From: Komagataeibacter nataicola
Lineage (GTDB): Bacteria; Pseudomonadota; Alphaproteobacteria; Acetobacterales; Acetobacteraceae
DNA length: 64,000 nt
Assembly (NCBI RefSeq): GCF_003207795.1
Contig: NZ_NIRT01000007.1
Coordinates: 1 to 64,000 of the forward strand
Direction: 5' to 3'
Position numbers and translations under genes: made by a program. Positions 1-64,000 of the stretch are shown here, in pieces. Within the stretch, counting starts at the first letter, position 1, and every line of letters begins with the position of its first letter. The notes beneath the pieces are model-generated. The model was not told where the DNA came from. It saw nothing but the letters and a program-made list of their open reading frames with translations, and searched no databases.

Positions 1-216
1 CTGCCATGCCTGGAACCAGCTCGTCGATCAACCATGGCGCATCATGTCAATCGGACTGCGCAATTGGGCTCATAGGTTATAGCAATCAACGGTTGGTATT
101 ACTTGTTGTTTGTTGGGCGAAGATCAACACGGCACAGTCACGTGTCATGCTACGGCGTTGCCACCATCCGTATCACGGTTCGTTGTCTAGCAGGCATGCG
201 TCAGGTGGGCAAAAGC

Positions 217-1608
217 TCATCCTGCGTTGCGGTCCTCCGATGTTACGCCGAGCTGCTTGAGCTTGCGGTGCAGCGCACTGCGCTCCATGCCCACAAAGCC
301 TGCGGTACGGCTGATGTTCCCGCCAAAACGCAAAAGCTGCGCCTGAAGGTACTGGGTCTCGAACAGGTCACGCGCCTCCCGCAGCGGCAGGCTCATCACA
401 TCCTCGTCAGAATCGAACTTGAGCAGCGCGGGCGCCCCCTCCCCCACCGAGGAGGGCAGCATGTCGGCCCGGATGGGGTCGGTGCTGTTGCCCGGCATCA
501 TGATGAGCAGGCGCTCCATCAGGTTGCGCAGTTCGCGCACGTTGCCCGGCCACTCATAGCTCTGGAGTGCGGCAATGGCGTCGCCTGAAAGCTCGCGCAG
601 CGGCAGGCCCGCGTTTTCTGCCGCGCGGTCAAGGAACATGCGGGCGAGCTCGGGTATGTCCTCGCGCCGCTCGCGCAGGCTGGGAATGCGCAGCGGCACC
701 ACGGCGAGGCGGTAGTACAGATCCTCACGGAAACGCCCGAGCCCGATCTCGGCCTGCAGGTCGCGGTTGGTGGTGGCGAGCACGCGCACATCCACCTTGA
801 CCCGCCGCGAGCCGCCAAGCCGCTCGAAGGTCTGGTCCTGCAGCGCGCGCACGATCTTGCCCTGCGTTTCAAGCGGCATGTCAGACACTTCATCAAGCAG
901 CAGCGTGCCGCCATGCGCGCGCTCGAGCACGCCGGTGCGGCGGCCCGCGCCATCATCGCTGCCCTCGATGCCGAACAGTTCTTCTTCAAACCGGCCCGGG
1001 GCGAGGGTGGCGCAGTTCAGCGCGATGAACGGCCCCTCGGCACGGCGGGAGCTGGCATGGATCATCCTTGCCGCCACTTCCTTGCCCGTGCCCGCAGCCC
1101 CCGAGATCAGCACGCGCGAGCCGGTCGGCGCCACGCGGTCAATCTGGTTGCGCACGGCGGCAATGGCGGCGCTGCGCCCCTCGAGCACGGTGCCCGAGCC
1201 CGCGCGCAGGCGCAGCTCGGCATTCTCGCGCGCAAGGCGCGAGGCCTCGAGCGCGCGGCGCACCACCACAAGCAGCCGGTCGGCCTGGAAGGGTTTTTCA
1301 ATAAAATCGTACGCGCCGTGCTGCAGGGCGGCGACGGCGGTCTCGATGGTGCCGTGGCCCGAGATCATGATGACCGGGACGGACGGCTCCTCCTTGTGCA
1401 GCACATTGAGGATGCCCAGCCCATCGAGCCGTGATCCCTGCAGCCAGACATCAAGCACCACCAGCGCGGGCCGGCGCTCGCGGAAGGCGGCGATGGCGGA
1501 ATCGGAATCGCCCGCCAGCCGCGTCTCATATCCTTCATCGGCCAGAATGCCTTCGATAAGGAGCCGTATATCCGGCTCATCATCGACGATCAGGATTTCA
1601 TGCCCCAT
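217..1608 (-). CDS. ntrX: Nitrogen regulation response regulator NtrX
   Basis: Response regulator of the NtrY-NtrX pair, 463 aa. Receiver domain at residues 1-120 with acidic pocket D9/D10 and phospho-acceptor D53 (LVVLDVW). The AAA+ domain has Walker A GAAGTGKE near residue 170 and a LLLDEVSDM Walker B. A Fis-type helix-turn-helix ends the protein (GNISRTAGFVGMERSALHRK). The sigma-54 contact loop GAFTGA is absent: ELFG is followed by IEGSDDGAGRRTG. That is typical of alphaproteobacterial NtrX, which generally does not act as a classical sigma-54 activator (family knowledge). The start overlaps the end of ntrY by 11 nt, so the two are translationally coupled. It is the last gene of the dusB-ntrBCYX operon in this window. 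In relatives hfq often follows; only about 200 nt remain here, and they show no clear gene. Confidence 0.95.
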   Translation of the reverse strand: MGHEILIVDDEPDIRLLIEGILADEGYETRLAGDSDSAIAAFRERRPALVVLDVWLQGSRLDGLGILNVLHKEEPSVPVIMISGHGTIETAVAALQHGAYDFIEKPFQADRLLVVVRRALEASRLARENAELRLRAGSGTVLEGRSAAIAAVRNQIDRVAPTGSRVLISGAAGTGKEVAARMIHASSRRAEGPFIALNCATLAPGRFEEELFGIEGSDDGAGRRTGVLERAHGGTLLLDEVSDMPLETQGKIVRALQDQTFERLGGSRRVKVDVRVLATTNRDLQAEIGLGRFREDLYYRLAVVPLRIPSLRERREDIPELARMFLDRAAENAGLPLRELSGDAIAALQSYEWPGNVRELRNLMERLLIMMPGNSTDPIRADMLPSSVGEGAPALLKFDSDEDVMSLPLREARDLFETQYLQAQLLRFGGNISRTAGFVGMERSALHRKLKQLGVTSEDRNAG

Positions 1609-3865
1609 GGTCGTCCTTTATCGGCAAAATCAACGTCGACACAGCTCCCCTGCCCCCGGCATTGTCCTCAAGCCCGATGCTGCCGCCATGATCTTCAAGA
1701 ATCTTCTTGACGATCGCAAGGCCCAGGCCGGTTCCCTTGGGCTTGTGCGTCACATATGGCTCGGTCAGCCGGGCGCGATCCTCGACCGGCAGCCCGATCC
1801 CGTCATCCTCGACGCGCAGGCGAACATGCGCGCCGTCATTTTCCAATGTAATACGGATGTGGCCGATGACGCCATCCCCGCCCGGCGCCACGCCGGGAGC
1901 ACGCATGGCAATGGCGTCGGCCGCGTTCTGCAGCAGGTTGGTCAGCGCCTGGCCCACCAGCCTGCGGTCGCAGCGCACGATCGGCCCCCGGTCGGGCAGG
2001 TCAACATCATAGACAAGCTCGGGGTGGGCGTTGCGTTGCAGGATCAGCGCCTCGCGCACGATGCGCGAGAGGTCCTCGTTGCGCATGACGGGCTGCGGCA
2101 TGCGGGCGAAGGCGGAAAATTCATCCACCATGCGCCCGATATCGCCAACATGGCGGATGATGGTGTCCACACATTGCACGAACGTATCGGGGTCGGATGA
2201 AATCTCGCGCAGGAAGCGGCGCTTGAGCCGCTCGGCGGCAAGCTGGATGGGGGTGAGCGGGTTCTTGATCTCATGGGCGATGCGGCGCGCCACGTCCGCC
2301 CAGGCCGCCTTGCGCTGCGCCACCTGCAGGGCTGTTATGTCATCAAAGGTAACCACATAGCCCTCGGCCGAGACACCGGCCACGCTGCCCTGCATTTCCG
2401 CGCCGATTCGCACCAGCAGCGTGCTGGCGCGGCCACCCGCGAGCACCTGCACCTCGCCCGTCAGCTCGCGCGCGCCATCATGGGCGATGCGGGCGAGCAT
2501 GTCGGCAAGTTCGGGCACCACCTCGATGAGCGGGCGGCCCACGCAGTCGGCCATGTCGCGGTGCAGCAGCACGCTGGCCGCCCGGTTGGGCAGCTCGATC
2601 ATGCGCTGCGAATCCAGCCCGATCACCCCTGCCGAAACACCGGACAGCACGGCCTCGGTAAACCGGCGGCGTTCATTGATCTGGTTGTTGGCCTGGATCA
2701 GCTCGGCGCGCTGGGTGGCAAGCTGGGTGGTCATGCGGTTGAAGGCGCGTGACAGGCTGGCCACCTCGTCATCCCGGTCGCCCTCGGGCACGTTGCTGTC
2801 GAGATCACCCTTGCTCACCCGCTCCGATGCCAAGATGAGCAGGCCGAGCGGGCGCACGATCTGGTTGGCCAGCATCAGCCCGATCAGGATGGCCGCGCCC
2901 AGCACCAGCACCGCCACGAGGGCGAAGATGAGCACGAAGGTGAACTGGATCTTGCCGCGATTGCCATTGAGCCGCTGGTAGTCGGCCACCACCTGCTCGG
3001 TGCGGTGCATATGCTCGAGGATGTCGGGATCAACGGGGCGGGCGATCATGAGCATGAGCGGCGGCGTATCGCCCAGCGTCACCACCGCGCGGACGGTCTT
3101 TTCATCTGCCGAATCCAGGATCGCGATCTCGTTGGTGCGGGCCATGAGGGTGGCGGCTGGCGGCGGCAGGTCCTTCATGTTGGCCGCGCGCCCCATCAGC
3201 CCGCCCGAGGCCACGACCGTGTTGGTGAACGGGTCGTACACCACCGCCACGTCCAGCCCGCGCAGGGTGGCCTGCGAATCCAGCACCTGCGAGAGCGCGT
3301 CAGCATTGTGCAGCAGGTCATCGCCCGACCCGGCCAGCGCGGTCTGGGCGCTGACAAGGTAGTTGGCCAGCGAGAAGGCCTCCGTGCGGATATTGGCGTT
3401 ATGCTCCTGCAGGTAGCCGCGCGAGGTTTCGAGCGCCTCGTTCAGCGCGGTGTTCACCCGGTCGCTGAACCAGATCTGGATGCCGTAATGAAAGAACACG
3501 GCGGCAAACGTGCCCACCACGATGGTAGGCGCCACCGCCACGATGCCAAACAGCGTGACCAGCCGCACATGCAGCCGTGCGCCCGCCAGCCCGCTGCGCC
3601 GCTCGGCCAGTACGCGGCCCACCTTTTCGGTCAGCGAGGTGGCCAGCAGCAGCAGCACCAGAAAGTTGAGGATGAACACCAGCGCCTGGATCTGCGGGTG
3701 ATGGGCCAGCGAATTGCCGCCCGACAGCACCACGAAGGTCGCCACCCCCAGCACAAGGGCGAGCAGCACCAGCACCAGAGCCACGTTGCGACGCACGAGC
3801 ATGTCGAGCATGCGGCGCGCCAGGCGATAGGCAACGCTCGGGCGCGGCGGGGCGGGCGTGGTCAT
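1598..3865 (-). CDS. ntrY: Nitrogen regulation sensor histidine kinase NtrY
   Basis: Membrane histidine kinase of 755 aa, partner of NtrX. Three hydrophobic segments lie in the first 130 residues and a fourth near 305-332 ([20 protein letters not shown]), enclosing an extracytoplasmic sensor region. A HAMP linker follows ([19 protein letters not shown]), then a PAS domain, the HisKA phospho-acceptor box ([20 protein letters not shown]) and an HATPase domain with the G2 box [18 protein letters not shown]. It overlaps ntrC by 4 nt at its start and ntrX by 11 nt at its end. Length and domain order are those of full-length NtrY. The signal sensed is not evident from the sequence. Confidence 0.95.
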
Positions 3866-5316
3866 GCCCCCCCGCGCACCACGGGAATATCGAGATCGCG
3901 GATCTTCTTGCGCAGCGTATTGCGGTTCAGCCCCAGCATGGCGGCGGCTCGGATCTGGTTGCCGCGCGTGGCCGAGAGCATCATGGAAATGAGCGGGCGC
4001 TCCACCTCGGCAATCACCTTGTCATAAATATCGCTCATGGGCATGTCGTCCTGCCCGGCCCCTGCGGCGAGGAAGCGGCGCAGGTGGCGCTCCACCGCTT
4101 CGGCCAGGGTTTCGGTGCTGCTGCCCCCCTCGCCCGGCACGCCCGTATTACTGACTTCGGCGAGTTCGGCATCGATGATGTCGGCCCCGATGCTTTCCTG
4201 CGGGTGGAGTGCCGTGATGCGGCGCATCAGGTTTTCAAGCTCGCGCACGTTGCCCGGCCACCGATAGGCCTGCAGGCGGGCCATCGCCTCCTCATCAAGC
4301 ACGCGCACGTTGCCCGCGTCATCGGCGTTCTCGTTCAGGAAATGCCGCGCGAGCAGCGGAATGTCCTCCACCCGCTCACGCAGGGGCGGCAGGCGCATGG
4401 GCACCACGTTCAGGCGGTAGTACAGATCCTCGCGGAACGTGCCCTCGCGGATGGCCTGCCGCAGGTCGCGGTGGGTGGCGGCGATGATGCGCACGTTGGC
4501 GCGGATGGGCACGGTGCCGCCCACGGTCGTGAACGCGCCATCCTGCAGCACGCGCAGGAGCCTTGTCTGGGCCTCGGGCGGCATGTCGCCGATCTCGTCA
4601 AGGAACAGCGTGCCGCCCGCTGCCTGCTCAAAGCGCCCCGCAACCCGGCTCGTCGCCCCCGTAAAGGCTCCGCGCTCATGGCCGAACAGTTCGCTCTCGA
4701 TCAGGTTGCGCGGAATGGCGGCCATGTTGATGGCCACGAACGGCCCCGCGCGGCGCGGCCCGTAATCATGCAGGGCGCGGGCCACGAGTTCCTTACCGGT
4801 GCCGCTTTCTCCCGTAATCATCACGGTCAGGTCCGATGTCGTGAGGCGGGCGATGATGCGGTAGATGTCCTGCATCACCACCGAGCGGCCGATGAGCGAC
4901 ATCTGTTCCTCGGGCCGGGGGGCCACTACCGCGGCCTGCACCGGCATGGCGGGAGTCGCCAGCGCGCGGGCGACGACGGCCAGCACCTCCTTGAGGTCGA
5001 AAGGCTTGGGCAGGTATTCAAACGCGCCGCGCTGGGTGGCCTTGACCGCCGTCATGAGCGTGGACTGCGCGCTCATCACCACCACCCGCAGGTCGGGGCG
5101 AATGCGGCGGATGCGCGGAATGAGGTCCAGCCCGTTTTCATCAGGCATGACCACGTCGGTAATCACGAGGTCGCCCTCGCCTTCCTCCACCCACTGCCAC
5201 AAGGTGGAGGCCTGGGCCGTGGCGCGGACCTGATAGCCCGCGCGGCCAAGCGCCTGGCTCAGCACCGTGCGGATGGAACGGTCATCATCGGCAACAAGAA
5301 TGGTCGGCAGCGACAT
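3862..5316 (-). CDS. ntrC: Nitrogen regulation response regulator NtrC (sigma-54 activator)
   Basis: 484 aa activator of nitrogen-assimilation promoters with sigma-54. The receiver domain carries D54 ([10 protein letters not shown]). The AAA+ domain has Walker [10 protein letters not shown], an intact GAFTGA loop ([15 protein letters not shown]), Walker [14 protein letters not shown] and the [15 protein letters not shown] block. The Fis-type helix-turn-helix is at the C-terminus ([20 protein letters not shown]). The intact GAFTGA contrasts with its altered counterpart in NtrX. It lies 31 nt after ntrB and overlaps ntrY by 4 nt. Its activity is expected to be set by NtrB phosphorylation in response to PII (family knowledge). 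Confidence 0.96.
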
Positions 5317-5347
5317 ACGCTATAAATCTCTCAACTCTGGCAGGGCT

Positions 5348-6493
5348 TCAGGGCGTGCCCCGGTCTTCGGTCACGACAGGCAGGTGCAGCAGGACCTCGG
5401 TGCGGCCAGGGCGGCTTTCCACCTCGATCACACCGCCATGGTCGCCCACGATCTTGCCCGCAAGCGCCAGTCCCAGCCCGCTGCCCGTGGTCTTGGTGGT
5501 CAGGAACGGCTCGAACAGATGCGGGCGGATGTTCTCGGGAATGCCCGGCCCGTTATCACGCACCGAAACCAGCAGCGGCAGCTGGACGCGCTGGCTGCCC
5601 GCCCCGGTGGAAACCCATATGCCGGGGCGGTAGCTGGTGGTGAGCGTAATGAGCGGCGGCGCGTCGCCTTCAGGGTGGTCGTGCAGGGCCTCGGCGGCGT
5701 TTTTCACCAGATTGAGCAGCACCTGCACCAGCTGGTCGCGGTTACCCCATACCGGCGGCAGCGAGGGGTCATAGACTTCCTCAAAACGGATATCGGCGGC
5801 AAAGCCCTGCTGGGCCAGCCTGCGCACATGCTCGAGCACGCGGTGGATGTTGACCGGCCTGCGTTCGATCGGGCGGTCGCTGAACATGTCCATCCGGTCC
5901 ACGAGGTCGCGGATGCGGTTGACCTCGTCCTGGATCAGCACGGCAAGCTCACGGTCGGATTCGCCCACCGAGGTTTCAAGCAGCTGCGCCGCCCCCCTTA
6001 TGCCCGAGAGCGGGTTCTTGACCTCGTGCGCCAAAATGGCCGCCATGCCCGCAACACTGCGCGCCGCCGAGCGGAAAGTAAGCTGGCGGTCAAGCACGCG
6101 CACGGCAGAAAAATCATGGAAGGTCAGCGCGACCGAGCCCGGCTCCTCCATTACGGGGGCGCCCTGCACGGTCACGCCCTCATGGCGCAGGCGGGGACTT
6201 TCCAGCGTGACCTCGTGCTCGACCACGGTGTGGTCCTGCGCGCGCACCTGCTCCATGAGCAGAAAGAGCGGGCTGTCACCGGGCAGGATGTCGGTCAGGC
6301 GCATCTGCACCAGATGCGCGCGCGACATGCCAAAAAACGGCTCGGCGGCGCTGTTGACGTAGCCGATTGCGTTATCGGCGCGCACCACCACCACCGGCAG
6401 CGCCAGCGAATCGAGTATGACCCGCCCGTTGCCCGTTACGTTATCGGGGGCGCAGGGCACATGGCCGGCGGGTTCGGGCGGGGTATGGTTCAT
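5348..6493 (-). CDS. ntrB: Nitrogen regulation sensor histidine kinase NtrB
   Basis: Cytoplasmic histidine kinase/phosphatase, 381 aa, cognate to NtrC. It has an N-terminal PAS domain (about 20-130), a HisKA box ([20 protein letters not shown]) and an HATPase domain with N box ([16 protein letters not shown]) and G boxes ([36 protein letters not shown]). There are no membrane segments, as expected for NtrB. The start overlaps the dusB stop by 4 nt (ATGA), the usual dusB(nifR3)-ntrB coupling of Alphaproteobacteria. In the family, PII protein switches it between kinase and phosphatase. Confidence 0.95.
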
Positions 6494-7551
6494 GCCGCGC
6501 GCGCTGCGGCCCTTTCCGCCTCCACGGTGGAGGGGCGCGGCCCGCGCACATGGCCCGCCGCGATCTGCCCGTCATAGAATTCATGGATCATGCCGATCAC
6601 GCCATCGACCGTGTCCATCCTGTTGACCGCCGCGCGGAACCCCGCCGAACCCGGCAGCCCCGCCGAGTACCATGACACATGCTTGCGCGCGAGCCGCAGG
6701 CCGGGATGGGCGCCAAAATGGTCGATCATCATGCCGTAATGCTTCAGCACGATGGCTTTTTCCGCCGGCAGGTCGGGTTCGGGAATATCCTCGCCATGCA
6801 TGAGCGCGCGCGCCACCTGGGCCAGGAACCACGGGCGGCCATAGCAGCCGCGCCCGATCATGACACCCTGCGCGCCTGAACGCTCGAGCGCCACGCGGGC
6901 ATCCTCCACACTCAGGATATCGCCATTGACGATAACCGGCAGGTCCACCGCATCGACCACATTGCGCACGAAATGCCAGTCCGCCGTGCCATTATAGAAC
7001 TGCTGGCGGGTGCGGCCATGCACAGTTACCATGCGAATGCCCGATTCCTGTGCAATACGGGCCAGGGTGGGCGCGTTGAGGCTGTTATGGTCCCAGCCCA
7101 TGCGCATTTTCAGCGTAACGGGCACATTGACCGCGCGCACCACGCCTTCAAGCAGGCGGCCCGCCTGGGCCTCATCACGCATAAGGGCGGAACCGGCAAG
7201 CTGGCCCACGGCCACTTTCTTGACCGGGCAGCCGAAATTGATGTCGATGATGTCCGCCCCGCGATCAACCGCGATCCGTGCCGCCTGGCCCATCGCCTCG
7301 GGGTCGCACCCGGCAAGCTGCACCGAATTGGGGCCATCATCGGCCACTTCGGCCATGCGCAGCGTGGTCTCGTTCTCGCGGATCATGGCCCATGACGCGA
7401 TCATCTCCGACACGACGAGGCCTGCGCCGAGACTGCGCGCCAGCCTGCGGAACGGCAGGTCGGTCACCCCCGCCATCGGAGCCAGAATGACCGGCGCCCT
7501 GAGAATGACCCCGCCACCCAGATCAATGGGCGAGAGCAGTTGAGACGACAT
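6490..7551 (-). CDS. dusB: tRNA-dihydrouridine synthase DusB (NifR3)
   Basis: FMN-dependent enzyme that reduces uridines in the tRNA D-loop, 353 aa. Seen: the N-terminal [17 protein letters not shown] signature, the catalytic cysteine C108 in [10 protein letters not shown], and FMN/phosphate-binding segments [11 protein letters not shown] and [13 protein letters not shown] within a TIM barrel, followed by a C-terminal helical domain. It is the first gene of the operon leading into ntrB, which it overlaps by 4 nt. The promoter is presumably in the 7552-7787 gap shared with the divergent ispDF. Length and motifs are normal. Confidence 0.95.
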
Positions 7552-7808
7552 GAACCCTACTTCCCCGCCGGCTTTCCAGCCGCATGCGGCAACGTGGAAA
7601 CAGGCCAGCTAGATTATCCATCAAGAATGCTTATGATTTAGGCAGAATACCTGCTCCCGCCGCCCCGTGCAATCAGCTTCGGGGCACGCAACGCACATTT
7701 TTGCCCAACCGTGACAACCCAAAAGGACGGGCCGGAACAGCCCCGATAGTGCCCCTGCCCGCGCACAATGCTTGACGCGCGGCCCACATGGCCGCATTGC
7801 TCCGCATC

Positions 7809-8978
7809 ATGCGTGTTGCAGCCATTCTTCTCGCCGCGGGCCAGGGCAGCCGGTATAGCGCCCAGACCGCGACCCCCGTCGCCAAGCAGTATGTCACGCT
7901 CGGCGGCTGGCCCGTCATCCGCCACGCGGCGGATGCCCTTGCCCCTCATGTCGGCCTCATCCAGCCGGTGGGCGATCCAGCCCTGCTGGCCCGTGCGCTT
8001 GAAGGCTTTGCGCCCGAGGGCTGCACGGTCCTGCCCGTGGTGCCCGGCGGCGAGACGCGCCAGGCCAGCGTGCGCGCGGGCCTTGAGGCGCTTGACCGCC
8101 TGCCCGAGGCCGAGCGCCCCGAACTGGTGCTGATCCATGACGGCGCACGCCCCTACGTGCCCGCCAGCGTGACCGAGGGCGTGATTGCCGCTCTTGGCGC
8201 GCATGCGGGCGTGATCCCCGCCGTGCCGGTGGCTGACACCATCAAGCGCGCGAAGGATGGCATCATTACCGATACCGTGCCGCGCACCGACCTGTTCCGT
8301 GCCCAGACGCCGCAGGGCTTCCGCTTTGGCCTGCTGCGCGACCTGCACCGCGCGGCCGAAGCCGCCGATGCCACCGATGACGCCGCCCTGCTGGAAAACG
8401 CGGGCCACCCCGTGGCCATCGTGCCGGGTGCGGAAGACAACATCAAACTGACCTACAAGGAGGATCTGGTGCGACTGGAACGCCTGATCGGCCCGACCCT
8501 GCTGCCGCGCACCGGCACGGGCTACGACGTGCATGCCTTTGCCGAGAACCGTCCGCTCATCATGTGTGGCATCAACGTGCCCCACACGCGCGGCCTTGCG
8601 GGCCACTCCGATGCGGATGTGGGCATCCATGCGCTGTGCGATGCCATTTATGGCGCTCTGGCCGAGGGTGATATCGGCCGCCACTTCCCGCCCAGCAAGA
8701 ATGAATGGAAGGATGCCGATAGCGCGCGCTTCCTCGTGCATGCGGGCGAACGCATTCGCGCGCGCGGCGGCATGCTGGTCAATGCCGATGTGACGCTGAT
8801 CTGCGAGCGCCCCAAGATCGGTCCGCATTCCGAGGCGATGCGCGCCCGCCTTGCCGAACTGCTCAAGGTTGATATCGACCGCATCTCCGTCAAGGCCACC
8901 ACCTCCGAGCGCCTCGGCTTTACCGGCCGCGAGGAAGGCATTGCCTGCCTGGCCAGCGCCACGGTGCTGGTGCCCTGA
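7809..8978 (+). CDS. ispDF: Bifunctional IspD/IspF isoprenoid enzyme
   Basis: Fusion of MEP cytidylyltransferase (IspD, step 3) and MECDP synthase (IspF, step 5) of the non-mevalonate isoprenoid pathway. The IspD half begins at the nucleotide-binding motif [12 protein letters not shown] and contains [11 protein letters not shown]. The IspF half starts near 8508 with GTGYDVHAF, which supplies the metal ligands, followed by [19 protein letters not shown] and [14 protein letters not shown] chose the ATG at 7809, directly before the conserved strand [10 protein letters not shown]; an ATG at 7788 in frame would add seven residues and cannot be excluded, and neither has a good ribosome-binding site. 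An intrinsic terminator follows directly. Confidence 0.95.
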
Positions 8979-9011
8979 TGTAGGAACAAAACAGACAGTA
9001 AATGTTTCCGG

Positions 9012-9045
9012 GGCCGCTTTTATTTTAATAAAAGCGGCCTTTTTT
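9012..9045 (+). terminator. Intrinsic terminator after ispDF
   Basis: Perfect 12-bp stem (GGCCGCTTTTAT pairing with ATAAAAGCGGCC), 4-nt loop, then TTTTTT. It begins 33 nt after the ispDF stop codon. Confidence 0.9.
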
Positions 9046-9080
9046 GAAGCTTTTTGAAAAAAGCTTCACCAAAAAACCTT
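9046..9080. repeat. Composite intergenic repeat, copy A (half unit)
   Basis: GAAGCTTTTTGAAAAAAGCTTC hairpin followed by ACCAAAAACCTTT. This is the right half of a repeat found at nine intergenic loci here. It lies between the convergent ends of ispDF and the ATP12 gene and directly abuts a complete intrinsic terminator. Confidence 0.8.
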
Positions 9081-9095
9081 TATCAATAAAGTATT

Positions 9096-9857
9096 TTACA
9101 CGACCCGGCAAAGCTGGAGAAAGCGCGCTGCATCCTCCACTTCCACCGCCTGCAAGCGCAGGGCTTCGAGCAGTTTCGCATCCTCGCCCCAGATGTCCAT
9201 CTGGCTGCGCTCATCCACGCTGGCAATCTCCGCAGCCCTTGCCGCAGGCAGCGCGCCGGTTGCTACAGCCAGCCCCAGCACGATGCTTTTCATCGCGGGC
9301 ACCATCACCCCCAAGGCCGCCAGGGTGGCATTATCCATCTGCGTAAGCAGCGCCCGCCACGCGTCATGCACGCCAGGCGACTGCACGAGCGGCATGATGC
9401 CCGTCGTCACCGCCATGTCGATGTCATGCCGCGCGCGCAGCCACGCAAGCTGCGGGTTCCACAGCGCCTGCTGCTCGCGGCACAGGGGTGCGGGATAATC
9501 GGCGCGGTAACACAGCAGTTCGCCATCCACGTAGTGCAGCAGGGCCGTGACCTGTGCCGCCGGGTCGGGGGCCACGCGCTCGATCATGGTGCCCGCGATG
9601 CGCGTCATGGGCAGGTCATCGGGCGTGAAATGGCCGCCCTTTTCCCCGCCAGCCTTTGCCCATTCATCGGCAATGGCCTGTGCGAGCGCGCGCGACGCCA
9701 CGCACAGCGCCGTGCCGCCGGGCAGGCGGATGCCCCGCCCGTCAAGCTCCACCGTAAAGCCACCATCCGCTACCGGGCTTATTGCGGCCGTAACCCAGAA
9801 CCGCCTGCGCCTGCCTGCGGTCTGGGGCGTGGGGGGGCGCACGCCATCCTTCATCAT
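9096..9857 (-). CDS. ATP12 family F1-ATPase assembly chaperone
   Basis: 253 aa protein resembling ATP12, the chaperone that holds the F1 alpha subunit during ATP synthase assembly in mitochondria and Alphaproteobacteria. Supporting segments: RRFWVTAAISPVADGGFTVE near the N-terminus, LDGRGIRLPGG, and the acidic/aromatic core YVDGELLCYRADYP followed by LWNPQLAWLRARHDID, all typical of the family. It overlaps the upstream AsmA-like gene by 4 nt, so it is the distal gene of a rarA-rlu-asmA-atp12 transcription unit. Not linked to atp genes here, as is usual. Confidence 0.88.
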   Translation of the reverse strand: MMKDGVRPPTPQTAGRRRRFWVTAAISPVADGGFTVELDGRGIRLPGGTALCVASRALAQAIADEWAKAGGEKGGHFTPDDLPMTRIAGTMIERVAPDPAAQVTALLHYVDGELLCYRADYPAPLCREQQALWNPQLAWLRARHDIDMAVTTGIMPLVQSPGVHDAWRALLTQMDNATLAALGVMVPAMKSIVLGLAVATGALPAARAAEIASVDERSQMDIWGEDAKLLEALRLQAVEVEDAARFLQLCRVV

Positions 9858-12343
9858 TTCAGGATGCCCAGCCCCTTGAGCAGGCCGCCCACCTTCTTCA
9901 CATCAGGCGCGGCCTTGGAGTTGCCAATCAGGCCAGCCGCGCCATTGGCGCCACCTTCCGCCTTGGGGGCTGCGGTGGTGGGCTCGGGGCCGGTTGCACC
10001 TTCACGCGCGGCCTTGAGGGTAGCCGGGCACGGATCGGCCACGGCATTGCTACCCGAAGACCCGCCAAGCAGCAGGCCAATGGCGTAGCGCCCGTCAGAA
10101 CCCGCATCCATCTTGGGGCGCGGCGCGCTGAGCGTGCCACCCACGCGCAGCGGCACGGAGGCCCCGGTGCCGCTGATCATGAGCTGCGGCACCAGATGCA
10201 GGTCAAGCGCCTGCGAGACCATGCCCACCGTGCCCTTGCCGGTTACGGTCAGCGCATTGGTCTGCACGCCGATGGTATCGACATTGGCCGTGCCATCGGC
10301 CATGGCCATGTGCAGGCCGAAGCAGCGCAGCGCAATCGGGCCGGAACCCAGCGCGCCACGCGCGGCGTCACCAAGCAGTTGACCCAGCGCGCTGCCGCTG
10401 ACCGTGCCATTGACCATCGACACGCCCAGATGCCCGTTCATGCCGTTACGCAGTTCGGTGCGGGTGTTGCCCTGCGTCTTGACCGAACCCACAACCTGCA
10501 ACGCGCCCTGCACCATGTTGGACAGCCCGGCCTTGCTCTCCAGCCAGGCGGCAGGCAGCACCAGCGTGCCGATCGTGCCCGAAACCGTGGGGGTCTTGCC
10601 CGCCGTTGCATCCACCTCGAACTGCCCCGACAGGCGGCGGCCCGTGCCCTCGGCCTGCAGGGGGTCAACCTTCAGCACGCCGCTGCGCAGGTTGATGTGG
10701 GTCAGGGCGTTGCGGTACGTATCGCCCTCGAATTCCATCTGCGCCACCGTCAGGCGCAGGTCCATGTCCAGCTTGCGCAGCTCATCAAACGGCAGGGCGT
10801 CATCATTCGCTTTGGCCTGCGCGGGGGCGGCCGTTACCCCTTGTGCATCCGCCTTCGCAGGCGGGCCCATCAGGGCATCGGCGTTCAGCCAGCTGGCGTC
10901 GATCGTGCCACTGACCAGCGGCACCCCGCCCGCGCCACCATGCACGGACAGGTCAAGCCCGCCCTTGAGCGCAAGCTGCGTGCTCTTGACCACCAGATCG
11001 GAAAGCTGGAAATGCGCGCCGTTATCCTCGCTCACCAGATGGGTCGAGGCATCGAGATGGTCGAGCACCGCGCCATTGGGCAGCGGCAGTTGCCCCGCCG
11101 TGGCCGTAACATTGACCACCGCGCGCGAACCGCCCAGCGTGCCCGCCACCCGCAGCGAGCCCGGATCACCCGACAGGTCGAGCGACAGCGGCAGCGCCTC
11201 GGCGAGGTGCGACATCACCGCCGCGTCAAGCTGCTGGAGCGAACCGAGCGTGCCGGTCAGCTTCAGCCCCTTGCCCTGCCACTGGCCCTGGCTGTTGATG
11301 GTGACCGCATCCTTCAGCCCCGGCGCATCGATCGACAGGCCCTGCAGGGTCAGGCCCGACAGGTACTGCCCCGCATCGACCGCGCCCGTGTCGAGATGCA
11401 GCGAATTGAGCAGCGGCACGCTGCCTTCCTTGTCGGCGGCACTGCCGTCAACCACATTGGCCCTGAGCGTGAGGCGGCGCACGTCGGGCAGGCTCAGTCC
11501 GGGCACGAAGGCGTCGATCGCCCTGAGGCTGGCGATGTTGCCATCAACCGTGACGTTATAGCCCTTCATGTGGTCGGGATCGGCCACGGTGCCATCGAGC
11601 GCCAGCTGGCCCACCTGCTCGCCGCCGGCCTTGAAGGCCGCCTTGAGCGCCACCGGCCAGCCCGAGCGCGCGGTGGAGGTGAGGTTGATCGAACCCGTAT
11701 GCCCCGCCAGCGTAAAGCTGCCGGTATCGTTATGGCCCGCCACGTCAATCTCGGGCTTGCTGCCGTCCACGTCGGTCAGGTTGATGTGGTCGAGCACCAC
11801 CTTGCCCTTGCTGCCCGAAAGGCGGTCATCCCAGTCTACATCGGCATTGCTGATGCGTATGCTGCCGATCTGCACCTTCCAGTCCGACGCCGCCTGCTGG
11901 GTCGTGGCATCCGGCTTGGCCGTGGCCTGCGCGCCGGTGGGGGTGAGGCGCCAGTTGGCCATGCCCTGTTCGGTACGCTCAAGGTGGATCACCGGATGGT
12001 CAAGCTTCAGGCCATCAAGCTGGATCTCGTGGTGCAGCAGCGCCATCAGCCCCACGCTGGCCTGCAGGCTGTCTGCCGTGACCATGTCGGTATAGGCGCC
12101 ACCCGCCATGTCCGACAGGCCCACATCCTTCACCGAAAGCGAAAGGGTGGGGAAGACGCTGAACTCAAGCGCCCCCATGCGCACCTTCCGGCCGGTCTGT
12201 TTTTCAATCGCGGCGATGGCCTTGGCACGCACGGCATCGGGGTCGAGCATGGATTTGAGCACCAGCCCCCCGCCGCCCGCTATCACCACAAGGGCGACCG
12301 CGCCCCCGATCAGGATCCGTTTTGCATTTCCGTTCTGTGCCAT
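9854..12343 (-). CDS. AsmA family protein
   Basis: 829 aa protein with an N-terminal signal anchor (ILIGGAVALVVIAGGGGLVL), then the AsmA-type segment VRMGALEFSVFPTLSLSVKDVGLSDMAG and a long beta-rich body. Near the C-terminus is the family's repeat-like region (NTLTVTGKGTVG-type, here NALTVTGKGTVGMVSQALDL). AsmA-like proteins span or face the periplasm and are linked to outer-membrane lipid homeostasis. The ATG at 12343 was chosen because it directly precedes the anchor; longer in-frame readings to 12556 are charged, low-complexity and run back into the rlu gene. It begins 31 nt after the rlu stop and overlaps the ATP12 gene by 4 nt. Confidence 0.88.
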   Translation of the reverse strand: MAQNGNAKRILIGGAVALVVIAGGGGLVLKSMLDPDAVRAKAIAAIEKQTGRKVRMGALEFSVFPTLSLSVKDVGLSDMAGGAYTDMVTADSLQASVGLMALLHHEIQLDGLKLDHPVIHLERTEQGMANWRLTPTGAQATAKPDATTQQAASDWKVQIGSIRISNADVDWDDRLSGSKGKVVLDHINLTDVDGSKPEIDVAGHNDTGSFTLAGHTGSINLTSTARSGWPVALKAAFKAGGEQVGQLALDGTVADPDHMKGYNVTVDGNIASLRAIDAFVPGLSLPDVRRLTLRANVVDGSAADKEGSVPLLNSLHLDTGAVDAGQYLSGLTLQGLSIDAPGLKDAVTINSQGQWQGKGLKLTGTLGSLQQLDAAVMSHLAEALPLSLDLSGDPGSLRVAGTLGGSRAVVNVTATAGQLPLPNGAVLDHLDASTHLVSEDNGAHFQLSDLVVKSTQLALKGGLDLSVHGGAGGVPLVSGTIDASWLNADALMGPPAKADAQGVTAAPAQAKANDDALPFDELRKLDMDLRLTVAQMEFEGDTYRNALTHINLRSGVLKVDPLQAEGTGRRLSGQFEVDATAGKTPTVSGTIGTLVLPAAWLESKAGLSNMVQGALQVVGSVKTQGNTRTELRNGMNGHLGVSMVNGTVSGSALGQLLGDAARGALGSGPIALRCFGLHMAMADGTANVDTIGVQTNALTVTGKGTVGMVSQALDLHLVPQLMISGTGASVPLRVGGTLSAPRPKMDAGSDGRYAIGLLLGGSSGSNAVADPCPATLKAAREGATGPEPTTAAPKAEGGANGAAGLIGNSKAAPDVKKVGGLLKGLGILK

Positions 12344-12374
12344 TTTTCTTCCTGTCCTGTGGTGCCGGATGGCG

Positions 12375-13352
12375 CTATTTGCGCCGGGCCGGTGCGGCGG
12401 CCGGGGCAACGAACCCGATCTGCCTGAATGTCTCGCGCATGTGAGGCGAAAGTTCGGCCTCGACCACCAGCGTGCCGCCAGTGGGGTGCGGCAGCTCCAG
12501 CCTGCGGGCATGCAGGTGCAGCTTATCGGTGAAGCCGGTGACATGCGCCTTGTCACCCCCGTATTTCGGGTCGCCCAGTATGGGGTTGCCCAGCGCCTCG
12601 CAATGCACGCGCAGCTGGTGGGTGCGGCCTGTCAGGGGCGAGAGAGCCAGCCACGACATCTTGCGGGCCGCCGCATCAAGCACCTCGTATTCCGACAGGG
12701 CATGCACCGCATCCGCATCGCCCCGCTCGGCCACCACGCTGATGGCGCCAGCACCCGCGCCCAGCTTGGTCAAAGGCTGGTCAATGATGCCGGTGGCGGG
12801 CGACGGACGCCCCACCACCACGGCCCAGTAAACCTTGCGCACGTCACGCCCGCGGAAGGCGGCAGCCAGCTTGGCGGCAACACCCGGCGTGCGGGCCACG
12901 AGCAGCAGGCCCGACGTATCGCGGTCAATGCGGTGGACAAGGCGGGGGCGCGGATCATCGGGGTTTTCACGCAGGCCATCGAGCAGCGCGTCGATATGAT
13001 GGGTGATGCCGGGGCCGCCCTGCACAGCAATGCCAGCGGGCTTGTTGAGCACGATCAGATGGTCATCGCGGTAGAGCACCATCCGGTTGATCTCGCGCAC
13101 CTGCCGCTCATCAAGCGGCTTGACCGCAAGCGGCGGCGGGCGGCTGGCGTTGGGGATGGGCGGCACGCGCACGGCCTGCCCCGGCGCAAGGCGGGTGGCG
13201 GCAGTGGCGCGCCTGCCATCCACGCGCACCTGCCCCGTGCGGCACAGCTTTTGCAGCGCCCCCTGCGTCAGGTGCGGGTAATGCCTGCGGAACCAGCGGT
13301 CGAGGCGGATATCGGCTTCGTCATCGCTGACGGTAAGGGTAACGACACTCAT
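12375..13352 (-). CDS. RluC/RluD-type 23S rRNA pseudouridine synthase
   Basis: 325 aa RNA pseudouridine synthase. An S4 RNA-binding domain occupies residues 12-70 (IRLDRWFRRHYPHLTQGALQ), and the catalytic aspartate D143 lies in HRIDRDTSGLLLVART. LTGRTHQLRVHC is the second conserved block and GDPKYGG the third. The start ATG overlaps the rarA stop by 4 nt (13349-13352, ATGA), which decides this start over an upstream one at 13382. RluC versus RluD specificity cannot be told from these motifs; the C-terminus ends in an alanine/arginine tail. Confidence 0.92.
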   Translation of the reverse strand: MSVVTLTVSDDEADIRLDRWFRRHYPHLTQGALQKLCRTGQVRVDGRRATAATRLAPGQAVRVPPIPNASRPPPLAVKPLDERQVREINRMVLYRDDHLIVLNKPAGIAVQGGPGITHHIDALLDGLRENPDDPRPRLVHRIDRDTSGLLLVARTPGVAAKLAAAFRGRDVRKVYWAVVVGRPSPATGIIDQPLTKLGAGAGAISVVAERGDADAVHALSEYEVLDAAARKMSWLALSPLTGRTHQLRVHCEALGNPILGDPKYGGDKAHVTGFTDKLHLHARRLELPHPTGGTLVVEAELSPHMRETFRQIGFVAPAAAPARRK

Positions 13353-14737
13353 GACCCACGGCTTTCGCGCACTCTGTTCCAACTGTCCAGCCGTCGCGCG
13401 ACTTCGCGTTCATATCCCCGGTCGGTCGGCTGGTACAGTTTTGGCCTGCGCATGCCATCGGGGAAGTAGTTCTGCCCCGATATGCCGCCCTCCGCATCAT
13501 GGTCGTATTCATACCCCCTGCCGTAGCCGATATCCTTCATCAGCGCGGTCGGCGCGTTGAGGATATGCGCAGGCGGCATGAGGCTGCCGGTGGCGCGTGC
13601 GGCCCGGCGGGCCATGTTGTAGCCCTTGTACACCGCGTTTGACTTGGGCGCCGTGGCCAGGTGCACCACAAGCTGCGCCAGTGCGAGCTCACCCTCGGGC
13701 GAGCCGAGACGCTCGAAGGTCTCCCATGCCGCAACCGCCAGCGGCAGGGCGTGGGGGTCGGCCATGCCCACGTCCTCGGCAGCGAAGCGGGTTAACCTGC
13801 GGGCAATGTAGCGCGGGTCCTCGCCGCCCTCGAGCATGCGGGCGAACCAGTAGAGCGCCGCATCAGGGTCGGAGCCGCGCAGGGATTTATGCAGTGCCGA
13901 GATGAGGTTGTAATGTTCCTCGCGGTCCTTGTCATACAGCGCCGCGCGGCGGGCGAGCAGGCGTGACAGGGCAGCGGGGTCAAGCGGTTCGCGCTGCGGC
14001 GGCAGGGCAAGGAGCTGCTCGACCATGTTGAGCAGGTAGCGCCCGTCGCCATCGGCCATGGCGCGCAGCGTGGCGCGGGCCTCGGGCGTGAGTGGCAGGG
14101 GCGTGTGGGTGGTGGCCTCGGCGCGGTCGAGCAGCTGCTCCATCGCCGCATCATCCAGCCGGTGCAGCACCAGCACCTGACAGCGCGAGAGCAGGGCGCT
14201 GTTGAGCGCAAAGGACGGGTTCTCGGTCGTGGCGCCGACCAGCACCACGGTGCCATCCTCCACCACCGGCAGGAAGCCATCCTGCTGGGCGCGGTTGAAA
14301 CGGTGGATTTCATCAACAAACAGAAGCGTGCCGCCGCCCGAGGCCGCCGTGCGCCGGGCCTCCTCAAACGCGCGCTTGAGGTCGGCCACGCCGGAGAATA
14401 CGGCCGAAAGCTGCACGAAGCGCAGGCCCGCGGCGGCGGCAAGCAGGCGGGCGATGGTGGTCTTGCCCACCCCCGGCCCGCCCCACAAAATCAGGCTGGC
14501 GAGCGAGCCACGCGCGAGCATCTGCCGCAGGCTGCCATCGGGGCCGAGCAGATGGTCCTGCCCCACCACCTCATCAAGCGTGGTGGGGCGCAGGCGGTCG
14601 GCCAGGGGCTGGTTGCGGGCGGGCTGGGCGGAAGGGGCCTGCGGAAACGCGACAGGCCCACGCGCGGGGGGCTGGGGGGCCGTGTTGCCAAACAGGTCCG
14701 CCGGGCCATCATCCATGCTGTCTCGCCTGCCTGCCAT
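13349..14737 (-). CDS. rarA: Replication-associated recombination protein A (RarA/MgsA)
   Basis: 462 aa AAA+ clamp-loader-like ATPase acting at stalled replication forks. Motifs: LADRLRPTTLDEVVGQDHLL at the N-terminus, Walker A GGPGVGKTT (86-93), Walker B LLFVDEIHRFNRAQQD, sensor GATTENPSFALNSALLSRC, and a C-terminal tetramerisation region (GSDPDAALYWFARMLEGGEDP). The start at 14737 follows GGAG by 3 nt; an internal ATG at 14716 is the alternative. It is first in a unit with the pseudouridine synthase, AsmA-like and ATP12 genes. The N-terminal 40 residues are proline/alanine-rich with the PCNA/clamp-peptide-like DLFG near residue 14. Confidence 0.93.
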   Translation of the reverse strand: MAGRRDSMDDGPADLFGNTAPQPPARGPVAFPQAPSAQPARNQPLADRLRPTTLDEVVGQDHLLGPDGSLRQMLARGSLASLILWGGPGVGKTTIARLLAAAAGLRFVQLSAVFSGVADLKRAFEEARRTAASGGGTLLFVDEIHRFNRAQQDGFLPVVEDGTVVLVGATTENPSFALNSALLSRCQVLVLHRLDDAAMEQLLDRAEATTHTPLPLTPEARATLRAMADGDGRYLLNMVEQLLALPPQREPLDPAALSRLLARRAALYDKDREEHYNLISALHKSLRGSDPDAALYWFARMLEGGEDPRYIARRLTRFAAEDVGMADPHALPLAVAAWETFERLGSPEGELALAQLVVHLATAPKSNAVYKGYNMARRAARATGSLMPPAHILNAPTALMKDIGYGRGYEYDHDAEGGISGQNYFPDGMRRPKLYQPTDRGYEREVARRLDSWNRVRESRGS

Positions 14738-15053
14738 GTGCTCCTGCCTGTAGGTGGTGCAATCGTGCCCCATTATGGGCTGTATCTGCATAGATTGGAA
14801 AGCATCATGACCAATACCAGTCCCGGTTGCATGAGACTGGCGATGGTATCTTGAAAAACGGGATCTTTTGAAGCTTTTTGAAAAAAGCTTAACCAAAAAC
14901 TTTCATCCGGTTTTTGGCAGGTTTACAGGCTGGCTTTTAAAATTTCATGGATTGAGCAGCGGGCAGCGTGAATACTGAAATACATCCACAGAATAAAAGT
15001 TTTTGCATGCCATCTTTTTTTCAAAAAAGTGGCATTATGGAGTGCACAGGCTT
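14738..15053. other. Intergenic region between the MBOAT gene and rarA
   Basis: 316 nt with no gene I can support. It holds two pieces of the composite intergenic repeat (14868-14905 and 14995-15035) downstream of the MBOAT gene. The rarA promoter presumably lies in the remaining 130 nt before 14737. Confidence 0.6.
14868..15035. repeat. Composite intergenic repeat, copy B (two separated halves)
   Basis: 14870-14903 is the AAGCTTTTTGAAAAAAGCTT hairpin plus AACCAAAAACTTTC. 14995-15035 is AAAAGTTTTTG followed by a hairpin with ATGCCA/TGGCAT ends and a CTTTTTTTCAAAAAAG core. The outer arms AAAAGTTTTTG and CAAAAACTTT are thus present but in rearranged order, about 90 nt apart. Confidence 0.7.
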
Positions 15054-16430
15054 TCAGAACTGGAAATAGATGAAGGCCTCCGGCGGCCTGCCACCCACCA
15101 GAAACACCAGCAGCACGAAGGCGATCCCCGCCGCCACCGCCAGCCAGGGCGTGGGCCGCACGCGCTCCAGCACCACCTGCTGCGACGCCGGGCCGATCAC
15201 CGCAAACATGAGTGCAAGAGCCAGCACCACGGGGTGCGCCACCGCCATGCTCCCGCCGCCATGCGCCCCCACCATTCCCGCCAGCATGCGCCCTGCGGTG
15301 GGCAGGTCGGCGGCGCAGAACACCACCCATGTCAGCAGCACGAACAGCAGGCTCAGCGCGCAGCCCATGCCGCGCGGCAAAATACGCCCGGTGCGGTCCC
15401 ACGCATGGGCTGTGGCGAGGGCTGCGCCATGCAGCAGGCCCCAGACCACGAAATTCAGCCCCGCCCCGTGCCACAGCCCGGCCAGCCCCATGGTGGCCAT
15501 CACGTTCACGGCCTGCCGCGCGGGCGCACAGCGGTTGCCCCCCAGCGGGATGTAGACGTAATCACGCAGGAAGCGCGACAGCGTCATGTGCCACCGCCGC
15601 CAGAAGTCACGCACTGATACGGCGCGGTAGGGCGCATTGAAATTGAACGGCAGGCGGATGCCCATCATCAGCGCCATGCCGATCGCCATGTCCGAATAGC
15701 CGGAAAAATCGAAATAGATCTGGAGCATGAAGCTCACGGCCGTCAGCCATGCCGCCCCCAGCGCCGGGGCATGGCCCATATGGGCGGCATCGAACACCGG
15801 CGCGCACATGCTGCCCAGCGTATCGGCCAGCCCGACCTTCTTGCCCAGCCCCACCAGCAACAGCAGGCCGCCCCGGCCAAGGTTCTCCCACATGGCGGGG
15901 CCGCGCGGGCTGGCGTCAAACTGCGGGATCAGTTCATTATGCCGCACGATGGGACCGGCCACGAGTTGCGGAAAGAAGGTCACGAACTCCACAAAATCCG
16001 CCAGCCGGTACACCCGCGCCTGCCCGCGCCCGAGGTCAACAAGGTAGGATATTTTCTGGAACACGAAAAACGACAGCCCCAGCGGCAGGATCACTGGCCA
16101 CGGCGTAGGCACCCGCCCCATGGCGGCCAGCACGCAGCCTGCCAGCCAGCCTGCATATTTGAAGCTAAACAGCACCCCAAGATTGCCCGCAATGCCCAGC
16201 CACAGCCAGCCCCGCCACTGCGTGCGCCCCCATAATACGGCAACGCCCTGGCTGAAGCCGGTCATGCCCAGCAGCAGGGGCACGAACCGCCAGTCCCACA
16301 ACCCATAAAAGAGCAGGGAAGCGGCGATGAGCACGGCTTGGCGCGCGGCCCTGCTGGCGGCTACGGCATAATACAGCCCCAGCACCAGCGGCAGGAAGAT
16401 GAGCAGGAAAGGCTGGGCTGCAAACAGCAT
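15054..16430 (-). CDS. MBOAT family O-acyltransferase (AlgI-like)
   Basis: 458 aa polytopic membrane protein with about ten hydrophobic segments. The AlgI-type N-terminus (FLPLVLGLYYAVAA, ASLLFYGLWDWRFVPLLLG) is followed by the family blocks FDFSGYSDMAIGMALMMGIRLP and FWRRWHMTLSRFLRDYVYIPLGGNR. The catalytic-region histidine is in GLAGLWHGAGLNFVVWG. Such proteins move acyl groups across the membrane onto polysaccharides or other acceptors. No AlgJ/AlgX-type periplasmic partner or polysaccharide genes are adjacent, so the acceptor is unknown. It starts one base before the end of the upstream flavoprotein gene and is the last gene of that unit. Confidence 0.9.
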   Translation of the reverse strand: MLFAAQPFLLIFLPLVLGLYYAVAASRAARQAVLIAASLLFYGLWDWRFVPLLLGMTGFSQGVAVLWGRTQWRGWLWLGIAGNLGVLFSFKYAGWLAGCVLAAMGRVPTPWPVILPLGLSFFVFQKISYLVDLGRGQARVYRLADFVEFVTFFPQLVAGPIVRHNELIPQFDASPRGPAMWENLGRGGLLLLVGLGKKVGLADTLGSMCAPVFDAAHMGHAPALGAAWLTAVSFMLQIYFDFSGYSDMAIGMALMMGIRLPFNFNAPYRAVSVRDFWRRWHMTLSRFLRDYVYIPLGGNRCAPARQAVNVMATMGLAGLWHGAGLNFVVWGLLHGAALATAHAWDRTGRILPRGMGCALSLLFVLLTWVVFCAADLPTAGRMLAGMVGAHGGGSMAVAHPVVLALALMFAVIGPASQQVVLERVRPTPWLAVAAGIAFVLLVFLVGGRPPEAFIYFQF

Positions 16431-17663
16431 TCAGCCGCGACGTTCGGCCACGGCCTGCCCCGCCGCATGCCCGCTGGCCCAGGCCCACTGGAAGTTGTAG
16501 CCCCCCAGCCAGCCGGTCACATCCACCGCCTCACCCACCATGAACAGCCCCGGCACGTCGCGCGCCTCCATATCGCGTGAGGAGAGGCAGGCCGTATCCA
16601 CACCGCCGCGCGTGACCTCGGCCTTTACGTAGCCTTCCGTGCCATGCGGGTTGAGCCGCCAGGCCCCAAGCACGCCAGCCGTATCGGCCAGCACCGAATC
16701 GGGCAGGCCCGCAAGCTGGCCCTCGGGCAGGCAGGACCGCGCGAAAAGCTGCGCCAGGCGCTGCGGCAACAGCATGGACAGCATGGCCAGGCCGCCCGCG
16801 CGCGGGCGGTCGCGCTTGATCTCGAGCAGCCGCGCCGCCGCATTGACGCCGGGCAGCAGGTCGATCTCGAGCGCCTCGCCCGGCTGCCAGTATGATGACG
16901 CCTGCAAGATGGCAGGCCCTGACAGCCCGCGATGGGTGAACACCATGCCATCGCGGAAGGTGACATGCCGCGCCTGCCGCCCTGCCCCGTCATGGCAGGC
17001 AATGCCCACCGTAACCGAAAGCCCGGCCAGCGGTTCCATCCACTCCCGGTCGCGCGCGCCAAAGGTCAGCGGCACGAGGGCGGGCGCGGGGGCCACCACG
17101 CGCAGGCCGAAGCGCCGGGCAAGGTCATGCGCCAGCCCCGTGGCGCCGAGCTTGGGAATCGACAGCCCACCCGTCGCCACGATCAGGCTCGGCGCATGGA
17201 ATACGCCATGGTCGGTCTCGACGCGGTACTGCCCCGCCCCGTCCCGCGCCACGTCGATGATGCGGTTTGACAGGCGCATTTCAACGTGGCCCGCAGCACA
17301 TTCGCGCATGAGCATGTCCACGATGTCGCGCGCCGAGCGGTCACAGAAGAGCTGGCCTGCCGCCTTCTCGTGCCACGGAATGCGATGGCGCTGCACAAGG
17401 GCGAGAAAATCGGCGGGCGTGTACCGCGCCAGCGCCGATTTGGCAAAATGCGGGTTGGCGGACAGGAACTGCCCGGCACCCGCATCCATGTTGGTGAAGT
17501 TGCACCGCCCGCCGCCGGAGATGAGAATCTTGCGCCCCGCATGCTGTGCATGGTCAAGCACCACAACGCGCGCCCCGCCCTGCCCCGCCGTGGCGGCAGC
17601 CATGAGGCCCGCCGCCCCCGCGCCCAGCACGATGGCGTCATGGCCGCCTTCCTGCGCCGTCAT
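16431..17663 (-). CDS. HI0933/YhiN family flavoprotein (NAD(P)/FAD-dependent oxidoreductase)
   Basis: 410 aa FAD-binding protein. The N-terminal Rossmann motif VLGAGAAGLMAAATAG is followed by the family hallmark GRKILISGGGRCNFTN. Other landmarks are LIVATGGLSIPKLGATGLAH and a C-terminal FAD segment GLFMVGEAVDVTGWLGGYNFQWA. The biochemical role of the family is not established. It lies 3 nt after the GST gene and abuts the MBOAT gene, so the three are probably co-transcribed. Confidence 0.9.
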   Translation of the reverse strand: MTAQEGGHDAIVLGAGAAGLMAAATAGQGGARVVVLDHAQHAGRKILISGGGRCNFTNMDAGAGQFLSANPHFAKSALARYTPADFLALVQRHRIPWHEKAAGQLFCDRSARDIVDMLMRECAAGHVEMRLSNRIIDVARDGAGQYRVETDHGVFHAPSLIVATGGLSIPKLGATGLAHDLARRFGLRVVAPAPALVPLTFGARDREWMEPLAGLSVTVGIACHDGAGRQARHVTFRDGMVFTHRGLSGPAILQASSYWQPGEALEIDLLPGVNAAARLLEIKRDRPRAGGLAMLSMLLPQRLAQLFARSCLPEGQLAGLPDSVLADTAGVLGAWRLNPHGTEGYVKAEVTRGGVDTACLSSRDMEARDVPGLFMVGEAVDVTGWLGGYNFQWAWASGHAAGQAVAERRG

Positions 17664-17666
17664 GCG

Positions 17667-18335
17667 TTAGAAATCCAGGTCCGCGTAATGGGCGGGCGGC
17701 GTAAAGCCTGAAATACGGTCCTGCAGCACGGAGCGGAAGCAGGGCCTGCTCTTGACGCGGGCATACCAGTCCTTGGCGGCAGGCGCGCGCGACCAGTCCA
17801 CGTCATCAAGGAAATCGAGGCACGACAGGTGGGCGGCTGCCGCAAAATCAGCCAGCGAGAGCTGGTTGCCCGCCAGCCACCGCCGCGTTTCCGCCAGCCA
17901 GTCGATATAGGCGAGGTGGGTGCGGATGTTGGCATAGCCCGCCCGCAGCGCAGCCCCATCGGGGTTGCCGGTGCCGGAGATGCGCTTGTACACCTTCTCG
18001 GTCAGCAGGTTGCGCGAGACGTCGCGGCCGAATTTCTCGTCAAACCACACCACCAGCCTGCGTACCTCCACCCGCTCGGCCAGCGTGCGGCCAAGCAGCG
18101 GGGTGTCGGGATAGGCTTCCTCAAGATATTCGCAGATCACCCACGAATCCGGGATGCACAGCCCGGTGTCTTCCTGCAGCATGGGCACGGTGCCAGCGGG
18201 GTTGCGGTCGAGGTAGTCGGGGCGCTGTTCCCACACCCGCTCGATCTTGAGTTCAAACGGCAGCCGTTTTTCGCCCATCACGAGGCGAACCTTGCGGCAA
18301 TAGGGCGAAAGGGGAAGGTGGTACAGGATGCGCAT
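17667..18335 (-). CDS. Glutathione S-transferase family protein
   Basis: 222 aa with a GST N-terminal thioredoxin fold: LPLSPYCRKVRLVMGEK (active-site region), NPAGTVPMLQED (cis-proline) and IPDSWVICEYLEE (gamma-glutamyl contact). An all-helical C-terminal domain follows (about 90-215). Substrate unknown. It is the first gene of a minus-strand unit with the flavoprotein and MBOAT genes and is divergent from minC. Length is normal. Confidence 0.9.
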   Translation of the reverse strand: MRILYHLPLSPYCRKVRLVMGEKRLPFELKIERVWEQRPDYLDRNPAGTVPMLQEDTGLCIPDSWVICEYLEEAYPDTPLLGRTLAERVEVRRLVVWFDEKFGRDVSRNLLTEKVYKRISGTGNPDGAALRAGYANIRTHLAYIDWLAETRRWLAGNQLSLADFAAAAHLSCLDFLDDVDWSRAPAAKDWYARVKSRPCFRSVLQDRISGFTPPAHYADLDF

Positions 18336-18515
18336 GTTCCCGCTTTATTGCATTGCCACGCCCTTCGCCAAGCCCCGAGTGCGCGCATGGGCCCGCATCA
18401 CAGAAAAACCCGCCGTGCATACCCTTAAAGAGGCAGGATTTTCTCGACAGTCGGAGCCCGGCGCGGTAGCTGGAAACAGACAGGCCCCATTGACCCAGAG
18501 CAGGACAGGAACACG

Positions 18516-19250
18516 TTGCCAGACGAACTGCGTCCCACACCCAAGATCCGTGCTCGTGGCCGATCCTTTCTGGCCCTGGTGCTCTCACCCGAACCCCTGC
18601 TGGCCGACTGGCTGGCAGGCCTTGATGCCCAGATCGCGCGATCGAGCGCCTTCTTCGCGGGCAAGCCGGTCATTCTCGACCTCTCCCTGCTCGAAGCAGG
18701 GACCGAAGGGCTGGCCGAGCTTTACCCGGCGCTGCGCGCGCGGGGCATCCGCATCATCGGAATCGAAGGCGGCGACACCAGCTGGCCCGCCTGCGCCGGG
18801 TGGGACTGGCCCGCGGGCTTCCAGGGCGGGCGGGCCTCGGGTGCGGTAGAGATCCCTGACGATACCACGCCCGCGCCCCCCGAGCCACCACGCGGGGGCT
18901 CACTGCTCATCGAGCAGCCGATCCGCTCGGGCCAGGTTATCATGAACCCGGATGGCGACATCATCATCCTCGGCTCGGTCGGCTCGGGGGCGGAGGTGAC
19001 GGCAGGGGGGTCGATCCACGTCTATGGCCCGTTGCGCGGCCGTGCGATAGCAGGCATGAACGGCCAGCCCGATGCCCGCATCTTCGCCCATTCCATGCAG
19101 GCCGAACTGCTGGCGATCGACGGTTATTACATTACCGCCGATGAAATCGATCCGCGTTATGTTGAAAAACCGGCGCAGATCATTCTCAATAATGACACAC
19201 TTGTGGTCCAGCCGCTTGTGCCGCCCACCCTCAGGGGCCGCAAACCCTGA
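18516..19250 (+). CDS. minC: Septum site-determining protein MinC
   Basis: 244 aa inhibitor of FtsZ ring assembly. The N-terminal domain (about 10-105) reads GRSFLALVLSPEPLLADWL with VILDLSLLE. The C-terminal beta-helix domain (about 135-235) carries the glycine-rich repeats IRSGQVIMNPDGDIIILGSV, GSGAEVTAGGSIHVYGPLRG and ARIFAHSMQAELLAIDGYY that bind MinD. The start is TTG, preceded by AGGA with 5-nt spacing; no in-frame ATG lies before the conserved domain. It leads minCDE, with minD 112 nt downstream. Confidence 0.93.
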   Translation: MPDELRPTPKIRARGRSFLALVLSPEPLLADWLAGLDAQIARSSAFFAGKPVILDLSLLEAGTEGLAELYPALRARGIRIIGIEGGDTSWPACAGWDWPAGFQGGRASGAVEIPDDTTPAPPEPPRGGSLLIEQPIRSGQVIMNPDGDIIILGSVGSGAEVTAGGSIHVYGPLRGRAIAGMNGQPDARIFAHSMQAELLAIDGYYITADEIDPRYVEKPAQIILNNDTLVVQPLVPPTLRGRKP

Positions 19251-19362
19251 TACTTATACCCCGCCCCCGTTGCGCTTCATGCGTGCCCATCCATATTACA
19301 ACCGTATTCATCAGGTCATGAACAAGAAAACACCCCCCAAAAGCGCACAAGGAACTACCCCC

Positions 19363-20175
19363 ATGGCAAAAGTGCTGGTTGTCACATCCGGCAAGGGCGG
19401 CGTCGGCAAGACAACGTCCACGGCGGCACTCGGCGCGGCGCTGGCACAGACAGGCCAGAATGTGGTGGTGGTCGATTTCGATGTCGGGCTGCGTAACCTC
19501 GACCTGGTCATGGGGGCCGAGCGGCGCGTGGTGTTCGACCTGATCAATGTCATCCAGGGCGACGCCAAGCTCTCGCAGGCGCTCATCCGCGACAAGCGGA
19601 TCGAGACACTGTCCATCCTCCCCGCCTCGCAGACACGCGACAAGGATGCGCTGACCGCCGAGGGCGTGGCCAGCGTGATGGCGCAGCTGCGTGAAAAGTT
19701 TGACTGGGTGATCTGCGACAGTCCCGCCGGGATCGAGCGCGGCGCGCAGCTGGCCATGCACCATGCCGACCACGCCATTGTGGTGACCAACCCCGAGGTC
19801 TCGTCGGTGCGCGACAGCGACCGCATCATCGGCATGCTCGACAGCACGACCGAGAAGGCCAGGAACGGTGGCAAGATCGAGAAACACCTGCTGCTGACCC
19901 GCTACGACCCCGCCCGCGCCGCCCGGGGCGAGATGCTGCGCATCGAGGACGTGCTCGAGATTCTGTCCATCCCGCTGCTTGGCATCATTCCTGAAAGCGA
20001 GGAAGTGCTCCGCGCCTCCAACCTCGGCGCGCCGGTCACCCTGAGCAGCCCCGACAGCCCCCCCGCCCGCGCCTATGCCGAAGCCGCGCGCAGGCTGGAA
20101 GGCGAGAAGCTGGAAGTGACCGTGCCGGTTGAACGCAAGGGGCTGCTGGCACGCCTGTTCAAGGGGAAAAGCTGA
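19363..20175 (+). CDS. minD: Septum site-determining ATPase MinD
   Basis: 270 aa ParA/MinD ATPase that recruits MinC to the membrane and oscillates with MinE. It has a deviant Walker A (GKGGVGKTT, residues 10-18), the switch segments [16 protein letters not shown] and [15 protein letters not shown], and [20 protein letters not shown]. The C-terminal amphipathic membrane-targeting helix is [14 protein letters not shown]. The start at 19363 ([10 protein letters not shown]) matches the family; an in-frame ATG at 19318 would add 15 lysine/threonine-rich residues. The stop overlaps the minE start (TGATG). Confidence 0.96.
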
Positions 20176-20450
20176 TGAGCCTGTTTGGGTCCTTCTTTGG
20201 CCGCAATACCAAGACCTCGGCTCCTGTCGCGCGCGACCGCCTGCAGATCCTGCTGGCCCATGAACGCACCGGCAGGGGTAATGAATCCGACCTGCTGAAC
20301 AAACTGCAGGCCGAAATTCTTGAAGTGATCAAGCGGCATATCGCCGTTGATCAGGACAAGGTTCAGGTCAAGCTGGACCGGGGCAATTCCGTCTCGATGC
20401 TCGAAATCGACATCGAAGTGCCGCAGATGCGTCCATCAGGCCAGCCTTAA
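20175..20450 (+). CDS. minE: Cell division topological specificity factor MinE
   Basis: 91 aa MinE. The N-terminal membrane/MinD-binding segment is followed by [18 protein letters not shown], then the C-terminal topological specificity domain with [20 protein letters not shown]. It is translationally coupled to minD by a 1-nt overlap and is the last gene of minCDE. The convergent GntR gene ends only 24 nt away, leaving no room for a long terminator. Confidence 0.95.
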
Positions 20451-20474
20451 GGCGGCCCCTGGCAGCCCCGCCGG

Positions 20475-21149
20475 TTACGACAGGCGGGGCTCGATCCAGC
20501 GCCGCGCATGCTCGAAATCACGCGTGACCGCAGCCTGGGCCGCCGTGACATCACGCTGGCGCAGCGCCGTAATCAGGTCTTCATGCGGGTGGGTGCGGCC
20601 TTCGTGCTCGGCCTGGATCATCGGGCGCGACAGGGCGTAGATCGGCCCGATACGCATCCACAGGTTGCGCAGGATGTTTGCCGTAAGCGGCAGTTCGGCC
20701 AGGGCTGCGACCGTGGTGTGAAAATCCGCGTTGAAAGCCGCCATGCCGCCGTCATCACGCGCGCGGGAGGCATCCATGAACTGGTGCTGCAGGATGACCA
20801 GCGCCTCGATGCCATGGGTTGAGGCGCGCTGGGCGGCAGCGGCGGCAAGGCGCATTTCAAGATCCATGCGCAGGTCATGGATCTCGGCAAAACTGCGCTG
20901 GGTCATGGCGGGCACGATGGCGGTGTTACGGTCGTTGAGTTCCAGCGCATGTTCGGACACAAGCCGCAGCAGCGCCTCGCGCACCGGCGTAGGGCTCAGC
21001 CCCAGTTCAGCGGCAAGCGGGCGCAGGACCAGCCGTTCGCCAGAGCGATACCGGCTACGGATCAGCCCACGGCGCACATGGTCATAGGCTTCCTCGCTCA
21101 AGGCGCGGCGGGGAAGCTTTTCGGGCTGGCCTGCGGTGAATGCTACCAT
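20475..21149 (-). CDS. GntR family transcriptional regulator (FadR/FCD subfamily)
   Basis: 224 aa. An N-terminal winged helix (YDHVRRGLIRSRYRSGERLV, ELGLSPTPVREALLRLVSEH) is followed by an all-helical FCD ligand-binding domain with RMDLEMRLAAAAAQ, the FNADFHTTVAAL histidine region and a C-terminal ITALRQRDVTAAQAAVTRDF helix. FCD proteins usually sense small carboxylates, often with a metal ion. It is divergent from the ferritin-like and aldehyde dehydrogenase genes. A perfect 7-bp inverted repeat lies 41 nt upstream of its start (21190-21207), a likely operator. The regulated genes are inferred, not shown. Confidence 0.9.
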   Translation of the reverse strand: MVAFTAGQPEKLPRRALSEEAYDHVRRGLIRSRYRSGERLVLRPLAAELGLSPTPVREALLRLVSEHALELNDRNTAIVPAMTQRSFAEIHDLRMDLEMRLAAAAAQRASTHGIEALVILQHQFMDASRARDDGGMAAFNADFHTTVAALAELPLTANILRNLWMRIGPIYALSRPMIQAEHEGRTHPHEDLITALRQRDVTAAQAAVTRDFEHARRWIEPRLS

Positions 21150-21189
21150 GCGCTTGAGTCATCCTTAATGCAAATAGGTCTTATTAATT

Positions 21190-21207
21190 CAGATCAATAA
21201 TGATCTG
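21190..21207. promoter_or_regulatory. Candidate operator: 18-bp palindrome
   Basis: CAGATCA-ATAA-TGATCTG, perfect 7-bp arms with a 4-nt centre, located between the GntR regulator (minus) and the ferritin-like gene (plus). Its position fits a self-regulatory GntR site; assignment is by position only. Confidence 0.45.
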
Positions 21208-21396
21208 CACGTGAATGGCAACGCCTGTGCATGCGAAAAACCTGCCTTAACCCCCATTTTCTCAGGTTTATGGGCGTTTTGTCATGAAAGGCGGCCCATT
21301 TGGGGGGAACCGCGCGCTCTTTCGGCCCGTTACGTCAGCAACCCCTTTCAACTGGCCTGCAACATGTGCAGGCCGCCACATACAGGGAAACCCATC

Positions 21397-21963
21397 ATGG
21401 CCGATGTTGCTGAAAACACGTTCCTGACCGACGTGAAAACCCTGCGCGAACGCGCGAAGAAAGCAATCGAAAAAGGCGCGCTCACCCCCGCCTATCAGGG
21501 CAATGTGCAGACCGCCATCGACCTGCTGCAGACCGTGGTGGCGACCGAGCTTGTATGCGTGCTGCGCTATACGATGCATTCCATCTCCGTCGAGGGCATT
21601 ACCAGCGAAAGCGTGGCCGCCGAGTTCGCCACCCACGCCAAGGAAGAACGTGCCCATATGATGTGGGCTGCCGCGCGCATTGACCAGCTTGGCGGCGTGC
21701 CCAACCTCTCGCCCGAGGGGCTGGCCACCCGCTCCGCCAGCGAATACGGCAATGGCGGCAATCTTGTTGAGATGGTGCGCCAGAACCTGGTGGCCGAACG
21801 GCTGGTGATCGAGCATTACCGTGAACTGATCCGCTATTTTGCCGATCACGACCCCACAACGCGCATCATGCTTGAAAAGATCCTGGCGGAAGAAGAAGAA
21901 CACGCAACCGACATGCACGACCTGCTCGTGGCCCATGAAGGGCGTCCGTTCCTGGAATCCTGA
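21397..21963 (+). CDS. Ferritin-like di-iron protein (bacterioferritin/Dps-like)
   Basis: 188 aa four-helix ferritin-like protein. A plausible di-iron site is visible: E51 in VVATELVCVLRY, E84/H87 in KEERAHMMW, E134 in LVAERLVIEHY and E166/H169 in AEEEEHATD, the ExxH spacing of ferroxidase centres. It may store iron or protect against peroxide; bacterioferritin-like and Dps-like subfamilies cannot be separated by eye. No obvious heme-ligand methionine could be assigned. The start at 21397 has AGGG upstream. The aldehyde dehydrogenase gene follows after 116 nt on the same strand. Confidence 0.8.
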   Translation: MADVAENTFLTDVKTLRERAKKAIEKGALTPAYQGNVQTAIDLLQTVVATELVCVLRYTMHSISVEGITSESVAAEFATHAKEERAHMMWAAARIDQLGGVPNLSPEGLATRSASEYGNGGNLVEMVRQNLVAERLVIEHYRELIRYFADHDPTTRIMLEKILAEEEEHATDMHDLLVAHEGRPFLES

Positions 21964-22079
21964 CCGCATTTCCTGCCTGTCGCCCTGTGCGCATCCATCC
22001 ACCCTGCCCCGCACCCGCGGGGCGGGCAGCCTTGCCGCGCGTATCATACCCCCCGACCCGAACATGGAGGAACCAGACC

Positions 22080-23540
22080 ATGAACCAGATCATGTCCAAA
22101 CCGAAAACCTACGACCTGTTCATCGGTGGTGAATGGAGCGCGCCCGGCACGCCCGAGCGTGACACCATCCACAACCCCGCCACTGGCGATGTACTGGCCA
22201 AGGTGGCCGTAGCCAGCGAGGAAGATGTCAACCGTGCGCTACAGACCGCGCAGAAGGCTTTCCCCGCATGGAGCCGGCTGGTTGCGACCGAGCGGGCTGA
22301 TTACCTGTACCGCCTGATCGACCTCATCAAACGCGACAGTGAAAAGCTGGCCCGCATCATCACCTCCGAAAACGGCAAGCCGCTCAAGGAAGCCCGCATC
22401 GAGGTCAATTTCGCCATCCAGCTCATCCGCTTTGCCGCCGAGAACGTGCGCAGGCTTGAAGGCAACATCATTCCCGGCAGCCGCCCCGGCGAGAAGATCC
22501 TGATCGAGAAGATCCCCCACGGCGTGGTGGCGGGCATCTCGGCATGGAATTTTCCGCTGGCACTCACCGCACGCAAGCTTGGCCCGGCGCTTGCCGCAGG
22601 CAACACGTTTGTCATCAAGCCGCATGAACTCACCCCGCTGGCCACCTTCGCGCTGGCCGAACTCTCGGTCGAGGCGGGCTTCCCCAAAGGGGTGTTCAAT
22701 GTCGTGACCGGCGGCGGGGCCACGGTGGGCAATGCGCTCGTGACCAACCCCATCACCAAGCTCATCACCATGACCGGCAGCACGCCCGCGGGCCGCAAGA
22801 TCATGGCCGCCGCCTCGGAAGGGCTGAAGGAAGTGCGGCTTGAACTCGGCGGCAAGGCCCCGTTCATCGTGATGGAGGATGCCGATATTGAAAAGGCGGT
22901 GGACGCCGCCGTGGCCGCTCGCTTCATGAATTGCGGGCAGGTCTGCACGGCCAACGAGCGCACCTATGTACATACGGCCGTGTATGATGAATTCCTCAGG
23001 CGCCTGCGTGAGAAGGTAGCCGCGCTGAAAACCGGCAACCCGCTTGATGAAGCCACCGACATGGGCCCCAAGATCAGCGCCGCCGAACTCGAAAAGGTCG
23101 ATGCGATCGTGCAGAAGGCCATCAAGCAGGGTGCGAAGGTCGAACTCGGCGGCAAGCGCCTGACGGGTGGCGCGTATGACGCGGGCAACTTCTACGCCCC
23201 CACCCTGCTAACGGGTGTGACGGCGGATATGGATATTGCGCAGAACGAAGTCTTCGGCCCTGTGCTGTCGCTGATCCGGGTAAAAGACTTCGATGATGCC
23301 ATCGCCCAGGCCAACAACTCGCGCTATGGCCTGTCGGCCTACATGTTCACGCAGAACCTCAGGAACATCATGCGCATGACCAGTGAGCTCAACTTTGGCG
23401 AGATCTACGTCAACCGCGAAGGCGGGGAAGCGGCGCAGGGCTTCCACCACGGTTATGGCGATAGCGGCATTGGCGGCGAGGACGGCCAGTACGGGCTTGA
23501 AGCCTATGTCGATACCAAGACCGTCTATCTCAACGCATAA
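22080..23540 (+). CDS. aldA: NAD-dependent aldehyde dehydrogenase, AldA (lactaldehyde/glycolaldehyde) type
   Basis: 486 aa ALDH. Motifs: ISAWNFPLALTARKLGPALAAG (coenzyme site), ITMTGSTPAGRKIM, the general-base glutamate in LELGGKAPFIV, and the catalytic cysteine in MNCGQVCTANERTYV. The C-terminal EIYVNREGGEAAQGFHHGYG with SGIGGEDGQYGLEAY resembles E. coli AldA rather than succinate-semialdehyde dehydrogenases. GGAGG lies 9 nt before the ATG. A strong terminator follows. Substrate preference (glycolaldehyde, lactaldehyde or another) is inferred. Confidence 0.9.
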   Translation: MNQIMSKPKTYDLFIGGEWSAPGTPERDTIHNPATGDVLAKVAVASEEDVNRALQTAQKAFPAWSRLVATERADYLYRLIDLIKRDSEKLARIITSENGKPLKEARIEVNFAIQLIRFAAENVRRLEGNIIPGSRPGEKILIEKIPHGVVAGISAWNFPLALTARKLGPALAAGNTFVIKPHELTPLATFALAELSVEAGFPKGVFNVVTGGGATVGNALVTNPITKLITMTGSTPAGRKIMAAASEGLKEVRLELGGKAPFIVMEDADIEKAVDAAVAARFMNCGQVCTANERTYVHTAVYDEFLRRLREKVAALKTGNPLDEATDMGPKISAAELEKVDAIVQKAIKQGAKVELGGKRLTGGAYDAGNFYAPTLLTGVTADMDIAQNEVFGPVLSLIRVKDFDDAIAQANNSRYGLSAYMFTQNLRNIMRMTSELNFGEIYVNREGGEAAQGFHHGYGDSGIGGEDGQYGLEAYVDTKTVYLNA

Positions 23541-23567
23541 ACAGCACCGGCGGACCCTACGCGCCAT

Positions 23568-23597
23568 GGCGGCCCGGAGCAGTCCGGGCCGCCTTTG
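23568..23597 (+). terminator. Intrinsic terminator after aldA
   Basis: 11-bp perfect stem GGCGGCCCGGA / TCCGGGCCGCC with a 4-nt loop followed by TTTGTT, 27 nt after the aldA stop. Confidence 0.9.
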
Positions 23598-23768
23598 TTC
23601 ATGCTTGTAACCAACCTACAATGACCCGGACGGGTCTGTTATGGAGTGCGGCGAGGTGGTCAACCGGCAAGGCCGTTGCCTACACCGATGACCGCCTTGC
23701 GGCACCGGACCCGCTCTATGGTTTTGCGTTCACGACGGATGGCGACCAAGCATGATGATGGAGACAAT

Positions 23769-24083
23769 ATGTCCCCCGTAACCATCATGACATGGCGGTA
23801 CCTGGAGCATTTCATGATGCGCCATCGCGGCCATGAACTCCGCGTGCTACCCGACGTGATTGAAAAGTATGAAAATGACCTTTTCCCGGTCCATGCGCCC
23901 GGCGATCCGTTCGGAACCGATGAGTACCTGCCGGATGAAAGCTACTACCGTTCCCCCACTGGCCGCCCCAATCAGGATTGCGATGCGGCACGGGTGCCCG
24001 ACAGCGTCGTGAAACGGTCAAAGGCGTTGCAGGCTGGCCAGAACGTATCCATGCCGATATGGGACACCAAGAACCAAACCTGA
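23769..24083 (+). CDS. Hypothetical protein, 104 aa
   Basis: I do not recognise this protein. The ATG at 23769 is preceded by GGAG with 5-nt spacing, which favours it over longer readings from 23646 or an ATG near 23738. The product is soluble, without signal peptide or membrane segment; it begins SPVTIMTWRYLEHFMMRHRG, is rich in acidic and proline residues in the middle (ENDLFPVHAPGDPFGTDEYL) and ends in a polar tail. It stands alone between the aldA terminator and a copy of the composite repeat. Confidence 0.5.
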   Translation: MSPVTIMTWRYLEHFMMRHRGHELRVLPDVIEKYENDLFPVHAPGDPFGTDEYLPDESYYRSPTGRPNQDCDAARVPDSVVKRSKALQAGQNVSMPIWDTKNQT

Positions 24084-24102
24084 AGCACCGCAAAATTACA
24101 AC

Positions 24103-24181
24103 AGTTTCTGGTGAAGCTTTTTTCAAAAAATCTTTGAAATAACACCGTCTTTTTAAAAAAGGCGGCACCCAAAAACTTTCC
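24103..24181. repeat. Composite intergenic repeat, copy C
   Basis: Left arm GTTTCTGGTGAAGC with a TTTTTTCAAAAAAT hairpin, then a CCGTCTTTTTAAAAAAGGCGG hairpin-like segment and right arm CACCCAAAAACTTTC. It lies between the convergent 104-aa gene and coaA. Confidence 0.75.
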
Positions 24182-24199
24182 TCTTTTAAAAACAGATCC

Positions 24200-25177
24200 T
24201 TAAATCTGGCGCATCCACACCGTATCGATCGCATGGGTCGGGCTTTTGTGCATGACCACGCGGGCGCGCTCGCGCGTGGGCAGGATGTTCTGCTGCAGGT
24301 TGGGCAGGTTGATGCGCCGCCAGATGTCGCGCGCAAGCTGTTCGGCCTCGCGTTCCGGCAGGTCGGCGTAGTGGTGGAAATAGGATGTGGACTTGCGGAA
24401 GGCGGTTTTCTGCAACAGCAGGAAGCGTTTGACGTACCAGTCCTCGATCACCCGCGTATCCGCATCGAGATAGATCGAGAAATCAAAGAAGTCAGACGCC
24501 ATGAACGGCTGCTCGGACACGGTCTGGAGCACGTTCAGCCCCTCGAAGATCAGGATATCGGGCTGGTCGATCACCTGGTGGCGGCCGGGCATGATGTCAT
24601 AGGCCTCATGCGAGTACACCGGCACCTTCAGGTTGCGCCCGCCTGCCTTCAGCGCCGAAAGGAAGCCGATCATCTGCCGCAGGTCATAACTTTCGGGGAA
24701 GCCCTTGCGGTGCATGAGGTTGCGCTTTTCCAGCTCACGCGTGGGCAGCAAAAAGCCATCGGTCGTAACCAGCGCCACGTTCGGGTGATCGGGCCAGCGC
24801 GACAGCACGGCCTGCAGCAGGCGGGCAAACGTGCTCTTGCCCACCCCCACGCTGCCCGCGATGCCGATCACGAACGGCATGGTCACACCCGGCCTGCCCA
24901 TGAACGCGCTCTTGACCATGCTGTTCAGGCTGCGGGTGGCCATGACATGCAGGTTGAGCAGGCGCGACAGCGGCAGGTAGATCTCGGTTATGTCTTCCAG
25001 CGAGACCGGCTCGTTGTGCCCGCGCAGGGTAGCAATATCCGCCTCGCCCAGCGATTGCGGCACATTGGCGCGAAGGGCCGCCCATTCGGGGCGGGGAAAG
25101 ATCAGGTAAGGCTGCACCGGGCCGGGAGCCGGATGCGTGGAGATGACGGGACGCGCGTCCAGCATGCAGTCCTCCAT
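24200..25177 (-). CDS. coaA: Type I pantothenate kinase
   Basis: 325 aa enzyme catalysing the first committed step of coenzyme A synthesis. Seen: P-loop GIAGSVGVGKSTFARLL, the VTTDGFLLPTRELEKRNLMHRKGFPESYD segment (residues given in part: TTDGFL, RKGFPESYD), VPVYSHEAYDI, ILIFEGLNVLQ and FLLLQKTAFRKSTSYFHHYA. A second in-frame ATG at 25165 follows GGAGG by 5 nt and is an equally good start, giving 321 aa. Single-gene unit, with the repeat copy C beyond its 3' end. Confidence 0.95.
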   Translation of the reverse strand: MEDCMLDARPVISTHPAPGPVQPYLIFPRPEWAALRANVPQSLGEADIATLRGHNEPVSLEDITEIYLPLSRLLNLHVMATRSLNSMVKSAFMGRPGVTMPFVIGIAGSVGVGKSTFARLLQAVLSRWPDHPNVALVTTDGFLLPTRELEKRNLMHRKGFPESYDLRQMIGFLSALKAGGRNLKVPVYSHEAYDIMPGRHQVIDQPDILIFEGLNVLQTVSEQPFMASDFFDFSIYLDADTRVIEDWYVKRFLLLQKTAFRKSTSYFHHYADLPEREAEQLARDIWRRINLPNLQQNILPTRERARVVMHKSPTHAIDTVWMRQI

Positions 25178-25467
25178 GCCCTTGTCCTTTCTGCTGTGGC
25201 AGTCCGCCCCTGAGGGCAGGCCATCTGCCGCGTATCACCATCGCCTGCGCCAATCCAGAGATGGACCGCCCAATTTAGCGTGTACGCCCGCCACAACCCG
25301 CCGCATTCCGCCCATCCTGACACAGACGTGACAATTGTGACACACCGCGCCATGCTGCATGGATGGTATGGACCCCACGGCGCATCAGCCGGGCATCCCG
25401 CCCGCAGGCAGGCCGTTGCCCCATGGCGGCCCGTATGCCGCACCACGCCAATGACAGGGACAGTGCC

Positions 25468-26793
25468 ATGAACGACCCGACCATCCACCCGTTTGCCGCC
25501 GCCCCCCGGCGGGACACGCCTGCGGACTGGACGGACGGGCACGCCCGCGCCACCCTGCGCCGCATCCTTGATGCCGCCATCCATAGCGCCCTGCCCGATC
25601 AGGTTCTGGAACGCTACCTGCCCCCCAGACCGAAGGGCCGGTGCGTGGTGGTGGGCGCGGGCAAGGCCGCGGCGACCATGGCCGCCGCCCTTGAACGCGC
25701 CTGGCCGGATGTGGAAATGAGCGGCTGCGTGGTCACGCGCGACGGGCACGCCGCACCCACACGGCGCATCCGCGTGCTGGAGGCCGCCCACCCCGTGCCC
25801 GATGACCGCAGCGTGGCCGCAGGCCGCGCCATGATGGCGGAAGTAGCCGGTCTGGGGCCTGATGATCTGGTCATCGCCCTGATTTCAGGCGGCGGATCAG
25901 CGCTGCTGGAACTGCCCAAGCCGGGCGTGACGCTTGATGACCTGCGCGCCATCAACCGCGCCCTGCTGCATAGCGGCGCCAGCATACGCGACATGAACGT
26001 GGTGCGCCGCCACCTGTCGGCCATCAAGGGCGGTGGGCTGGCCGTGGCGGCCTGTCCCGCCCCGGTCGTGACGCTGGCCATAAGCGACGTGCCGGGCGAT
26101 GACCCGCTGACCATCGCCAGTGGCCCCACGGTGGCGGACCCCACCACCCCTGCCGATGCCCGCGCCATCATTGCCCATTACGGCATTGACCTGCCCGAGG
26201 CCGCCCGCACGGTGCTGGAACACGATGCCGGGCCGATGGTGCCTTCACCCGCCAATCGGGTCGCACTCATCGCAACACCGCTGATGGCGCTGCAGGCAGC
26301 AGCCCGCATGGCACGCGCATGTGGCCTGACCCCGCTCATTCTGGGCGATGCGCTGGAGGGCGAAAGCCGCGACGCTGGCACGCTCATGGCCGGGATGGCC
26401 CTGTCGGCCCGCCTGCACGACCTGCCCGTGGCGGGGCCAGCCGTGCTGCTTTCAGGTGGCGAGACGACTGTGAGCATCAACCCGGATGGTCCCCCGCCGG
26501 GACGGGGCGGGCGCAATACCGAGTTCCTGCTCTCCATGGCCTGCGCCCTGCAGGGGCAGCAGGGCATCTGGGCCATTGCGGCGGATAGCGATGGCATTGA
26601 TGGCACCGAGGACGCGGCGGGCGCCATCATCACCCCCGATACGCTGGCCCGCGCCGCAGCCGCGGGCTGCAATCCGCGTGCCGCCCTGCGCGCGCATGAC
26701 AGTTACACGCTGTTCAGACAGACGAACGATCTGGTCATGACCGGCCCCACGCTGACCAATGTGAACGATATCCGTGCGATACTGGTGCTGTAG
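25468..26793 (+). CDS. ttuD: Glycerate 2-kinase (MOFRL/TtuD family)
   Basis: 441 aa protein of the DUF4147/MOFRL glycerate kinase family (long annotated as hydroxypyruvate reductase). Seen: VVVGAGKAAATMAAALE near residue 55, the glycine-rich LISGGGSALLELPKPGVTL, RRHLSAIKGGGLA, and the C-terminal MOFRL segment LLSGGETTVSINPDGPPPG with GGRNTEFLLSMACAL and AADSDGIDGTEDAAGA. It phosphorylates glycerate, linking hydroxypyruvate/tartronate-type catabolism to glycolysis. The ATG at 25468 is chosen because the upstream in-frame sequence lacks homologous features. Single gene, convergent with the lipoprotein gene across repeat copy D. Confidence 0.9.
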   Translation: MNDPTIHPFAAAPRRDTPADWTDGHARATLRRILDAAIHSALPDQVLERYLPPRPKGRCVVVGAGKAAATMAAALERAWPDVEMSGCVVTRDGHAAPTRRIRVLEAAHPVPDDRSVAAGRAMMAEVAGLGPDDLVIALISGGGSALLELPKPGVTLDDLRAINRALLHSGASIRDMNVVRRHLSAIKGGGLAVAACPAPVVTLAISDVPGDDPLTIASGPTVADPTTPADARAIIAHYGIDLPEAARTVLEHDAGPMVPSPANRVALIATPLMALQAAARMARACGLTPLILGDALEGESRDAGTLMAGMALSARLHDLPVAGPAVLLSGGETTVSINPDGPPPGRGGRNTEFLLSMACALQGQQGIWAIAADSDGIDGTEDAAGAIITPDTLARAAAAGCNPRAALRAHDSYTLFRQTNDLVMTGPTLTNVNDIRAILVL

Positions 26794-26812
26794 GGCGTAT
26801 ATAAAACCAAAC

Positions 26813-26872
26813 AAGCGTTTCCGGACGGTGCTCTCCGAGACTTTCTGAAAAAAGCTTTACCGGAAACGTCTT
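26813..26872. repeat. Composite intergenic repeat, copy D (diverged, arms still paired)
   Basis: Outer arms AAGCGTTTCCGG and CCGGAAACGTCTT differ from the common AAAGTTTTTGG/CCAAAAACTTT arms at several positions, but the changes are matched so pairing is kept. Inside is CTTTCTGAAAAAAG. It lies between convergent ttuD and the lipoprotein gene. Confidence 0.65.
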
Positions 26873-26881
26873 CACATGCGG

Positions 26882-27259
26882 CTATTTGCCCGGCTTGCCG
26901 AAGCTGACCTGCGTGTCAGGCACGACAAAATGCTTGCCGTCATCACTGTCAGACTGATCGTCATCACCAGCCTGATTGGCATCGTAGCCCGATGAGATCA
27001 TCCGCATCGCCTCCGCATCAGGAGGCGGATGATAATCTTCGGTCGCCCCATCCTCATTGGGGCTGGGCGGCCTGGGCAGGTGGTGCGAGAGCGGGCGCAG
27101 GGCATTGTCTGCGTGCGTGGCGTGGTGCCCCTCCCACGCGCTGCGCCCGAGCGGGCGGGGGGCTTCATCCACATCGGCCGGATCATTATCGTCGTCATGC
27201 CCGCCGCTACAGGCGGCAAGGCAGGTCAGCAAGCCGATCATTGCAAGACGTGGTCTCAT
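26882..27259 (-). CDS. Small acidic lipoprotein, hypothetical
   Basis: 125 aa with an N-terminal lipoprotein signal (MRPRLAMIGLLTCLAAC; lipobox LAAC, modified Cys about residue 18). The mature part is rich in Asp, His and Pro, beginning SGGHDDDNDPADVDE and including EGHHATHAD, with further DDDQSDSDD near the C-terminus. The composition suggests possible metal-ion binding, but that is inference; no known domain was recognised. It lies 106 nt downstream of recA on the same strand. Confidence 0.7.
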   Translation of the reverse strand: MRPRLAMIGLLTCLAACSGGHDDDNDPADVDEAPRPLGRSAWEGHHATHADNALRPLSHHLPRPPSPNEDGATEDYHPPPDAEAMRMISSGYDANQAGDDDQSDSDDGKHFVVPDTQVSFGKPGK

Positions 27260-27365
27260 TCCGGCTGCCCTTACCCCCGCTTTTCAGGCCCTGACCCCGA
27301 CATGGCACGGGCCACGTCAGGGCGCAGGGACGATAGCCTGTTACAATGGAACAGGCCAAGGGCAA

Positions 27366-28409
27366 TCAGTCCGCCCCCTCCTCATCGGGGCCGACCAGCA
27401 TGGCTTCGGCCACAACACCGGCCTGCTCGCGCACGCGGCGCTCGATATCGGCGGCCATTTCCGGGTGGTCGCGCAGGAACTGCTTGGCGTTCTCGCGCCC
27501 CTGGCCAATGCGCTGGCTGTCGCACGAGAACCATGCGCCGGACTTTTCAACAATGCCCGCCTTCACGCCAAGGTCGATCAGTTCACCAACCTTGCTGATG
27601 CCCTCGCCATACATGATGTCGAACTCGACCTGGCGGAAGGGCGGCGCCATCTTGTTCTTGACCACCTTGACGCGGGTCTGGTTGCCCGTCACCTCGTCCT
27701 TGTCCTTGATCGAGCCGATGCGGCGGATGTCCATGCGCACGGAGGCATAGAACTTCAGCGCGTTGCCGCCCGTCGTCGTCTCGGGGCTGCCGAACATCAC
27801 GCCAATCTTGAGCCGGATCTGGTTGAGGAAGATCAGCATGGTGTTGGAGCGCGAGACGGAACCGGTCAGCTTGCGCAGCGCCTGGCTCATGAGGCGGGCA
27901 TGCAGGCCGACATGGCTGTCGCCCATGTCACCCTCAAGCTCGGCGCGCGGCACCAGGGCCGCCACGCTATCGACCACCAGCACGTCAATCGCGCCCGAGC
28001 GCACCAGCGTATCGGCAATTTCGAGCGCCTGCTCGCCCGCATCGGGCTGGCTGATCAGCAGGTTGTCCACATCCACGCCCAGCTTGCGGGCATAGCCGGG
28101 GTCAAGCGCGTGCTCGGCATCGATGAAGGCGCAGGTGCCGCCCTTGCGCTGCGCCTCGGCAATGGCGTGCAGCGCCATGGTGGTCTTGCCCGAGCTTTCG
28201 GGGCCATAAATCTCGACAATACGGCCACGCGGCAGGCCGCCAATGCCCAGCGCGATATCGAGGCCGAGCGAGCCGGTGGAAATCACGTCCACCTGCTCGG
28301 ACGGGCGCTCGCCCATGCGCATGATCGAGCCCTTGCCGAACGCGCGCTCGATCTGGCTCAATGCCCCTTCCAGGGCCTTGCTTTTATCTATACCCGGAGC
28401 CTGTGCCAT
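27366..28409 (-). CDS. recA: Recombinase RecA
   Basis: 347 aa homologous recombination and SOS co-protease. Walker [10 protein letters not shown] (69-76), the MAW-like region [20 protein letters not shown], Walker [12 protein letters not shown], the L2 loop region [20 protein letters not shown] and [20 protein letters not shown]. The acidic C-terminal tail (GPDEEGAD) is typical. The promoter lies in the 179-nt gap to the upstream gene, where a near-match to the alphaproteobacterial SOS box is present. Length and sequence are normal. Confidence 0.98.
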
Positions 28410-28509
28410 TGCCTGCCTACCTGGTTCTTGTGGAATGAAGCCTTAATAACGGGCACCCTGCCCTGCCACGCCAGCCCGGAACAGGGCGCGCGTCCTGTCC
28501 TGCAATATG

Positions 28510-28524
28510 GAACAAAACAAGACC
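28510..28524 (-). promoter_or_regulatory. recA: Near-match to an SOS (LexA) box upstream of recA
   Basis: On the recA strand the sequence reads GGTC-TTGTTTT-GTTC, one mismatch from the alphaproteobacterial consensus GTTC-N7-GTTC, about 100 nt before the recA start. Assigned by pattern and position only. Confidence 0.4.
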
Positions 28525-28588
28525 ATTTACAATGGCCCTGTTCCTTTCCCGCCCCGATAATGATTGCCTGCCCGGCGATAGACGCCGT

Positions 28589-30052
28589 TTAGCGCGGCCC
28601 CATGGCCAGCCCCGCGCCACGCGGGTCGGTCACGGCGGTGCAGGTTGCGCCATCACCCGGCAGGCCATGCGGGCAGGATATGGCGTTGACGCGGCCCTGT
28701 GCCGTAACAGGATGGGAATCAGGCGTCTGGCCTGCAAGGATCTGCCGCATGGCGATGCCGGTTGCCGCCGCCGCGTCGTTCTGCCCCGACCCTGCCACCA
28801 CCGCACGGAAGGCGCGGCCCTGGCTGGCAATGGCGGCGGCATAAAGCGGCTGCGGCAGGCGCGCGGGCGAGGCGCCAAGCACGATGCCGGTATTGCCCGC
28901 CATGCGCCCGGTGCCGAACAGGTTGTCCATGCTCAGGCTGCACGCAACCGCCATGCCCGCATGGTCAACCACGGTAAACGAGGTGGAAGCCGGCAGCGAA
29001 GGCAGCCCGCCACCGCTTGCCCCGCCTGCATTGACAAAAGCCTGCGCGCGGGCGGTCAGGTCATCGCCCGTGCCGCTGGCGTGGCTGCCGTTCTGTGCCC
29101 GCCAGCCTGCCACGCTGGCCTGCGCGCGTGTTGCCGCATCGGATGAAGACGCCGCGCGGAACGCCACCGCCGCACCCAGCCCGCCATCGGCCGGCGGCGG
29201 CAGGAAGCTGACCTGCGTCTCGCCACTGCTTACGGATAGCGGCAGGCGCTCGGCGGGAATGGCCCCGCGCAGGTCGGCCATGGTCAGGCCGCCGCCTGCC
29301 TTCTGGCTACCCGCAACAAAGGACTGCCCAAGCGCGCCATTATAAAGATCACCCACGCCCATGCTGCGGATCTGGTCCAGCGCGCCCGAAAGATGGGTCT
29401 GCACCAGGGCATCACCCTCAGCCAGCGCCTTGCCATCAGAGCGGGCGAACACCGCGCGCACGCCCGCATCAGCCAGCAGCGGCACCTGGACTGCCGCAAG
29501 ATCGGTAGCAAGCTGGCGGCTGACATTGATGCCGGTGGACGCCAGCGCGATCGCACCCGGCACCATCTCGGAAAACGCGGCCGAGCCATATTGCAGGTGC
29601 ATGAGGTAAAGCCCGCGCGCCAGCATGGGCACCGCTGCCGGGCGGTCGGCATGCGGCATGCCCACTCCGTCAGTTGCTCCTGCCACAGGCAGGAACATGA
29701 AGGCGCGCCCCCCGTTCTGGTCACCGGGACGGTAGGCGAGGCACGCGCCGCCAGCGCCGAGCGAGGCCCGCGAAGGCAGTGTCACGGCAAGTGCGAGCCC
29801 CATGGCCGTGGCCGCATCGGCCGCATTGCCACCACGCTGGAGAATGTCACGCCCGACCAGCGTGGCCTGCGGCTCATCGGAGGAGACGGTGCCGATCAAC
29901 TGCCCCGGCGAGGGGCCAAACATGCTGGAGACGATCCTGACGGGCGAATAGTTCTTGAAGGCGCAGCCCGTAACCGAAAGGGCCAGAACGGCACAGAGCG
30001 CCGTACGCATGGACCGACGGGCGACAGGGGTGATCGACGAATGCTCAGGCAC
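28589..30052 (-). CDS. Gamma-glutamyltransferase-like lipoprotein with altered active site
   Basis: 487 aa. A GTG start at 30052 is placed 7 nt after GGAGA. The N-terminus is a lipoprotein signal ending LALSVTGC. The body has the GGT fold marks QATLVGRDILQRGGNAADAA and, near residue 354, STSFTVVDHAGMAVACSL followed by DNLFGTGRMAGNTGIVL, matching the start of the GGT small subunit. The catalytic threonine that begins the small subunit (TTHYSVVD in E. coli) aligns with serine. The PLSSM-type substrate loop reads PLYAA, and the GSPGGS oxyanion loop reads GSGQND. The enzyme may be inactive, or act on another substrate through serine. It lies upstream of recA on the same strand and is divergent from the DsbA-like gene. 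Confidence 0.8.
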   Translation of the reverse strand: MPEHSSITPVARRSMRTALCAVLALSVTGCAFKNYSPVRIVSSMFGPSPGQLIGTVSSDEPQATLVGRDILQRGGNAADAATAMGLALAVTLPSRASLGAGGACLAYRPGDQNGGRAFMFLPVAGATDGVGMPHADRPAAVPMLARGLYLMHLQYGSAAFSEMVPGAIALASTGINVSRQLATDLAAVQVPLLADAGVRAVFARSDGKALAEGDALVQTHLSGALDQIRSMGVGDLYNGALGQSFVAGSQKAGGGLTMADLRGAIPAERLPLSVSSGETQVSFLPPPADGGLGAAVAFRAASSSDAATRAQASVAGWRAQNGSHASGTGDDLTARAQAFVNAGGASGGGLPSLPASTSFTVVDHAGMAVACSLSMDNLFGTGRMAGNTGIVLGASPARLPQPLYAAAIASQGRAFRAVVAGSGQNDAAAATGIAMRQILAGQTPDSHPVTAQGRVNAISCPHGLPGDGATCTAVTDPRGAGLAMGPR

Positions 30053-30257
30053 GCAACGCTTCTCCAATAGGCAGGTCGGCTTCATTCCGTTGAACGGCTC
30101 GTAACGACCGCGCGATCGTAGCAGACCCTTCACGACTTAGCGGCGTTCCGGGCCATCGGCAACAGGCATGGCGCCAGCACGGCCTTATGGCCCATTTCTT
30201 TCCGCTGCCCGATCCTTTACACACCACCCTATCGCGACATGACAACGGAGCAAACCC

Positions 30258-31046
30258 GTGACCTTTCTTTCGCCCCGCCACAACCGAACACGCCTGCTGC
30301 CCACCCTGCTCGCCACGGGGGCGATGCTGGCTGCCACGGCGGGCGCGGGCAGGGCCGCGGATGCACAGGCCAGCTTTACCCCCGCCCAGCGGCAGGAAAT
30401 TGTCGAGATCATGCGCAATGCGCTCAAAACCGACCCCACCATCCTGTCAGACGCCATCGCCGCCCTGCGCAGCAATGCCAACGCCGCCCAGCAGAACGCG
30501 GCCCGCTCCGCGCTGGAAAGCCACCGCGGCGAACTGACCGCGCCAACAGCGACCGATGGCGTGCTGGGCAATGCAAAAGGGCAGACCACCGTTGTCGAAT
30601 TCTATGATCCGCGCTGCCCCTACTGCCGCAAGGTGCTGCCCGACCTCGACCGCCTGACGCGCGAGAACAGGGACCTGCGCATTATTGAAAAGGTCATTCC
30701 CGTGCTCGGCCAGCCCAGCCTGATCGCATCACAGGCGCTCGTGGCGGCCTTCGTGCAGGGCGGGCAGGAAGGTTACTTCCGCATGCAGGGCGTGGTGATG
30801 AATGATTCCGTGCAGCCCACGGTCGAGCGCATGCGCACGCTGGCCACCCAGGCGGGGCTGAATGCCACCCAACTGGTCAGTGACATGAATGGCGCGAAGG
30901 TCACGTCCATCCTGCAGGCCAACATGGAACTCGCGCGCGCGATCGGGCTTGATGGCACGCCCACCTTCGTGTTCAACGCCCGCCAGATCATTCCCGGCGC
31001 CGTCAGCTACGATGACCTGAAAAAGGCCATCGCACAGAACCATTAA
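30258..31046 (+). CDS. Periplasmic DsbA-family thiol oxidoreductase (Com1/BdbD-like)
   Basis: 262 aa. GTG start 7 nt after GGAG. The signal peptide (LLPTLLATGAMLAATAGAGRA) has a likely cleavage after GRA or AADA. An N-terminal helical region (about 35-95) precedes a thioredoxin fold with active site FYDPRCPYCRKVLPDL (CPYC) and the cis-proline loop GLDGTPTFVFNARQIIPG. It is expected to form or isomerise disulfides in periplasmic proteins. It stands alone, followed by repeat copy E and the convergent hemA. Confidence 0.9.
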   Translation: MTFLSPRHNRTRLLPTLLATGAMLAATAGAGRAADAQASFTPAQRQEIVEIMRNALKTDPTILSDAIAALRSNANAAQQNAARSALESHRGELTAPTATDGVLGNAKGQTTVVEFYDPRCPYCRKVLPDLDRLTRENRDLRIIEKVIPVLGQPSLIASQALVAAFVQGGQEGYFRMQGVVMNDSVQPTVERMRTLATQAGLNATQLVSDMNGAKVTSILQANMELARAIGLDGTPTFVFNARQIIPGAVSYDDLKKAIAQNH

Positions 31047-31083
31047 AAGATTGTTTGAAAACAAATCACTGATAAAAAACAAG

Positions 31084-31165
31084 AAAAGTTTTTGGGTGCC
31101 GCCTTTTCTCAACCAGGGCGGCGTTCTTCTGTAGCTTTCCGGAAAAAGCTATCCCAAAAACTTTT
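31084..31165. repeat. Composite intergenic repeat, copy E (most complete)
   Basis: Perfect 13-bp outer arms AAAAGTTTTTGGG (31084-31096) and CCCAAAAACTTTT (31153-31165) enclose two hairpins: GCCGCC/GGCGGC, then TAGCTTT-CCGG-AAAAAGCTA. As nucleic acid this can fold into a three-way junction. It lies between convergent dsbA-like and hemA. Confidence 0.85.
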
Positions 31166-31240
31166 CTTTATTTTCAGTATATTGAAGCAGATCCCTTTCC
31201 CGCCTCCCGTGATGACAGGAGGGCGGGAAAGGCCATGGCC

Positions 31241-32521
31241 TCAGGCCATGGCCACGGCGGAGGCATCAGCCAGGTCATTGACCCGCAGCAGGTGGCTCAG
31301 GGCTGCCACCATCTCGTCCATCATCGCATCCGTATGGCGCGGCCCCGGCGTAAGCCGCAGCCGCTCCATGCCACGCGGCACGGTCGGGTAGTTGATGGGG
31401 GTGGTGTACATGCCATAATCATTGAGCAGCCGGTCGCTCAGTTCGCGGCAGCGCCGGGCATCGCCCACGGGAATGGGCACGATATGGCTCGGCGTCATGT
31501 TGAAGGGAACGCCTGCCGCCCGGAGCTTGGCGCGGAAGGTATCGACACGCTCGAAAATGCGCTCGCGCCGCCAGTTGTCCTTGCGCACCTGCTTTACGCT
31601 GGCCAGCGCCGCCGCCACGACCGCAGGCGGCAGGGCGGTGGTGAAGATGAAGCCCGATGCCGTCAGACGCAGATATTCCACGATATTGCTCGAGGCGGTG
31701 ATGTAGCCGCCATGCACGCCAAAGCCCTTGGCCAGCGTGCCCTCGATGATGTCCACCTGATCGGCCACGCCATCGCGCTGCGATACGCCACCGCCCTGCG
31801 CGCCATACAGGCCCACGGCATGCACTTCATCAAGATAGGTCATGGCGCCGTATTTACGGGCCAGCGCGCAGGTGCCGGCGATGTCGGAAATATCGCCATC
31901 CATCGAATACACGCTCTCGAAGGCGATCAGCTTGGGGGCGTCCTTCGGGGCGGCGGCCAGCCTGGCTTCAAGGTCGGCCAGGTCATTATGCTCGAAAATG
32001 ACCGTGCTCGACCCGCGCGCGCCTTTGATGCCCGCAATCATGGAGGCATGGTTCAGCCGGTCGGAAAAGCAGATCCAGCCGGGCATGCTCGTCAGGATGG
32101 TCTGGAGCGATGCCTGGTTCGACACGTAGCCCGAGCCGAACAGCAGCCCCGCTTCCTTGCCGTGCAGGTCGGCAAGCTCCGCCTCGAGCGCGGTATGCAC
32201 CGGGCTTGTGCCCGCAATGTTGCGCGTGCCGCCCGCGCCTGCTCCATGCTCATGGATGGCGCGGATGGCGGCCTCGACCACGACGGGCTCGACCCCCATG
32301 CCAAGATAGTCATTGGAGGACCAGACCACGACTTCACGGTCTTCCGGGCAGGCGGGGGTGGATGGCGTGGGCGCGGTCTCGGGCTGTTCGTATAACGGGT
32401 AGCGGTCGGCCAGCCGTGCCAGGGGCGTAAACTGCCGGTATCGCCCCTGGGCGCGGATATCGGCCAGCGCCGTCTGACAGAACCGGAAAAACGGATGCCC
32501 ATCCACATGATTACTGGACAC
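31241..32521 (-). CDS. hemA: 5-aminolevulinate synthase (ALAS)
   Basis: 426 aa PLP enzyme condensing glycine and succinyl-CoA, the first step of heme synthesis by the C4 (Shemin) route of Alphaproteobacteria. Seen: [35 protein letters not shown], the aspartate region [13 protein letters not shown], and the PLP lysine in [16 protein letters not shown]-terminal [14 protein letters not shown] is typical. I place the start at GTG 32521, 8 nt after GGAGAA; an ATG at 32542 lies in frame but has only GGGG one nt before it. The leader contains hairpins (see 32543-32709). Confidence 0.95.
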
Positions 32522-32542
32522 TGCTGGTTTTCTCCATGGCAT

Positions 32543-32709
32543 ACCCCGATCGTGTTTACGGGGCCTTCATTCATTACGCCCACCGTACGGGGTGGCCCAA
32601 GCCGGAGGGGGATCAAACCGCCCCTCATCGGCACCAGGGCTGGCGGTTAACCACCGGCAACGGGGCCTTTATGGCATGATGGGGGCGGAAATTGCAAAAC
32701 CGCATTGAA
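32543..32709 (-). promoter_or_regulatory. hemA: hemA upstream region with two hairpins
   Basis: It contains an inverted repeat AACCGCC / GGCGGTT separated by 19 nt (32615-32647), a CCACC-N6-GGTGG hairpin (about 32580-32596), and a direct repeat ACGGGGCCTT at 32558 and 32660. No known riboswitch class was recognised. The structured leader may be regulatory or coincidental in GC-rich DNA. Confidence 0.3.
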
Positions 32710-33174
32710 CTACTCGACGTAAATGCAGACCTGCGTTGCGCTGCCTGCGGGCACGCCCCGGGCATCCATTTCGGTCTGGGCGATGCCCGCGCCCGCATCC
32801 ATCACCGCCTGCAGCACCGGCTGGCCATCCGTGTCCACCGCCGCCTTCATGTCCGGCAGGCCGCTTGCGGCCCCCACCGGCACATTGACCACGATGGTGA
32901 ACAGCGCGTTGGGCTTGCGCGCCAGCGCATCGGCCACGGCGGCCCTGACCGCAGGCTGCCACTGCGCGGGCGGCGTGCCCGCCACGATGGTGACGAGCGG
33001 CGGCGTGGCGATGTCCACCACCTTGGGTGGCGCAACGACGGGCAGCTGGGGTGGATCGCCCGCGTGGCGGTTAAAGGTTTTCTGGCTGACCAGCCGGCAC
33101 CCGCCCATGGCTGGCAGGCACAGGGCCGCCACCAGAACGGCACGGCGGGCGAAGCGGGGGGACGGACGGTGCAT
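32710..33174 (-). CDS. Hypothetical lipoprotein, 154 aa
   Basis: The N-terminal signal RFARRAVLVAALCLPAMGGC ends in a lipobox (MGGC, Cys about residue 26). The remainder is a small compact domain with VVAPPKVVDIATPPLVTIVA, WQPAVRAAVADALARKPNAL and VQVCIYVE-like terminal strand (TQVCIYVE). I recognise no named family. It is divergent from the transketolase-like gene and upstream of hemA on the same strand; a functional tie to either is not evident. Confidence 0.65.
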   Translation of the reverse strand: MHRPSPRFARRAVLVAALCLPAMGGCRLVSQKTFNRHAGDPPQLPVVAPPKVVDIATPPLVTIVAGTPPAQWQPAVRAAVADALARKPNALFTIVVNVPVGAASGLPDMKAAVDTDGQPVLQAVMDAGAGIAQTEMDARGVPAGSATQVCIYVE

Positions 33175-33307
33175 GACCTGCTACCGATACAGTATCCGCC
33201 CCGCCGGGCATAGGGGCGCTTGCAGCAATGTTGCCGCAGCGCACCGGGCGCAGTAACAGTACTTACCGGCTCCGACCGATCATACCCTGCTCCATGGACG
33301 ACGCCGC

Positions 33308-35227
33308 ATGCCCGAAGACCAAGCCCGCGTGATCTCCAGCGCTCTTCCGCCTACGCCCCCTTCCATGCCCGAGCGGCTGGCGACGGCGATCCGCCATGCC
33401 ATCGGCGTGCATGAAACCGACCGGCGGCATGCCCCGCACGCCCGGGTCATGGCTGGCCTGTGCGCGGTGCTGTGGAGTCGCTTCCTGCGCTTCGACCCCG
33501 CCAGCCCCGACTGGCCGGATCGTGACCGCCTGGTCATCTCCTCACCGCGCTACCGGGTGCTGCCGCGCATCATGGCCGAACTGTCGGGCCAGGCGCCCCG
33601 CCCCGGCCTGCCTGCCGCAACCGACCGGCAGGCCTGCGGCCCCAACGGGCAGGGACTGGGGGCGGCGATAGGCATGGCGCTGGCCGAGCAGAAGCTGGCG
33701 GCCCGCTTTGGCCGCTCCGTGGTCAACCACCGTGTGTGGGCGCTGGGGTGCTGGAGCGAGCTTTCCACCGGCGTGGCGCTGGAAAGTGCCGCCCTGGCAG
33801 GCCAGCTTGGCCTTGACCGCGTGACCCTGGTGGTCGGCCTGTGGAGCAGCGAGCGCGAGGAGGTGGACACCATCCTGCCGCGCTACAGCGCATCGGGCTG
33901 GTCGGTGCGCAAGGTCGATGCGGGCAATACCGAACAGATCGCAAGCGTCATCGCCTCCGCCCAGCGCACGCACAAGCCCTGCCTGATCGCGTGCATCGCC
34001 CCGTCCGAAATCGATCCGCCAGCGCCCTTTATCGATGATCCGGGCCTGTGGGCGGGGGCCGCGCGCCGGGGGGCAAGCGCGCGGCGCTCGTGGCTGCGCC
34101 GCCTGTTCAAGGACCGGCAGAAAGCCGAATTCGAGCGCATGGCGCGCAACCAGCGCCCCGCCTTCTGGCAGCCTGACTGGCAGCGTTCATGGCGCGAGCA
34201 CGGCACGCTGCTGGCCCGCGCCTCGCCCGCGTTCTCGGCCCGGCGCGGACTCGAAACCCTGCATGAACTCCTGCCCGAACTGACCTGCCTGCGCTCGCGC
34301 CAGGGCATGATGCCCGATTTTTCCGCCCTGCGGCGCGGCAGTGGCGAGCCGGATCTTTCATGCGGCACACAGGTGCATGGCATGGCCGCCCTGCTCAACG
34401 GCATTGCGCTGCATGGCGGGCTGCTGGCCTTTGGCGCCACCACCATCATCGCGGTGGACCGCATGCGCCCCGCCCTGCGCTACGCCGCCATGACCGGCCA
34501 GCAGGTGATCTACCTGCTCAGTGACGACGAACTGCCGCGCGGCGAGAATGCGGGCGGCTGGCAGCCCGTCGAGCAGCTCGCCAGCCTGCGCGCCATGCCC
34601 AACATGGCGCTGTTCCGCCCCGCCGATCACCGCGAGACCATGGAATGCATGGAACTCGCCCTGCGTCGCACGACCGGGCCGAGCCTGCTGGTGCTGGAAT
34701 CCGCGCCCTCGACCGCCGCCGCCGTGCCCGAGCGCGAACAGCATGGCCTGACCAACCTGTGCGCGCGCGGCGGCTATGTGCTGGCCGAGGCCGAAGGCCC
34801 GCGGCAGGTTACGCTGGTGGCCACGGGGCACGAGGCCATCGTGGCGCTGGGGGCGCGCGCGCTGCTGCGCGCGGCGGGCATCGGGGCGGCGGTTGTATCA
34901 CTTCCGTGCTGGGAACTGTTCGCCGCCCAAAAAATGACGTATCGTGCTGCCGTGCTGGGAACAGCGCCCCGGATCGGAATCGAGGCCGCATCGGGTTTTG
35001 GATGGGATCGCTGGCTTGGGCCGGACGGCCTGTTCGTGGGTATTGACGGGTTCGGGGCCTCCCCCACGCCCGACAGCCCCCACGACCCGGCCGACATCAC
35101 GCCGGAACGGATCTGCCGCGACGCCATGCGGCTGCTCCACCCCCACGCCGGAACCGCGATGGAAACCGCGGGAGGAAACGGCGCGCCTCCACCATCAGGG
35201 ATGGCATCGCTCGATGCCAGTGTGTGA
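33308..35227 (+). CDS. Transketolase-like protein lacking catalytic residues (likely pseudoenzyme)
   Basis: 639 aa aligning end to end with transketolase: [74 protein letters not shown] and [20 protein letters not shown]. Conserved catalytic positions are replaced. The ThDP/Mg motif GDG is GCW (147-149) and its downstream Asn is lost (LWSSER). The catalytic Glu (E. coli E411, GVREFGM) aligns with V356 in GTQVHGM. GEDGPTHQP reads GENAGGWQP. The NGHGS histidine and the GTHDSHG segment are missing. The frame is intact with no stops, and normal codon use argues for a maintained protein. It lies 32 nt upstream of gap in a tkt-gap-pgk order known from other Proteobacteria. Function unknown; a structural or regulatory role is inference. 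Confidence 0.85.
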
Positions 35228-35259
35228 ACATGTCTGACCCTTACGGAGATAATAAGAAC

Positions 35260-36282
35260 ATGGCTGTTAAAGTCGCAATAAACGGTTTTGGTCGCATTGG
35301 TCGCCTCGTGCTGCGTGGCATCATTGAAAGCGGGCGCACCGATGTGGTGCCCGTCGCGATCAATGATCTTGGCAGCGTGGCCGACAACGCACATCTGCTG
35401 TCCTATGACAGCGTGCACGGGCGCTTTCCCGCCGAGGTGAAGGTGGAAGGCAACCAGATCATCATCACGGCCAATGGCCGCACCTACGCCCCCATTACCG
35501 TCTCGGCCGAGGCCGACCCCACGAAGGTGCCGTTCCAGGGCGTGGATGTGGCGCTGGAATGCACCGGCCGCTTTACCGACAAGGAAAAGGCCGCGCAGCT
35601 GATCACGGCGGGGGCCCGCAAGGTGATCGTGTCCGCCCCGGCATCGGGCGTGGACGCCACCATCGTCTATGGCGTGAACCAGGACGTGCTGACCCCGGAC
35701 ATGACCGTGATCTCCAATGCGTCATGCACCACCAACTGCCTCGCCCCCGTGGCCAAGGTGCTTGATGATACGTTCGGCATCGAATGTGGCTACATGGTCA
35801 CCATCCACTCCTATACCGGTGACCAGCGCACGGTGGACACGCTGCACAAGGACCTGCGCCGCGCACGTGGCGCTGCCCTGAACATGATCCCGACCTCGAC
35901 CGGCGCCGCGCGCGCCGTGGGGCTGGTTCTGCCGCACCTCAAGGGCCGGCTCGATGGCACCGCCATCCGCGTGCCGACCCCCAATGTGTCGCTCGTCTCG
36001 CTCGACTTCGTGCCCAAGAAGGCTCCGGCCTCCGTCGAGGAAGTGAATGCAGCCCTGCTCAAGGCCTCCGAATCCGGGCCGCTCAAGGGCATCCTCGCCT
36101 ACAACACGGCGCCGCTGGTCAGCACCGACTTCAACCACTCGCCCGCCTCCTCCACCTTTGATGCCACCCAGACGGCGGTGATCGATGGCGGCAAGCTGGT
36201 GCGCATCTGCAGCTGGTACGACAATGAGTGGGGCTTCTCCAACCGCATGGCCGACACGGCCGCTGTATTCGGGGCATTGTAA
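35260..36282 (+). CDS. gap: Glyceraldehyde-3-phosphate dehydrogenase
   Basis: 340 aa NAD-dependent glycolytic enzyme. Rossmann motif [17 protein letters not shown]35/D36 in AINDLG favours NAD over NADP. The catalytic Cys156 lies in [12 protein letters not shown], and the phosphate-site segments are [11 protein letters not shown] and [18 protein letters not shown]. The ATG at 35260 is preceded by GGAGA and matches the family N-terminus; an in-frame ATG earlier at about 35230 is poorly supported. The stop overlaps the pgk start (TAATG). Confidence 0.97.
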
Positions 36283-37505
36283 TGGCTGCCGCAAGCTTCA
36301 AGACGCTGGATGACCTGGATGCCACGGGCAAGAAGGTTCTCCTGCGCGCTGATCTGAACGTTCCGGTCCGCAACGCCCAGATTACCGATGCCACGCGCAT
36401 CCTGCGCCTGCTGCCCACCATTCAGGAACTGGCCCAGAAGGGGGCGAAGGTGATTGTTGTCAGTCACTTCGACCGACCCAAGGGCAAGCCGGTGCCTGAA
36501 ATGTCGCTCGGCCCGATTGCCGATGCGCTGGGTGATGCGCTCGGCCGCCCGGTCACCTTTGTCGATGACTGCACCGGCCCGAAGGCGCAGCAGGCCGTGG
36601 ACGCCATGCGCAATGGCGACGTGGTGGTGCTGGAAAACACCCGCTTCTACCCCGGCGAGGAACAGAACGACCCGGCGCTGGCCAAGGAGTTCGCCTCCCT
36701 GGCCGATTACTATGTCAATGATGCGTTCTCCGCCGCCCACCGCGCCCATGCCTCGACCGAGGGCGTGGCCCGCCTGCTGCCTTCCTTTGCGGGCAGGCTG
36801 ATGGAGACGGAACTCAACGCGCTTAACATCGCGCTTGAAAACCCCGCCCGGCCGGTGGGTGCGATCGTGGGCGGGGCCAAGATTTCGACCAAGCTCGACC
36901 TGATCGGCAACCTGCTTGAAAAAGTGGACATGCTGATTATTGGCGGCGCGATGGCCAACACCTTCCTCGCCGCACAGGGCGTGGACGTGGGCCGCTCGCT
37001 GCAGGAGGCCGAGATGCACGACACCGCGCGTGCCATCATGGCCAAGGCGAAGGAAAAGAACTGCGAGATCATCCTGCCGGTTGATGTCGTGACCGCGACC
37101 GACTTCAAGGCGGACGTGCCCACGCGCACGGTGCCGGTGAACGCCATTCCGGCTGATGCCATGGCGCTCGACGTGGGGCCGAAGACGGTGGCGCTAATTA
37201 ACGAAAAGCTGACCACGCTGAAGACGCTGGTCTGGAACGGCCCGCTTGGCGCGTTCGAGATCACGCCGTTCGATGCCGCCACCAACGCGGTGGCGCGCGA
37301 GGTCGGTCGCCTGACCGATGCAGGCGTGCTCAAGAGCATTGCGGGCGGCGGCGATACGGTCTCCGCCCTGCGCCATGCGGGGGTGGAGAAGCATATCTCC
37401 TACATCTCGAGCGCGGGCGGTGCCTTCCTTGAATGGCTGGAAGGCAAGACGCTGCCCGGCATCATGGCGCTTGAAGCCGTGTTTGAACGGGCCATGCCCA
37501 TCTGA
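36282..37505 (+). CDS. pgk: Phosphoglycerate kinase
   Basis: 407 aa glycolytic kinase. Substrate-binding [10 protein letters not shown] and [31 protein letters not shown], the hinge, and the nucleotide-binding [12 protein letters not shown] and [10 protein letters not shown] with [13 protein letters not shown] near the C-terminus. Start coupled to the gap stop by a 1-nt overlap. A strong intrinsic terminator follows 28 nt after the stop, ending the tkt-like-gap-pgk unit. Confidence 0.97.
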
Positions 37506-37531
37506 CGGGCCATGCCGTCATGACGTAAAGG

Positions 37532-37562
37532 AAGGGACCATCATCAGATGGTCCCTTTTTTA
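37532..37562 (+). terminator. Intrinsic terminator after pgk
   Basis: GGGACCATC-ATCA-GATGGTCCC followed by six T, flanked by A residues that can extend the stem. Confidence 0.92.
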
Positions 37563-37583
37563 TGAATAATACTTTGAAATGAT

Positions 37584-37657
37584 AAAGTTTTTGGCGAAGC
37601 TTTTTCAAAACGCTCTGAAAGGCGTCACCTTTTTAAAGCAAGGTGACACTCAAAAGC
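37584..37657. repeat. Composite intergenic repeat, copy F
   Basis: Left arm AAAGTTTTTGGCGAAGC with a short AGCTTTTTCAAAACGCT hairpin, then GTCACCTTTTTAAAGCAAGGTGAC (six-pair stem GTCACC/GGTGAC). It lies 22 nt beyond the complete pgk terminator, between convergent genes. Confidence 0.75.
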
Positions 37658-37679
37658 ACTTCTCCTGCCGTTTTCGCGC

Positions 37680-38051
37680 CTAGCGGTTGTAGGGGTTGGT
37701 ATCCACGCGCACGGCCTTGCCGGTGCGGTCGTAATACAGCACGGCGGTGCCGCGTTTCTCGGCATAGCCATCAGGCTCGCCGGTGGGGGTCCAGAACAGC
37801 AGGCGGTTCACGTCGGGCTGTTCCTTGACCCGGTCTCCCTTGGGGATGAAGCGGTACTGGCTGTAATCCATATGCAGGGTGGGCAGAGGCGGCTTTTTGG
37901 AAAGCTGATGCATGGTGGCATGGCGTTGTGAGGCCTCGCCGGGGTCTTCGTTGCCCGCATCGGCATGGCCGCCCTCCGCAAGGGCCACACCCGGCGCGAC
38001 AGCAGCGCCCAGCCACGTAGCAAGGACCAAGTGCCGTAACCTGATAGACAT
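37680..38051 (-). CDS. Hypothetical periplasmic protein, 123 aa
   Basis: The signal peptide (LRHLVLATWLGAAVAPGVALA) predicts export, with cleavage after ALA. The mature part has LPTLHMDYSQYRFIPKGDR and ends in RGTAVLYYDRTGKAVRVDTN. No cysteine or known domain is visible. The start at 38051 (MSIRLRH) directly precedes the signal peptide; an ATG at 38069 in frame would add six residues. It lies 89 nt downstream of the porin gene on the same strand. Confidence 0.7.
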   Translation of the reverse strand: MSIRLRHLVLATWLGAAVAPGVALAEGGHADAGNEDPGEASQRHATMHQLSKKPPLPTLHMDYSQYRFIPKGDRVKEQPDVNRLLFWTPTGEPDGYAEKRGTAVLYYDRTGKAVRVDTNPYNR

Positions 38052-38140
38052 GAGCGCAGGCCTTTCCATTCTTCCCAATCGCGCGCCACCATCCCCCTTT
38101 TCCCGGCCTGACGCAATATCCGACGTGGCGCACGCCTGCC

Positions 38141-40030
38141 TTACTGGAAAGGCAGGTAACGGAAATCGAAGAAGATCTCGCTCAGGCTGGTCGTGGGCGC
38201 GCCACCCATGCCGCCCCATGTGTGCACGCGCGAATAGGCCAGTTGCGTGCCCGCCTGCACCGTGCCGTACTGGCCATGAATGAAGCGGTACCATGCCCCG
38301 ATGGTGAACTCCTCCACCGAGCGAATATTGGCGGTGCACCCTCCACCCCCGGTGATGTCGGAGCCTTCGGTCATGCAGCCCGTATTGTCGGCATTGGGGT
38401 TGCCATAGCCATAGCTGCCGCCATCTTCATCAAAGTAGCTGCGGCCCGAGCGCTGCATGCCAAAATAGCCATACACATCGATCAGCTTGTTGGGGTGTGC
38501 GATCACGCCTGCCGTGGTCTGGACGCTCGACAGCAGGGCGGGCGCGCCATTGGCCCGCAGCGTGGCATCAGGCAGCAGCACCGAGCCGTAACGGCCGATG
38601 CCCTTGCCCGCCAGGCCTGCCAGCCGCACTTCCAGCCGGTGCGGAATGACCGGCAGGATCATCGAGCCACCCGCCCCCCAGGCGATGGCGGTATGGTTCT
38701 CGCCGACCCCGTTTATGACCGAACGGTCATGCGGGAAGTGGACCACGCCCTCGACCTCGTAATGACCCCATGAGGGGTCCCATGCCACCTTGCCGATGAT
38801 GTCGGGCGCGATCTCGTTGGAATAGTTGGTGGAGGCACTGCTCAGCCCCACGCCGTTCGAGCCGAGCTTGGCGTAGCCGCCATTGGCCAGACTGTATTCG
38901 CCATTGTCACCCGCGGCGGAAAAGCCGGTGGTGTCATAAATGGTGGCGGGGTTCTCGATCGACAGGCCGGTCCACAGGCGGTGCTTGAGGAAATCCTTGA
39001 CGATGCGCACCTGCCACTGCCGCGACCAGGTCTGGCCCGCGAGGATGGAGGATTCAATCGTTTCGGGAAGGCTTTCCTGACGGGGCACGATGCCCACGCG
39101 GTCAGGCGTGAGCATGGTCCAGGCCTGGCCGATGAGGAAATGCAGGTCCGCGCGCGAATCATCCAGCGTCAGGTAAGCCTGCCGCAGCCGGGGCACGTAG
39201 GAATTGCTCTCATAGGGGTTGGTGGTCTCGGCACTTGCGCCAAAATCGGTTTCCACAAAGCCTGCCACGGTCAGGTGCGGGTTGAGCTGCCCCCGCGCCA
39301 TGAGCGAGAAGCGCGAATACCGCGCATCGCCATTGAAGTTGGTGGTGTGGAAATTCGAGCTGTTGCGGAAGGGAATCGCGTTCCAGTAGTTGAAGATGCC
39401 CGATGAGACCTGACGGTTCTCGACCAGCGCCGCCGCATCGAAGAAGCCACCCAGAATGATCGCCACCGGGCCAAGATGGAACACCTTGCTGCCCAAGGCG
39501 CCCGCCGACTGCGCGCCCACCGTCTCGCGGTTATGCGGGCCGACATTGTTGTTGGCCATGTGCGAGATCAGGTCTTCCTCGCGGTGCGCCACCACGGATT
39601 CAACCGTGGGCTGGTCACCAAGCTCGGATGTAGGGTCGGAATAGCCACCGATATGAGGGCGGCCCACGCGCTCGCCGCCCGTTACCGCCGCCTGCTGCGT
39701 TGCATGGCCTTCCACCGGCACCCAGCCGCCGCGCACATGCCCGCCCGAGCCCGTAACCTCCAGCGGGTGGCCCGCACCACCCGCCCCGCCCGCGGCCGCC
39801 GTGCCGCCAAGGCGGGCGCGGTGCTGCGCAATCTGCTGGTGCATGGCGGCAAGTTCATTCTGCAGGGCCTGCTGCTGCTCCTGCAGGTGGGCCATCTGGC
39901 GTTCCATGATATCCAGCGATTCGGGGTCCTCATCACCCCATGCGGCAGCCACCGGCGCCAGAACGGAACACAGCATGAGCAGGCTGGCCAGACGGCTGGC
40001 GGACTTGCCGGAGAGGAACGGAATCTGCAT
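38141..40030 (-). CDS. Outer-membrane porin, DcaP-like, with periplasmic coiled coil
   Basis: 629 aa. A signal peptide (about 1-30, ending VAAAWG) is followed by a coiled-coil segment ERQMAHLQEQQQALQNELAA that runs to about residue 70, and then by a long beta-rich body ending RYLPFQ, with terminal F as in outer-membrane barrels. Features such as GFFDAAALVENRQ and RQAYLTLDDSRADLHFLIGQ fit the DcaP/OprP type in which an N-terminal coiled coil trimerises in the periplasm (family knowledge). Substrate unknown. The gene is single, followed by the 123-aa periplasmic gene. Confidence 0.75.
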   Translation of the reverse strand: MQIPFLSGKSASRLASLLMLCSVLAPVAAAWGDEDPESLDIMERQMAHLQEQQQALQNELAAMHQQIAQHRARLGGTAAAGGAGGAGHPLEVTGSGGHVRGGWVPVEGHATQQAAVTGGERVGRPHIGGYSDPTSELGDQPTVESVVAHREEDLISHMANNNVGPHNRETVGAQSAGALGSKVFHLGPVAIILGGFFDAAALVENRQVSSGIFNYWNAIPFRNSSNFHTTNFNGDARYSRFSLMARGQLNPHLTVAGFVETDFGASAETTNPYESNSYVPRLRQAYLTLDDSRADLHFLIGQAWTMLTPDRVGIVPRQESLPETIESSILAGQTWSRQWQVRIVKDFLKHRLWTGLSIENPATIYDTTGFSAAGDNGEYSLANGGYAKLGSNGVGLSSASTNYSNEIAPDIIGKVAWDPSWGHYEVEGVVHFPHDRSVINGVGENHTAIAWGAGGSMILPVIPHRLEVRLAGLAGKGIGRYGSVLLPDATLRANGAPALLSSVQTTAGVIAHPNKLIDVYGYFGMQRSGRSYFDEDGGSYGYGNPNADNTGCMTEGSDITGGGGCTANIRSVEEFTIGAWYRFIHGQYGTVQAGTQLAYSRVHTWGGMGGAPTTSLSEIFFDFRYLPFQ

Positions 40031-40192
40031 GTATCGCCAGAAGGCTCCAGAACAGGTTTAAGACAGGATGTGACAAAACATGTCCGGCAGGCCGGGTAAA
40101 TGATAATTTGTTTTAATAAGACGTGATCTGCCGCGCCGTGCCGTTTGTGTCACGCGCATCATGGCGGAATACGGTGGCCCGGACAGCCAATG

Positions 40193-40837
40193 TTACAAAA
40201 TGTCAGGACGGCGGGCCGTCAGCGCCATGACCGCATCCTTCCAGAACATGTCCTCCGGCGCGGGGGTGACGCTGCCGGTATCCACCGGGCCAAAGCCCGC
40301 GCGCTGCAACAGCACGCCGAGCATGCGCCCCCGGTCATCGGGCTCGAGCGCCTGCCACAGCGCCGTGGCCTTCTGCGGTATGAAGCGCGCGCCATATGTA
40401 ATGATGATCAGGCCACCGGGTTGCAGTACGCGGGCCACTTCACGCAGCACCTGCACCGGCTGGCGCAGATAGGGCACGACATCGCACAGAAGGGCTGCGT
40501 CCATGCTTTCATCGGCAAGGGGCAGGTCGGGTGTTTCGTTGATGTCCTCCACCACGCGGTCGGTCAGGCGGGTATTGCTGTCGAGCGCCTGCGCGTTCAC
40601 GCCGATGCCGATCACGCTGTCGAATTCCATGTCAGGCGGCAGGTGGCTGTCGGGGCCTGCCATCAGGTCGAGGATGTTGCCATCCTCGGGCAGGAGCGTG
40701 CGATAAAGCGCCATGATGGCTGTCTGCGCGCCCTGGTCAAGCAGGGGGCCGGCGGGGCGGCGCGAATAGAACAGCGTATCGGACTCAGCCGAGGCGACGG
40801 TGAAGGAATGCGGGTGGAACCCGTGCAGGTCGTTCAT
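40193..40837 (-). CDS. Class I SAM-dependent methyltransferase
   Basis: 214 aa. SAM-binding motif I is DGNILDLMAGPDSHLP, with DEMDAALL-type motif (DESMDAALLCDVVPYLRQP) and the post-motif VLREVARVLQPGGLIIITYG. The ATG at 40837 directly precedes the N-terminal conserved region. Substrate cannot be inferred. It is divergent from gloA. Confidence 0.8.
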   Translation of the reverse strand: MNDLHGFHPHSFTVASAESDTLFYSRRPAGPLLDQGAQTAIMALYRTLLPEDGNILDLMAGPDSHLPPDMEFDSVIGIGVNAQALDSNTRLTDRVVEDINETPDLPLADESMDAALLCDVVPYLRQPVQVLREVARVLQPGGLIIITYGARFIPQKATALWQALEPDDRGRMLGVLLQRAGFGPVDTGSVTPAPEDMFWKDAVMALTARRPDIL

Positions 40838-40923
40838 GAATATGCCAGACAGTGCAGGTGCAACAATGCGATACGGGGTGGGCGTATCACGCCCCATGCC
40901 GTGGAGAACAGGAGAAAAGCCGA

Positions 40924-41325
40924 ATGGCCCGTATGATCCATTCCATGATCCGCGTGCTTGATGAAGCCGCGAGCCTCGCCTTCTATGAAACCGCCTTTGG
41001 CCTGAAAGTGGCCGACCGGCTTGTTTTTGATACCTTCAGCCTTATCTACCTGTCGAATGATGAACAGACATTCGAGCTGGAACTGACCGTAAACCACGGC
41101 CGCACAAAGCCTTATGACCTTGGCGATGGTTATGGGCACCTCGCCGTATCGGTAGCGGATGTCGATGCCGAGCATGCCCGGCTGACCAAAGCCGGCCTTG
41201 CGCCGCTGGCGGTGAAGGACATGGCGTGTGGCGAGCGGTTTGTAGGAAGGTTCTTCTTCATAACCGACCCCGATGGCTACAAGATTGAAGTGTTGCAGCG
41301 CGGAAAGCCGGGGCGTTTTATCTGA
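40924..41325 (+). CDS. gloA: Lactoylglutathione lyase (glyoxalase I)
   Basis: 133 aa VOC-fold enzyme that converts the methylglyoxal-glutathione hemithioacetal to S-lactoylglutathione. All four metal ligands of GloA are in place: His in MIHSMIRV, Glu in FELELT, His in GYGHLAVSV and Glu in YKIEVLQR. It lies 76 nt upstream of dapF on the same strand and may share its transcript. The start at 40924 gives the family's usual length. Confidence 0.9.
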   Translation: MARMIHSMIRVLDEAASLAFYETAFGLKVADRLVFDTFSLIYLSNDEQTFELELTVNHGRTKPYDLGDGYGHLAVSVADVDAEHARLTKAGLAPLAVKDMACGERFVGRFFFITDPDGYKIEVLQRGKPGRFI

Positions 41326-41401
41326 TCGGGCTTGCAAGCAGGCGCGGGCGGTGCCATCCCGCTCGCATAAAGGGGTGGCGAACCGCTATACAGGACGGAT
41401 G

Positions 41402-42223
41402 ATGACCGGTTTTTTGAAAATGCACGGGCTGGGCAATGATTTTGTGGTGGTGGATGAGCGCGTGCAGCGCCATGACCTCACGCCTGCCCGCATTGCCGCC
41501 CTGTCCGACCGGCATACCGGCATTGGCTGCGACCAGTTCGTGATCCTGCGCCCGGCCTGTGCTGAAGGCGCGGATGTGTTCGTACGCTTTTTCAATGCCG
41601 ATGGCTCGGAATCCGGCGCCTGCGGTAATGCCTCGCGCTGTGTGGCCGACCTTGTGGCGCGTGAGGCCGGGCACACGCATGTGGGGCTACAGACCCGCGC
41701 GGGCGTGCTGGCCGCCACCATCGTACGCCCCGGCACGGTCACGGTGGATATGGGCGTGCCCGCACAGGACTGGCAGGACGTGCCGCTGGCCGAGGCCATG
41801 GATACGCTGCACCTGCCCATTGCGGGCGATCCGGCGGCAGTGTCGATGGGCAACCCGCATGCGACCTTCTTCCTGCCCGTGCCCGATGCGATGGACCCGT
41901 GCGTGGCGGGGCCGGAACTTGAGCATCATCCGCTCTTTCCCCAGCGTGCCAATATCGGCTTTGCCCATGTTACATCCCCTGACGCCATGCGCCTGCGCGT
42001 GTGGGAGCGCGGCAGCGGGCTGACGCGGGCCTGTGGCTCGGGCGCGTGCGCCGCCGTGGTCAACGCCATACGGCGCGGGCTGGTCGGGCGCAGCTGCACG
42101 GTGGCGATGGATGGTGGCGAACTCGGCATTACGTGGCGCGAGGCGGATGGCCACGTACTCATGACCGGCCCGGCCGTGACCAGCTTTACGGGCCACTTCA
42201 ACCCTGAAGACTATCCACGATGA
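41402..42223 (+). CDS. dapF: Diaminopimelate epimerase
   Basis: 273 aa epimerase converting LL- to meso-diaminopimelate for lysine and peptidoglycan. The two catalytic cysteines are present, in SGACGNASRC and in TRACGSGACAAVV. LKMHGLGNDFVVVDER marks the N-terminus. Two adjacent ATGs (41399, 41402) are possible; AGGA sits 6 nt before the second. The stop overlaps mtaB by 4 nt. Confidence 0.96.
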   Translation: MTGFLKMHGLGNDFVVVDERVQRHDLTPARIAALSDRHTGIGCDQFVILRPACAEGADVFVRFFNADGSESGACGNASRCVADLVAREAGHTHVGLQTRAGVLAATIVRPGTVTVDMGVPAQDWQDVPLAEAMDTLHLPIAGDPAAVSMGNPHATFFLPVPDAMDPCVAGPELEHHPLFPQRANIGFAHVTSPDAMRLRVWERGSGLTRACGSGACAAVVNAIRRGLVGRSCTVAMDGGELGITWREADGHVLMTGPAVTSFTGHFNPEDYPR

Positions 42224-43467
42224 CAAAGCCCGAGATCCTTACCTTCGGCTGCCGCCTCAATACCTATGAGAGCGAGGTGATGCGCAACCACGCAGCCGGG
42301 CTGGACAATGTGGTGATCGTGAACACCTGCGCCGTCACCGGCGAGGCCGAGCGCCAGGCGCGGCAGGCCGTGCGCCGCGCCCACCGCGAGCGGCCCGATG
42401 CCCGCATTGTCGTGACCGGCTGCGCCGCCCAGATCGACCCCGAACGCTGGGCCGCGCTGCCCGGCGTGACCCGCGTGCTGGGCAACCGCGAAAAGCTCGA
42501 GGCCACAAGCTGGAGCGAGATGGCGCTGGGCGAAGGTCATGCCGTGTCCGACATCATGGCCGCGCGTGAAACGGCCCCGCATCTGGTGACCGAATTCGCC
42601 GGGCGCACCCGCGCGTTTGTCGAGGTGCAGCAGGGGTGCGACCACCGCTGCACCTTCTGCATCATTCCCTTTGGCCGTGGGCCATCGCGCTCGGTGCCGG
42701 TGGGGGCCGTGGTGGAGCAGGTGCGCGCACTGGTGCATTCCGGTTACCGCGAGGTGGTGCTGACCGGGGTGGACATTACCTCATGGGGGCACGACCTGCC
42801 GGGCAGGCCGCTGCTGGGGCAGTTGTGCCGCAGGCTGCTCGCCCTCGTGCCCGAGCTCGAGCGGCTGCGCCTCTCCTCGGTCGATCCCGTCGAGATTGAC
42901 GAGGATATCTGGAAGTTGCTCGCAACCGAGCCGCGCTTCATGCCTTACCTGCACCTGTCATTGCAGGCGGGGAGCGACATCATCCTCAAGCGCATGAAGC
43001 GCCGCCACCTCACGGCCGATGCCGCAGCCGTCGTGGCGCGGGCGCGGGCGCTGCGCTCCGATATCGGCATCGGAGCGGACATCATCGCCGGGTTCCCGAC
43101 CGAGGATGACGCGCTGTTTGAACAGACACTCGAATTCGTGCGGGCCAACGCCCTGCCCTACCTGCATGTATTCCCTTATAGTGAGCGACCCGGCACGCCT
43201 GCGGCGCGCATGCCCGCCATTGCGGTGCCCGAGCGCAAGGCGCGCGCGGCACGCCTGCGCGCGGCGGGAGCGCAGGCGGCGCGCGACTTTCATGAACGCC
43301 TGCGCGGGCGCACCCTGCGCGTGCTGATGGAAACCGACATGGCGGGACATTCGGAAGAGTTCGCGCCCGTGCGGCTGGTGGATGGTGCTGTGTCGGGTGC
43401 GGGGCGGATCGAGACGGTGCGCCCCGTGGCGGTGGACGATAACGGACTGGTGGCGGAAATTCTCTGA
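42220..43467 (+). CDS. mtaB: tRNA t6A37 methylthiotransferase MtaB (MiaB family)
   Basis: 415 aa radical-SAM enzyme that adds a methylthio group to t6A37 of tRNAs. The N-terminal UPF0004 domain has cysteines in TFGCRLN, VNTCAV and VTGCAAQ that bind one cluster. The radical SAM cluster motif is CDHRCTFC. HLSLQAGSDIILKRMKRRH and GADIIAGFPTEDD are family marks, and a C-terminal TRAM-like region follows. The N-terminal length and LNTYESEVM fit MtaB better than MiaB or RimO. It overlaps dapF by 4 nt; ftsY starts 1 nt after its stop. Confidence 0.92.
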   Translation: MTKPEILTFGCRLNTYESEVMRNHAAGLDNVVIVNTCAVTGEAERQARQAVRRAHRERPDARIVVTGCAAQIDPERWAALPGVTRVLGNREKLEATSWSEMALGEGHAVSDIMAARETAPHLVTEFAGRTRAFVEVQQGCDHRCTFCIIPFGRGPSRSVPVGAVVEQVRALVHSGYREVVLTGVDITSWGHDLPGRPLLGQLCRRLLALVPELERLRLSSVDPVEIDEDIWKLLATEPRFMPYLHLSLQAGSDIILKRMKRRHLTADAAAVVARARALRSDIGIGADIIAGFPTEDDALFEQTLEFVRANALPYLHVFPYSERPGTPAARMPAIAVPERKARAARLRAAGAQAARDFHERLRGRTLRVLMETDMAGHSEEFAPVRLVDGAVSGAGRIETVRPVAVDDNGLVAEIL

Positions 43468-43468
43468 T

Positions 43469-44467
43469 ATGGCTCTTGGCTTCTTCTCACGTCTCAAGGC
43501 GGGGCTTTCGCGCTCCACGCAGAAACTCAGCGGCGGGCTGACCGCCGTCTTTACCCGGCGCAAGCTTGATGACCAGGCGCTCGAGGACCTGGAAGACCTG
43601 CTGATCTCCGCTGATCTTGGCCCCAGCGTTGCGGGCAAGGTGATTGAATCCTTCCGTCGCTCCAAATTCGGCAAGGAAGTGACCGATGAGGAGGTGCGTC
43701 AGGCCCTGGCAGAGGAAATCGCCAACATCCTCCAGCCCGTCGCCATTCCGTTCGAGCCTGACCCGAAGCACAGGCCGCATGTGGTGCTGGTGGTGGGCGT
43801 AAACGGCACCGGCAAGACCACCACCATTGGCAAGATGGCCCGCTATTATGGCGAGCAGGGCAAGAAGGTGATGATGGTGGCGGGTGATACCTTCCGCGCC
43901 GCCGCCGTCGAGCAGCTTCAGGTCTGGGGCGAGCGCACCGGCGTGCCGGTCATTGCGGGCAAGCCCAATGCCGATGCGGCAGGCCTTGCGTTCGAGGCGC
44001 TGAAGCGCGCCACGGCGGAAGGGGCCGACCTGCTTCTGGTCGACACCGCAGGCCGCCTGCACAACAAGAGCGCACTGATGGAGGAGCTGGCCAAGATCAT
44101 CCGCGTCATGCGCAAGTTTGATGAAACCGCTCCCCATTCGGTGCTGCTGGTGCTCGATGCCACCACCGGACAGAACGCGGTGGAGCAGGTGCGGGTGTTC
44201 AAGGAACTGGTCAACGTGACCGGCCTTGTGGTGACCAAGCTCGATGGCTCGGCGCGTGGCGGCATTGTGGTGGCGCTGGCCGATGCGTTCGGCCTGCCGG
44301 TGCATCTGGTGGGTGTGGGCGAGCAGGCCGAGGATCTGCGCCCCTTCTCCGCCGAGGCCTTTGCCAGGGGGCTGGTGGGTGATTCCATCAAGGTGGTTGA
44401 ACGTGACGATGCCCCCGCCACTGAAACGGATGAGACACCCGAAGCAGGCCCGCCTCCGGCGCAGTAA
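43469..44467 (+). CDS. ftsY: Signal recognition particle receptor FtsY
   Basis: 332 aa SRP GTPase that docks ribosome-nascent chains at the membrane. The N-domain begins FFSRLKAGLSRSTQKLSGGL; the acidic A domain is short, as is common in Alphaproteobacteria. G motifs: GVNGTGKTTTIGKMA (G1), DTFRAAAVEQL, DTAGRLHNK (G3), TKLDGSARGG (G4) and GVGEQAEDLRPF. Last gene of the gloA-dapF-mtaB-ftsY run. Confidence 0.96.
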   Translation: MALGFFSRLKAGLSRSTQKLSGGLTAVFTRRKLDDQALEDLEDLLISADLGPSVAGKVIESFRRSKFGKEVTDEEVRQALAEEIANILQPVAIPFEPDPKHRPHVVLVVGVNGTGKTTTIGKMARYYGEQGKKVMMVAGDTFRAAAVEQLQVWGERTGVPVIAGKPNADAAGLAFEALKRATAEGADLLLVDTAGRLHNKSALMEELAKIIRVMRKFDETAPHSVLLVLDATTGQNAVEQVRVFKELVNVTGLVVTKLDGSARGGIVVALADAFGLPVHLVGVGEQAEDLRPFSAEAFARGLVGDSIKVVERDDAPATETDETPEAGPPPAQ

Positions 44468-44965
44468 GAAATTTTTTGAAAACAAATCTTTGGTAAAAAA
44501 ATAAGAAAAGTTTTGAGGTGTCGCCTTTTTTAAAGGCGACACCTTCCGAAGCATTTTGAAAAAATCTTCACCAAAAACATCTTCATGGTTGAAGTTTATT
44601 TTCAATAATGCGCACTACACTTCAATAAAAACCATTATCTATTTTCAATACCATGCGCTGACATGAGTGATATATTTTTGGTTTATGCCATTTCCCCAAA
44701 AATACTTCTGTTGGCTCATGGCCTGTTTTGCAGAACAGGCTTCTCCTGATGGCGGGTTCAGGCGTGTTTGATGGGCAGAAATTTATTAAAAATTGGGTTA
44801 CATGAACTTTTATTAATAATTTTATTTTAAATAGCAGTAATTTTACATCAATTCACACTTGATTTATTAAATATGTGCGAAATATTACAAATTAATTAGA
44901 TTTTATAGTTTGAAGTCAATTGTGAAAATAATGCAATTGTCGGGAAATTCTGGAACGGATTCCTC
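44468..44965. other. Long AT-rich intergenic region between ftsY and the OprB-type porin
   Basis: 498 nt without a supportable gene. The first part holds repeat copy G. From about 44770 to 44950 the sequence is strikingly A/T-rich against a GC-rich background, with many short runs of A and T. It presumably contains the porin promoter, but I cannot pick out a confident -35/-10 pair. Confidence 0.7.
44506..44580. repeat. Composite intergenic repeat, copy G
   Basis: AAAAGTTTTG leads into a 10-bp hairpin AGGTGTCGCC (44516-44525) / GGCGACACCT (44535-44544). A GAAGCATTTTGAAAAAATCTTC hairpin and right arm ACCAAAAACAT follow. It lies 39 nt after the ftsY stop. Confidence 0.8.
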
Positions 44966-46402
44966 GTGAAGCAAATACTGACATCTATTGCTTTGATTTT
45001 CATGGTCGTGATCTGCATCGATGACGCATTTGCCCAGAGTGAAACCTCCAAATCCCTGCCCGTCGAGCTTGAACCCTATGCCGCCCATGCCTTTCCGCTT
45101 GAAGGGTGGGGCAACGCCGTGGTCGACCCGCAGGTGCCCACCCTGCACGGCGCGCCGCATCTGCTTGGCCAGTGGTTTGGCGCCCGCCGGTGGCTGAACA
45201 GGCATGGCCTGTACCTCAACTTCGCAATCAATGAGGAATTCATGGGCAACGTACGCGGCGGGCGCACGCGATCCGACGTACTGGCAGGCCAGGTGGCGGG
45301 CGAACTCGATATTGACTGGCAGCGGCTTGCGCATGTCAGCGGGTTATGGACGCACATGCTCGTCATCAACGGCCATGGACGCAACTTTGGCTACAACCTT
45401 GGTGATTCGGTCACCAACCCCGAGCAGATCTATGGCGGGCGCGGTAATGTCGTGGCGCACCTGGTGGCGATGTATGCCGAAAAGACATTCCTGCACAAAC
45501 GCATCGTTGTTTCCGCCGGTGATATTCCGACCGGCAGCTTCTTTGCCTATGATTACGTAGCCTGTTCTTTCATGAACGTATCCGTGTGCAGCAACTTTGC
45601 ACCGGGCAAATACGTGCCGGGCGGGCGTGACTGGCCCTCGGGCAATCTGGGCGGGGTGCTGCGCATCTTTCCGGCCAAGAAGGTCTATATCATGGGAGGT
45701 ATCTTCATGGTGTCGCCCCATGCCTTTAACGGCGGCATTTCAGGCTGGGCGCTGGCCCAGAGCGGGATGGGCAAGGTGACCTCGCAGGTGGAAGTGGGCT
45801 GGATGCCATGGTTTGGCAAGCATTCCCTGCGCGGCAACTACAAGCTTGGCGCGTGGTACGATAACTCGCGCTATCCTAACCTTTATTCCGATATTCATGG
45901 CAACTCTTTCCAGCTCACGGGCCAGCCGCGCCGGTATGAAGCGGGCATGAGCACGGCGTGGTTCATGTTCGACCAGATGCTGGTGCGCAATGGCCCCGGC
46001 GTTGCGGAGGGGCTGGTGGCGGTGGGTGGCGCGGGCTACTCGCAGGGCAATATCGTGGCCATGCGTGACCATGAATGGATTGGCCTTGTTGAATCAGGCT
46101 CGCCCTGGCACCGCAGGCAGGACCAGATCGGGGCCATGTTCCAGCATATGGACATGAGCAGCACGCTGTCGCTGCAGCAGGAATCCTCGCGCGCGCTCGG
46201 CCTGCCCTACCTGAGCAACCAGTGGGGGCCGGTATGGGGCGTGCAGCACTGGGAAAACGTATACGAAGCATTTTACAGCACGCACGTGCTGCGCAATTCC
46301 ACCACGATGCAGTTTGACTTCCAGTATCTGCAACACCCTGGTGCGACGACCACTTTCCACGATGCTGCGGTGCTGGGCATTCAGTTGACGGCCAACCTGT
46401 AA
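44966..46402 (+). CDS. Carbohydrate-selective porin, OprB family
   Basis: 478 aa. The start is GTG. The signal peptide LTSIALIFMVVICIDDAFA is followed by FPLEGWG, LGQWFGARRWLNRHGLYLNF, SGLWTHMLVINGHGRNFGYN and a series of beta strands ending LGIQLTANL. OprB-type proteins form outer-membrane channels for sugars, and such porins are abundant in acetic acid bacteria (family knowledge). The AT-rich upstream region suggests separate control from ftsY. Substrate is not deducible. Confidence 0.85.
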   Translation: MKQILTSIALIFMVVICIDDAFAQSETSKSLPVELEPYAAHAFPLEGWGNAVVDPQVPTLHGAPHLLGQWFGARRWLNRHGLYLNFAINEEFMGNVRGGRTRSDVLAGQVAGELDIDWQRLAHVSGLWTHMLVINGHGRNFGYNLGDSVTNPEQIYGGRGNVVAHLVAMYAEKTFLHKRIVVSAGDIPTGSFFAYDYVACSFMNVSVCSNFAPGKYVPGGRDWPSGNLGGVLRIFPAKKVYIMGGIFMVSPHAFNGGISGWALAQSGMGKVTSQVEVGWMPWFGKHSLRGNYKLGAWYDNSRYPNLYSDIHGNSFQLTGQPRRYEAGMSTAWFMFDQMLVRNGPGVAEGLVAVGGAGYSQGNIVAMRDHEWIGLVESGSPWHRRQDQIGAMFQHMDMSSTLSLQQESSRALGLPYLSNQWGPVWGVQHWENVYEAFYSTHVLRNSTTMQFDFQYLQHPGATTTFHDAAVLGIQLTANL

Positions 46403-46468
46403 AGCCGTGTGGGACAGACGGTGCAACGGGCACAGCCTGATGATCCATTAACCATCCGCAACATTTTT

Positions 46469-46774
46469 TTATTTTTGTTTCGTGTCAAACAATAGAAACC
46501 TTGAAATGAATTCCTTATAGCGGACAGACAGGATACGCCTCATGTCAGACACCCAAGCGGCTGTGGCCATTGCCCGAAAGCCGACATTATCAAGCGAACC
46601 GCGATAGACAAATTTTGGGACAAAGCGGCCGATCGGGCTGGGCAGCTCGAACGTCCGGTCGTTCCAGAACCTGACGTTCGCCAGCGTAGCCCTCTCGTAT
46701 TCCTGAAGGAGCAGGTTTGGCCGTTTGAAGTCTGGCAGGTTTCGGGATGGCGACAGAGAATAGCGGTCGTTCAT
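46469..46774 (-). CDS. Hypothetical protein, 101 aa
   Basis: I do not recognise it. The ATG at 46774 overlaps the stop of the preceding small membrane gene by 4 nt (ATGA), supporting a coupled pair. The product is basic and soluble, with LLLQEYERATLANVRFWNDR and SVRYKEFISRFLLFDTKQK at the C-terminus. Base composition is less GC-rich than the neighbours. It lies convergent to the porin gene. Confidence 0.4.
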   Translation of the reverse strand: MNDRYSLSPSRNLPDFKRPNLLLQEYERATLANVRFWNDRTFELPSPIGRFVPKFVYRGSLDNVGFRAMATAAWVSDMRRILSVRYKEFISRFLLFDTKQK

Positions 46775-47022
46775 CGGCGGGCCGAGTAGCATCTTGCGAC
46801 AGCCATAATGATGAGCGCCGCCAACAGTATGACCCAGGAGCGGACGCTCAGACTGTCCTGCCTGTTCCTTAGAATTAGCCGCTTGTTCACGTCCTCTCTT
46901 ACTTCCGCGCAAGAGCTTGAGCTGAGACCTTTCGTCGGACAACACGATGCTCGCTCCGCCGACCCGCCTTTACTGTTCAACGCAACTGAGGTAGCCTGTC
47001 CGCATGCTATTGGAAATGGCAC
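46771..47022 (-). CDS. Small single-pass membrane protein, hypothetical
   Basis: Reading frame of 83 aa with one C-terminal hydrophobic segment (SWVILLAALIIMAVA). The start is uncertain: an ATG at 47022 would overlap the divergent HEPN-like gene, whereas a GTG at 46890 would give a 39-aa protein. The stop overlaps the next gene's start by 4 nt. No family recognised. Confidence 0.3.
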   Translation of the reverse strand: MPFPIACGQATSVALNSKGGSAERASCCPTKGLSSSSCAEVREDVNKRLILRNRQDSLSVRSWVILLAALIIMAVARCYSARR

Positions 47023-47603
47023 CCTATGACAGGCAGACGGTCACCAAGCTTGTTGCGTCGGCTTCCGACATAGGATTTGCTCGGGACGCAGCGGAGCATC
47101 TCCTCAAAAAGAAGTGGTACAATCGAATGCCTTGGAGCCGGGGCAAGGTCTACTTTCATCAATCGGCTTATGTGACCACACTCGTGGTTTCATATGGCCG
47201 CGTGTTCGAAGTCGGGAAGCGCGGCTATAATTTCCCCAATAAGCTCCTGCGATATGAGGCCGACGAAAAGGTCCTTCATACCAAGCTATTGAGCCTTCGC
47301 AACAAGGTTCATGCCCACTCGGATCTGGATCGATGGTCCGTTAGGCCTTGGCACGCCGATGGGTTCAGCACCGAGATCGTGGGCCAACCTTTCCACGTGA
47401 TTGAGGAAGCCGACATCCGCCTTTTCCTTGCCATGACATCAAAGCTCCTGACGCGAATCAGTGTCAGGCATGAGGAGATCGTTGCTCCCTACCGAGCCGC
47501 TACGCCGCCACCCCGCACCACATTGACTTCGCTTAGCTGGAAGCCGCGCTGGCGCAGCTCGAGGTCGGGGAACCGCTCTTCATCCGCTAGGGAGGGTTTT
47601 TGA
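47004..47603 (+). CDS. HEPN-like domain protein (AbiU2-type?) with aberrant C-terminus
   Basis: 199 aa (or 195 from ATG 47016). A helical body contains LHTKLLSLRNKVHAHSDLD, which resembles the R-x(4-6)-H ribonuclease motif of HEPN/AbiU2 domains often found in toxin and abortive-infection genes. A final helix follows (IEEADIRLFLAMTSKLL). From about residue 165 the sequence turns into a low-complexity Arg/Ser/Pro tail. There the opposite strand instead reads a plausible coding fragment, so the true 3' end has probably been lost. Family assignment rests on one short motif. Confidence 0.45.
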   Translation: MLLEMAPYDRQTVTKLVASASDIGFARDAAEHLLKKKWYNRMPWSRGKVYFHQSAYVTTLVVSYGRVFEVGKRGYNFPNKLLRYEADEKVLHTKLLSLRNKVHAHSDLDRWSVRPWHADGFSTEIVGQPFHVIEEADIRLFLAMTSKLLTRISVRHEEIVAPYRAATPPPRTTLTSLSWKPRWRSSRSGNRSSSAREGF

Positions 47604-47655
47604 TCCTCGACGATCTGCCATCCCAGCGATGTTCCCAGATAGACAAATCGGTTTC
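47489..47655 (-). pseudogene. Orphan coding fragment without start
   Basis: An open stretch on the minus strand between two TAG codons reads like real protein (LGTSLGWQIVEDQKPSLADE, then ERFPDLELRQRGFQLSEVNV) but has no usable start codon. I do not recognise the parent family. It is probably the tail of a gene whose front was removed by recombination. Confidence 0.3.
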
Positions 47656-47827
47656 CCTAAGTGCCGCCTTGCTTGCCTAGCACCGGGCGTTCGGGAGTGG
47701 ACTGGCGCGATGCCGATGGCCTGATTGGGGTGGCCTGATCGTCCGCTTCCGTCTCGAGCAGACGTAGATCGGTTCGCGTTGTACGACCGGGTCTGGTCGG
47801 TAGCAGCCATGAACATGAGCGCAAAAA

Positions 47828-48103
47828 ATGGCTGCTTTCGTTTATCGCTTCCCGATAGCCGACCTTCCGCACTCCCATGTCTACCTGACACAAAACGAGT
47901 TCGACGCCCTCGTCTCGTTCGTCTCGTTCGTCTACAATCCAGGAAAAGGTTGGCCAGGTGTCCGTGCCGCTATCAACAGCGGCGACAAACGCAAGGCCGT
48001 CAGGATCATCGAGGAGCAGGTGCGCTCGAAAGGCAAGATCATGAACGGTCTGGTCAAGAGACGGCACAACGAGGCCATGCTTCTGCAGGAAGGACGATAT
48101 TGA
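47828..48103 (+). pseudogene. Truncated phage-type lysozyme (GH24) C-terminal part
   Basis: 91 aa matching only the C-terminal half of GH24 lysozymes/endolysins: VYLTQNEFDALVSFV, AAINSGDKRKAV, and SKGKIMNGLVKRRHNEAMLL (the G-x-GL-x-RR-x-x-E signature). The N-terminal half with the catalytic Glu is absent, and an in-frame stop lies just upstream (47816). A 9-nt tandem duplication adds a second VSF within the motif. It overlaps the next gene by 1 nt (TGATG). Probably inactive; it could derive from a phage endolysin or from an interbacterial lysozyme effector. Confidence 0.55.
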
Positions 48104-48540
48104 TGATCCGCGCTATTATCCTAAGCCTGATTTGCGCCGTCTGTATCGGCGGCACCGCACACGCGGGCACCAAGCCGGAGTCTTTGGAGGAACAGTCTTA
48201 CAACGGCAATACGATGTTCAACGAGGAGCTCGATGGAAAAGCGTTTCTCAATGGGCGGTTAATCGTGCGCGTCGAGCGTGTTTCGACCTGTGTGTCGGCA
48301 GTCTGGACCCGCAGCGGCGATGTCGGATCGCCGCTGCGGCGCGACTTGCTGGAATGGAACAAAATGTTCGATGGCGATCCTCGGATCGAGGCTCAGTCTT
48401 ACTATTTGACGTTCGTCTATGCCGACCATCGGAGCAACGATGTTGTGTCCATGCCTCTTACGGCGCATCCGGACCGTTTTGAAGATACGGCTGCTGTCAC
48501 CCTCCTATCGTGCCAACCGAAACAGCATCATCGCAAGTGA
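48103..48540 (+). CDS. Hypothetical secreted protein, coupled to the lysozyme fragment
   Basis: 145 aa. A clear signal peptide (AIILSLICAVCIGGTAHA) is followed by a mature domain with two cysteines (VERVSTCVSAVWTRS, VTLLSCQPK). No family recognised. Its start overlaps the lysozyme fragment's stop, and it would be exported to the periplasm. The arrangement resembles lysozyme effector-immunity pairs, but this is inference from position only. Confidence 0.5.
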   Translation: MIRAIILSLICAVCIGGTAHAGTKPESLEEQSYNGNTMFNEELDGKAFLNGRLIVRVERVSTCVSAVWTRSGDVGSPLRRDLLEWNKMFDGDPRIEAQSYYLTFVYADHRSNDVVSMPLTAHPDRFEDTAAVTLLSCQPKQHHRK

Positions 48541-48601
48541 CGATCTCTGCGCCGGGCGATCCCGCCGGAAACATAACGCTCGGCGGGTCTGCCAGAGCAG
48601 A

Positions 48602-48631
48602 ACCCATTCAGATGGGATCATCTGAATGGGT
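48602..48631. repeat. 12-bp perfect inverted repeat
   Basis: ACCCATTCAGAT-GGGATC-ATCTGAATGGGT, at the edge of the patchy region and 61 nt after the secreted-protein gene. There is no T-run on either side, so it is not an obvious terminator; a mobile-element end is possible. Confidence 0.6.
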
Positions 48632-48753
48632 GAAGATGCTTGCAAAAACCAATGAAACAGAGCCTCTCTGCTGAACCGGAGTTCAGTGGAAATTCTCCAG
48701 ACGCCGTTTATCTCCCAAAGCCGACCTTCCGCATCACCCCCAAAACCCGCCCA

Positions 48754-49938
48754 TCACCCCCCATGCGGATAAAACACCACCTTGATGCAGTTATCCTTCT
48801 TGTCACGAAATTTCTCATAAAGGGCAGGCCCATCCTCAAGATCAGCCGAGCGATGGCTTATGACGAAGGAAGGGTCGATCTCCCCTTTCTCAATACGCTC
48901 AAGCAGGGGCTGGAGGTATTTCTGGGCGTTGGTTTGCCCCGTGCGCAGGGTCAGGCCCTTGTTCATCAGCACCCCGATCATGACCGGCCCGAGCGCGCCT
49001 GCGTAAACGCCGGGCATCGACACGATGCCACCGGGCCTGCAACCCAGAATGGCCTGGTTGAGCGCAAAGGGCCGCTCGAGCGTGGTGGCTGACAGCAGGG
49101 CCGAGCCGACCTTCTGCATCATGGTATCCGCACCATGCGCTTCCATGCCCACCGCCTCGATCACCGCATCCGGTCCCAGCCCGTGTGTCATTTCAACAAG
49201 GGTATGCTGGATGTTCTCGGTGCCAAAATCAATTGTCTCGGCACCCGCCGCCTGCGCCATGGCCAGCCGCTCGGGCACCTGATCTATGGCGATGACCCGC
49301 CTGGCTCCGAGCAGGAAGCATGAGCGGATCGCCATCTGCCCCACCGGACCGCAGCCCCATATGGCAATGGTCTTTTCGGCTTCTGGCGTAATGTCGCAGT
49401 ATTCAGCGGCCTGATAGCCGGTGGGAAAGATATCGGACAGGAAAAGAACCTGGTCGTCACTCAGCCCCTCCGGCACGATGATCGGCCCGATATCAGCATG
49501 CGGCACCCGCAGATATTCCGCCTGCCCGCCGGAAAAACCACCCGTGATGTGCGAATAGCCAAACAGCCCCGCCAGCGGGTAGCCGAATGTCTCGGCCTGC
49601 TGGCGGCCATTGGGGTTGGTGCGCTCGCAGCAGCTCCAGTTGCCCCATTTGCATTGCCGGCACGCCCCGCATGAGATGGTAAAGGGCACCACGACCCGGT
49701 CCCCCACCGTAAGGCGGGTGTTTTCCCGGCCCACCTCCACCACTTCGCCCATGGTTTCATGGCCGAGGATGTCGCCACACTGCATGGTTGGCATCATGCC
49801 ATCCATCAGGTGCAGGTCGGAACCACAGATGGCGCAGGCGGTTACCCTGATGATGGCGTCATGCCCATCCATAATGACAGGATCAGGCACGCTTTCGCAT
49901 GTGATCTTGCCTTTCTTCTGCCAGGTCAGTGCTTTCAT
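48754..49938 (-). CDS. Zinc-dependent alcohol dehydrogenase (formaldehyde dehydrogenase-like)
   Basis: 394 aa MDR-family enzyme. Catalytic-zinc region CAICGSDLH and [16 protein letters not shown]; the structural-zinc cysteines are in [17 protein letters not shown]. The NAD-binding motif is [15 protein letters not shown]. The sequence layout ([36 protein letters not shown]) is that of the glutathione-independent formaldehyde dehydrogenase-like subgroup. Substrate is uncertain. The gene is downstream of the ABC importer genes on the same strand but separated by 180 nt and repeat copy H. Confidence 0.9.
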
Positions 49939-50027
49939 GGGAAAACGTCCTGCTTGAGGGGGATAGCAGGCAGACGCATGGTGGGCGGTATGGTTTTCTG
50001 GCCCAGCATATTCTTGCTGAAAAACAG

Positions 50028-50104
50028 CAGTTTTTGGATAGCGCCTTTTTTAAAGGCGGCATTGCTTAAAGCTTTTTGTAAAAAAACTTCACCAAAAACT
50101 TTTA
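50028..50104. repeat. Composite intergenic repeat, copy H
   Basis: CAGTTTTTGG arm, GCGCCTTTTTTAAAGGCGGC hairpin, AAGCTTTTTGTAAAAAAACTT hairpin, then CACCAAAAACTTTT. It lies just beyond the 3' end of the ABC ATPase gene. Confidence 0.8.
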
Positions 50105-50120
50105 TTCTTTGAGCAACCCC

Positions 50121-50843
50121 TCAGCGTGGCGCGTAAAGCCGCTCCAGCATGGGGGGGTCAAGCACCGCGGCGGCAGGACCATCGGCCATGATCCGCCCCT
50201 GCCGCAGCGCAATGGCGCGGTCAAACACGCGGGCGGCGGCAAGCGGGTCGTGCGTGGTGGCCACAATGGCATGGCCCTGCGTGGCAAGTTTTTGCAGCAG
50301 GGCGTAAAGCCGCTGCTTCTGCCCGTAATCCAGCCCGGTTTCCGGCTCATCAAGAATGAGCGTGCGCGCCCCCTGCGCCAGGGCACGGGCCAGCAGGGCC
50401 GCCTGCCGCTCGCCGCCTGAAAGTTCGGTATAGGGCCGGTCCGCCAGATGGGTAATGCCCAACGCGTGCAGGGCATGCGTCACCTCATCGCGGTCATGGC
50501 GGGGCAGGCCCAGCGCAAAGGGCGTTTCCACAAGGCGACCCATGCCCACGATGTCACGCACGCTGTAGGGAAAAAGCGGCACATGCCCCTGCGGCACATA
50601 GGCAATGCGCCGCGCCACTTCGCGCCGCGACCAGCCCTGCATGGGCCTGCCCTCCAGCAGCACCTGCCCTGCCTCCGGCCGCGTCAGCCCCAGCAGCAGG
50701 CGCAAAAGCGTGGTCTTGCCTGCGCCATTGGGGCCAAGCAGCGCGGTCATCTCCCCTGCCCTGACGCCAAATGAAAGGTCATGCAGCACGGTGCGCCCGG
50801 CATGGCTGAAACTGACCCCGGCCATGTGCAGTACAGTCATCAT
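50121..50843 (-). CDS. ABC transporter ATP-binding protein (FecE/BtuD type)
   Basis: 240 aa ATPase of a type II importer. Walker A LLGPNGAGKTTLLRLLLG, signature ELSGGERQAALLARALAQGA, Walker B TLILDEPETGLDYGQ and switch His in ATTHDPLAAA. The ATG at 50843 overlaps the permease stop by 4 nt. Third gene of a binding-protein-permease-ATPase operon. Confidence 0.93.
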   Translation of the reverse strand: MMTVLHMAGVSFSHAGRTVLHDLSFGVRAGEMTALLGPNGAGKTTLLRLLLGLTRPEAGQVLLEGRPMQGWSRREVARRIAYVPQGHVPLFPYSVRDIVGMGRLVETPFALGLPRHDRDEVTHALHALGITHLADRPYTELSGGERQAALLARALAQGARTLILDEPETGLDYGQKQRLYALLQKLATQGHAIVATTHDPLAAARVFDRAIALRQGRIMADGPAAAVLDPPMLERLYAPR

Positions 50844-51862
50844 GCCCGCCACCCCCGCCGCAGCAGCGGCAGCACGGCCACGAACAGCGCCACCCCGAGC
50901 AGGTCGGCAATCAGGCCTACGGGAATTTCCTCCACCGAGAGCGTGCGCGCCAGATCATCGCACACCAGCAGGAACATGCCGCCAAGGCAGGCGCTGGCAG
51001 GCAGCACCCGCATGTTGCATGGCCCCACCAGCAGCCGTGCCACATGCGGCACCACCAGCCCCACCCAGCCAATCATGCCCGCAACCGAAACCGTAAGTGC
51101 TGCCAGCACCGTGGCCGCGCCAATCACGCCGTAGCGCAGCGCCATGACGGGAATGCCCAGCGTGCGGGCCTCCTCATCGCCCATGGCCAGGCCATCGAGC
51201 ATGCGCCCGCAGGCGCTGAGCAGCACGATGCCAACCACCACCGGCCCAGCCATCACGCCCAGCGCGTGCGGCGTAACCTGCGTCAGGCTGCCCAGCAGCC
51301 AGAACACGATGTCAGGCAACTGGTTCTGCGGGTCGGCAATGTATTTGAGCAGCGACAGCAGCGCCGTAAACAGCGCCGAACTGATCAGCCCGCCAAAGAC
51401 CAGCATCAGCATGGAAGTCGCATCAAACAGATGCGCCACCCCCACGCCACAGGCAACCGCCAGCAGCCCGCCCGCAAAGGACAGCCCCGCAACACCCACA
51501 GGCCCCAGCCCCCACACAATGCCCAGCGCCGCCCCCGTGCCAGCGCCTGCCAGCACGCCCAGAAGCCCGGGCGAGACCAGAGGATTGCGAAACACTGCCT
51601 GATACGCCGCCCCTGCCACTGAAAGTGCCGCCCCAACACAGATCGCCCCCCCAATGCGCGGCAGGCGCGCGCCAAACACGACGCTATGCACCATATGCGT
51701 TTGTGGCGTATTGGCCCCAGCCATCAGGCCCATGCTGGCGGCAAGTGCGTGCAGAACCTGCCCGGGCTGCACAGCAAAGCGCCCGATGCAGGCCGAGAAA
51801 ACCGCAAGCCCCACCAGCCCCATGGCTGCAAGTGCCGCAACAGCCAGCCCGCGCAGCCTCAA
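50840..51862 (-). CDS. ABC transporter permease, FecCD family
   Basis: 340 aa with about ten membrane segments. FecCD marks include GLPRIGGAICVGAALSVAGA-like (LPRIGGAICVGAALSVAGAA), YQAVFRNPLVSPGLLGVLAG and GMIGWVGLVVPHVARLLVGP. It forms the channel for siderophores, cobalamin, heme or, in the MolBC branch, oxyanions. It overlaps the binding-protein gene by 4 nt at its start. Confidence 0.93.
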   Translation of the reverse strand: MRLRGLAVAALAAMGLVGLAVFSACIGRFAVQPGQVLHALAASMGLMAGANTPQTHMVHSVVFGARLPRIGGAICVGAALSVAGAAYQAVFRNPLVSPGLLGVLAGAGTGAALGIVWGLGPVGVAGLSFAGGLLAVACGVGVAHLFDATSMLMLVFGGLISSALFTALLSLLKYIADPQNQLPDIVFWLLGSLTQVTPHALGVMAGPVVVGIVLLSACGRMLDGLAMGDEEARTLGIPVMALRYGVIGAATVLAALTVSVAGMIGWVGLVVPHVARLLVGPCNMRVLPASACLGGMFLLVCDDLARTLSVEEIPVGLIADLLGVALFVAVLPLLRRGWRA

Positions 51863-52911
51863 GGAGCGTGATCCGGCACGGGCTGCGGCGGCTGGCCTGC
51901 AAGGATGCGCTGCGCGTCGTCCTCGCTCAGACTGTAGTGGAAATAGGTGCTGTAGAAATCGCGCGTCAGCGCCACGGGGTCGATATCGTCAAACAGGTCG
52001 GGGTGGAGCGTCTTCGCCGCCCAACTGATCTGGAGCGGCAGTTCGCTGCCATACCGATCCCACGGGAACACGCCCGATGGGTTGGCATGCACGCGCCCGT
52101 TGCGCACGGCGTCGAGCCGCTGCCACAGGCCGCCATCGGCACCAGCATCAATGGTGCCGCAATCGGGGCCGAGAATGATGACATCGGGGTTCCACGCCGC
52201 CACCTGCTCGGGGGTGACCGGCTTCATGTTGCCACTGACCCCGATTGCGGCATTACGGCCCCCGGCCAGGGTGATCCATTCATCCACGATGCTGTCCGCC
52301 CCATCCACCCGCAGCGGATGCAGTGACTGGATGTGCAGCACGCGCGGACGCGCGCTTTCGGGCACGCTGGCAAGGCGCTCGCGCACGTCATGGACCGTCT
52401 GCTTCATCATGGTGCGGTAATGGGCTGCGGTAGCGTGCGCATGTTCGGTGCCAAGGGCCGCGGCGGTCATGTCCACCACGCGTAGCAGGCCATCGACATC
52501 CTGAAACGACGAGACCAGCACAGGAATGCCCACCGCGCCAAAGGCCGTGATGGCCGCCGAGGCCTGCGGCACGAACACAAGGTCCACCTGGTCACGCAGC
52601 AGGGATTCCGCATTGACCTGTGGCCCATTGACCACCTGCGCCTGCGCGAGTGCAGGAAACACCCGGTACATCCACGGCCGGGCCTGCGGGCTGTCCACTG
52701 TCATGACGATCTGCTGCACGCCGCCGAGCATCAGCAGCAGTTCGTTATGGGCGAACCACAGATCGGCAATGCGGGCGGGATGATCGGGCACGGTCTGCGC
52801 ATGGCCCGCCATGTCTGTTATCTCGCCCGCCGTGGCGGGATGGGCGACCAGGCTCGCTGCCATGGCGCATGCCAGCGCCCCCGTGGCTACAGTGCATCTG
52901 CCCCAGTTCAC
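51859..52911 (-). CDS. ABC transporter periplasmic substrate-binding protein (BtuF/FecB type)
   Basis: 350 aa, GTG start. The signal peptide (CTVATGALACAMAASLVAHPATA) is followed by the PF01497-type domain: ITDMAGHAQTVPDHPARIAD, VDLVFVPQA, and WNPDVIILGPDCG between the two lobes. Substrate is not evident: iron chelate, cobalamin or an oxyanion are all possible. First gene of the importer operon. A TATAAT-like -10 inside a small dyad lies 22-29 nt upstream. Confidence 0.88.
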   Translation of the reverse strand: MNWGRCTVATGALACAMAASLVAHPATAGEITDMAGHAQTVPDHPARIADLWFAHNELLLMLGGVQQIVMTVDSPQARPWMYRVFPALAQAQVVNGPQVNAESLLRDQVDLVFVPQASAAITAFGAVGIPVLVSSFQDVDGLLRVVDMTAAALGTEHAHATAAHYRTMMKQTVHDVRERLASVPESARPRVLHIQSLHPLRVDGADSIVDEWITLAGGRNAAIGVSGNMKPVTPEQVAAWNPDVIILGPDCGTIDAGADGGLWQRLDAVRNGRVHANPSGVFPWDRYGSELPLQISWAAKTLHPDLFDDIDPVALTRDFYSTYFHYSLSEDDAQRILAGQPPQPVPDHAP

Positions 52912-52932
52912 AATCCTGTCCCCTGAGCGGTT

Positions 52933-52952
52933 ATTATATCCTTTCAGATATA
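52933..52952 (-). promoter_or_regulatory. Candidate promoter -10 overlapped by a TATATC/GATATA dyad
   Basis: TATATC-CTTTCA-GATATA inverted repeat (52935-52952). Read on the minus strand, a TATAAT box overlaps its promoter-distal arm, 21 nt before the GTG start. A repressor or activator could act here; no regulator is identified. Confidence 0.4.
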
Positions 52953-53033
52953 TAGACTAACCGGCCCGGTGCAATCAGCCCCGCAGAGATTGCCTGAAAA
53001 GGCAGGCCAGAAAACATTCTTGAAAACATAAAG

Positions 53034-53108
53034 AAGTTTTTGGTGAAGCTTTTTTCAAAAAGCTAAAAAAATGCCGCCTTTTAAAAAAAGGCGGCACCCA
53101 AAACCTTT
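53034..53108. repeat. Composite intergenic repeat, copy I
   Basis: AAGTTTTTGGTG arm, AAGCTTTTTTCAAAAAGCT hairpin, then TGCCGCCTTTTAAAAAAAGG with CGGCA completing a GCCGCC/GGCGGC stem, and CACCCAAAACCTTTG arm. The two hairpins are in the reverse order compared with copies E and G. It lies 23 nt after the gcvP stop. Confidence 0.85.
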
Positions 53109-53130
53109 GACTGTTTTTCAAATCTGCCCA

Positions 53131-56025
53131 TCAGGCCTCGTAAGTGCTCATATCGGGGCAGGAGCAGATGAGGTTGCGATCGCCATAGGCGTTATCCAGC
53201 CGGTTGACGGGCGACCAGTATTTGCTCGCCGGGTGCACAGCACCGGGCAGGCAGGCGGTGGCGCGGTCATAGGCGCGGGTCCAGTCAGGGTCGGTCAGGT
53301 CTCGCACGGTGTGCGGTGCATGCCGCAGGGGGCTTTCCTCAATGGTCATCTCGCCTGCCGCAACCGCGCTGATCTCCTTGCGAATGGCGATCATCGCATC
53401 GCAGAAACGGTCAAGCTCGGCCCGGCTTTCGGACTCGGTCGGCTCGATCATGAACGTGCCCGCCACCGGAAAGCTGACCGTGGGCGCATGGAAGCCATGG
53501 TCAACCAGCCGCTTGGCAATGTCATCGACCGTAACCCCCGTCTCGTCCTTAAGCGGGCGCAGGTCGATGATGCATTCATGCGCAACACGGCCATTGGCGC
53601 CCTGATACAGCACCGGATAATGGCCAGACAGGCGGGTGGCGATGTAGTTGGAGTTCAGGATCGCAACCTCGGTGGCGCGCCTGAGCCCGGCATCGCCCAT
53701 CATGACCATGTACATCCACGAAATGGGCAGCACATCCGCCGAACCGAAAGGCGCTGCCGAAATGGCATTGGCCTCGCCATTCTGCGGCGCGCCCGGCAGG
53801 TAGGGGGCCAGATGCGCGCCCACCCCGATCGGCCCCATGCCGGGACCACCGCCCCCGTGGGGAATGCAGAAGGTCTTGTGCAGGTTGAAATGGCTGACAT
53901 CGCCGCCATACACGCCCGGCTGCGCAAGGCCCACCTGCGCGTTGAGGTTCGCGCCATCCACGTAAACCTGCCCGCCTGCCGCGTGCACCAGTTCACAGAT
54001 CTCGCGCACGTTCTCCTCAAACACACCGTGAGTAGAGGGATAGGTGATCATGATCGCGGCCAGCGCATCGGCATGTTTGGCAATCTTGGCCTTCAGGTCA
54101 TCAAGATCGACATTGCCGTTGCTGTCACACGCAACCACCACCACCTTCATGCCCGCCATCTGGGCCGAGGCCGGGTTGGTGCCATGCGCCGAGGCCGGGA
54201 TGAGGCACACGTCACGCGCCATGTCACCACGCGCGCGGTGGTAGCCACGAATGGCCATCAGCCCCGCGAACTCGCCCTGCGCACCGGAATTGGGCTGGAG
54301 CGACACCGCCGCATAGCCGCTGATCTGGCACAGCATGCGCTCAAGATCGGTGAACAGCCGGGCATAACCGCGCATCTGGTTGGCTGGCGCGAAGGGGTGG
54401 ATGTTGCAGAATTCCGGCCACGTGATCGGCAGCATTTCCGCCGTGGCGTTGAGCTTCATGGTGCATGAACCCAGCGGAATCATGGAACGGTCAAGCGCAA
54501 GGTCACGATCGGCCAGGCGGCGCATGTAGCGCAGCATGTCGGTTTCCGACTGGCAGGCCGAGAAGATCGGCTGGGCCAGCAGTTCATCCGTGCGCACGAG
54601 GCTTTCGGGGATGGTGGGGGTGGAAGCATCCAGCCCGGCCTCGACCTGCCCCGCGCGGGCGGCATCGCCACTGACAGCCGCCCAGAGCGCGCGTACCGTG
54701 TCAGGCGTGGAGGTCTCATCAAGGCTGATGCCCACATGGGCTGCATCGACCCGGCGCAGGTTCATCCCCGCATCGAGCGCACGTGCCATGACCGCGTCGG
54801 TCTGCGTGCCGGTGTTGACGGTCACGGTATCAAAGAACGCCTGCGTCACGACCTCGGCCCCCAGGGCACGCAGGCCAGCGGCAAGGATGGTGGCAAGACG
54901 GTGGATGCGCGTGGCAATGGCCTTCAGCCCCACCGGCCCATGATACAGCGCGTACATGGACGACACGATGGCCGGCAGCGCCTGGGCCGTGCAGATGTTC
55001 GAGGTCGCCTTCTCGCGGCGGATATGCTGCTCGCGCGTCTGTAATGCCAGACGGTAGGCAGGCTTGCCGCGTGCATCAATCGACACGCCCACGATGCGGC
55101 CGGGAATGTTGCGGCGGAAGGCATCGCGCACCGCCATATAGGCCGCATGCGGGCCACCGGCCCCCATGGGCATGCCATAACGCTGCATGGAGCCGACCGC
55201 GATATCGGCCCCCAGTGCGCCGGGGCTTTGCAGCAGCATCAGCGCCAGCGGGTCGGCGCACAGCGTGGCGATGGCGCCCGCCGCATGCAGCTTTTCAATC
55301 CACGCGCGCGGGTCGCGGAGTTCACCCGTCGAGCCGGGATACTGAAACACCGCGCCAAACACGGCCTGCGCATCGAGGTCGGTGGCGGGGTCACCCACCA
55401 CAACCTGCCAGCCCATGGGTTCGGCACGGGTGCGGATGACGGCGATGGTCTGCGGGTGGCAGTCGGCATCGACAAAGAAAGCGCTGGCCTTGCTTTTGGC
55501 CACGCGGCGGGCCATGGCCATGGCCTCGGCTGCGGCTGTGCCTTCATCGAGCAGCGAGGCATTGGCCACGTCCAGCCCGGTCAGTTCGATCACCAGCGTC
55601 TGGAAGTTGAGCAGCGCTTCGAGCCGCCCCTGGCTGATCTCGGGCTGGTAAGGCGTATAGGCGGTGTACCAGGCCGGGTTTTCCAGCACGTTGCGCTGGA
55701 TCACGCCGGGCAGGATGGTGTCGTAATAGCCCTGGCCGATCAGCGAGGTCAGCACCCGGTTCTCCGCCGCAATGCCGCGCAGCCGGGCCAGCGCCACATG
55801 CTCGGGCACGCCAGCGCCAAGCCCCATGCCGCCCTCAAGGCGGATGGAACCGGGCACGGTCTGGGCCATCAGGGTATCGAGCGTATCCGCGCCCACCACG
55901 CGCAGCATGGCCGCCACGTCATTTGCATCGGGGCCAACATGCCGGGCGCAGAACGCCCCGGCATCATCGCCCGTATCTTGCCACAGGGAAGAAGAACCGC
56001 AGGAAGAAGACGTCACGGCCAGCAT
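53131..56025 (-). CDS. gcvP: Glycine dehydrogenase (glycine cleavage system P protein)
   Basis: 964 aa single-chain P protein, the PLP-dependent decarboxylase of the glycine cleavage complex. [17 protein letters not shown] and [20 protein letters not shown] mark the N-terminal half. The PLP lysine lies in [40 protein letters not shown] and [20 protein letters not shown] are also conserved. Length is normal for the homodimeric form. Last gene of gcvT-gcvH-gcvP; it starts 32 nt after gcvH. Confidence 0.96.
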
Positions 56026-56057
56026 ACTCCGTCAAAGGTGGGAACGAGGGGGAAAAA

Positions 56058-56423
56058 TCAGCCAACCAGCGCGGTGTAGGTGGCGTGGTCCATCAGCCCT
56101 TCAAGCTGGGAGGCGTCGGCAATGGTCATGCGCACGATCCAGCCTTCGCCCTCGGGGTCGCGGTTGATGAGGGCCGCGTCATCGGTGAGCGCGTCATTGA
56201 AGGCCAGCACATCCCCCGTAACCGGCGCATAGATGTCGGATGCCGCCTTGACGGATTCGACCACCGCCACGCTGTCGCCCTGCTCCACGGTGGTGCCGGG
56301 GTCACGCGCTTCGGAAAACACGATCTCGCCGAGTTCGTTCGCCGCGTGCGCCGTAATGCCGACCACGGCCACATTGCCTTCAACGCGCAGCCACTCATGT
56401 TCCTTGGTGTAATAGACGGTCAT
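56058..56423 (-). CDS. gcvH: Glycine cleavage system H protein
   Basis: 121 aa lipoyl carrier. The lipoylated lysine is K59 in VVESVKAASDIYAPVTG. YTKEHEWLRVEGNVAVVGIT is the usual N-terminus. It shuttles the aminomethyl group from P to T protein. It lies between gcvT and gcvP. Confidence 0.97.
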   Translation of the reverse strand: MTVYYTKEHEWLRVEGNVAVVGITAHAANELGEIVFSEARDPGTTVEQGDSVAVVESVKAASDIYAPVTGDVLAFNDALTDDAALINRDPEGEGWIVRMTIADASQLEGLMDHATYTALVG

Positions 56424-56470
56424 GTGCGTGCATCCTTGATCTGAATACGGGTTTGAAAAAAAACGAAAAA

Positions 56471-57604
56471 CTAGCGTCTGAACGTAGCCGCCACGAAGGG
56501 CAGCCCGACAACGGCCACAGGCAGCAGCCGCCCGCGCACGCTGGCGAACAGCCGCGTGCCCACGGCTGCATGGTCAGCCGCCACATAGCCCATGGCCACG
56601 GGGCCACCCACGCTGGGGCCAAACGCGCCTGACGTGACATGGCCCGCAGGCACCTGGCCTGCCTCATCGGCAAACAGTTCCGCGCCGCCACGCACCGGGG
56701 CGCGACCTTCGGCACGCAGGCCCACGCGGCGGCGCGTCGTGCCATCGGCGAGCTGGTCAGCCACGACCTGCGCGCCGGGGTAGCCACCCGCGCGCGCGCC
56801 ACCGGGCCTGCGGCTTTTCTGGATGGACCATTCAAGCGCGCCTTCCACCGGGGTGGTGGTCAGGTCGATATCCGCGCCATACAGGCAAAGGCCTGCTTCA
56901 AGCCGCAGGCTGTCACGCGCGCCAAGGCCCGCGGGCGCTACATCGGGCTGGGCCAGCAGGGCGCGGGCCACGGTTTCAGCGCCTTCATTGGCCATGCCGA
57001 TCTCGTAGCCATCCTCACCGGTATAGCCCGAGCGCGAGACAATGCAGGGCACGCCCGCAAGGTCCATCTCCGCCACATCCATGAAGCGCATGGCGGCGGC
57101 GGCAGGGTTCAGCGCGGCGAGTGCCGCCTCGGCGGCGGGGCCCTGAAGTGCGATCAGGGCGCGGCCATCGAGCCTCTCGACCGTGCAGGTCTCGTTCAGG
57201 GCTTTGTGCACATGGGCGAAATCGGCCTCCTTGCACGCGGCATTGACCACGAGCAGCAGCCAGTCGCTCATGTTGGTGACCATCAGGTCATCGCTGATGC
57301 CGCCATCTGCGGTAGTGAACACGGCATAGCGCTGGCGGCCGGGCCTGAGCGCCACAATATCCGCAGGCACCAGCGCCTCGAGGGCGTGCGCCGCATCAAC
57401 CAGATTGCCCGAGCGCGGGCGGATGCGCACCTGCCCCATATGCGAGACATCGAACAGCCCCGCCTTGCCGCGCGTGTGCAGGTGCTCGGCCATGACGCCT
57501 GCGGGGTACTGCACCGGCATGTCATAGCCTGCAAACGGCACCATGCGGGCGCCGAGTTTGATATGAAGGTCGTAAAGCGGGGTGCGCAGCAGGGGCTGGG
57601 TCAT
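56471..57604 (-). CDS. gcvT: Aminomethyltransferase (glycine cleavage system T protein)
   Basis: 377 aa folate-dependent T protein. N-terminal LRTPLYDLHIKLGARMVPFA and GLFDVSHMGQVRIRP; DGGISDDLMVTN; SRSGYTGEDGYEIGM; and GLGARDSLRLEAGLCLYGAD with the conserved folate-site residues. The ATG at 57604 (MTQPLLRTPL) is the family start; longer readings enter the untranslated leader. First gene of the operon and preceded by a glycine riboswitch. Confidence 0.96.
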   Translation of the reverse strand: MTQPLLRTPLYDLHIKLGARMVPFAGYDMPVQYPAGVMAEHLHTRGKAGLFDVSHMGQVRIRPRSGNLVDAAHALEALVPADIVALRPGRQRYAVFTTADGGISDDLMVTNMSDWLLLVVNAACKEADFAHVHKALNETCTVERLDGRALIALQGPAAEAALAALNPAAAAMRFMDVAEMDLAGVPCIVSRSGYTGEDGYEIGMANEGAETVARALLAQPDVAPAGLGARDSLRLEAGLCLYGADIDLTTTPVEGALEWSIQKSRRPGGARAGGYPGAQVVADQLADGTTRRRVGLRAEGRAPVRGGAELFADEAGQVPAGHVTSGAFGPSVGGPVAMGYVAADHAAVGTRLFASVRGRLLPVAVVGLPFVAATFRR

Positions 57605-57763
57605 GCGGGCTGGGCCTTGTGCGGGTCCGCAGGCACGCACGCGACCCTGCATGCCAGGCATGCGGGCGGGCAGGCACGAAACGCGCCAGCGGAACAGGTC
57701 GGGGGAAATGCGGGGAACACGGTAACGAACGGCATAAGCATGCGGGACTCCTGTCGAATCCTG
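57605..57763 (-). other. Leader between the glycine riboswitch and gcvT
   Basis: About 160 nt of untranslated leader. It contains a CATGCC-A-GGCATG palindrome (57651-57663). A reading frame here on the minus strand begins inside the riboswitch and lacks protein-like features. I see no intrinsic terminator with a T-run, so the switch mechanism (terminator, Rho or translational) is not clear. Confidence 0.4.
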
Positions 57764-57935
57764 ATGGATTCCAAGTGCCCCTTCTGTCGCATGTGCCTGA
57801 GATCGCTATCCCGTCGGCGGGCATCCTGGTGAGGGACGCCTCTTTCCAGAAGTCTTGGTCAACCGGTCCTTTGGCCTGAGAGTTTCCGGGGCGGTTGCTC
57901 CTTCGGCGCTGGCGCGGGGCCAGTCTCTCCCGTGT
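57764..57935 (-). promoter_or_regulatory. gcvT: Glycine riboswitch, tandem aptamers
   Basis: Aptamer 1 is classical. On the minus strand GGGAGAGAC (57923-57931) opens it, GCGCCGAAGGAGCAA follows, then CTCTCAGGCCAAAGGACCGG (57863-57882) and the ACTTCTGGAAAGAG linker (57840-57853). Aptamer 2 (about 57764-57839) is recognisable but diverged: GCCGACGGGATAGCGATCTC, then AGGCACATGCGACAGAAGGG. Tandem glycine riboswitches commonly activate gcv operons when glycine is plentiful (established knowledge). Confidence 0.88.
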
Positions 57936-58068
57936 CGACAGAGCTGACTTGACATGAGCGGATGCGCCAAGTCAATCCATGAAAATGCGCCATGGTGGTG
58001 CACACCATGACCCCGCCCACCGCAGGCATTACGTTTTGGGCCTGTAACGTAAAAAGGATGACCCCTTC

Positions 58069-58377
58069 ATGACCAGCCCGCTGACCATCGTGGCCGAATT
58101 CCGCATTCCCGCCGAGCACCGCAACCACTTCCTCGAACTGTGCGCCTATGACAGCGCCCATTCGGTAGCGGATGAAAGCGGCTGCCAGCGCTTTGAGGCC
58201 GTCTGCCCGCTCGATGACCCGCAGACCGTCATCCTGGTGGAAGTCTATGACGATGAAGCCGCTTTCGAGACCCATCTCGCGACCCCCCATTTCAAGGTGT
58301 TCGAAGTGGCCGTCAAAGAGCTGGGCGCGGATCTGGTCAGCCTGCGCAAGACCGCCCGCATCGCGCCCGCGGCCTGA
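58069..58377 (+). CDS. Putative quinol monooxygenase (ABM domain, YgiN-like)
   Basis: 102 aa antibiotic-biosynthesis-monooxygenase fold. LTIVAEFRIPAEHRNHFLEL begins the ferredoxin-like barrel, then SAHSVADESGCQRFEAV, VILVEVYDDEAAFETHLATP and FKVFEVAVKEL. Single gene, divergent from the gcv riboswitch, ending at a strong terminator. Substrate unknown. Confidence 0.88.
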   Translation: MTSPLTIVAEFRIPAEHRNHFLELCAYDSAHSVADESGCQRFEAVCPLDDPQTVILVEVYDDEAAFETHLATPHFKVFEVAVKELGADLVSLRKTARIAPAA

Positions 58378-58400
58378 ATACCGACCTGAGCGCGCAACGA

Positions 58401-58436
58401 AAAAGGCCGGAGGGGAACATACCCCTCCGGCCTTTT
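58401..58436. terminator. Bidirectional intrinsic terminator
   Basis: AAAAGGCCGGAGGGG / CCCCTCCGGCCTTTT, a perfect 15-bp stem with a 6-nt loop. It can serve both the ABM gene (plus) and speE (minus), which converge here. Confidence 0.92.
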
Positions 58437-58455
58437 CCTTAACTGGATCCGGTGA

Positions 58456-59322
58456 TTAGCGCGGCAGGTTCTGCGCGATATAAGGCGGCAGGACGAAGGA
58501 GGCGACATGCATCTCCGGCGTCCAGTAACGCGTGCCCTTAATGCCCGCCTTCTCGGCGCGCGCGCGGATCACATCAGCCCCATGCCGGCCCGGCACCGTG
58601 CCCTTGGCGGCCACGCCCAGCGTCATGAACCCGCCCACATAGGTCGGCACGGCAGCGACATAGGCCGACACATGATCGAAAAACTGCGCACGCCGCGCAC
58701 TGGTGTCGCGCAGTTCATCCGCCTGCATGAACGGCACGCCGCACTGGTTCACGATAATGCCGTTGGCCGTAAGAATGCGGGCGCAGTGTTTGTAGAACGA
58801 ATCGGTAAACAGCACCTCGCCCACGCCGATCGGGTCAGTGCTGTCGACGATGATGACATCAAACGATCCGTCGGGCGCGTTGGTCACGTATTCGATGCCG
58901 TCACCCACGATCACCTCGGCGCGCGGGTCGTTCCAGGCATCGCCCGCAATGGCGGGCAGGAACTTCTTGGACAGGTCGATGACCTCGCCATCGATCTCGA
59001 CCATCACGGCCTTTTCCACCGTGCCATGCTCGAGCACGCGGCGCAGCACGCCCCCGTCGCCCGCGCCGATAATCAGCACGCGCTTCGCATCGCCATGCTC
59101 GAGCAGCGGCACGTGGGTCAGCATTTCCTGATAGACGAATTCGTCGCGTTCCGTGATCTGGACCACGCCATCAAGCATCAGCACCCGGCCAAGATCGACA
59201 TTCTCGAACACCGCAATGTCCTGAAACTGGCTTTTGGTGCGTGCCAGCAGCTTATCCACGCTCAGTTCCTGCCGCCAGCCTTCATACAGGCCTTCGCTGA
59301 TCCACTCACGGGACATGACCAA
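58456..59322 (-). CDS. speE: Spermidine synthase
   Basis: 288 aa aminopropyltransferase making spermidine from putrescine and decarboxylated AdoMet. Active-site and cofactor motifs: LMLDGVVQITERDEFVYQEM, VLIIGAGDGGVLRRVLEH, VEIDGEVIDLSKKFLP, VIIVDSTDPIGVGEVLFTDS. It follows speD on the same strand (126 nt gap), so the two steps are made together. The start MVMSREWISEGL could also be at the second Met. Confidence 0.95.
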   Translation of the reverse strand: MVMSREWISEGLYEGWRQELSVDKLLARTKSQFQDIAVFENVDLGRVLMLDGVVQITERDEFVYQEMLTHVPLLEHGDAKRVLIIGAGDGGVLRRVLEHGTVEKAVMVEIDGEVIDLSKKFLPAIAGDAWNDPRAEVIVGDGIEYVTNAPDGSFDVIIVDSTDPIGVGEVLFTDSFYKHCARILTANGIIVNQCGVPFMQADELRDTSARRAQFFDHVSAYVAAVPTYVGGFMTLGVAAKGTVPGRHGADVIRARAEKAGIKGTRYWTPEMHVASFVLPPYIAQNLPR

Positions 59323-59449
59323 CCCCCTTTACGTCCTAATCGATGCACATGAAAAAGCACGGGCCGGAAATACATCCGGCCCGCCACTTCGACTTTGATT
59401 TACTGAAAGCATGCCGGGGCGCGCGGATATGCCCCCCGGCCACAGCCGT

Positions 59450-59914
59450 TTAAAGCTGCACGCGCCCACGGCGCTGCTCGTCCACCTCGATCCGGCCCGC
59501 CTGGAACAGGCGCTGCATGACCGGAATGGCAAGGTGCGGATCGCACGCCCCACACATGAAAATATCCACGGCGGCAAAGTTGCGCTCGGGCCATGTGTGA
59601 ATCGAGATATGACTTTCCGCCAGCACGACCACGCCCGACACGCCGCCATTGGGCGTGAAGTGATGGAAGTGGCTGTGCAGGATCGTCGCCCCCGCCGTAA
59701 CGGCGGCCTCGCACAGGGTACGGTCGATCTGTTCCGGATCATCGAGATTCCGGGCATCCCATAGATCGACAAGAAGGTGCGTTCCCGCAAACTTCATTCC
59801 GTCTTTCTCGACGAAATAATCCTTCCGGTCGTCCTCGGACGAAAACGGCGCTGAAGAGATCTGGTTATCGCTCGGGTGTTCCGAGACCATCCCCAGTTGA
59901 GCAAGTGCGTTCAT
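59450..59914 (-). CDS. speD: S-adenosylmethionine decarboxylase proenzyme (class 1B)
   Basis: 154 aa pyruvoyl enzyme. Self-cleavage generates the pyruvoyl group at the serine in LAESHISIHTWPE, a perfect class 1 prokaryotic processing site. HLLVDLWDARNLDDPEQID and HSHFHHFTPNGGVSGVVVLA are also conserved. The N-terminal 35 residues are longer and more polar than in minimal homologues. The ATG at 59914 is the first after the uvrA end with reasonable context. It supplies decarboxylated AdoMet to SpeE. Confidence 0.95.
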   Translation of the reverse strand: MNALAQLGMVSEHPSDNQISSAPFSSEDDRKDYFVEKDGMKFAGTHLLVDLWDARNLDDPEQIDRTLCEAAVTAGATILHSHFHHFTPNGGVSGVVVLAESHISIHTWPERNFAAVDIFMCGACDPHLAIPVMQRLFQAGRIEVDEQRRGRVQL

Positions 59915-60000
59915 CACGTACCCCCAAACCAGTAGACAGCCTGTTGGGCAGAATTGCCCCCTTGGGCCAAGAGAGGCGCTGATAGGGCCTGCGGGCCTTG

Positions 60001-60044
60001 GGGTGCAAGTGTTTTTCGCAGCCTGCGAAAAGTTTTTTGCACCC
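60001..60044 (-). promoter_or_regulatory. Long hairpin between uvrA and speD
   Basis: Outer arms GGGTGCAA/TTGCACCC with an inner TTTTCGCAG-G-CTGCGAAAA stem, lying about 90 nt upstream of speD. No T-run follows on the minus strand, so it is not a standard terminator. Confidence 0.45.
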
Positions 60045-60073
60045 ACCCCGCAACCCTCTGCGCAAAACGGTGT

Positions 60074-63000
60074 CTATTTTGCCGGCTTACGCTTCGCTTT
60101 TGCCGGTTTTTCTTTCTTTTTCGGGCCTTCAGGGGTTTTGCTCCCCGCAGCCACTGTGACTTTTTTGCCGCGCGCCTTGCGGGCTGGCGTGGATGGCGGC
60201 ACGCCTTCTTCCACCGGCACGAGCGGCCTGTGTTCAAGCAGCGGGCGCAGGAATCGCCCGGTATGGCTTTCGGGTGTGGCCGCCACCTGCTCGGGCGTGC
60301 CGCAGCCCACGATGCGGCCACCGCCATCGCCGCCCTCCGGCCCCATGTCGATCACCCAGTCGGCGGTCTTGATTACCTCGAGGTTATGCTCGATCACCAC
60401 CACCGTGTTGCCCTGATCGACCAGCGCATGCAGCACCTCGAGCAGCTTGCGCACATCCTCGGTATGCAGGCCGGTGGTGGGTTCATCAAGAATGTAGAGC
60501 GTGCGGCCCGTGGCCCGGCGCGCCAGCTCCTTGGACAGCTTGACGCGCTGCGCCTCGCCGCCCGAAAGGGTTGTGGCCTGCTGGCCCAGCGCCACATAGC
60601 CCAGCCCCACCTTCTGCAATATGGCCAGCCGGTCGCGGATGCGCGGCACGGCGGAGAAGTAGGGCAGCGCCTCATCAACCGACATGGCCAGCACATCGGC
60701 AATCGACTTGCCGCGGAACTTCACGTCCAGCGTTTCGCGGTTGTAGCGCGCGCCCTTGCAGGTATCGCAGGTCACGAACACATCGGGCAGGAAGTGCATC
60801 TCGATCTTGAGCACGCCATCGCCCTGGCACGCTTCGCACCGCCCGCCTTTTACGTTGAACGAGAAGCGGCCGGGCTTGTAGCCGCGCGCCTTGCTCTCGG
60901 GCAGTTCGGCAAACCAGTCGCGGATGGGGCCGAACAGGTCGGTATAGGTAGCAGGGTTGGAGCGCGGTGTGCGCCCGATGGGCGACTGGTCGATGTCGAT
61001 GATCTTGTCGAGCTGCTCCAGTCCGTCGATGCTGGCATAAGGCGCCGGGTTCTGCCCCGAGCCCATCAACCTGCGTGAGAGCGCCTTGTACAGCGTGTCG
61101 ATCACCAGCGTGGACTTGCCGCCACCCGACACGCCGGTCACACAGGTAAACGTGCCGAGCGGGAACTTTGCCGTCACATCCTTGAGGTTGTTGCCCGTTG
61201 CCCCGCGCAGCACGAGTTCACGCTCGGGGTCGATCCTGCGGCGTTTGGCGGGCACGGGAATGCATTTGCGGCCCGAAAGATAGGCCCCGGTCAGGCTGTC
61301 CGGGTTTGCGGCCACTTCCTGCGGCGTGCCGGCGGCGACGATGTTGCCACCATTCACGCCCGCCCCCGGCCCCATGTCGATCAGCCAGTCCGCAGCGCGG
61401 ATGGCGTCCTCGTCATGCTCGACGACGATGAGCGTGTTGCCGAGCTTCTTGAGCCGGTCGAGCGTGCCGAGCAGGCGCTCGTTATCGCGCTGATGCAGAC
61501 CGATGGAGGGTTCATCAAGCACATACAGCACGCCCGTCAGCCCCGAGCCGATCTGGCTGGCCAGCCGGATGCGCTGGCTCTCGCCGCCCGAAAGGGTGGC
61601 CGAACCGCGTGACAGGGTCAGGTAGTCCAGCCCCACGTCATCAAGAAAGCGCAGCCGGTCAAGGATTTCACGCAATATGCGCCGCGCGATCTCGGCGCGC
61701 TGGGGCGTGAGGGTCGCCTCCACCGTGCCGAACCATTCCAGCGCCCTGCTGATGGGCATGTCAGACGCCTGGGCGATGTTAAGCCCCGCCACTTTTACCG
61801 AGAGCGCCTCGGGCCGCAGCCTTGCGCCATCGCACACATGGCAGGGCTTTTCGGACTGGTAGCGCGAGAGTTCCTCGCGCACCCATACGCTGTCGGTCTC
61901 GGCCATGCGGCGGCGCAGGTTGGTCACCACGCCCTCGAACGGCTTGGTCAGGCTGTAAGCGCGGCGGTCATCGCGGTAGGTGAACTCGATGGGGTCTTTT
62001 CCGCCTTCAAGGATCACGTCGCGCACGCCTTCGGGCAGATCTTCCCAGGGCGTGTCCATCGATACGCCGTAATGCCTGGCGATGGAGGCGAGCGTCTGGG
62101 TATAGTACGGACTCTGGCTGTTGCGCCACGGCGCTATGGCGCCTGCACCAAGCGAGAGCGATTCGTCAGGCACGATCAGGCGCGGGTCGAAAAAGGTTTC
62201 CTGCCCGATGCCATCGCAGGCCGGGCACGCGCCCTGCGGGGCGTTAAACGAGAACAGGCGCGGCTCGACTTCCTCGAGCGTAAAGCCGCTGACCGGGCAG
62301 GCGAAACGCGAGGAAAAGACCGTGCGCGGGGCTTCCTCATCGTCTTTGGCGCCCTTCACCACTTCCTCCGCATAGACCAGCCCGTCAGACAGGCCGAGCG
62401 CGGTCTCGAAACTGTCGGCCAGGCGGCTTTCAATGCCTTCCTTGACCACGATGCGGTCCACCACCGCTTCCACCGTGTGGCGCAGGCGGCGGTTGAGTTC
62501 GGGCACCTCGTCAATGGTGTAGAGCGTGCCGTCCACCTTGGCGCGGGTGAAGCCCTTGCGCTGGAGGTCGGCCAGTTCCTTTTTACATTCGCCCTTGCGG
62601 TCGCGCAGCACCGGGGCCAGCAGCATCAGCCGCGTGCCCTCGGGCATGGCCATGACGCGATCAACCATCTGGCTGATGGTCTGCGCCTCGATCGGCAGGC
62701 CGGTGGCGGGCGAATAGGGCACGCCAGCGCGCGCCCACAGAAGGCGCATGTAGTCATGCACCTCCGTCACCGTGCCGACGGTGGAGCGGGGATTCTTGGA
62801 TGTGGTCTTCTGCTCGATGGAGATGGCGGGAGACAGCCCCTCGATCGAATCGACATCAGGCTTGCCCATCAGCTCAAGGAACTGCCGCGCATAGGCCGAG
62901 AGGCTTTCAACGTAGCGGCGCTGGCCCTCGGCATAGACCGTATCGAACGCAAGCGACGACTTGCCCGAGCCGGACAGGCCGGTCATGACCGTCAGCGCGT

Positions 63001-63121
63001 CACGCGGGATGTCCACATCGACATTTTTAAGGTTATGCGCGCGGGCACCCCGCACGCGAATGGACTGCTGGCTGACATGCTGCCCCGCCGGAACCTGCCC
63101 CGGACGCGAAGAAACGCTCAT
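60074..63121 (-). CDS. uvrA: Excinuclease ABC subunit A
   Basis: 1015 aa damage-recognition ATPase of nucleotide excision repair. Two ABC modules: Walker [10 protein letters not shown] (48-56) and GVSGGGKST in the second half; signatures [16 protein letters not shown] and [16 protein letters not shown]. Zinc-binding cysteine pairs are in [20 protein letters not shown] and CDTCKG. It is somewhat long owing to a Lys/Ala/Pro-rich C-terminal tail ([20 protein letters not shown] onward). Divergent from ssb, a common arrangement. Confidence 0.97.
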
Positions 63122-63390
63122 GAACTCTCCCTGTTCCGATCCCGTAGGGGGTGCGGATGCTGGCCACGATATCCGGCCCTGTCATATCTGGTCCCGCCAG
63201 TCCATTCGGACAAGGGTCGCGCTGCCATGACGCATGCGCGCAGACGCCGCACGCCCACTCGCATTTTATACGGCAATCCTTTAAGATCGCCGCACCTCTA
63301 TTCGCCACGGCAGCCTGACAGGCGGCAAGCGTGGCAACCGGCGGGGCCAGCAGGCCGCGATCCGCCGGACCCATATTCGAAGGACAGCAT

Positions 63391-63927
63391 ATGGCGGGCA
63401 GCGTCAACAAGGTCATTCTGGTCGGCAATCTGGGCAAGGACCCCGAAGTGCGGAACAGCCAGAGCGGGGCGAAGATCGTCTCGCTTACCCTGGCCACGAG
63501 CGATACATGGAATGACCGCGCTTCGGGCGAGCGGCGCGAGCGCACCGAATGGCACCGGGTCGTCATCTTCAACGAGCGCCTTGGCGATGTGGCCGAGCGC
63601 TTCCTGCGCAAGGGCCGCAAGGTCTATCTCGAAGGCACGCTGCAGACACGCAAATGGACCGACCAGAGCGGCCAGGACCGCTACACCACCGAGGTGGTGA
63701 TCGACCGCTTCCGTGGCGAGCTGGTGCTGCTTGACAGCAACCGCGGCGGTGATTCGGGCGGTGGCGACGACATGGGCGGCGGCTATGGCGGCGGTGGTGG
63801 TGGCGGCTACAGCGCGCCCGCGCGCAGCAGCCAGCCCCAGCGCAACGAGCGCCCCGCCGGTGGCGGTGGCGGCGGATGGGATGCCCCCGCCGGTGGCAGC
63901 GACCTGGACGACGAAATTCCGTTCTGA
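63391..63927 (+). CDS. ssb: Single-stranded DNA-binding protein
   Basis: 178 aa. OB fold at residues 1-110 (VNKVILVGNLGKDPEVR, EWHRVVIFNERLGDVAERFL, KVYLEGTLQTRKWTDQSGQD), then a glycine-rich linker and the acidic C-terminal tip DLDDEIPF that binds partner proteins. AAGGA lies 6 nt before the ATG at 63391. Divergent from uvrA across a 269-nt gap. Confidence 0.97.
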   Translation: MAGSVNKVILVGNLGKDPEVRNSQSGAKIVSLTLATSDTWNDRASGERRERTEWHRVVIFNERLGDVAERFLRKGRKVYLEGTLQTRKWTDQSGQDRYTTEVVIDRFRGELVLLDSNRGGDSGGGDDMGGGYGGGGGGGYSAPARSSQPQRNERPAGGGGGGWDAPAGGSDLDDEIPF

Positions 63928-64000
63928 GCCGCTCCTGCCCCCTGCGCGGCGCTTCGCGCCGGGGGGCAAGCCATGCTATAGATCAAGCAGGGATATGATG

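Follow-up and report, generated by a model that had tools for sequence, protein, structure and literature searches.

The window, a 64,000-nucleotide stretch of the Komagataeibacter nataicola genome (contig NZ_NIRT01000007.1, positions 1 to 64,000), contains nine loci that a first-pass annotation had described as one family of composite inverted repeats with a shared plan. The family is real, and a covariance model built on 38 copies, R1, matches all nine noted loci. Their architecture had been recognized correctly as outer arms enclosing a GC-ended hairpin and a second hairpin: within the arms the core holds two hairpins, one GC-based and one of the AAGCTT type, and it measures 84 bp in consensus-like copies. 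Among 66 copies, the loop of the first hairpin has the letter C in 24 and G in 3, and the other 39 are uninformative. Both orientations occur as noted, but what looked like a reversed hairpin order is one element read on the opposite strand. The locus noted at 14868 is matched by R1 but comprises two partial copies instead of a single one, and the units had been drawn too short: those at 31084 and 44506 extend over 35–36 more bases, which hold a terminal repeat that ends flush against the stop codon (Table 1).

Table 1. Repeat copies in the window and their surroundings. Bits and E-values refer to R1; the copies that seeded this model resemble a single query, and its E-values are rough.
Feature	Noted at	Position	Strand	R1 match	Surroundings and remarks
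Element core	9046	8998..9083	+	74.2 bits	convergent gap; stops 19 and 12 nt off; T6 after GC hairpin
Partial copy, AAGCTT half	14868	14840..14906	+	30.0 bits, E 4.4e-4	
Partial copy, GC-type half	14995 (stem ATGCCA/TGGCAT)	14993..15057	+	32.1 bits, E 1.2e-4	
Element core	24103	24098..24182	-	70.8 bits	convergent gap
Internally deleted copy	26813	26811..26873	+	34.2 bits	convergent gap; most of GC hairpin lost
Left end of complete element, terminal repeat AAGATTGTTTGAAAAC		31047..31081	+		abuts TAA stop 31044-31046
Element core	31084	31082..31167	+	76.4 bits	convergent gap
Element core	37584	37581..37663	-	58.6 bits	convergent gap; closer to the left gene is an ordinary terminator-like hairpin
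Left end of complete element, terminal repeat GAAATTTTTTGAAAAC		44468..44503	+		abuts TAA stop 44465-44467
Element core	44506	44504..44584	+	68.2 bits	co-directional gap
Element core	50028	50024..50105	+	66.3 bits	15 nt to stop of minus-strand gene 50121-50843
Element core	53034	53030..53111	-	78.3 bits	19 nt to stop of minus-strand gene 53131-55908

The covariance-model search that had been proposed for this and related genomes returned an abundant family instead of a few copies. In 864 kb of the K. nataicola genome 88 de-duplicated R1 copies were counted, far above chance, which extrapolates to approximately 374 copies in the 3.67-Mb genome if an even spread is assumed. The R1 totals, obtained by scoring 150 candidates in the genome itself and 113 per genome in relatives, are lower bounds of at least 147 copies and at least 113 copies per relative genome, respectively. 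The family is present in all 19 genomes of the genus that were searched, and its host genera form a patchy set. No Rfam family scored above its gathering threshold at the repeats, the sole match in the window being a glycine riboswitch (57855-57942). An earlier description of the family was not found in the literature as far as titles and the beginnings of abstracts tell, and neither miniature inverted-repeat transposable elements (MITEs) nor miniature elements turned up when the accessible text of two comparative Komagataeibacter genome papers was searched for these terms. The present analysis accounts for a repeat family that is short and abundant in cellulose-producing acetic acid bacteria.

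The placement at gene 3' ends that had been proposed for the nine loci is borne out by the gap counts, and the excess at 3' ends is clear: copies occupy 43 of 98 convergent gaps (44%), 35 of 556 co-directional gaps and 4 of 96 divergent gaps, at a median distance of 15 nt from the stop codon. Genes were called here by our own codon-score script, which was trained on the K. nataicola genome and applied to the other genomes too. The statement that most of the nine loci lie between convergent genes holds for five of them, but the remaining four are co-directional.

Complete copies of the element measure 150–162 bp and end in terminal inverted repeats of the form GAG[AG][CT]TGTTTGAAAA. Such repeats, with up to 4 mismatches allowed, lie 24–48 bp outside the core at 27 of 176 core sides and at 0 of 176 shuffled flanks. 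Both terminal repeats, each with at most 3 substitutions, are carried by 22 full-length copies, 21 of which are independent, as those in L102 and L111 represent one shared insertion. The 3-bp flanks are identical in 12 of the 22 copies, and a TNA triplet flanks 19 of them on the left and 16 on the right. Nine of these copies have a called stop codon within 1 nt, seven of them exactly; stop codons make up 10.6% of the TNA sites in element-free gaps of the K. nataicola genome, and if this share also applies to the other genomes, the probability of seven or more exact stops among 22 is 0.006. The distance between stop and terminal repeat is exactly 0 in six copies, including the two in the window at 31084 and 44506, both behind TAA. 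One exact empty site was found (C18:114360 compared with the congener G018), which reads TGA|ACGCC where the occupied site reads TGA-element-TGA|ACGCC, and the duplicated TGA is a stop codon. The unit fits a MITE in its shortness, its terminal inverted repeats, its 3-bp target duplication and, in this one clean case, its mobility.

A candidate autonomous partner of the element is an IS5-family insertion sequence. An 884-bp element in L416 and its 883-bp counterpart in L402, with ends GAGCCTGTTTGGAAA, encode a 274-amino-acid IS5-family transposase; of the 21 end bases of the L416 element, 18 match one end of the MITE, and the flanks are TTA and TTA in L402 and TTA and TGA in L416. It resembles the MITE in these end bases and, in the L402 copy, in the TTA on either side, whereas it codes for a transposase and the MITE is short and contains two inner hairpins. 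A 930-bp insertion sequence of the K. nataicola genome (L189), which we take to be IS1031-like, likewise has GAG-type ends (GAGCCTGATCCGAAA) and is flanked by TNA triplets (TCA and TTA), but its ends differ from those of the MITE at 4–5 of 15 bases and it carries IS5-type transposase domains. An intact insertion sequence with exact MITE ends was not present at the IS5-type loci scanned for paired ends, which in the K. nataicola genome were those of 28 DUF4096 and 30 DDE_Tnp_1 matches, nor did a plasmid search with one 48-base MITE end return an insertion sequence with that end among the matches listed.

The occupancy of sites differs between species. In 12 of 32 element-bearing gaps one of two genomes falls below the score threshold, the site being either empty or decayed. 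Within the window, the core noted at 24103 is absent in two congeners (L101 and L102), where the gap is short, and the site of the internally deleted copy noted at 26813 is empty, simple or occupied by a nested full-length copy in congeners; these comparisons with congeners use the same sites in several genome pairs. Congeneric species carry the core in opposite orientations at four of 25 orthologous sites. Of five sites flagged as inverted in one of the comparisons, three were left out: C18:112929 and C35:60050, which hold several copies, and C35:69672, where the terminal repeat is found in one genome only.

We consider it very likely that the loci are mostly trimmed copies of a non-autonomous IS5-type MITE, whose bias toward gene ends results from landing on the TNA of stop codons together with selection. 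The first-pass annotation had raised two possibilities, and that of a small non-autonomous element that spreads is supported by the terminal repeats, the TNA duplications, the empty site, the occupancy differences, the patchy genera and the IS5-like ends. An IS5-family transposase acting in trans would insert the element at TNA and, because TAA and TGA are themselves TNA, insertion into either stop codon would duplicate and so rebuild the stop. Selection would remove copies within genes, operons or promoters, and with harmful copies removed and stops restored the family would therefore remain at 3' ends. Inserted copies would then change at a nearly neutral rate, shed their ends or one of the hairpins, and occasionally invert between their own arms of 12–17 bp; termination by some copies may be a chance product of their structure; no maintained function is needed for the data. 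A TNA target would thereby offer a simple route to transposon tolerance, in which stop codons serve as landing sites that are rebuilt by insertion. Several observations count against this MITE reading: the flanking triplets are not identical in 10 of the 22 full-length copies, there is only one clean empty site, exact stop-codon landing explains only a minority of the copies, the loci scanned yielded no intact insertion sequence with exact MITE ends, and, for an element that inserts neutrally, it occupies a large share of convergent gaps at 44%.

This high share, together with the short distance to stops and the ability of the hairpins to fold in single copies, would suit a bidirectional terminator or mRNA 3'-end structure that the host maintains at gene ends by selection on folding, which we nevertheless regard as unlikely. 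In its favor, 15 of 74 element-bearing ends pass a test for a canonical terminator (a GC-rich hairpin with a T tract directly behind it) inside the element and on the strand of the gene, and transcription termination by some copies is possible. Other terminators are not significantly rarer at element-bearing ends when the searchable length is matched (7 of 74 compared with 50 of 304 ends, p = 0.15); a first count that suggested a depletion (6 of 74 compared with 57 of 304, p = 0.035) had left this length unmatched. In the 38-copy alignment, the number of cells in which both stem sides have changed (17 versus 10.2 in shuffled alignments, 8 of 500 as high) and the covariation score (0.106 versus 0.096, 21 of 500 as high) are modestly above the shuffles, whereas the pairs with both-sided change (7 versus 5.7, 156 of 500 as high) and the further pair types (35 versus 34.1, 209 of 500 as high) lie near them. 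The both-sided stem changes pointed out earlier exist, but the evidence for compensation is weak and mixed, and the outcome comes close to no covariation beyond chance. Among orthologous copies, where the same sites recur in several genome pairs and C96:26793 was set aside, 74 double stem changes were counted with 36.5 expected from the mean rate, but only 28 of the 74 give standard pairs in both copies, which by arithmetic is about chance, and compensation shows no clear excess. The stems of orthologous cores diverge less than loops and linkers, and a weak constraint on stems is possible; the cores as a whole, in contrast, diverge as much as 4-fold codon sites (14.0% over 1071 positions in 15 pairs versus 14.1% over 56,531 positions), with 17.5% obtained in a looser set of 28 pairs that includes poorly aligned and multi-copy sites. 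Truncations among the 277 sequences examined drop either hairpin equally (8 versus 7 by coverage count), and the same count does not bear out the impression, gained from reading the gaps, that the GC hairpin is preferentially retained. The empty or decayed state of 12 of 32 gaps in one of two genomes also speaks against maintenance by the host. Selection on folding, the other possibility raised at the outset, is not supported, given the neutral-like divergence, the lack of a clear excess of compensation, the equal loss of hairpins and the non-significant depletion of terminators, and a role of the repeats in gene control is possible but not supported here. Since the drift of orthologous copies resembles that of 4-fold codon sites, selection on RNA folding need not follow from covariation among paralogous palindromes.

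A different difficulty for the MITE reading is that terminal repeats, with up to 4 mismatches allowed, are absent from both ends in 10 of 13 copies scoring at least 90 bits and in 23 of 36 copies of 60–90 bits; if anything, ends are scarcer on the cores closest to the consensus, for which simple erosion is a poor explanation. This pattern would be expected if the 84-bp core were a separate mobile or gene-converting unit that spreads without terminal repeats or target duplication, and ectopic conversion through palindromic arms would also predict the opposite orientation seen at four sites with alignable flanks. We regard such a unit as doubtful: no common boundary motif or flanking duplication was found beyond the core by eye and by column information, and sites lacking a core-only copy, inspected by eye, mostly look like deletions with arm remnants and not like cleanly unoccupied ones. 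It would be an unlikely extension that the core, originally delivered by a MITE for which stop codons are safe places to land, is now an autonomous-looking, orientation-indifferent gene-end module: conversion or template switching between copies would refresh it to consensus, its palindromic arms would let it flip in place, and nearly half of all convergent pairs would have it as their bidirectional transcription end. The small size, palindromic structure, extragenic location and high copy number are shared with REP/BIME-like palindromes that a RAYT (Y1) transposase mobilizes, yet the complete copies carry both terminal inverted repeats and TNA duplications, neither of which, to our knowledge, is expected of RAYT-moved REPs, and it is very unlikely that the repeats belong to this class.

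Among known systems, the CREE/NEMIS elements of Neisseria differ from the Komagataeibacter MITE in their host, in their target, which is TA instead of TNA, and in lying mostly upstream of genes and not at gene 3' ends. The sections of the literature consulted describe CREE/NEMIS as non-coding elements of approximately 105 and 155 bp with terminal inverted repeats and target duplication, which occur in full and internally deleted forms with a foldable core (PMC2649163), lie mostly upstream of genes where they supply promoters (PMC10969869) and include reported inversions of single elements (cited in PMC10969869). By these partial descriptions, and not by sequence, they are alike in size, ends, target duplication, deleted forms and inversion. 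The RUP, BOX and SPRITE repeats of Streptococcus pneumoniae, the last of which resemble rho-independent terminators, are likewise comparable by description, in the part of the source covered, as small intergenic mobile repeats (PMC10969869), whereas their hosts differ and a terminator function of the Komagataeibacter MITE is only possible.

The repeats at the window loci are very probably copies, mostly trimmed, of a single non-autonomous MITE family, which is the best explanation of the data as a whole. Folding and alignment confirmed the nine loci of the first-pass annotation, with outer A/T arms around two hairpins, as one element of about 84 bp, here called the core, which combines a GC hairpin with an AAGCTT hairpin and has the majority consensus ATAAAAGTTTTTGGGTGCCGCCTTTTTTCAAAAAGGCGGCGTTTTTTGAAGCTTTTTGAAAAAAGCTTCACCAAAAACTTTTAT. 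A search with a covariance model built from 38 copies (alignment A1) recovered copies at all nine loci, the one at 14868 resolving into two partial copies rather than one. This genome holds 88 de-duplicated copies in 864 kb, which extrapolates to approximately 374 in 3.67 Mb assuming even spread. The element occurred in 19 of 19 genus genomes searched, with 34 to at least 113 copies per genome (113 is a lower bound, since the search of relatives scores up to that number), in one of five genomes from other genera of the same family (G022; 15 weak matches, best E 3.2e-9), and in none of 16 genomes from other families. A 35-base pattern from the core has exact matches in at least 114 stretches of named genomes, and the 80 with matches listed come from Komagataeibacter, Novacetimonas, Acetobacter musti and Gluconacetobacter entanii. 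The records for A. musti strain LMG 30640 (fetched loci L276, L278, L285 and others) contain many exact core matches, this being the single Acetobacter species with the pattern among the matches listed; several of its copies retain a right terminal repeat of type CTGAAACAGTCTC, and their presence suggests horizontal spread of the element. No Rfam family covered the repeats at gathering score; the sole window match at this score was a glycine riboswitch (RF00504, 59.9 bits) at 57855-57942 on the minus strand.

Some copies extend past the core to the motif GAG[AG][CT]TGTTTGAAAA, which, at no more than four mismatches, lay 24-48 bp beyond the core on 27 core sides out of 176 and on 0 of 176 shuffled flanks. 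A scan of the fetched loci gave 22 full-length copies that measure 150-162 bp and have the motif at both ends, counting both L102 and L111, which hold one shared insertion. At these two loci (L102:4313-4474, L111:3079-3238), where the site is the orthologue of window 26811, the full-length element lies within apparent remnants of an older copy, a nested insertion. The flanking 3-base sequences are identical in 12 of the 22, and TNA stands at the left flank in 19 and at the right flank in 16. This anatomy is that of a MITE with a TNA target that includes stop codons. In nine of the 22 copies a called stop codon is at most one base away, and in seven the match is exact; stops make up 10.6% of the TNA sites in those gaps of this genome that lack the element, and seven exact landings have a probability of 0.006 assuming that this share holds in other genomes. 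At one clean empty site, C18:114360, this genome reads TGA, a 162-bp element, TGA and ACGCCAGAAT, against TGA ACGCCAGAAT in the congener G018; the duplicated TGA is the stop codon of the gene. In window copies 31084 and 44506 the terminal repeat starts immediately after a TAA stop. Insertion at a stop codon would thus rebuild the stop.

With gene positions from an in-house rather than a published gene caller, elements occupy 43 of the 98 convergent gaps, 35 of the 556 co-directional ones and 4 of the 96 divergent ones (convergent versus divergent, p = 2e-11); among the 88 copies, one overlaps the end of a called gene and another is situated at a block edge. Copies of at least 40 bits lie at a median of 15 nt from flanking stops (n = 93 distances) and 129 nt from flanking starts (n = 35). 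The description of most loci as lying between convergent genes applies to five in the window, the other four being co-directional. Element-bearing co-directional gaps, with the element subtracted, have a median of 176 nt versus 48 nt in other co-directional gaps, as expected if copies inside operons get lost.

Selection on folding had been proposed beside spread as a non-autonomous element, and it is the latter that the data support. In alignment A1, whose copies are paralogues with shared ancestry that limits the covariation counts, 17 cells changed on both stem sides versus 10.2 in shuffles (8 of 500 as high) and the covariation score lay above shuffles (21 of 500 as high), but stem pairs with both-sided change showed no excess (7 versus 5.7; 156 of 500). 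The 87 orthologue comparisons, which cover 25 sites, contained 74 pair cells with changes on both sides, where the mean rate predicts 36.5; rate variation among positions can produce such an excess. Of these 74, only 28 were standard pairs in both copies, by our own arithmetic about the share for random double changes, as were 148 of 469 one-sided changes. Between this genome and G018 the core diverges at 14.0% of 1071 aligned positions (15 pairs), and the flanking genes at 14.1% of 56,531 4-fold sites and 1.4% of second codon positions. Truncated copies among 277 sequences retained the GC hairpin alone in eight cases and the AAGCTT hairpin alone in seven. Given 4-fold-like divergence, the lack of clear compensation and the equal loss of either hairpin, selection on folding is unsupported; weak constraint on stems is possible, since they differ less (9.7-14.8%) than loops and linkers (19.5%). 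A terminator test was passed inside the element at 15 of 74 element-bearing gene ends, and other canonical terminators were not significantly depleted there (7 of 74 versus 50 of 304 other ends, matched length, p = 0.15). An above-threshold element was present in at least one genome in 32 gaps, in both in 20, in this genome only in four and in G018 only in eight, some of the one-genome gaps retaining decayed remnants. Some copies may therefore terminate transcription; the covariation, divergence, truncation, terminator and occupancy comparisons gave no good sign that selection maintains the elements.

Terminal repeats were lacking at both ends in 10 of the 13 copies scoring 90 bits or more, compared with 23 of the 36 scoring 60-90 bits. 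Simple decay accounts poorly for such consensus-like copies because it would alter the core too. They could reflect a core that moves separately or undergoes gene conversion, a quick loss of the ends that tight convergent gaps favour, or differences between subfamilies; flanks of repeat-free copies had nothing clear in common except a few A/T bases.

This genome has 28 DUF4096 and 30 DDE_Tnp_1 matches whose loci were scanned, and no intact element with the ends of the MITE was found there. The 930-bp element in the table is one that we take to be IS1031-like; in the decayed pieces one transposase piece has several internal stops, and the end is close to those of the MITE. Among 30 loci in five other genomes, two elements, 883 and 884 bp long, have the ends GAGCCTGTTTGGAAA, the former with TTA on both flanks, the latter with TTA and TGA. 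Their 274-aa proteins match the NCBIfam IS5 family transposase (E 1.5e-69 and 5e-70) and Pfam DUF4096 and DDE_Tnp_1, and 18 of 21 end bases are common to these elements and one MITE end. We infer that this transposase moves the MITE.

Elements of this genome with ends nearest to those of the MITE
Feature	Location	Ends
930-bp insertion sequence	L189:647-1576	GAGCCTGATCCGAAA
813-bp element		GGGACTGTTGGGAAT
Decayed IS5-type transposase pieces	G000:C48:338-1009 (L196, L227)	GCGCCTGTTTGAAAA behind TTA

Opposite core orientation in some congeneric genome pair was observed at 6 of 25 orthologous sites. At the four with alignable flanks (C18:175423, C35:120115, C96:101277 and C96:121320) the inner sequence fits better inverted in every opposite pair scored (43-50 of 56-58 versus 34-42), most clearly at C35:120115, where both genomes have the element three bases past the stop. 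The remaining two sites, involving a copy with terminal repeats, may be fresh insertions. In a Novacetimonas maltaceti record (L325, near 1318) a right-type end stands beside the GC-hairpin side, suggesting an inversion of the core within a longer element. Inversion probably arises by recombination or template switching through the 12-17-bp arms. A precedent exists in the Correia elements of Neisseria, for which PMC10969869 cites a report of single elements being inverted.
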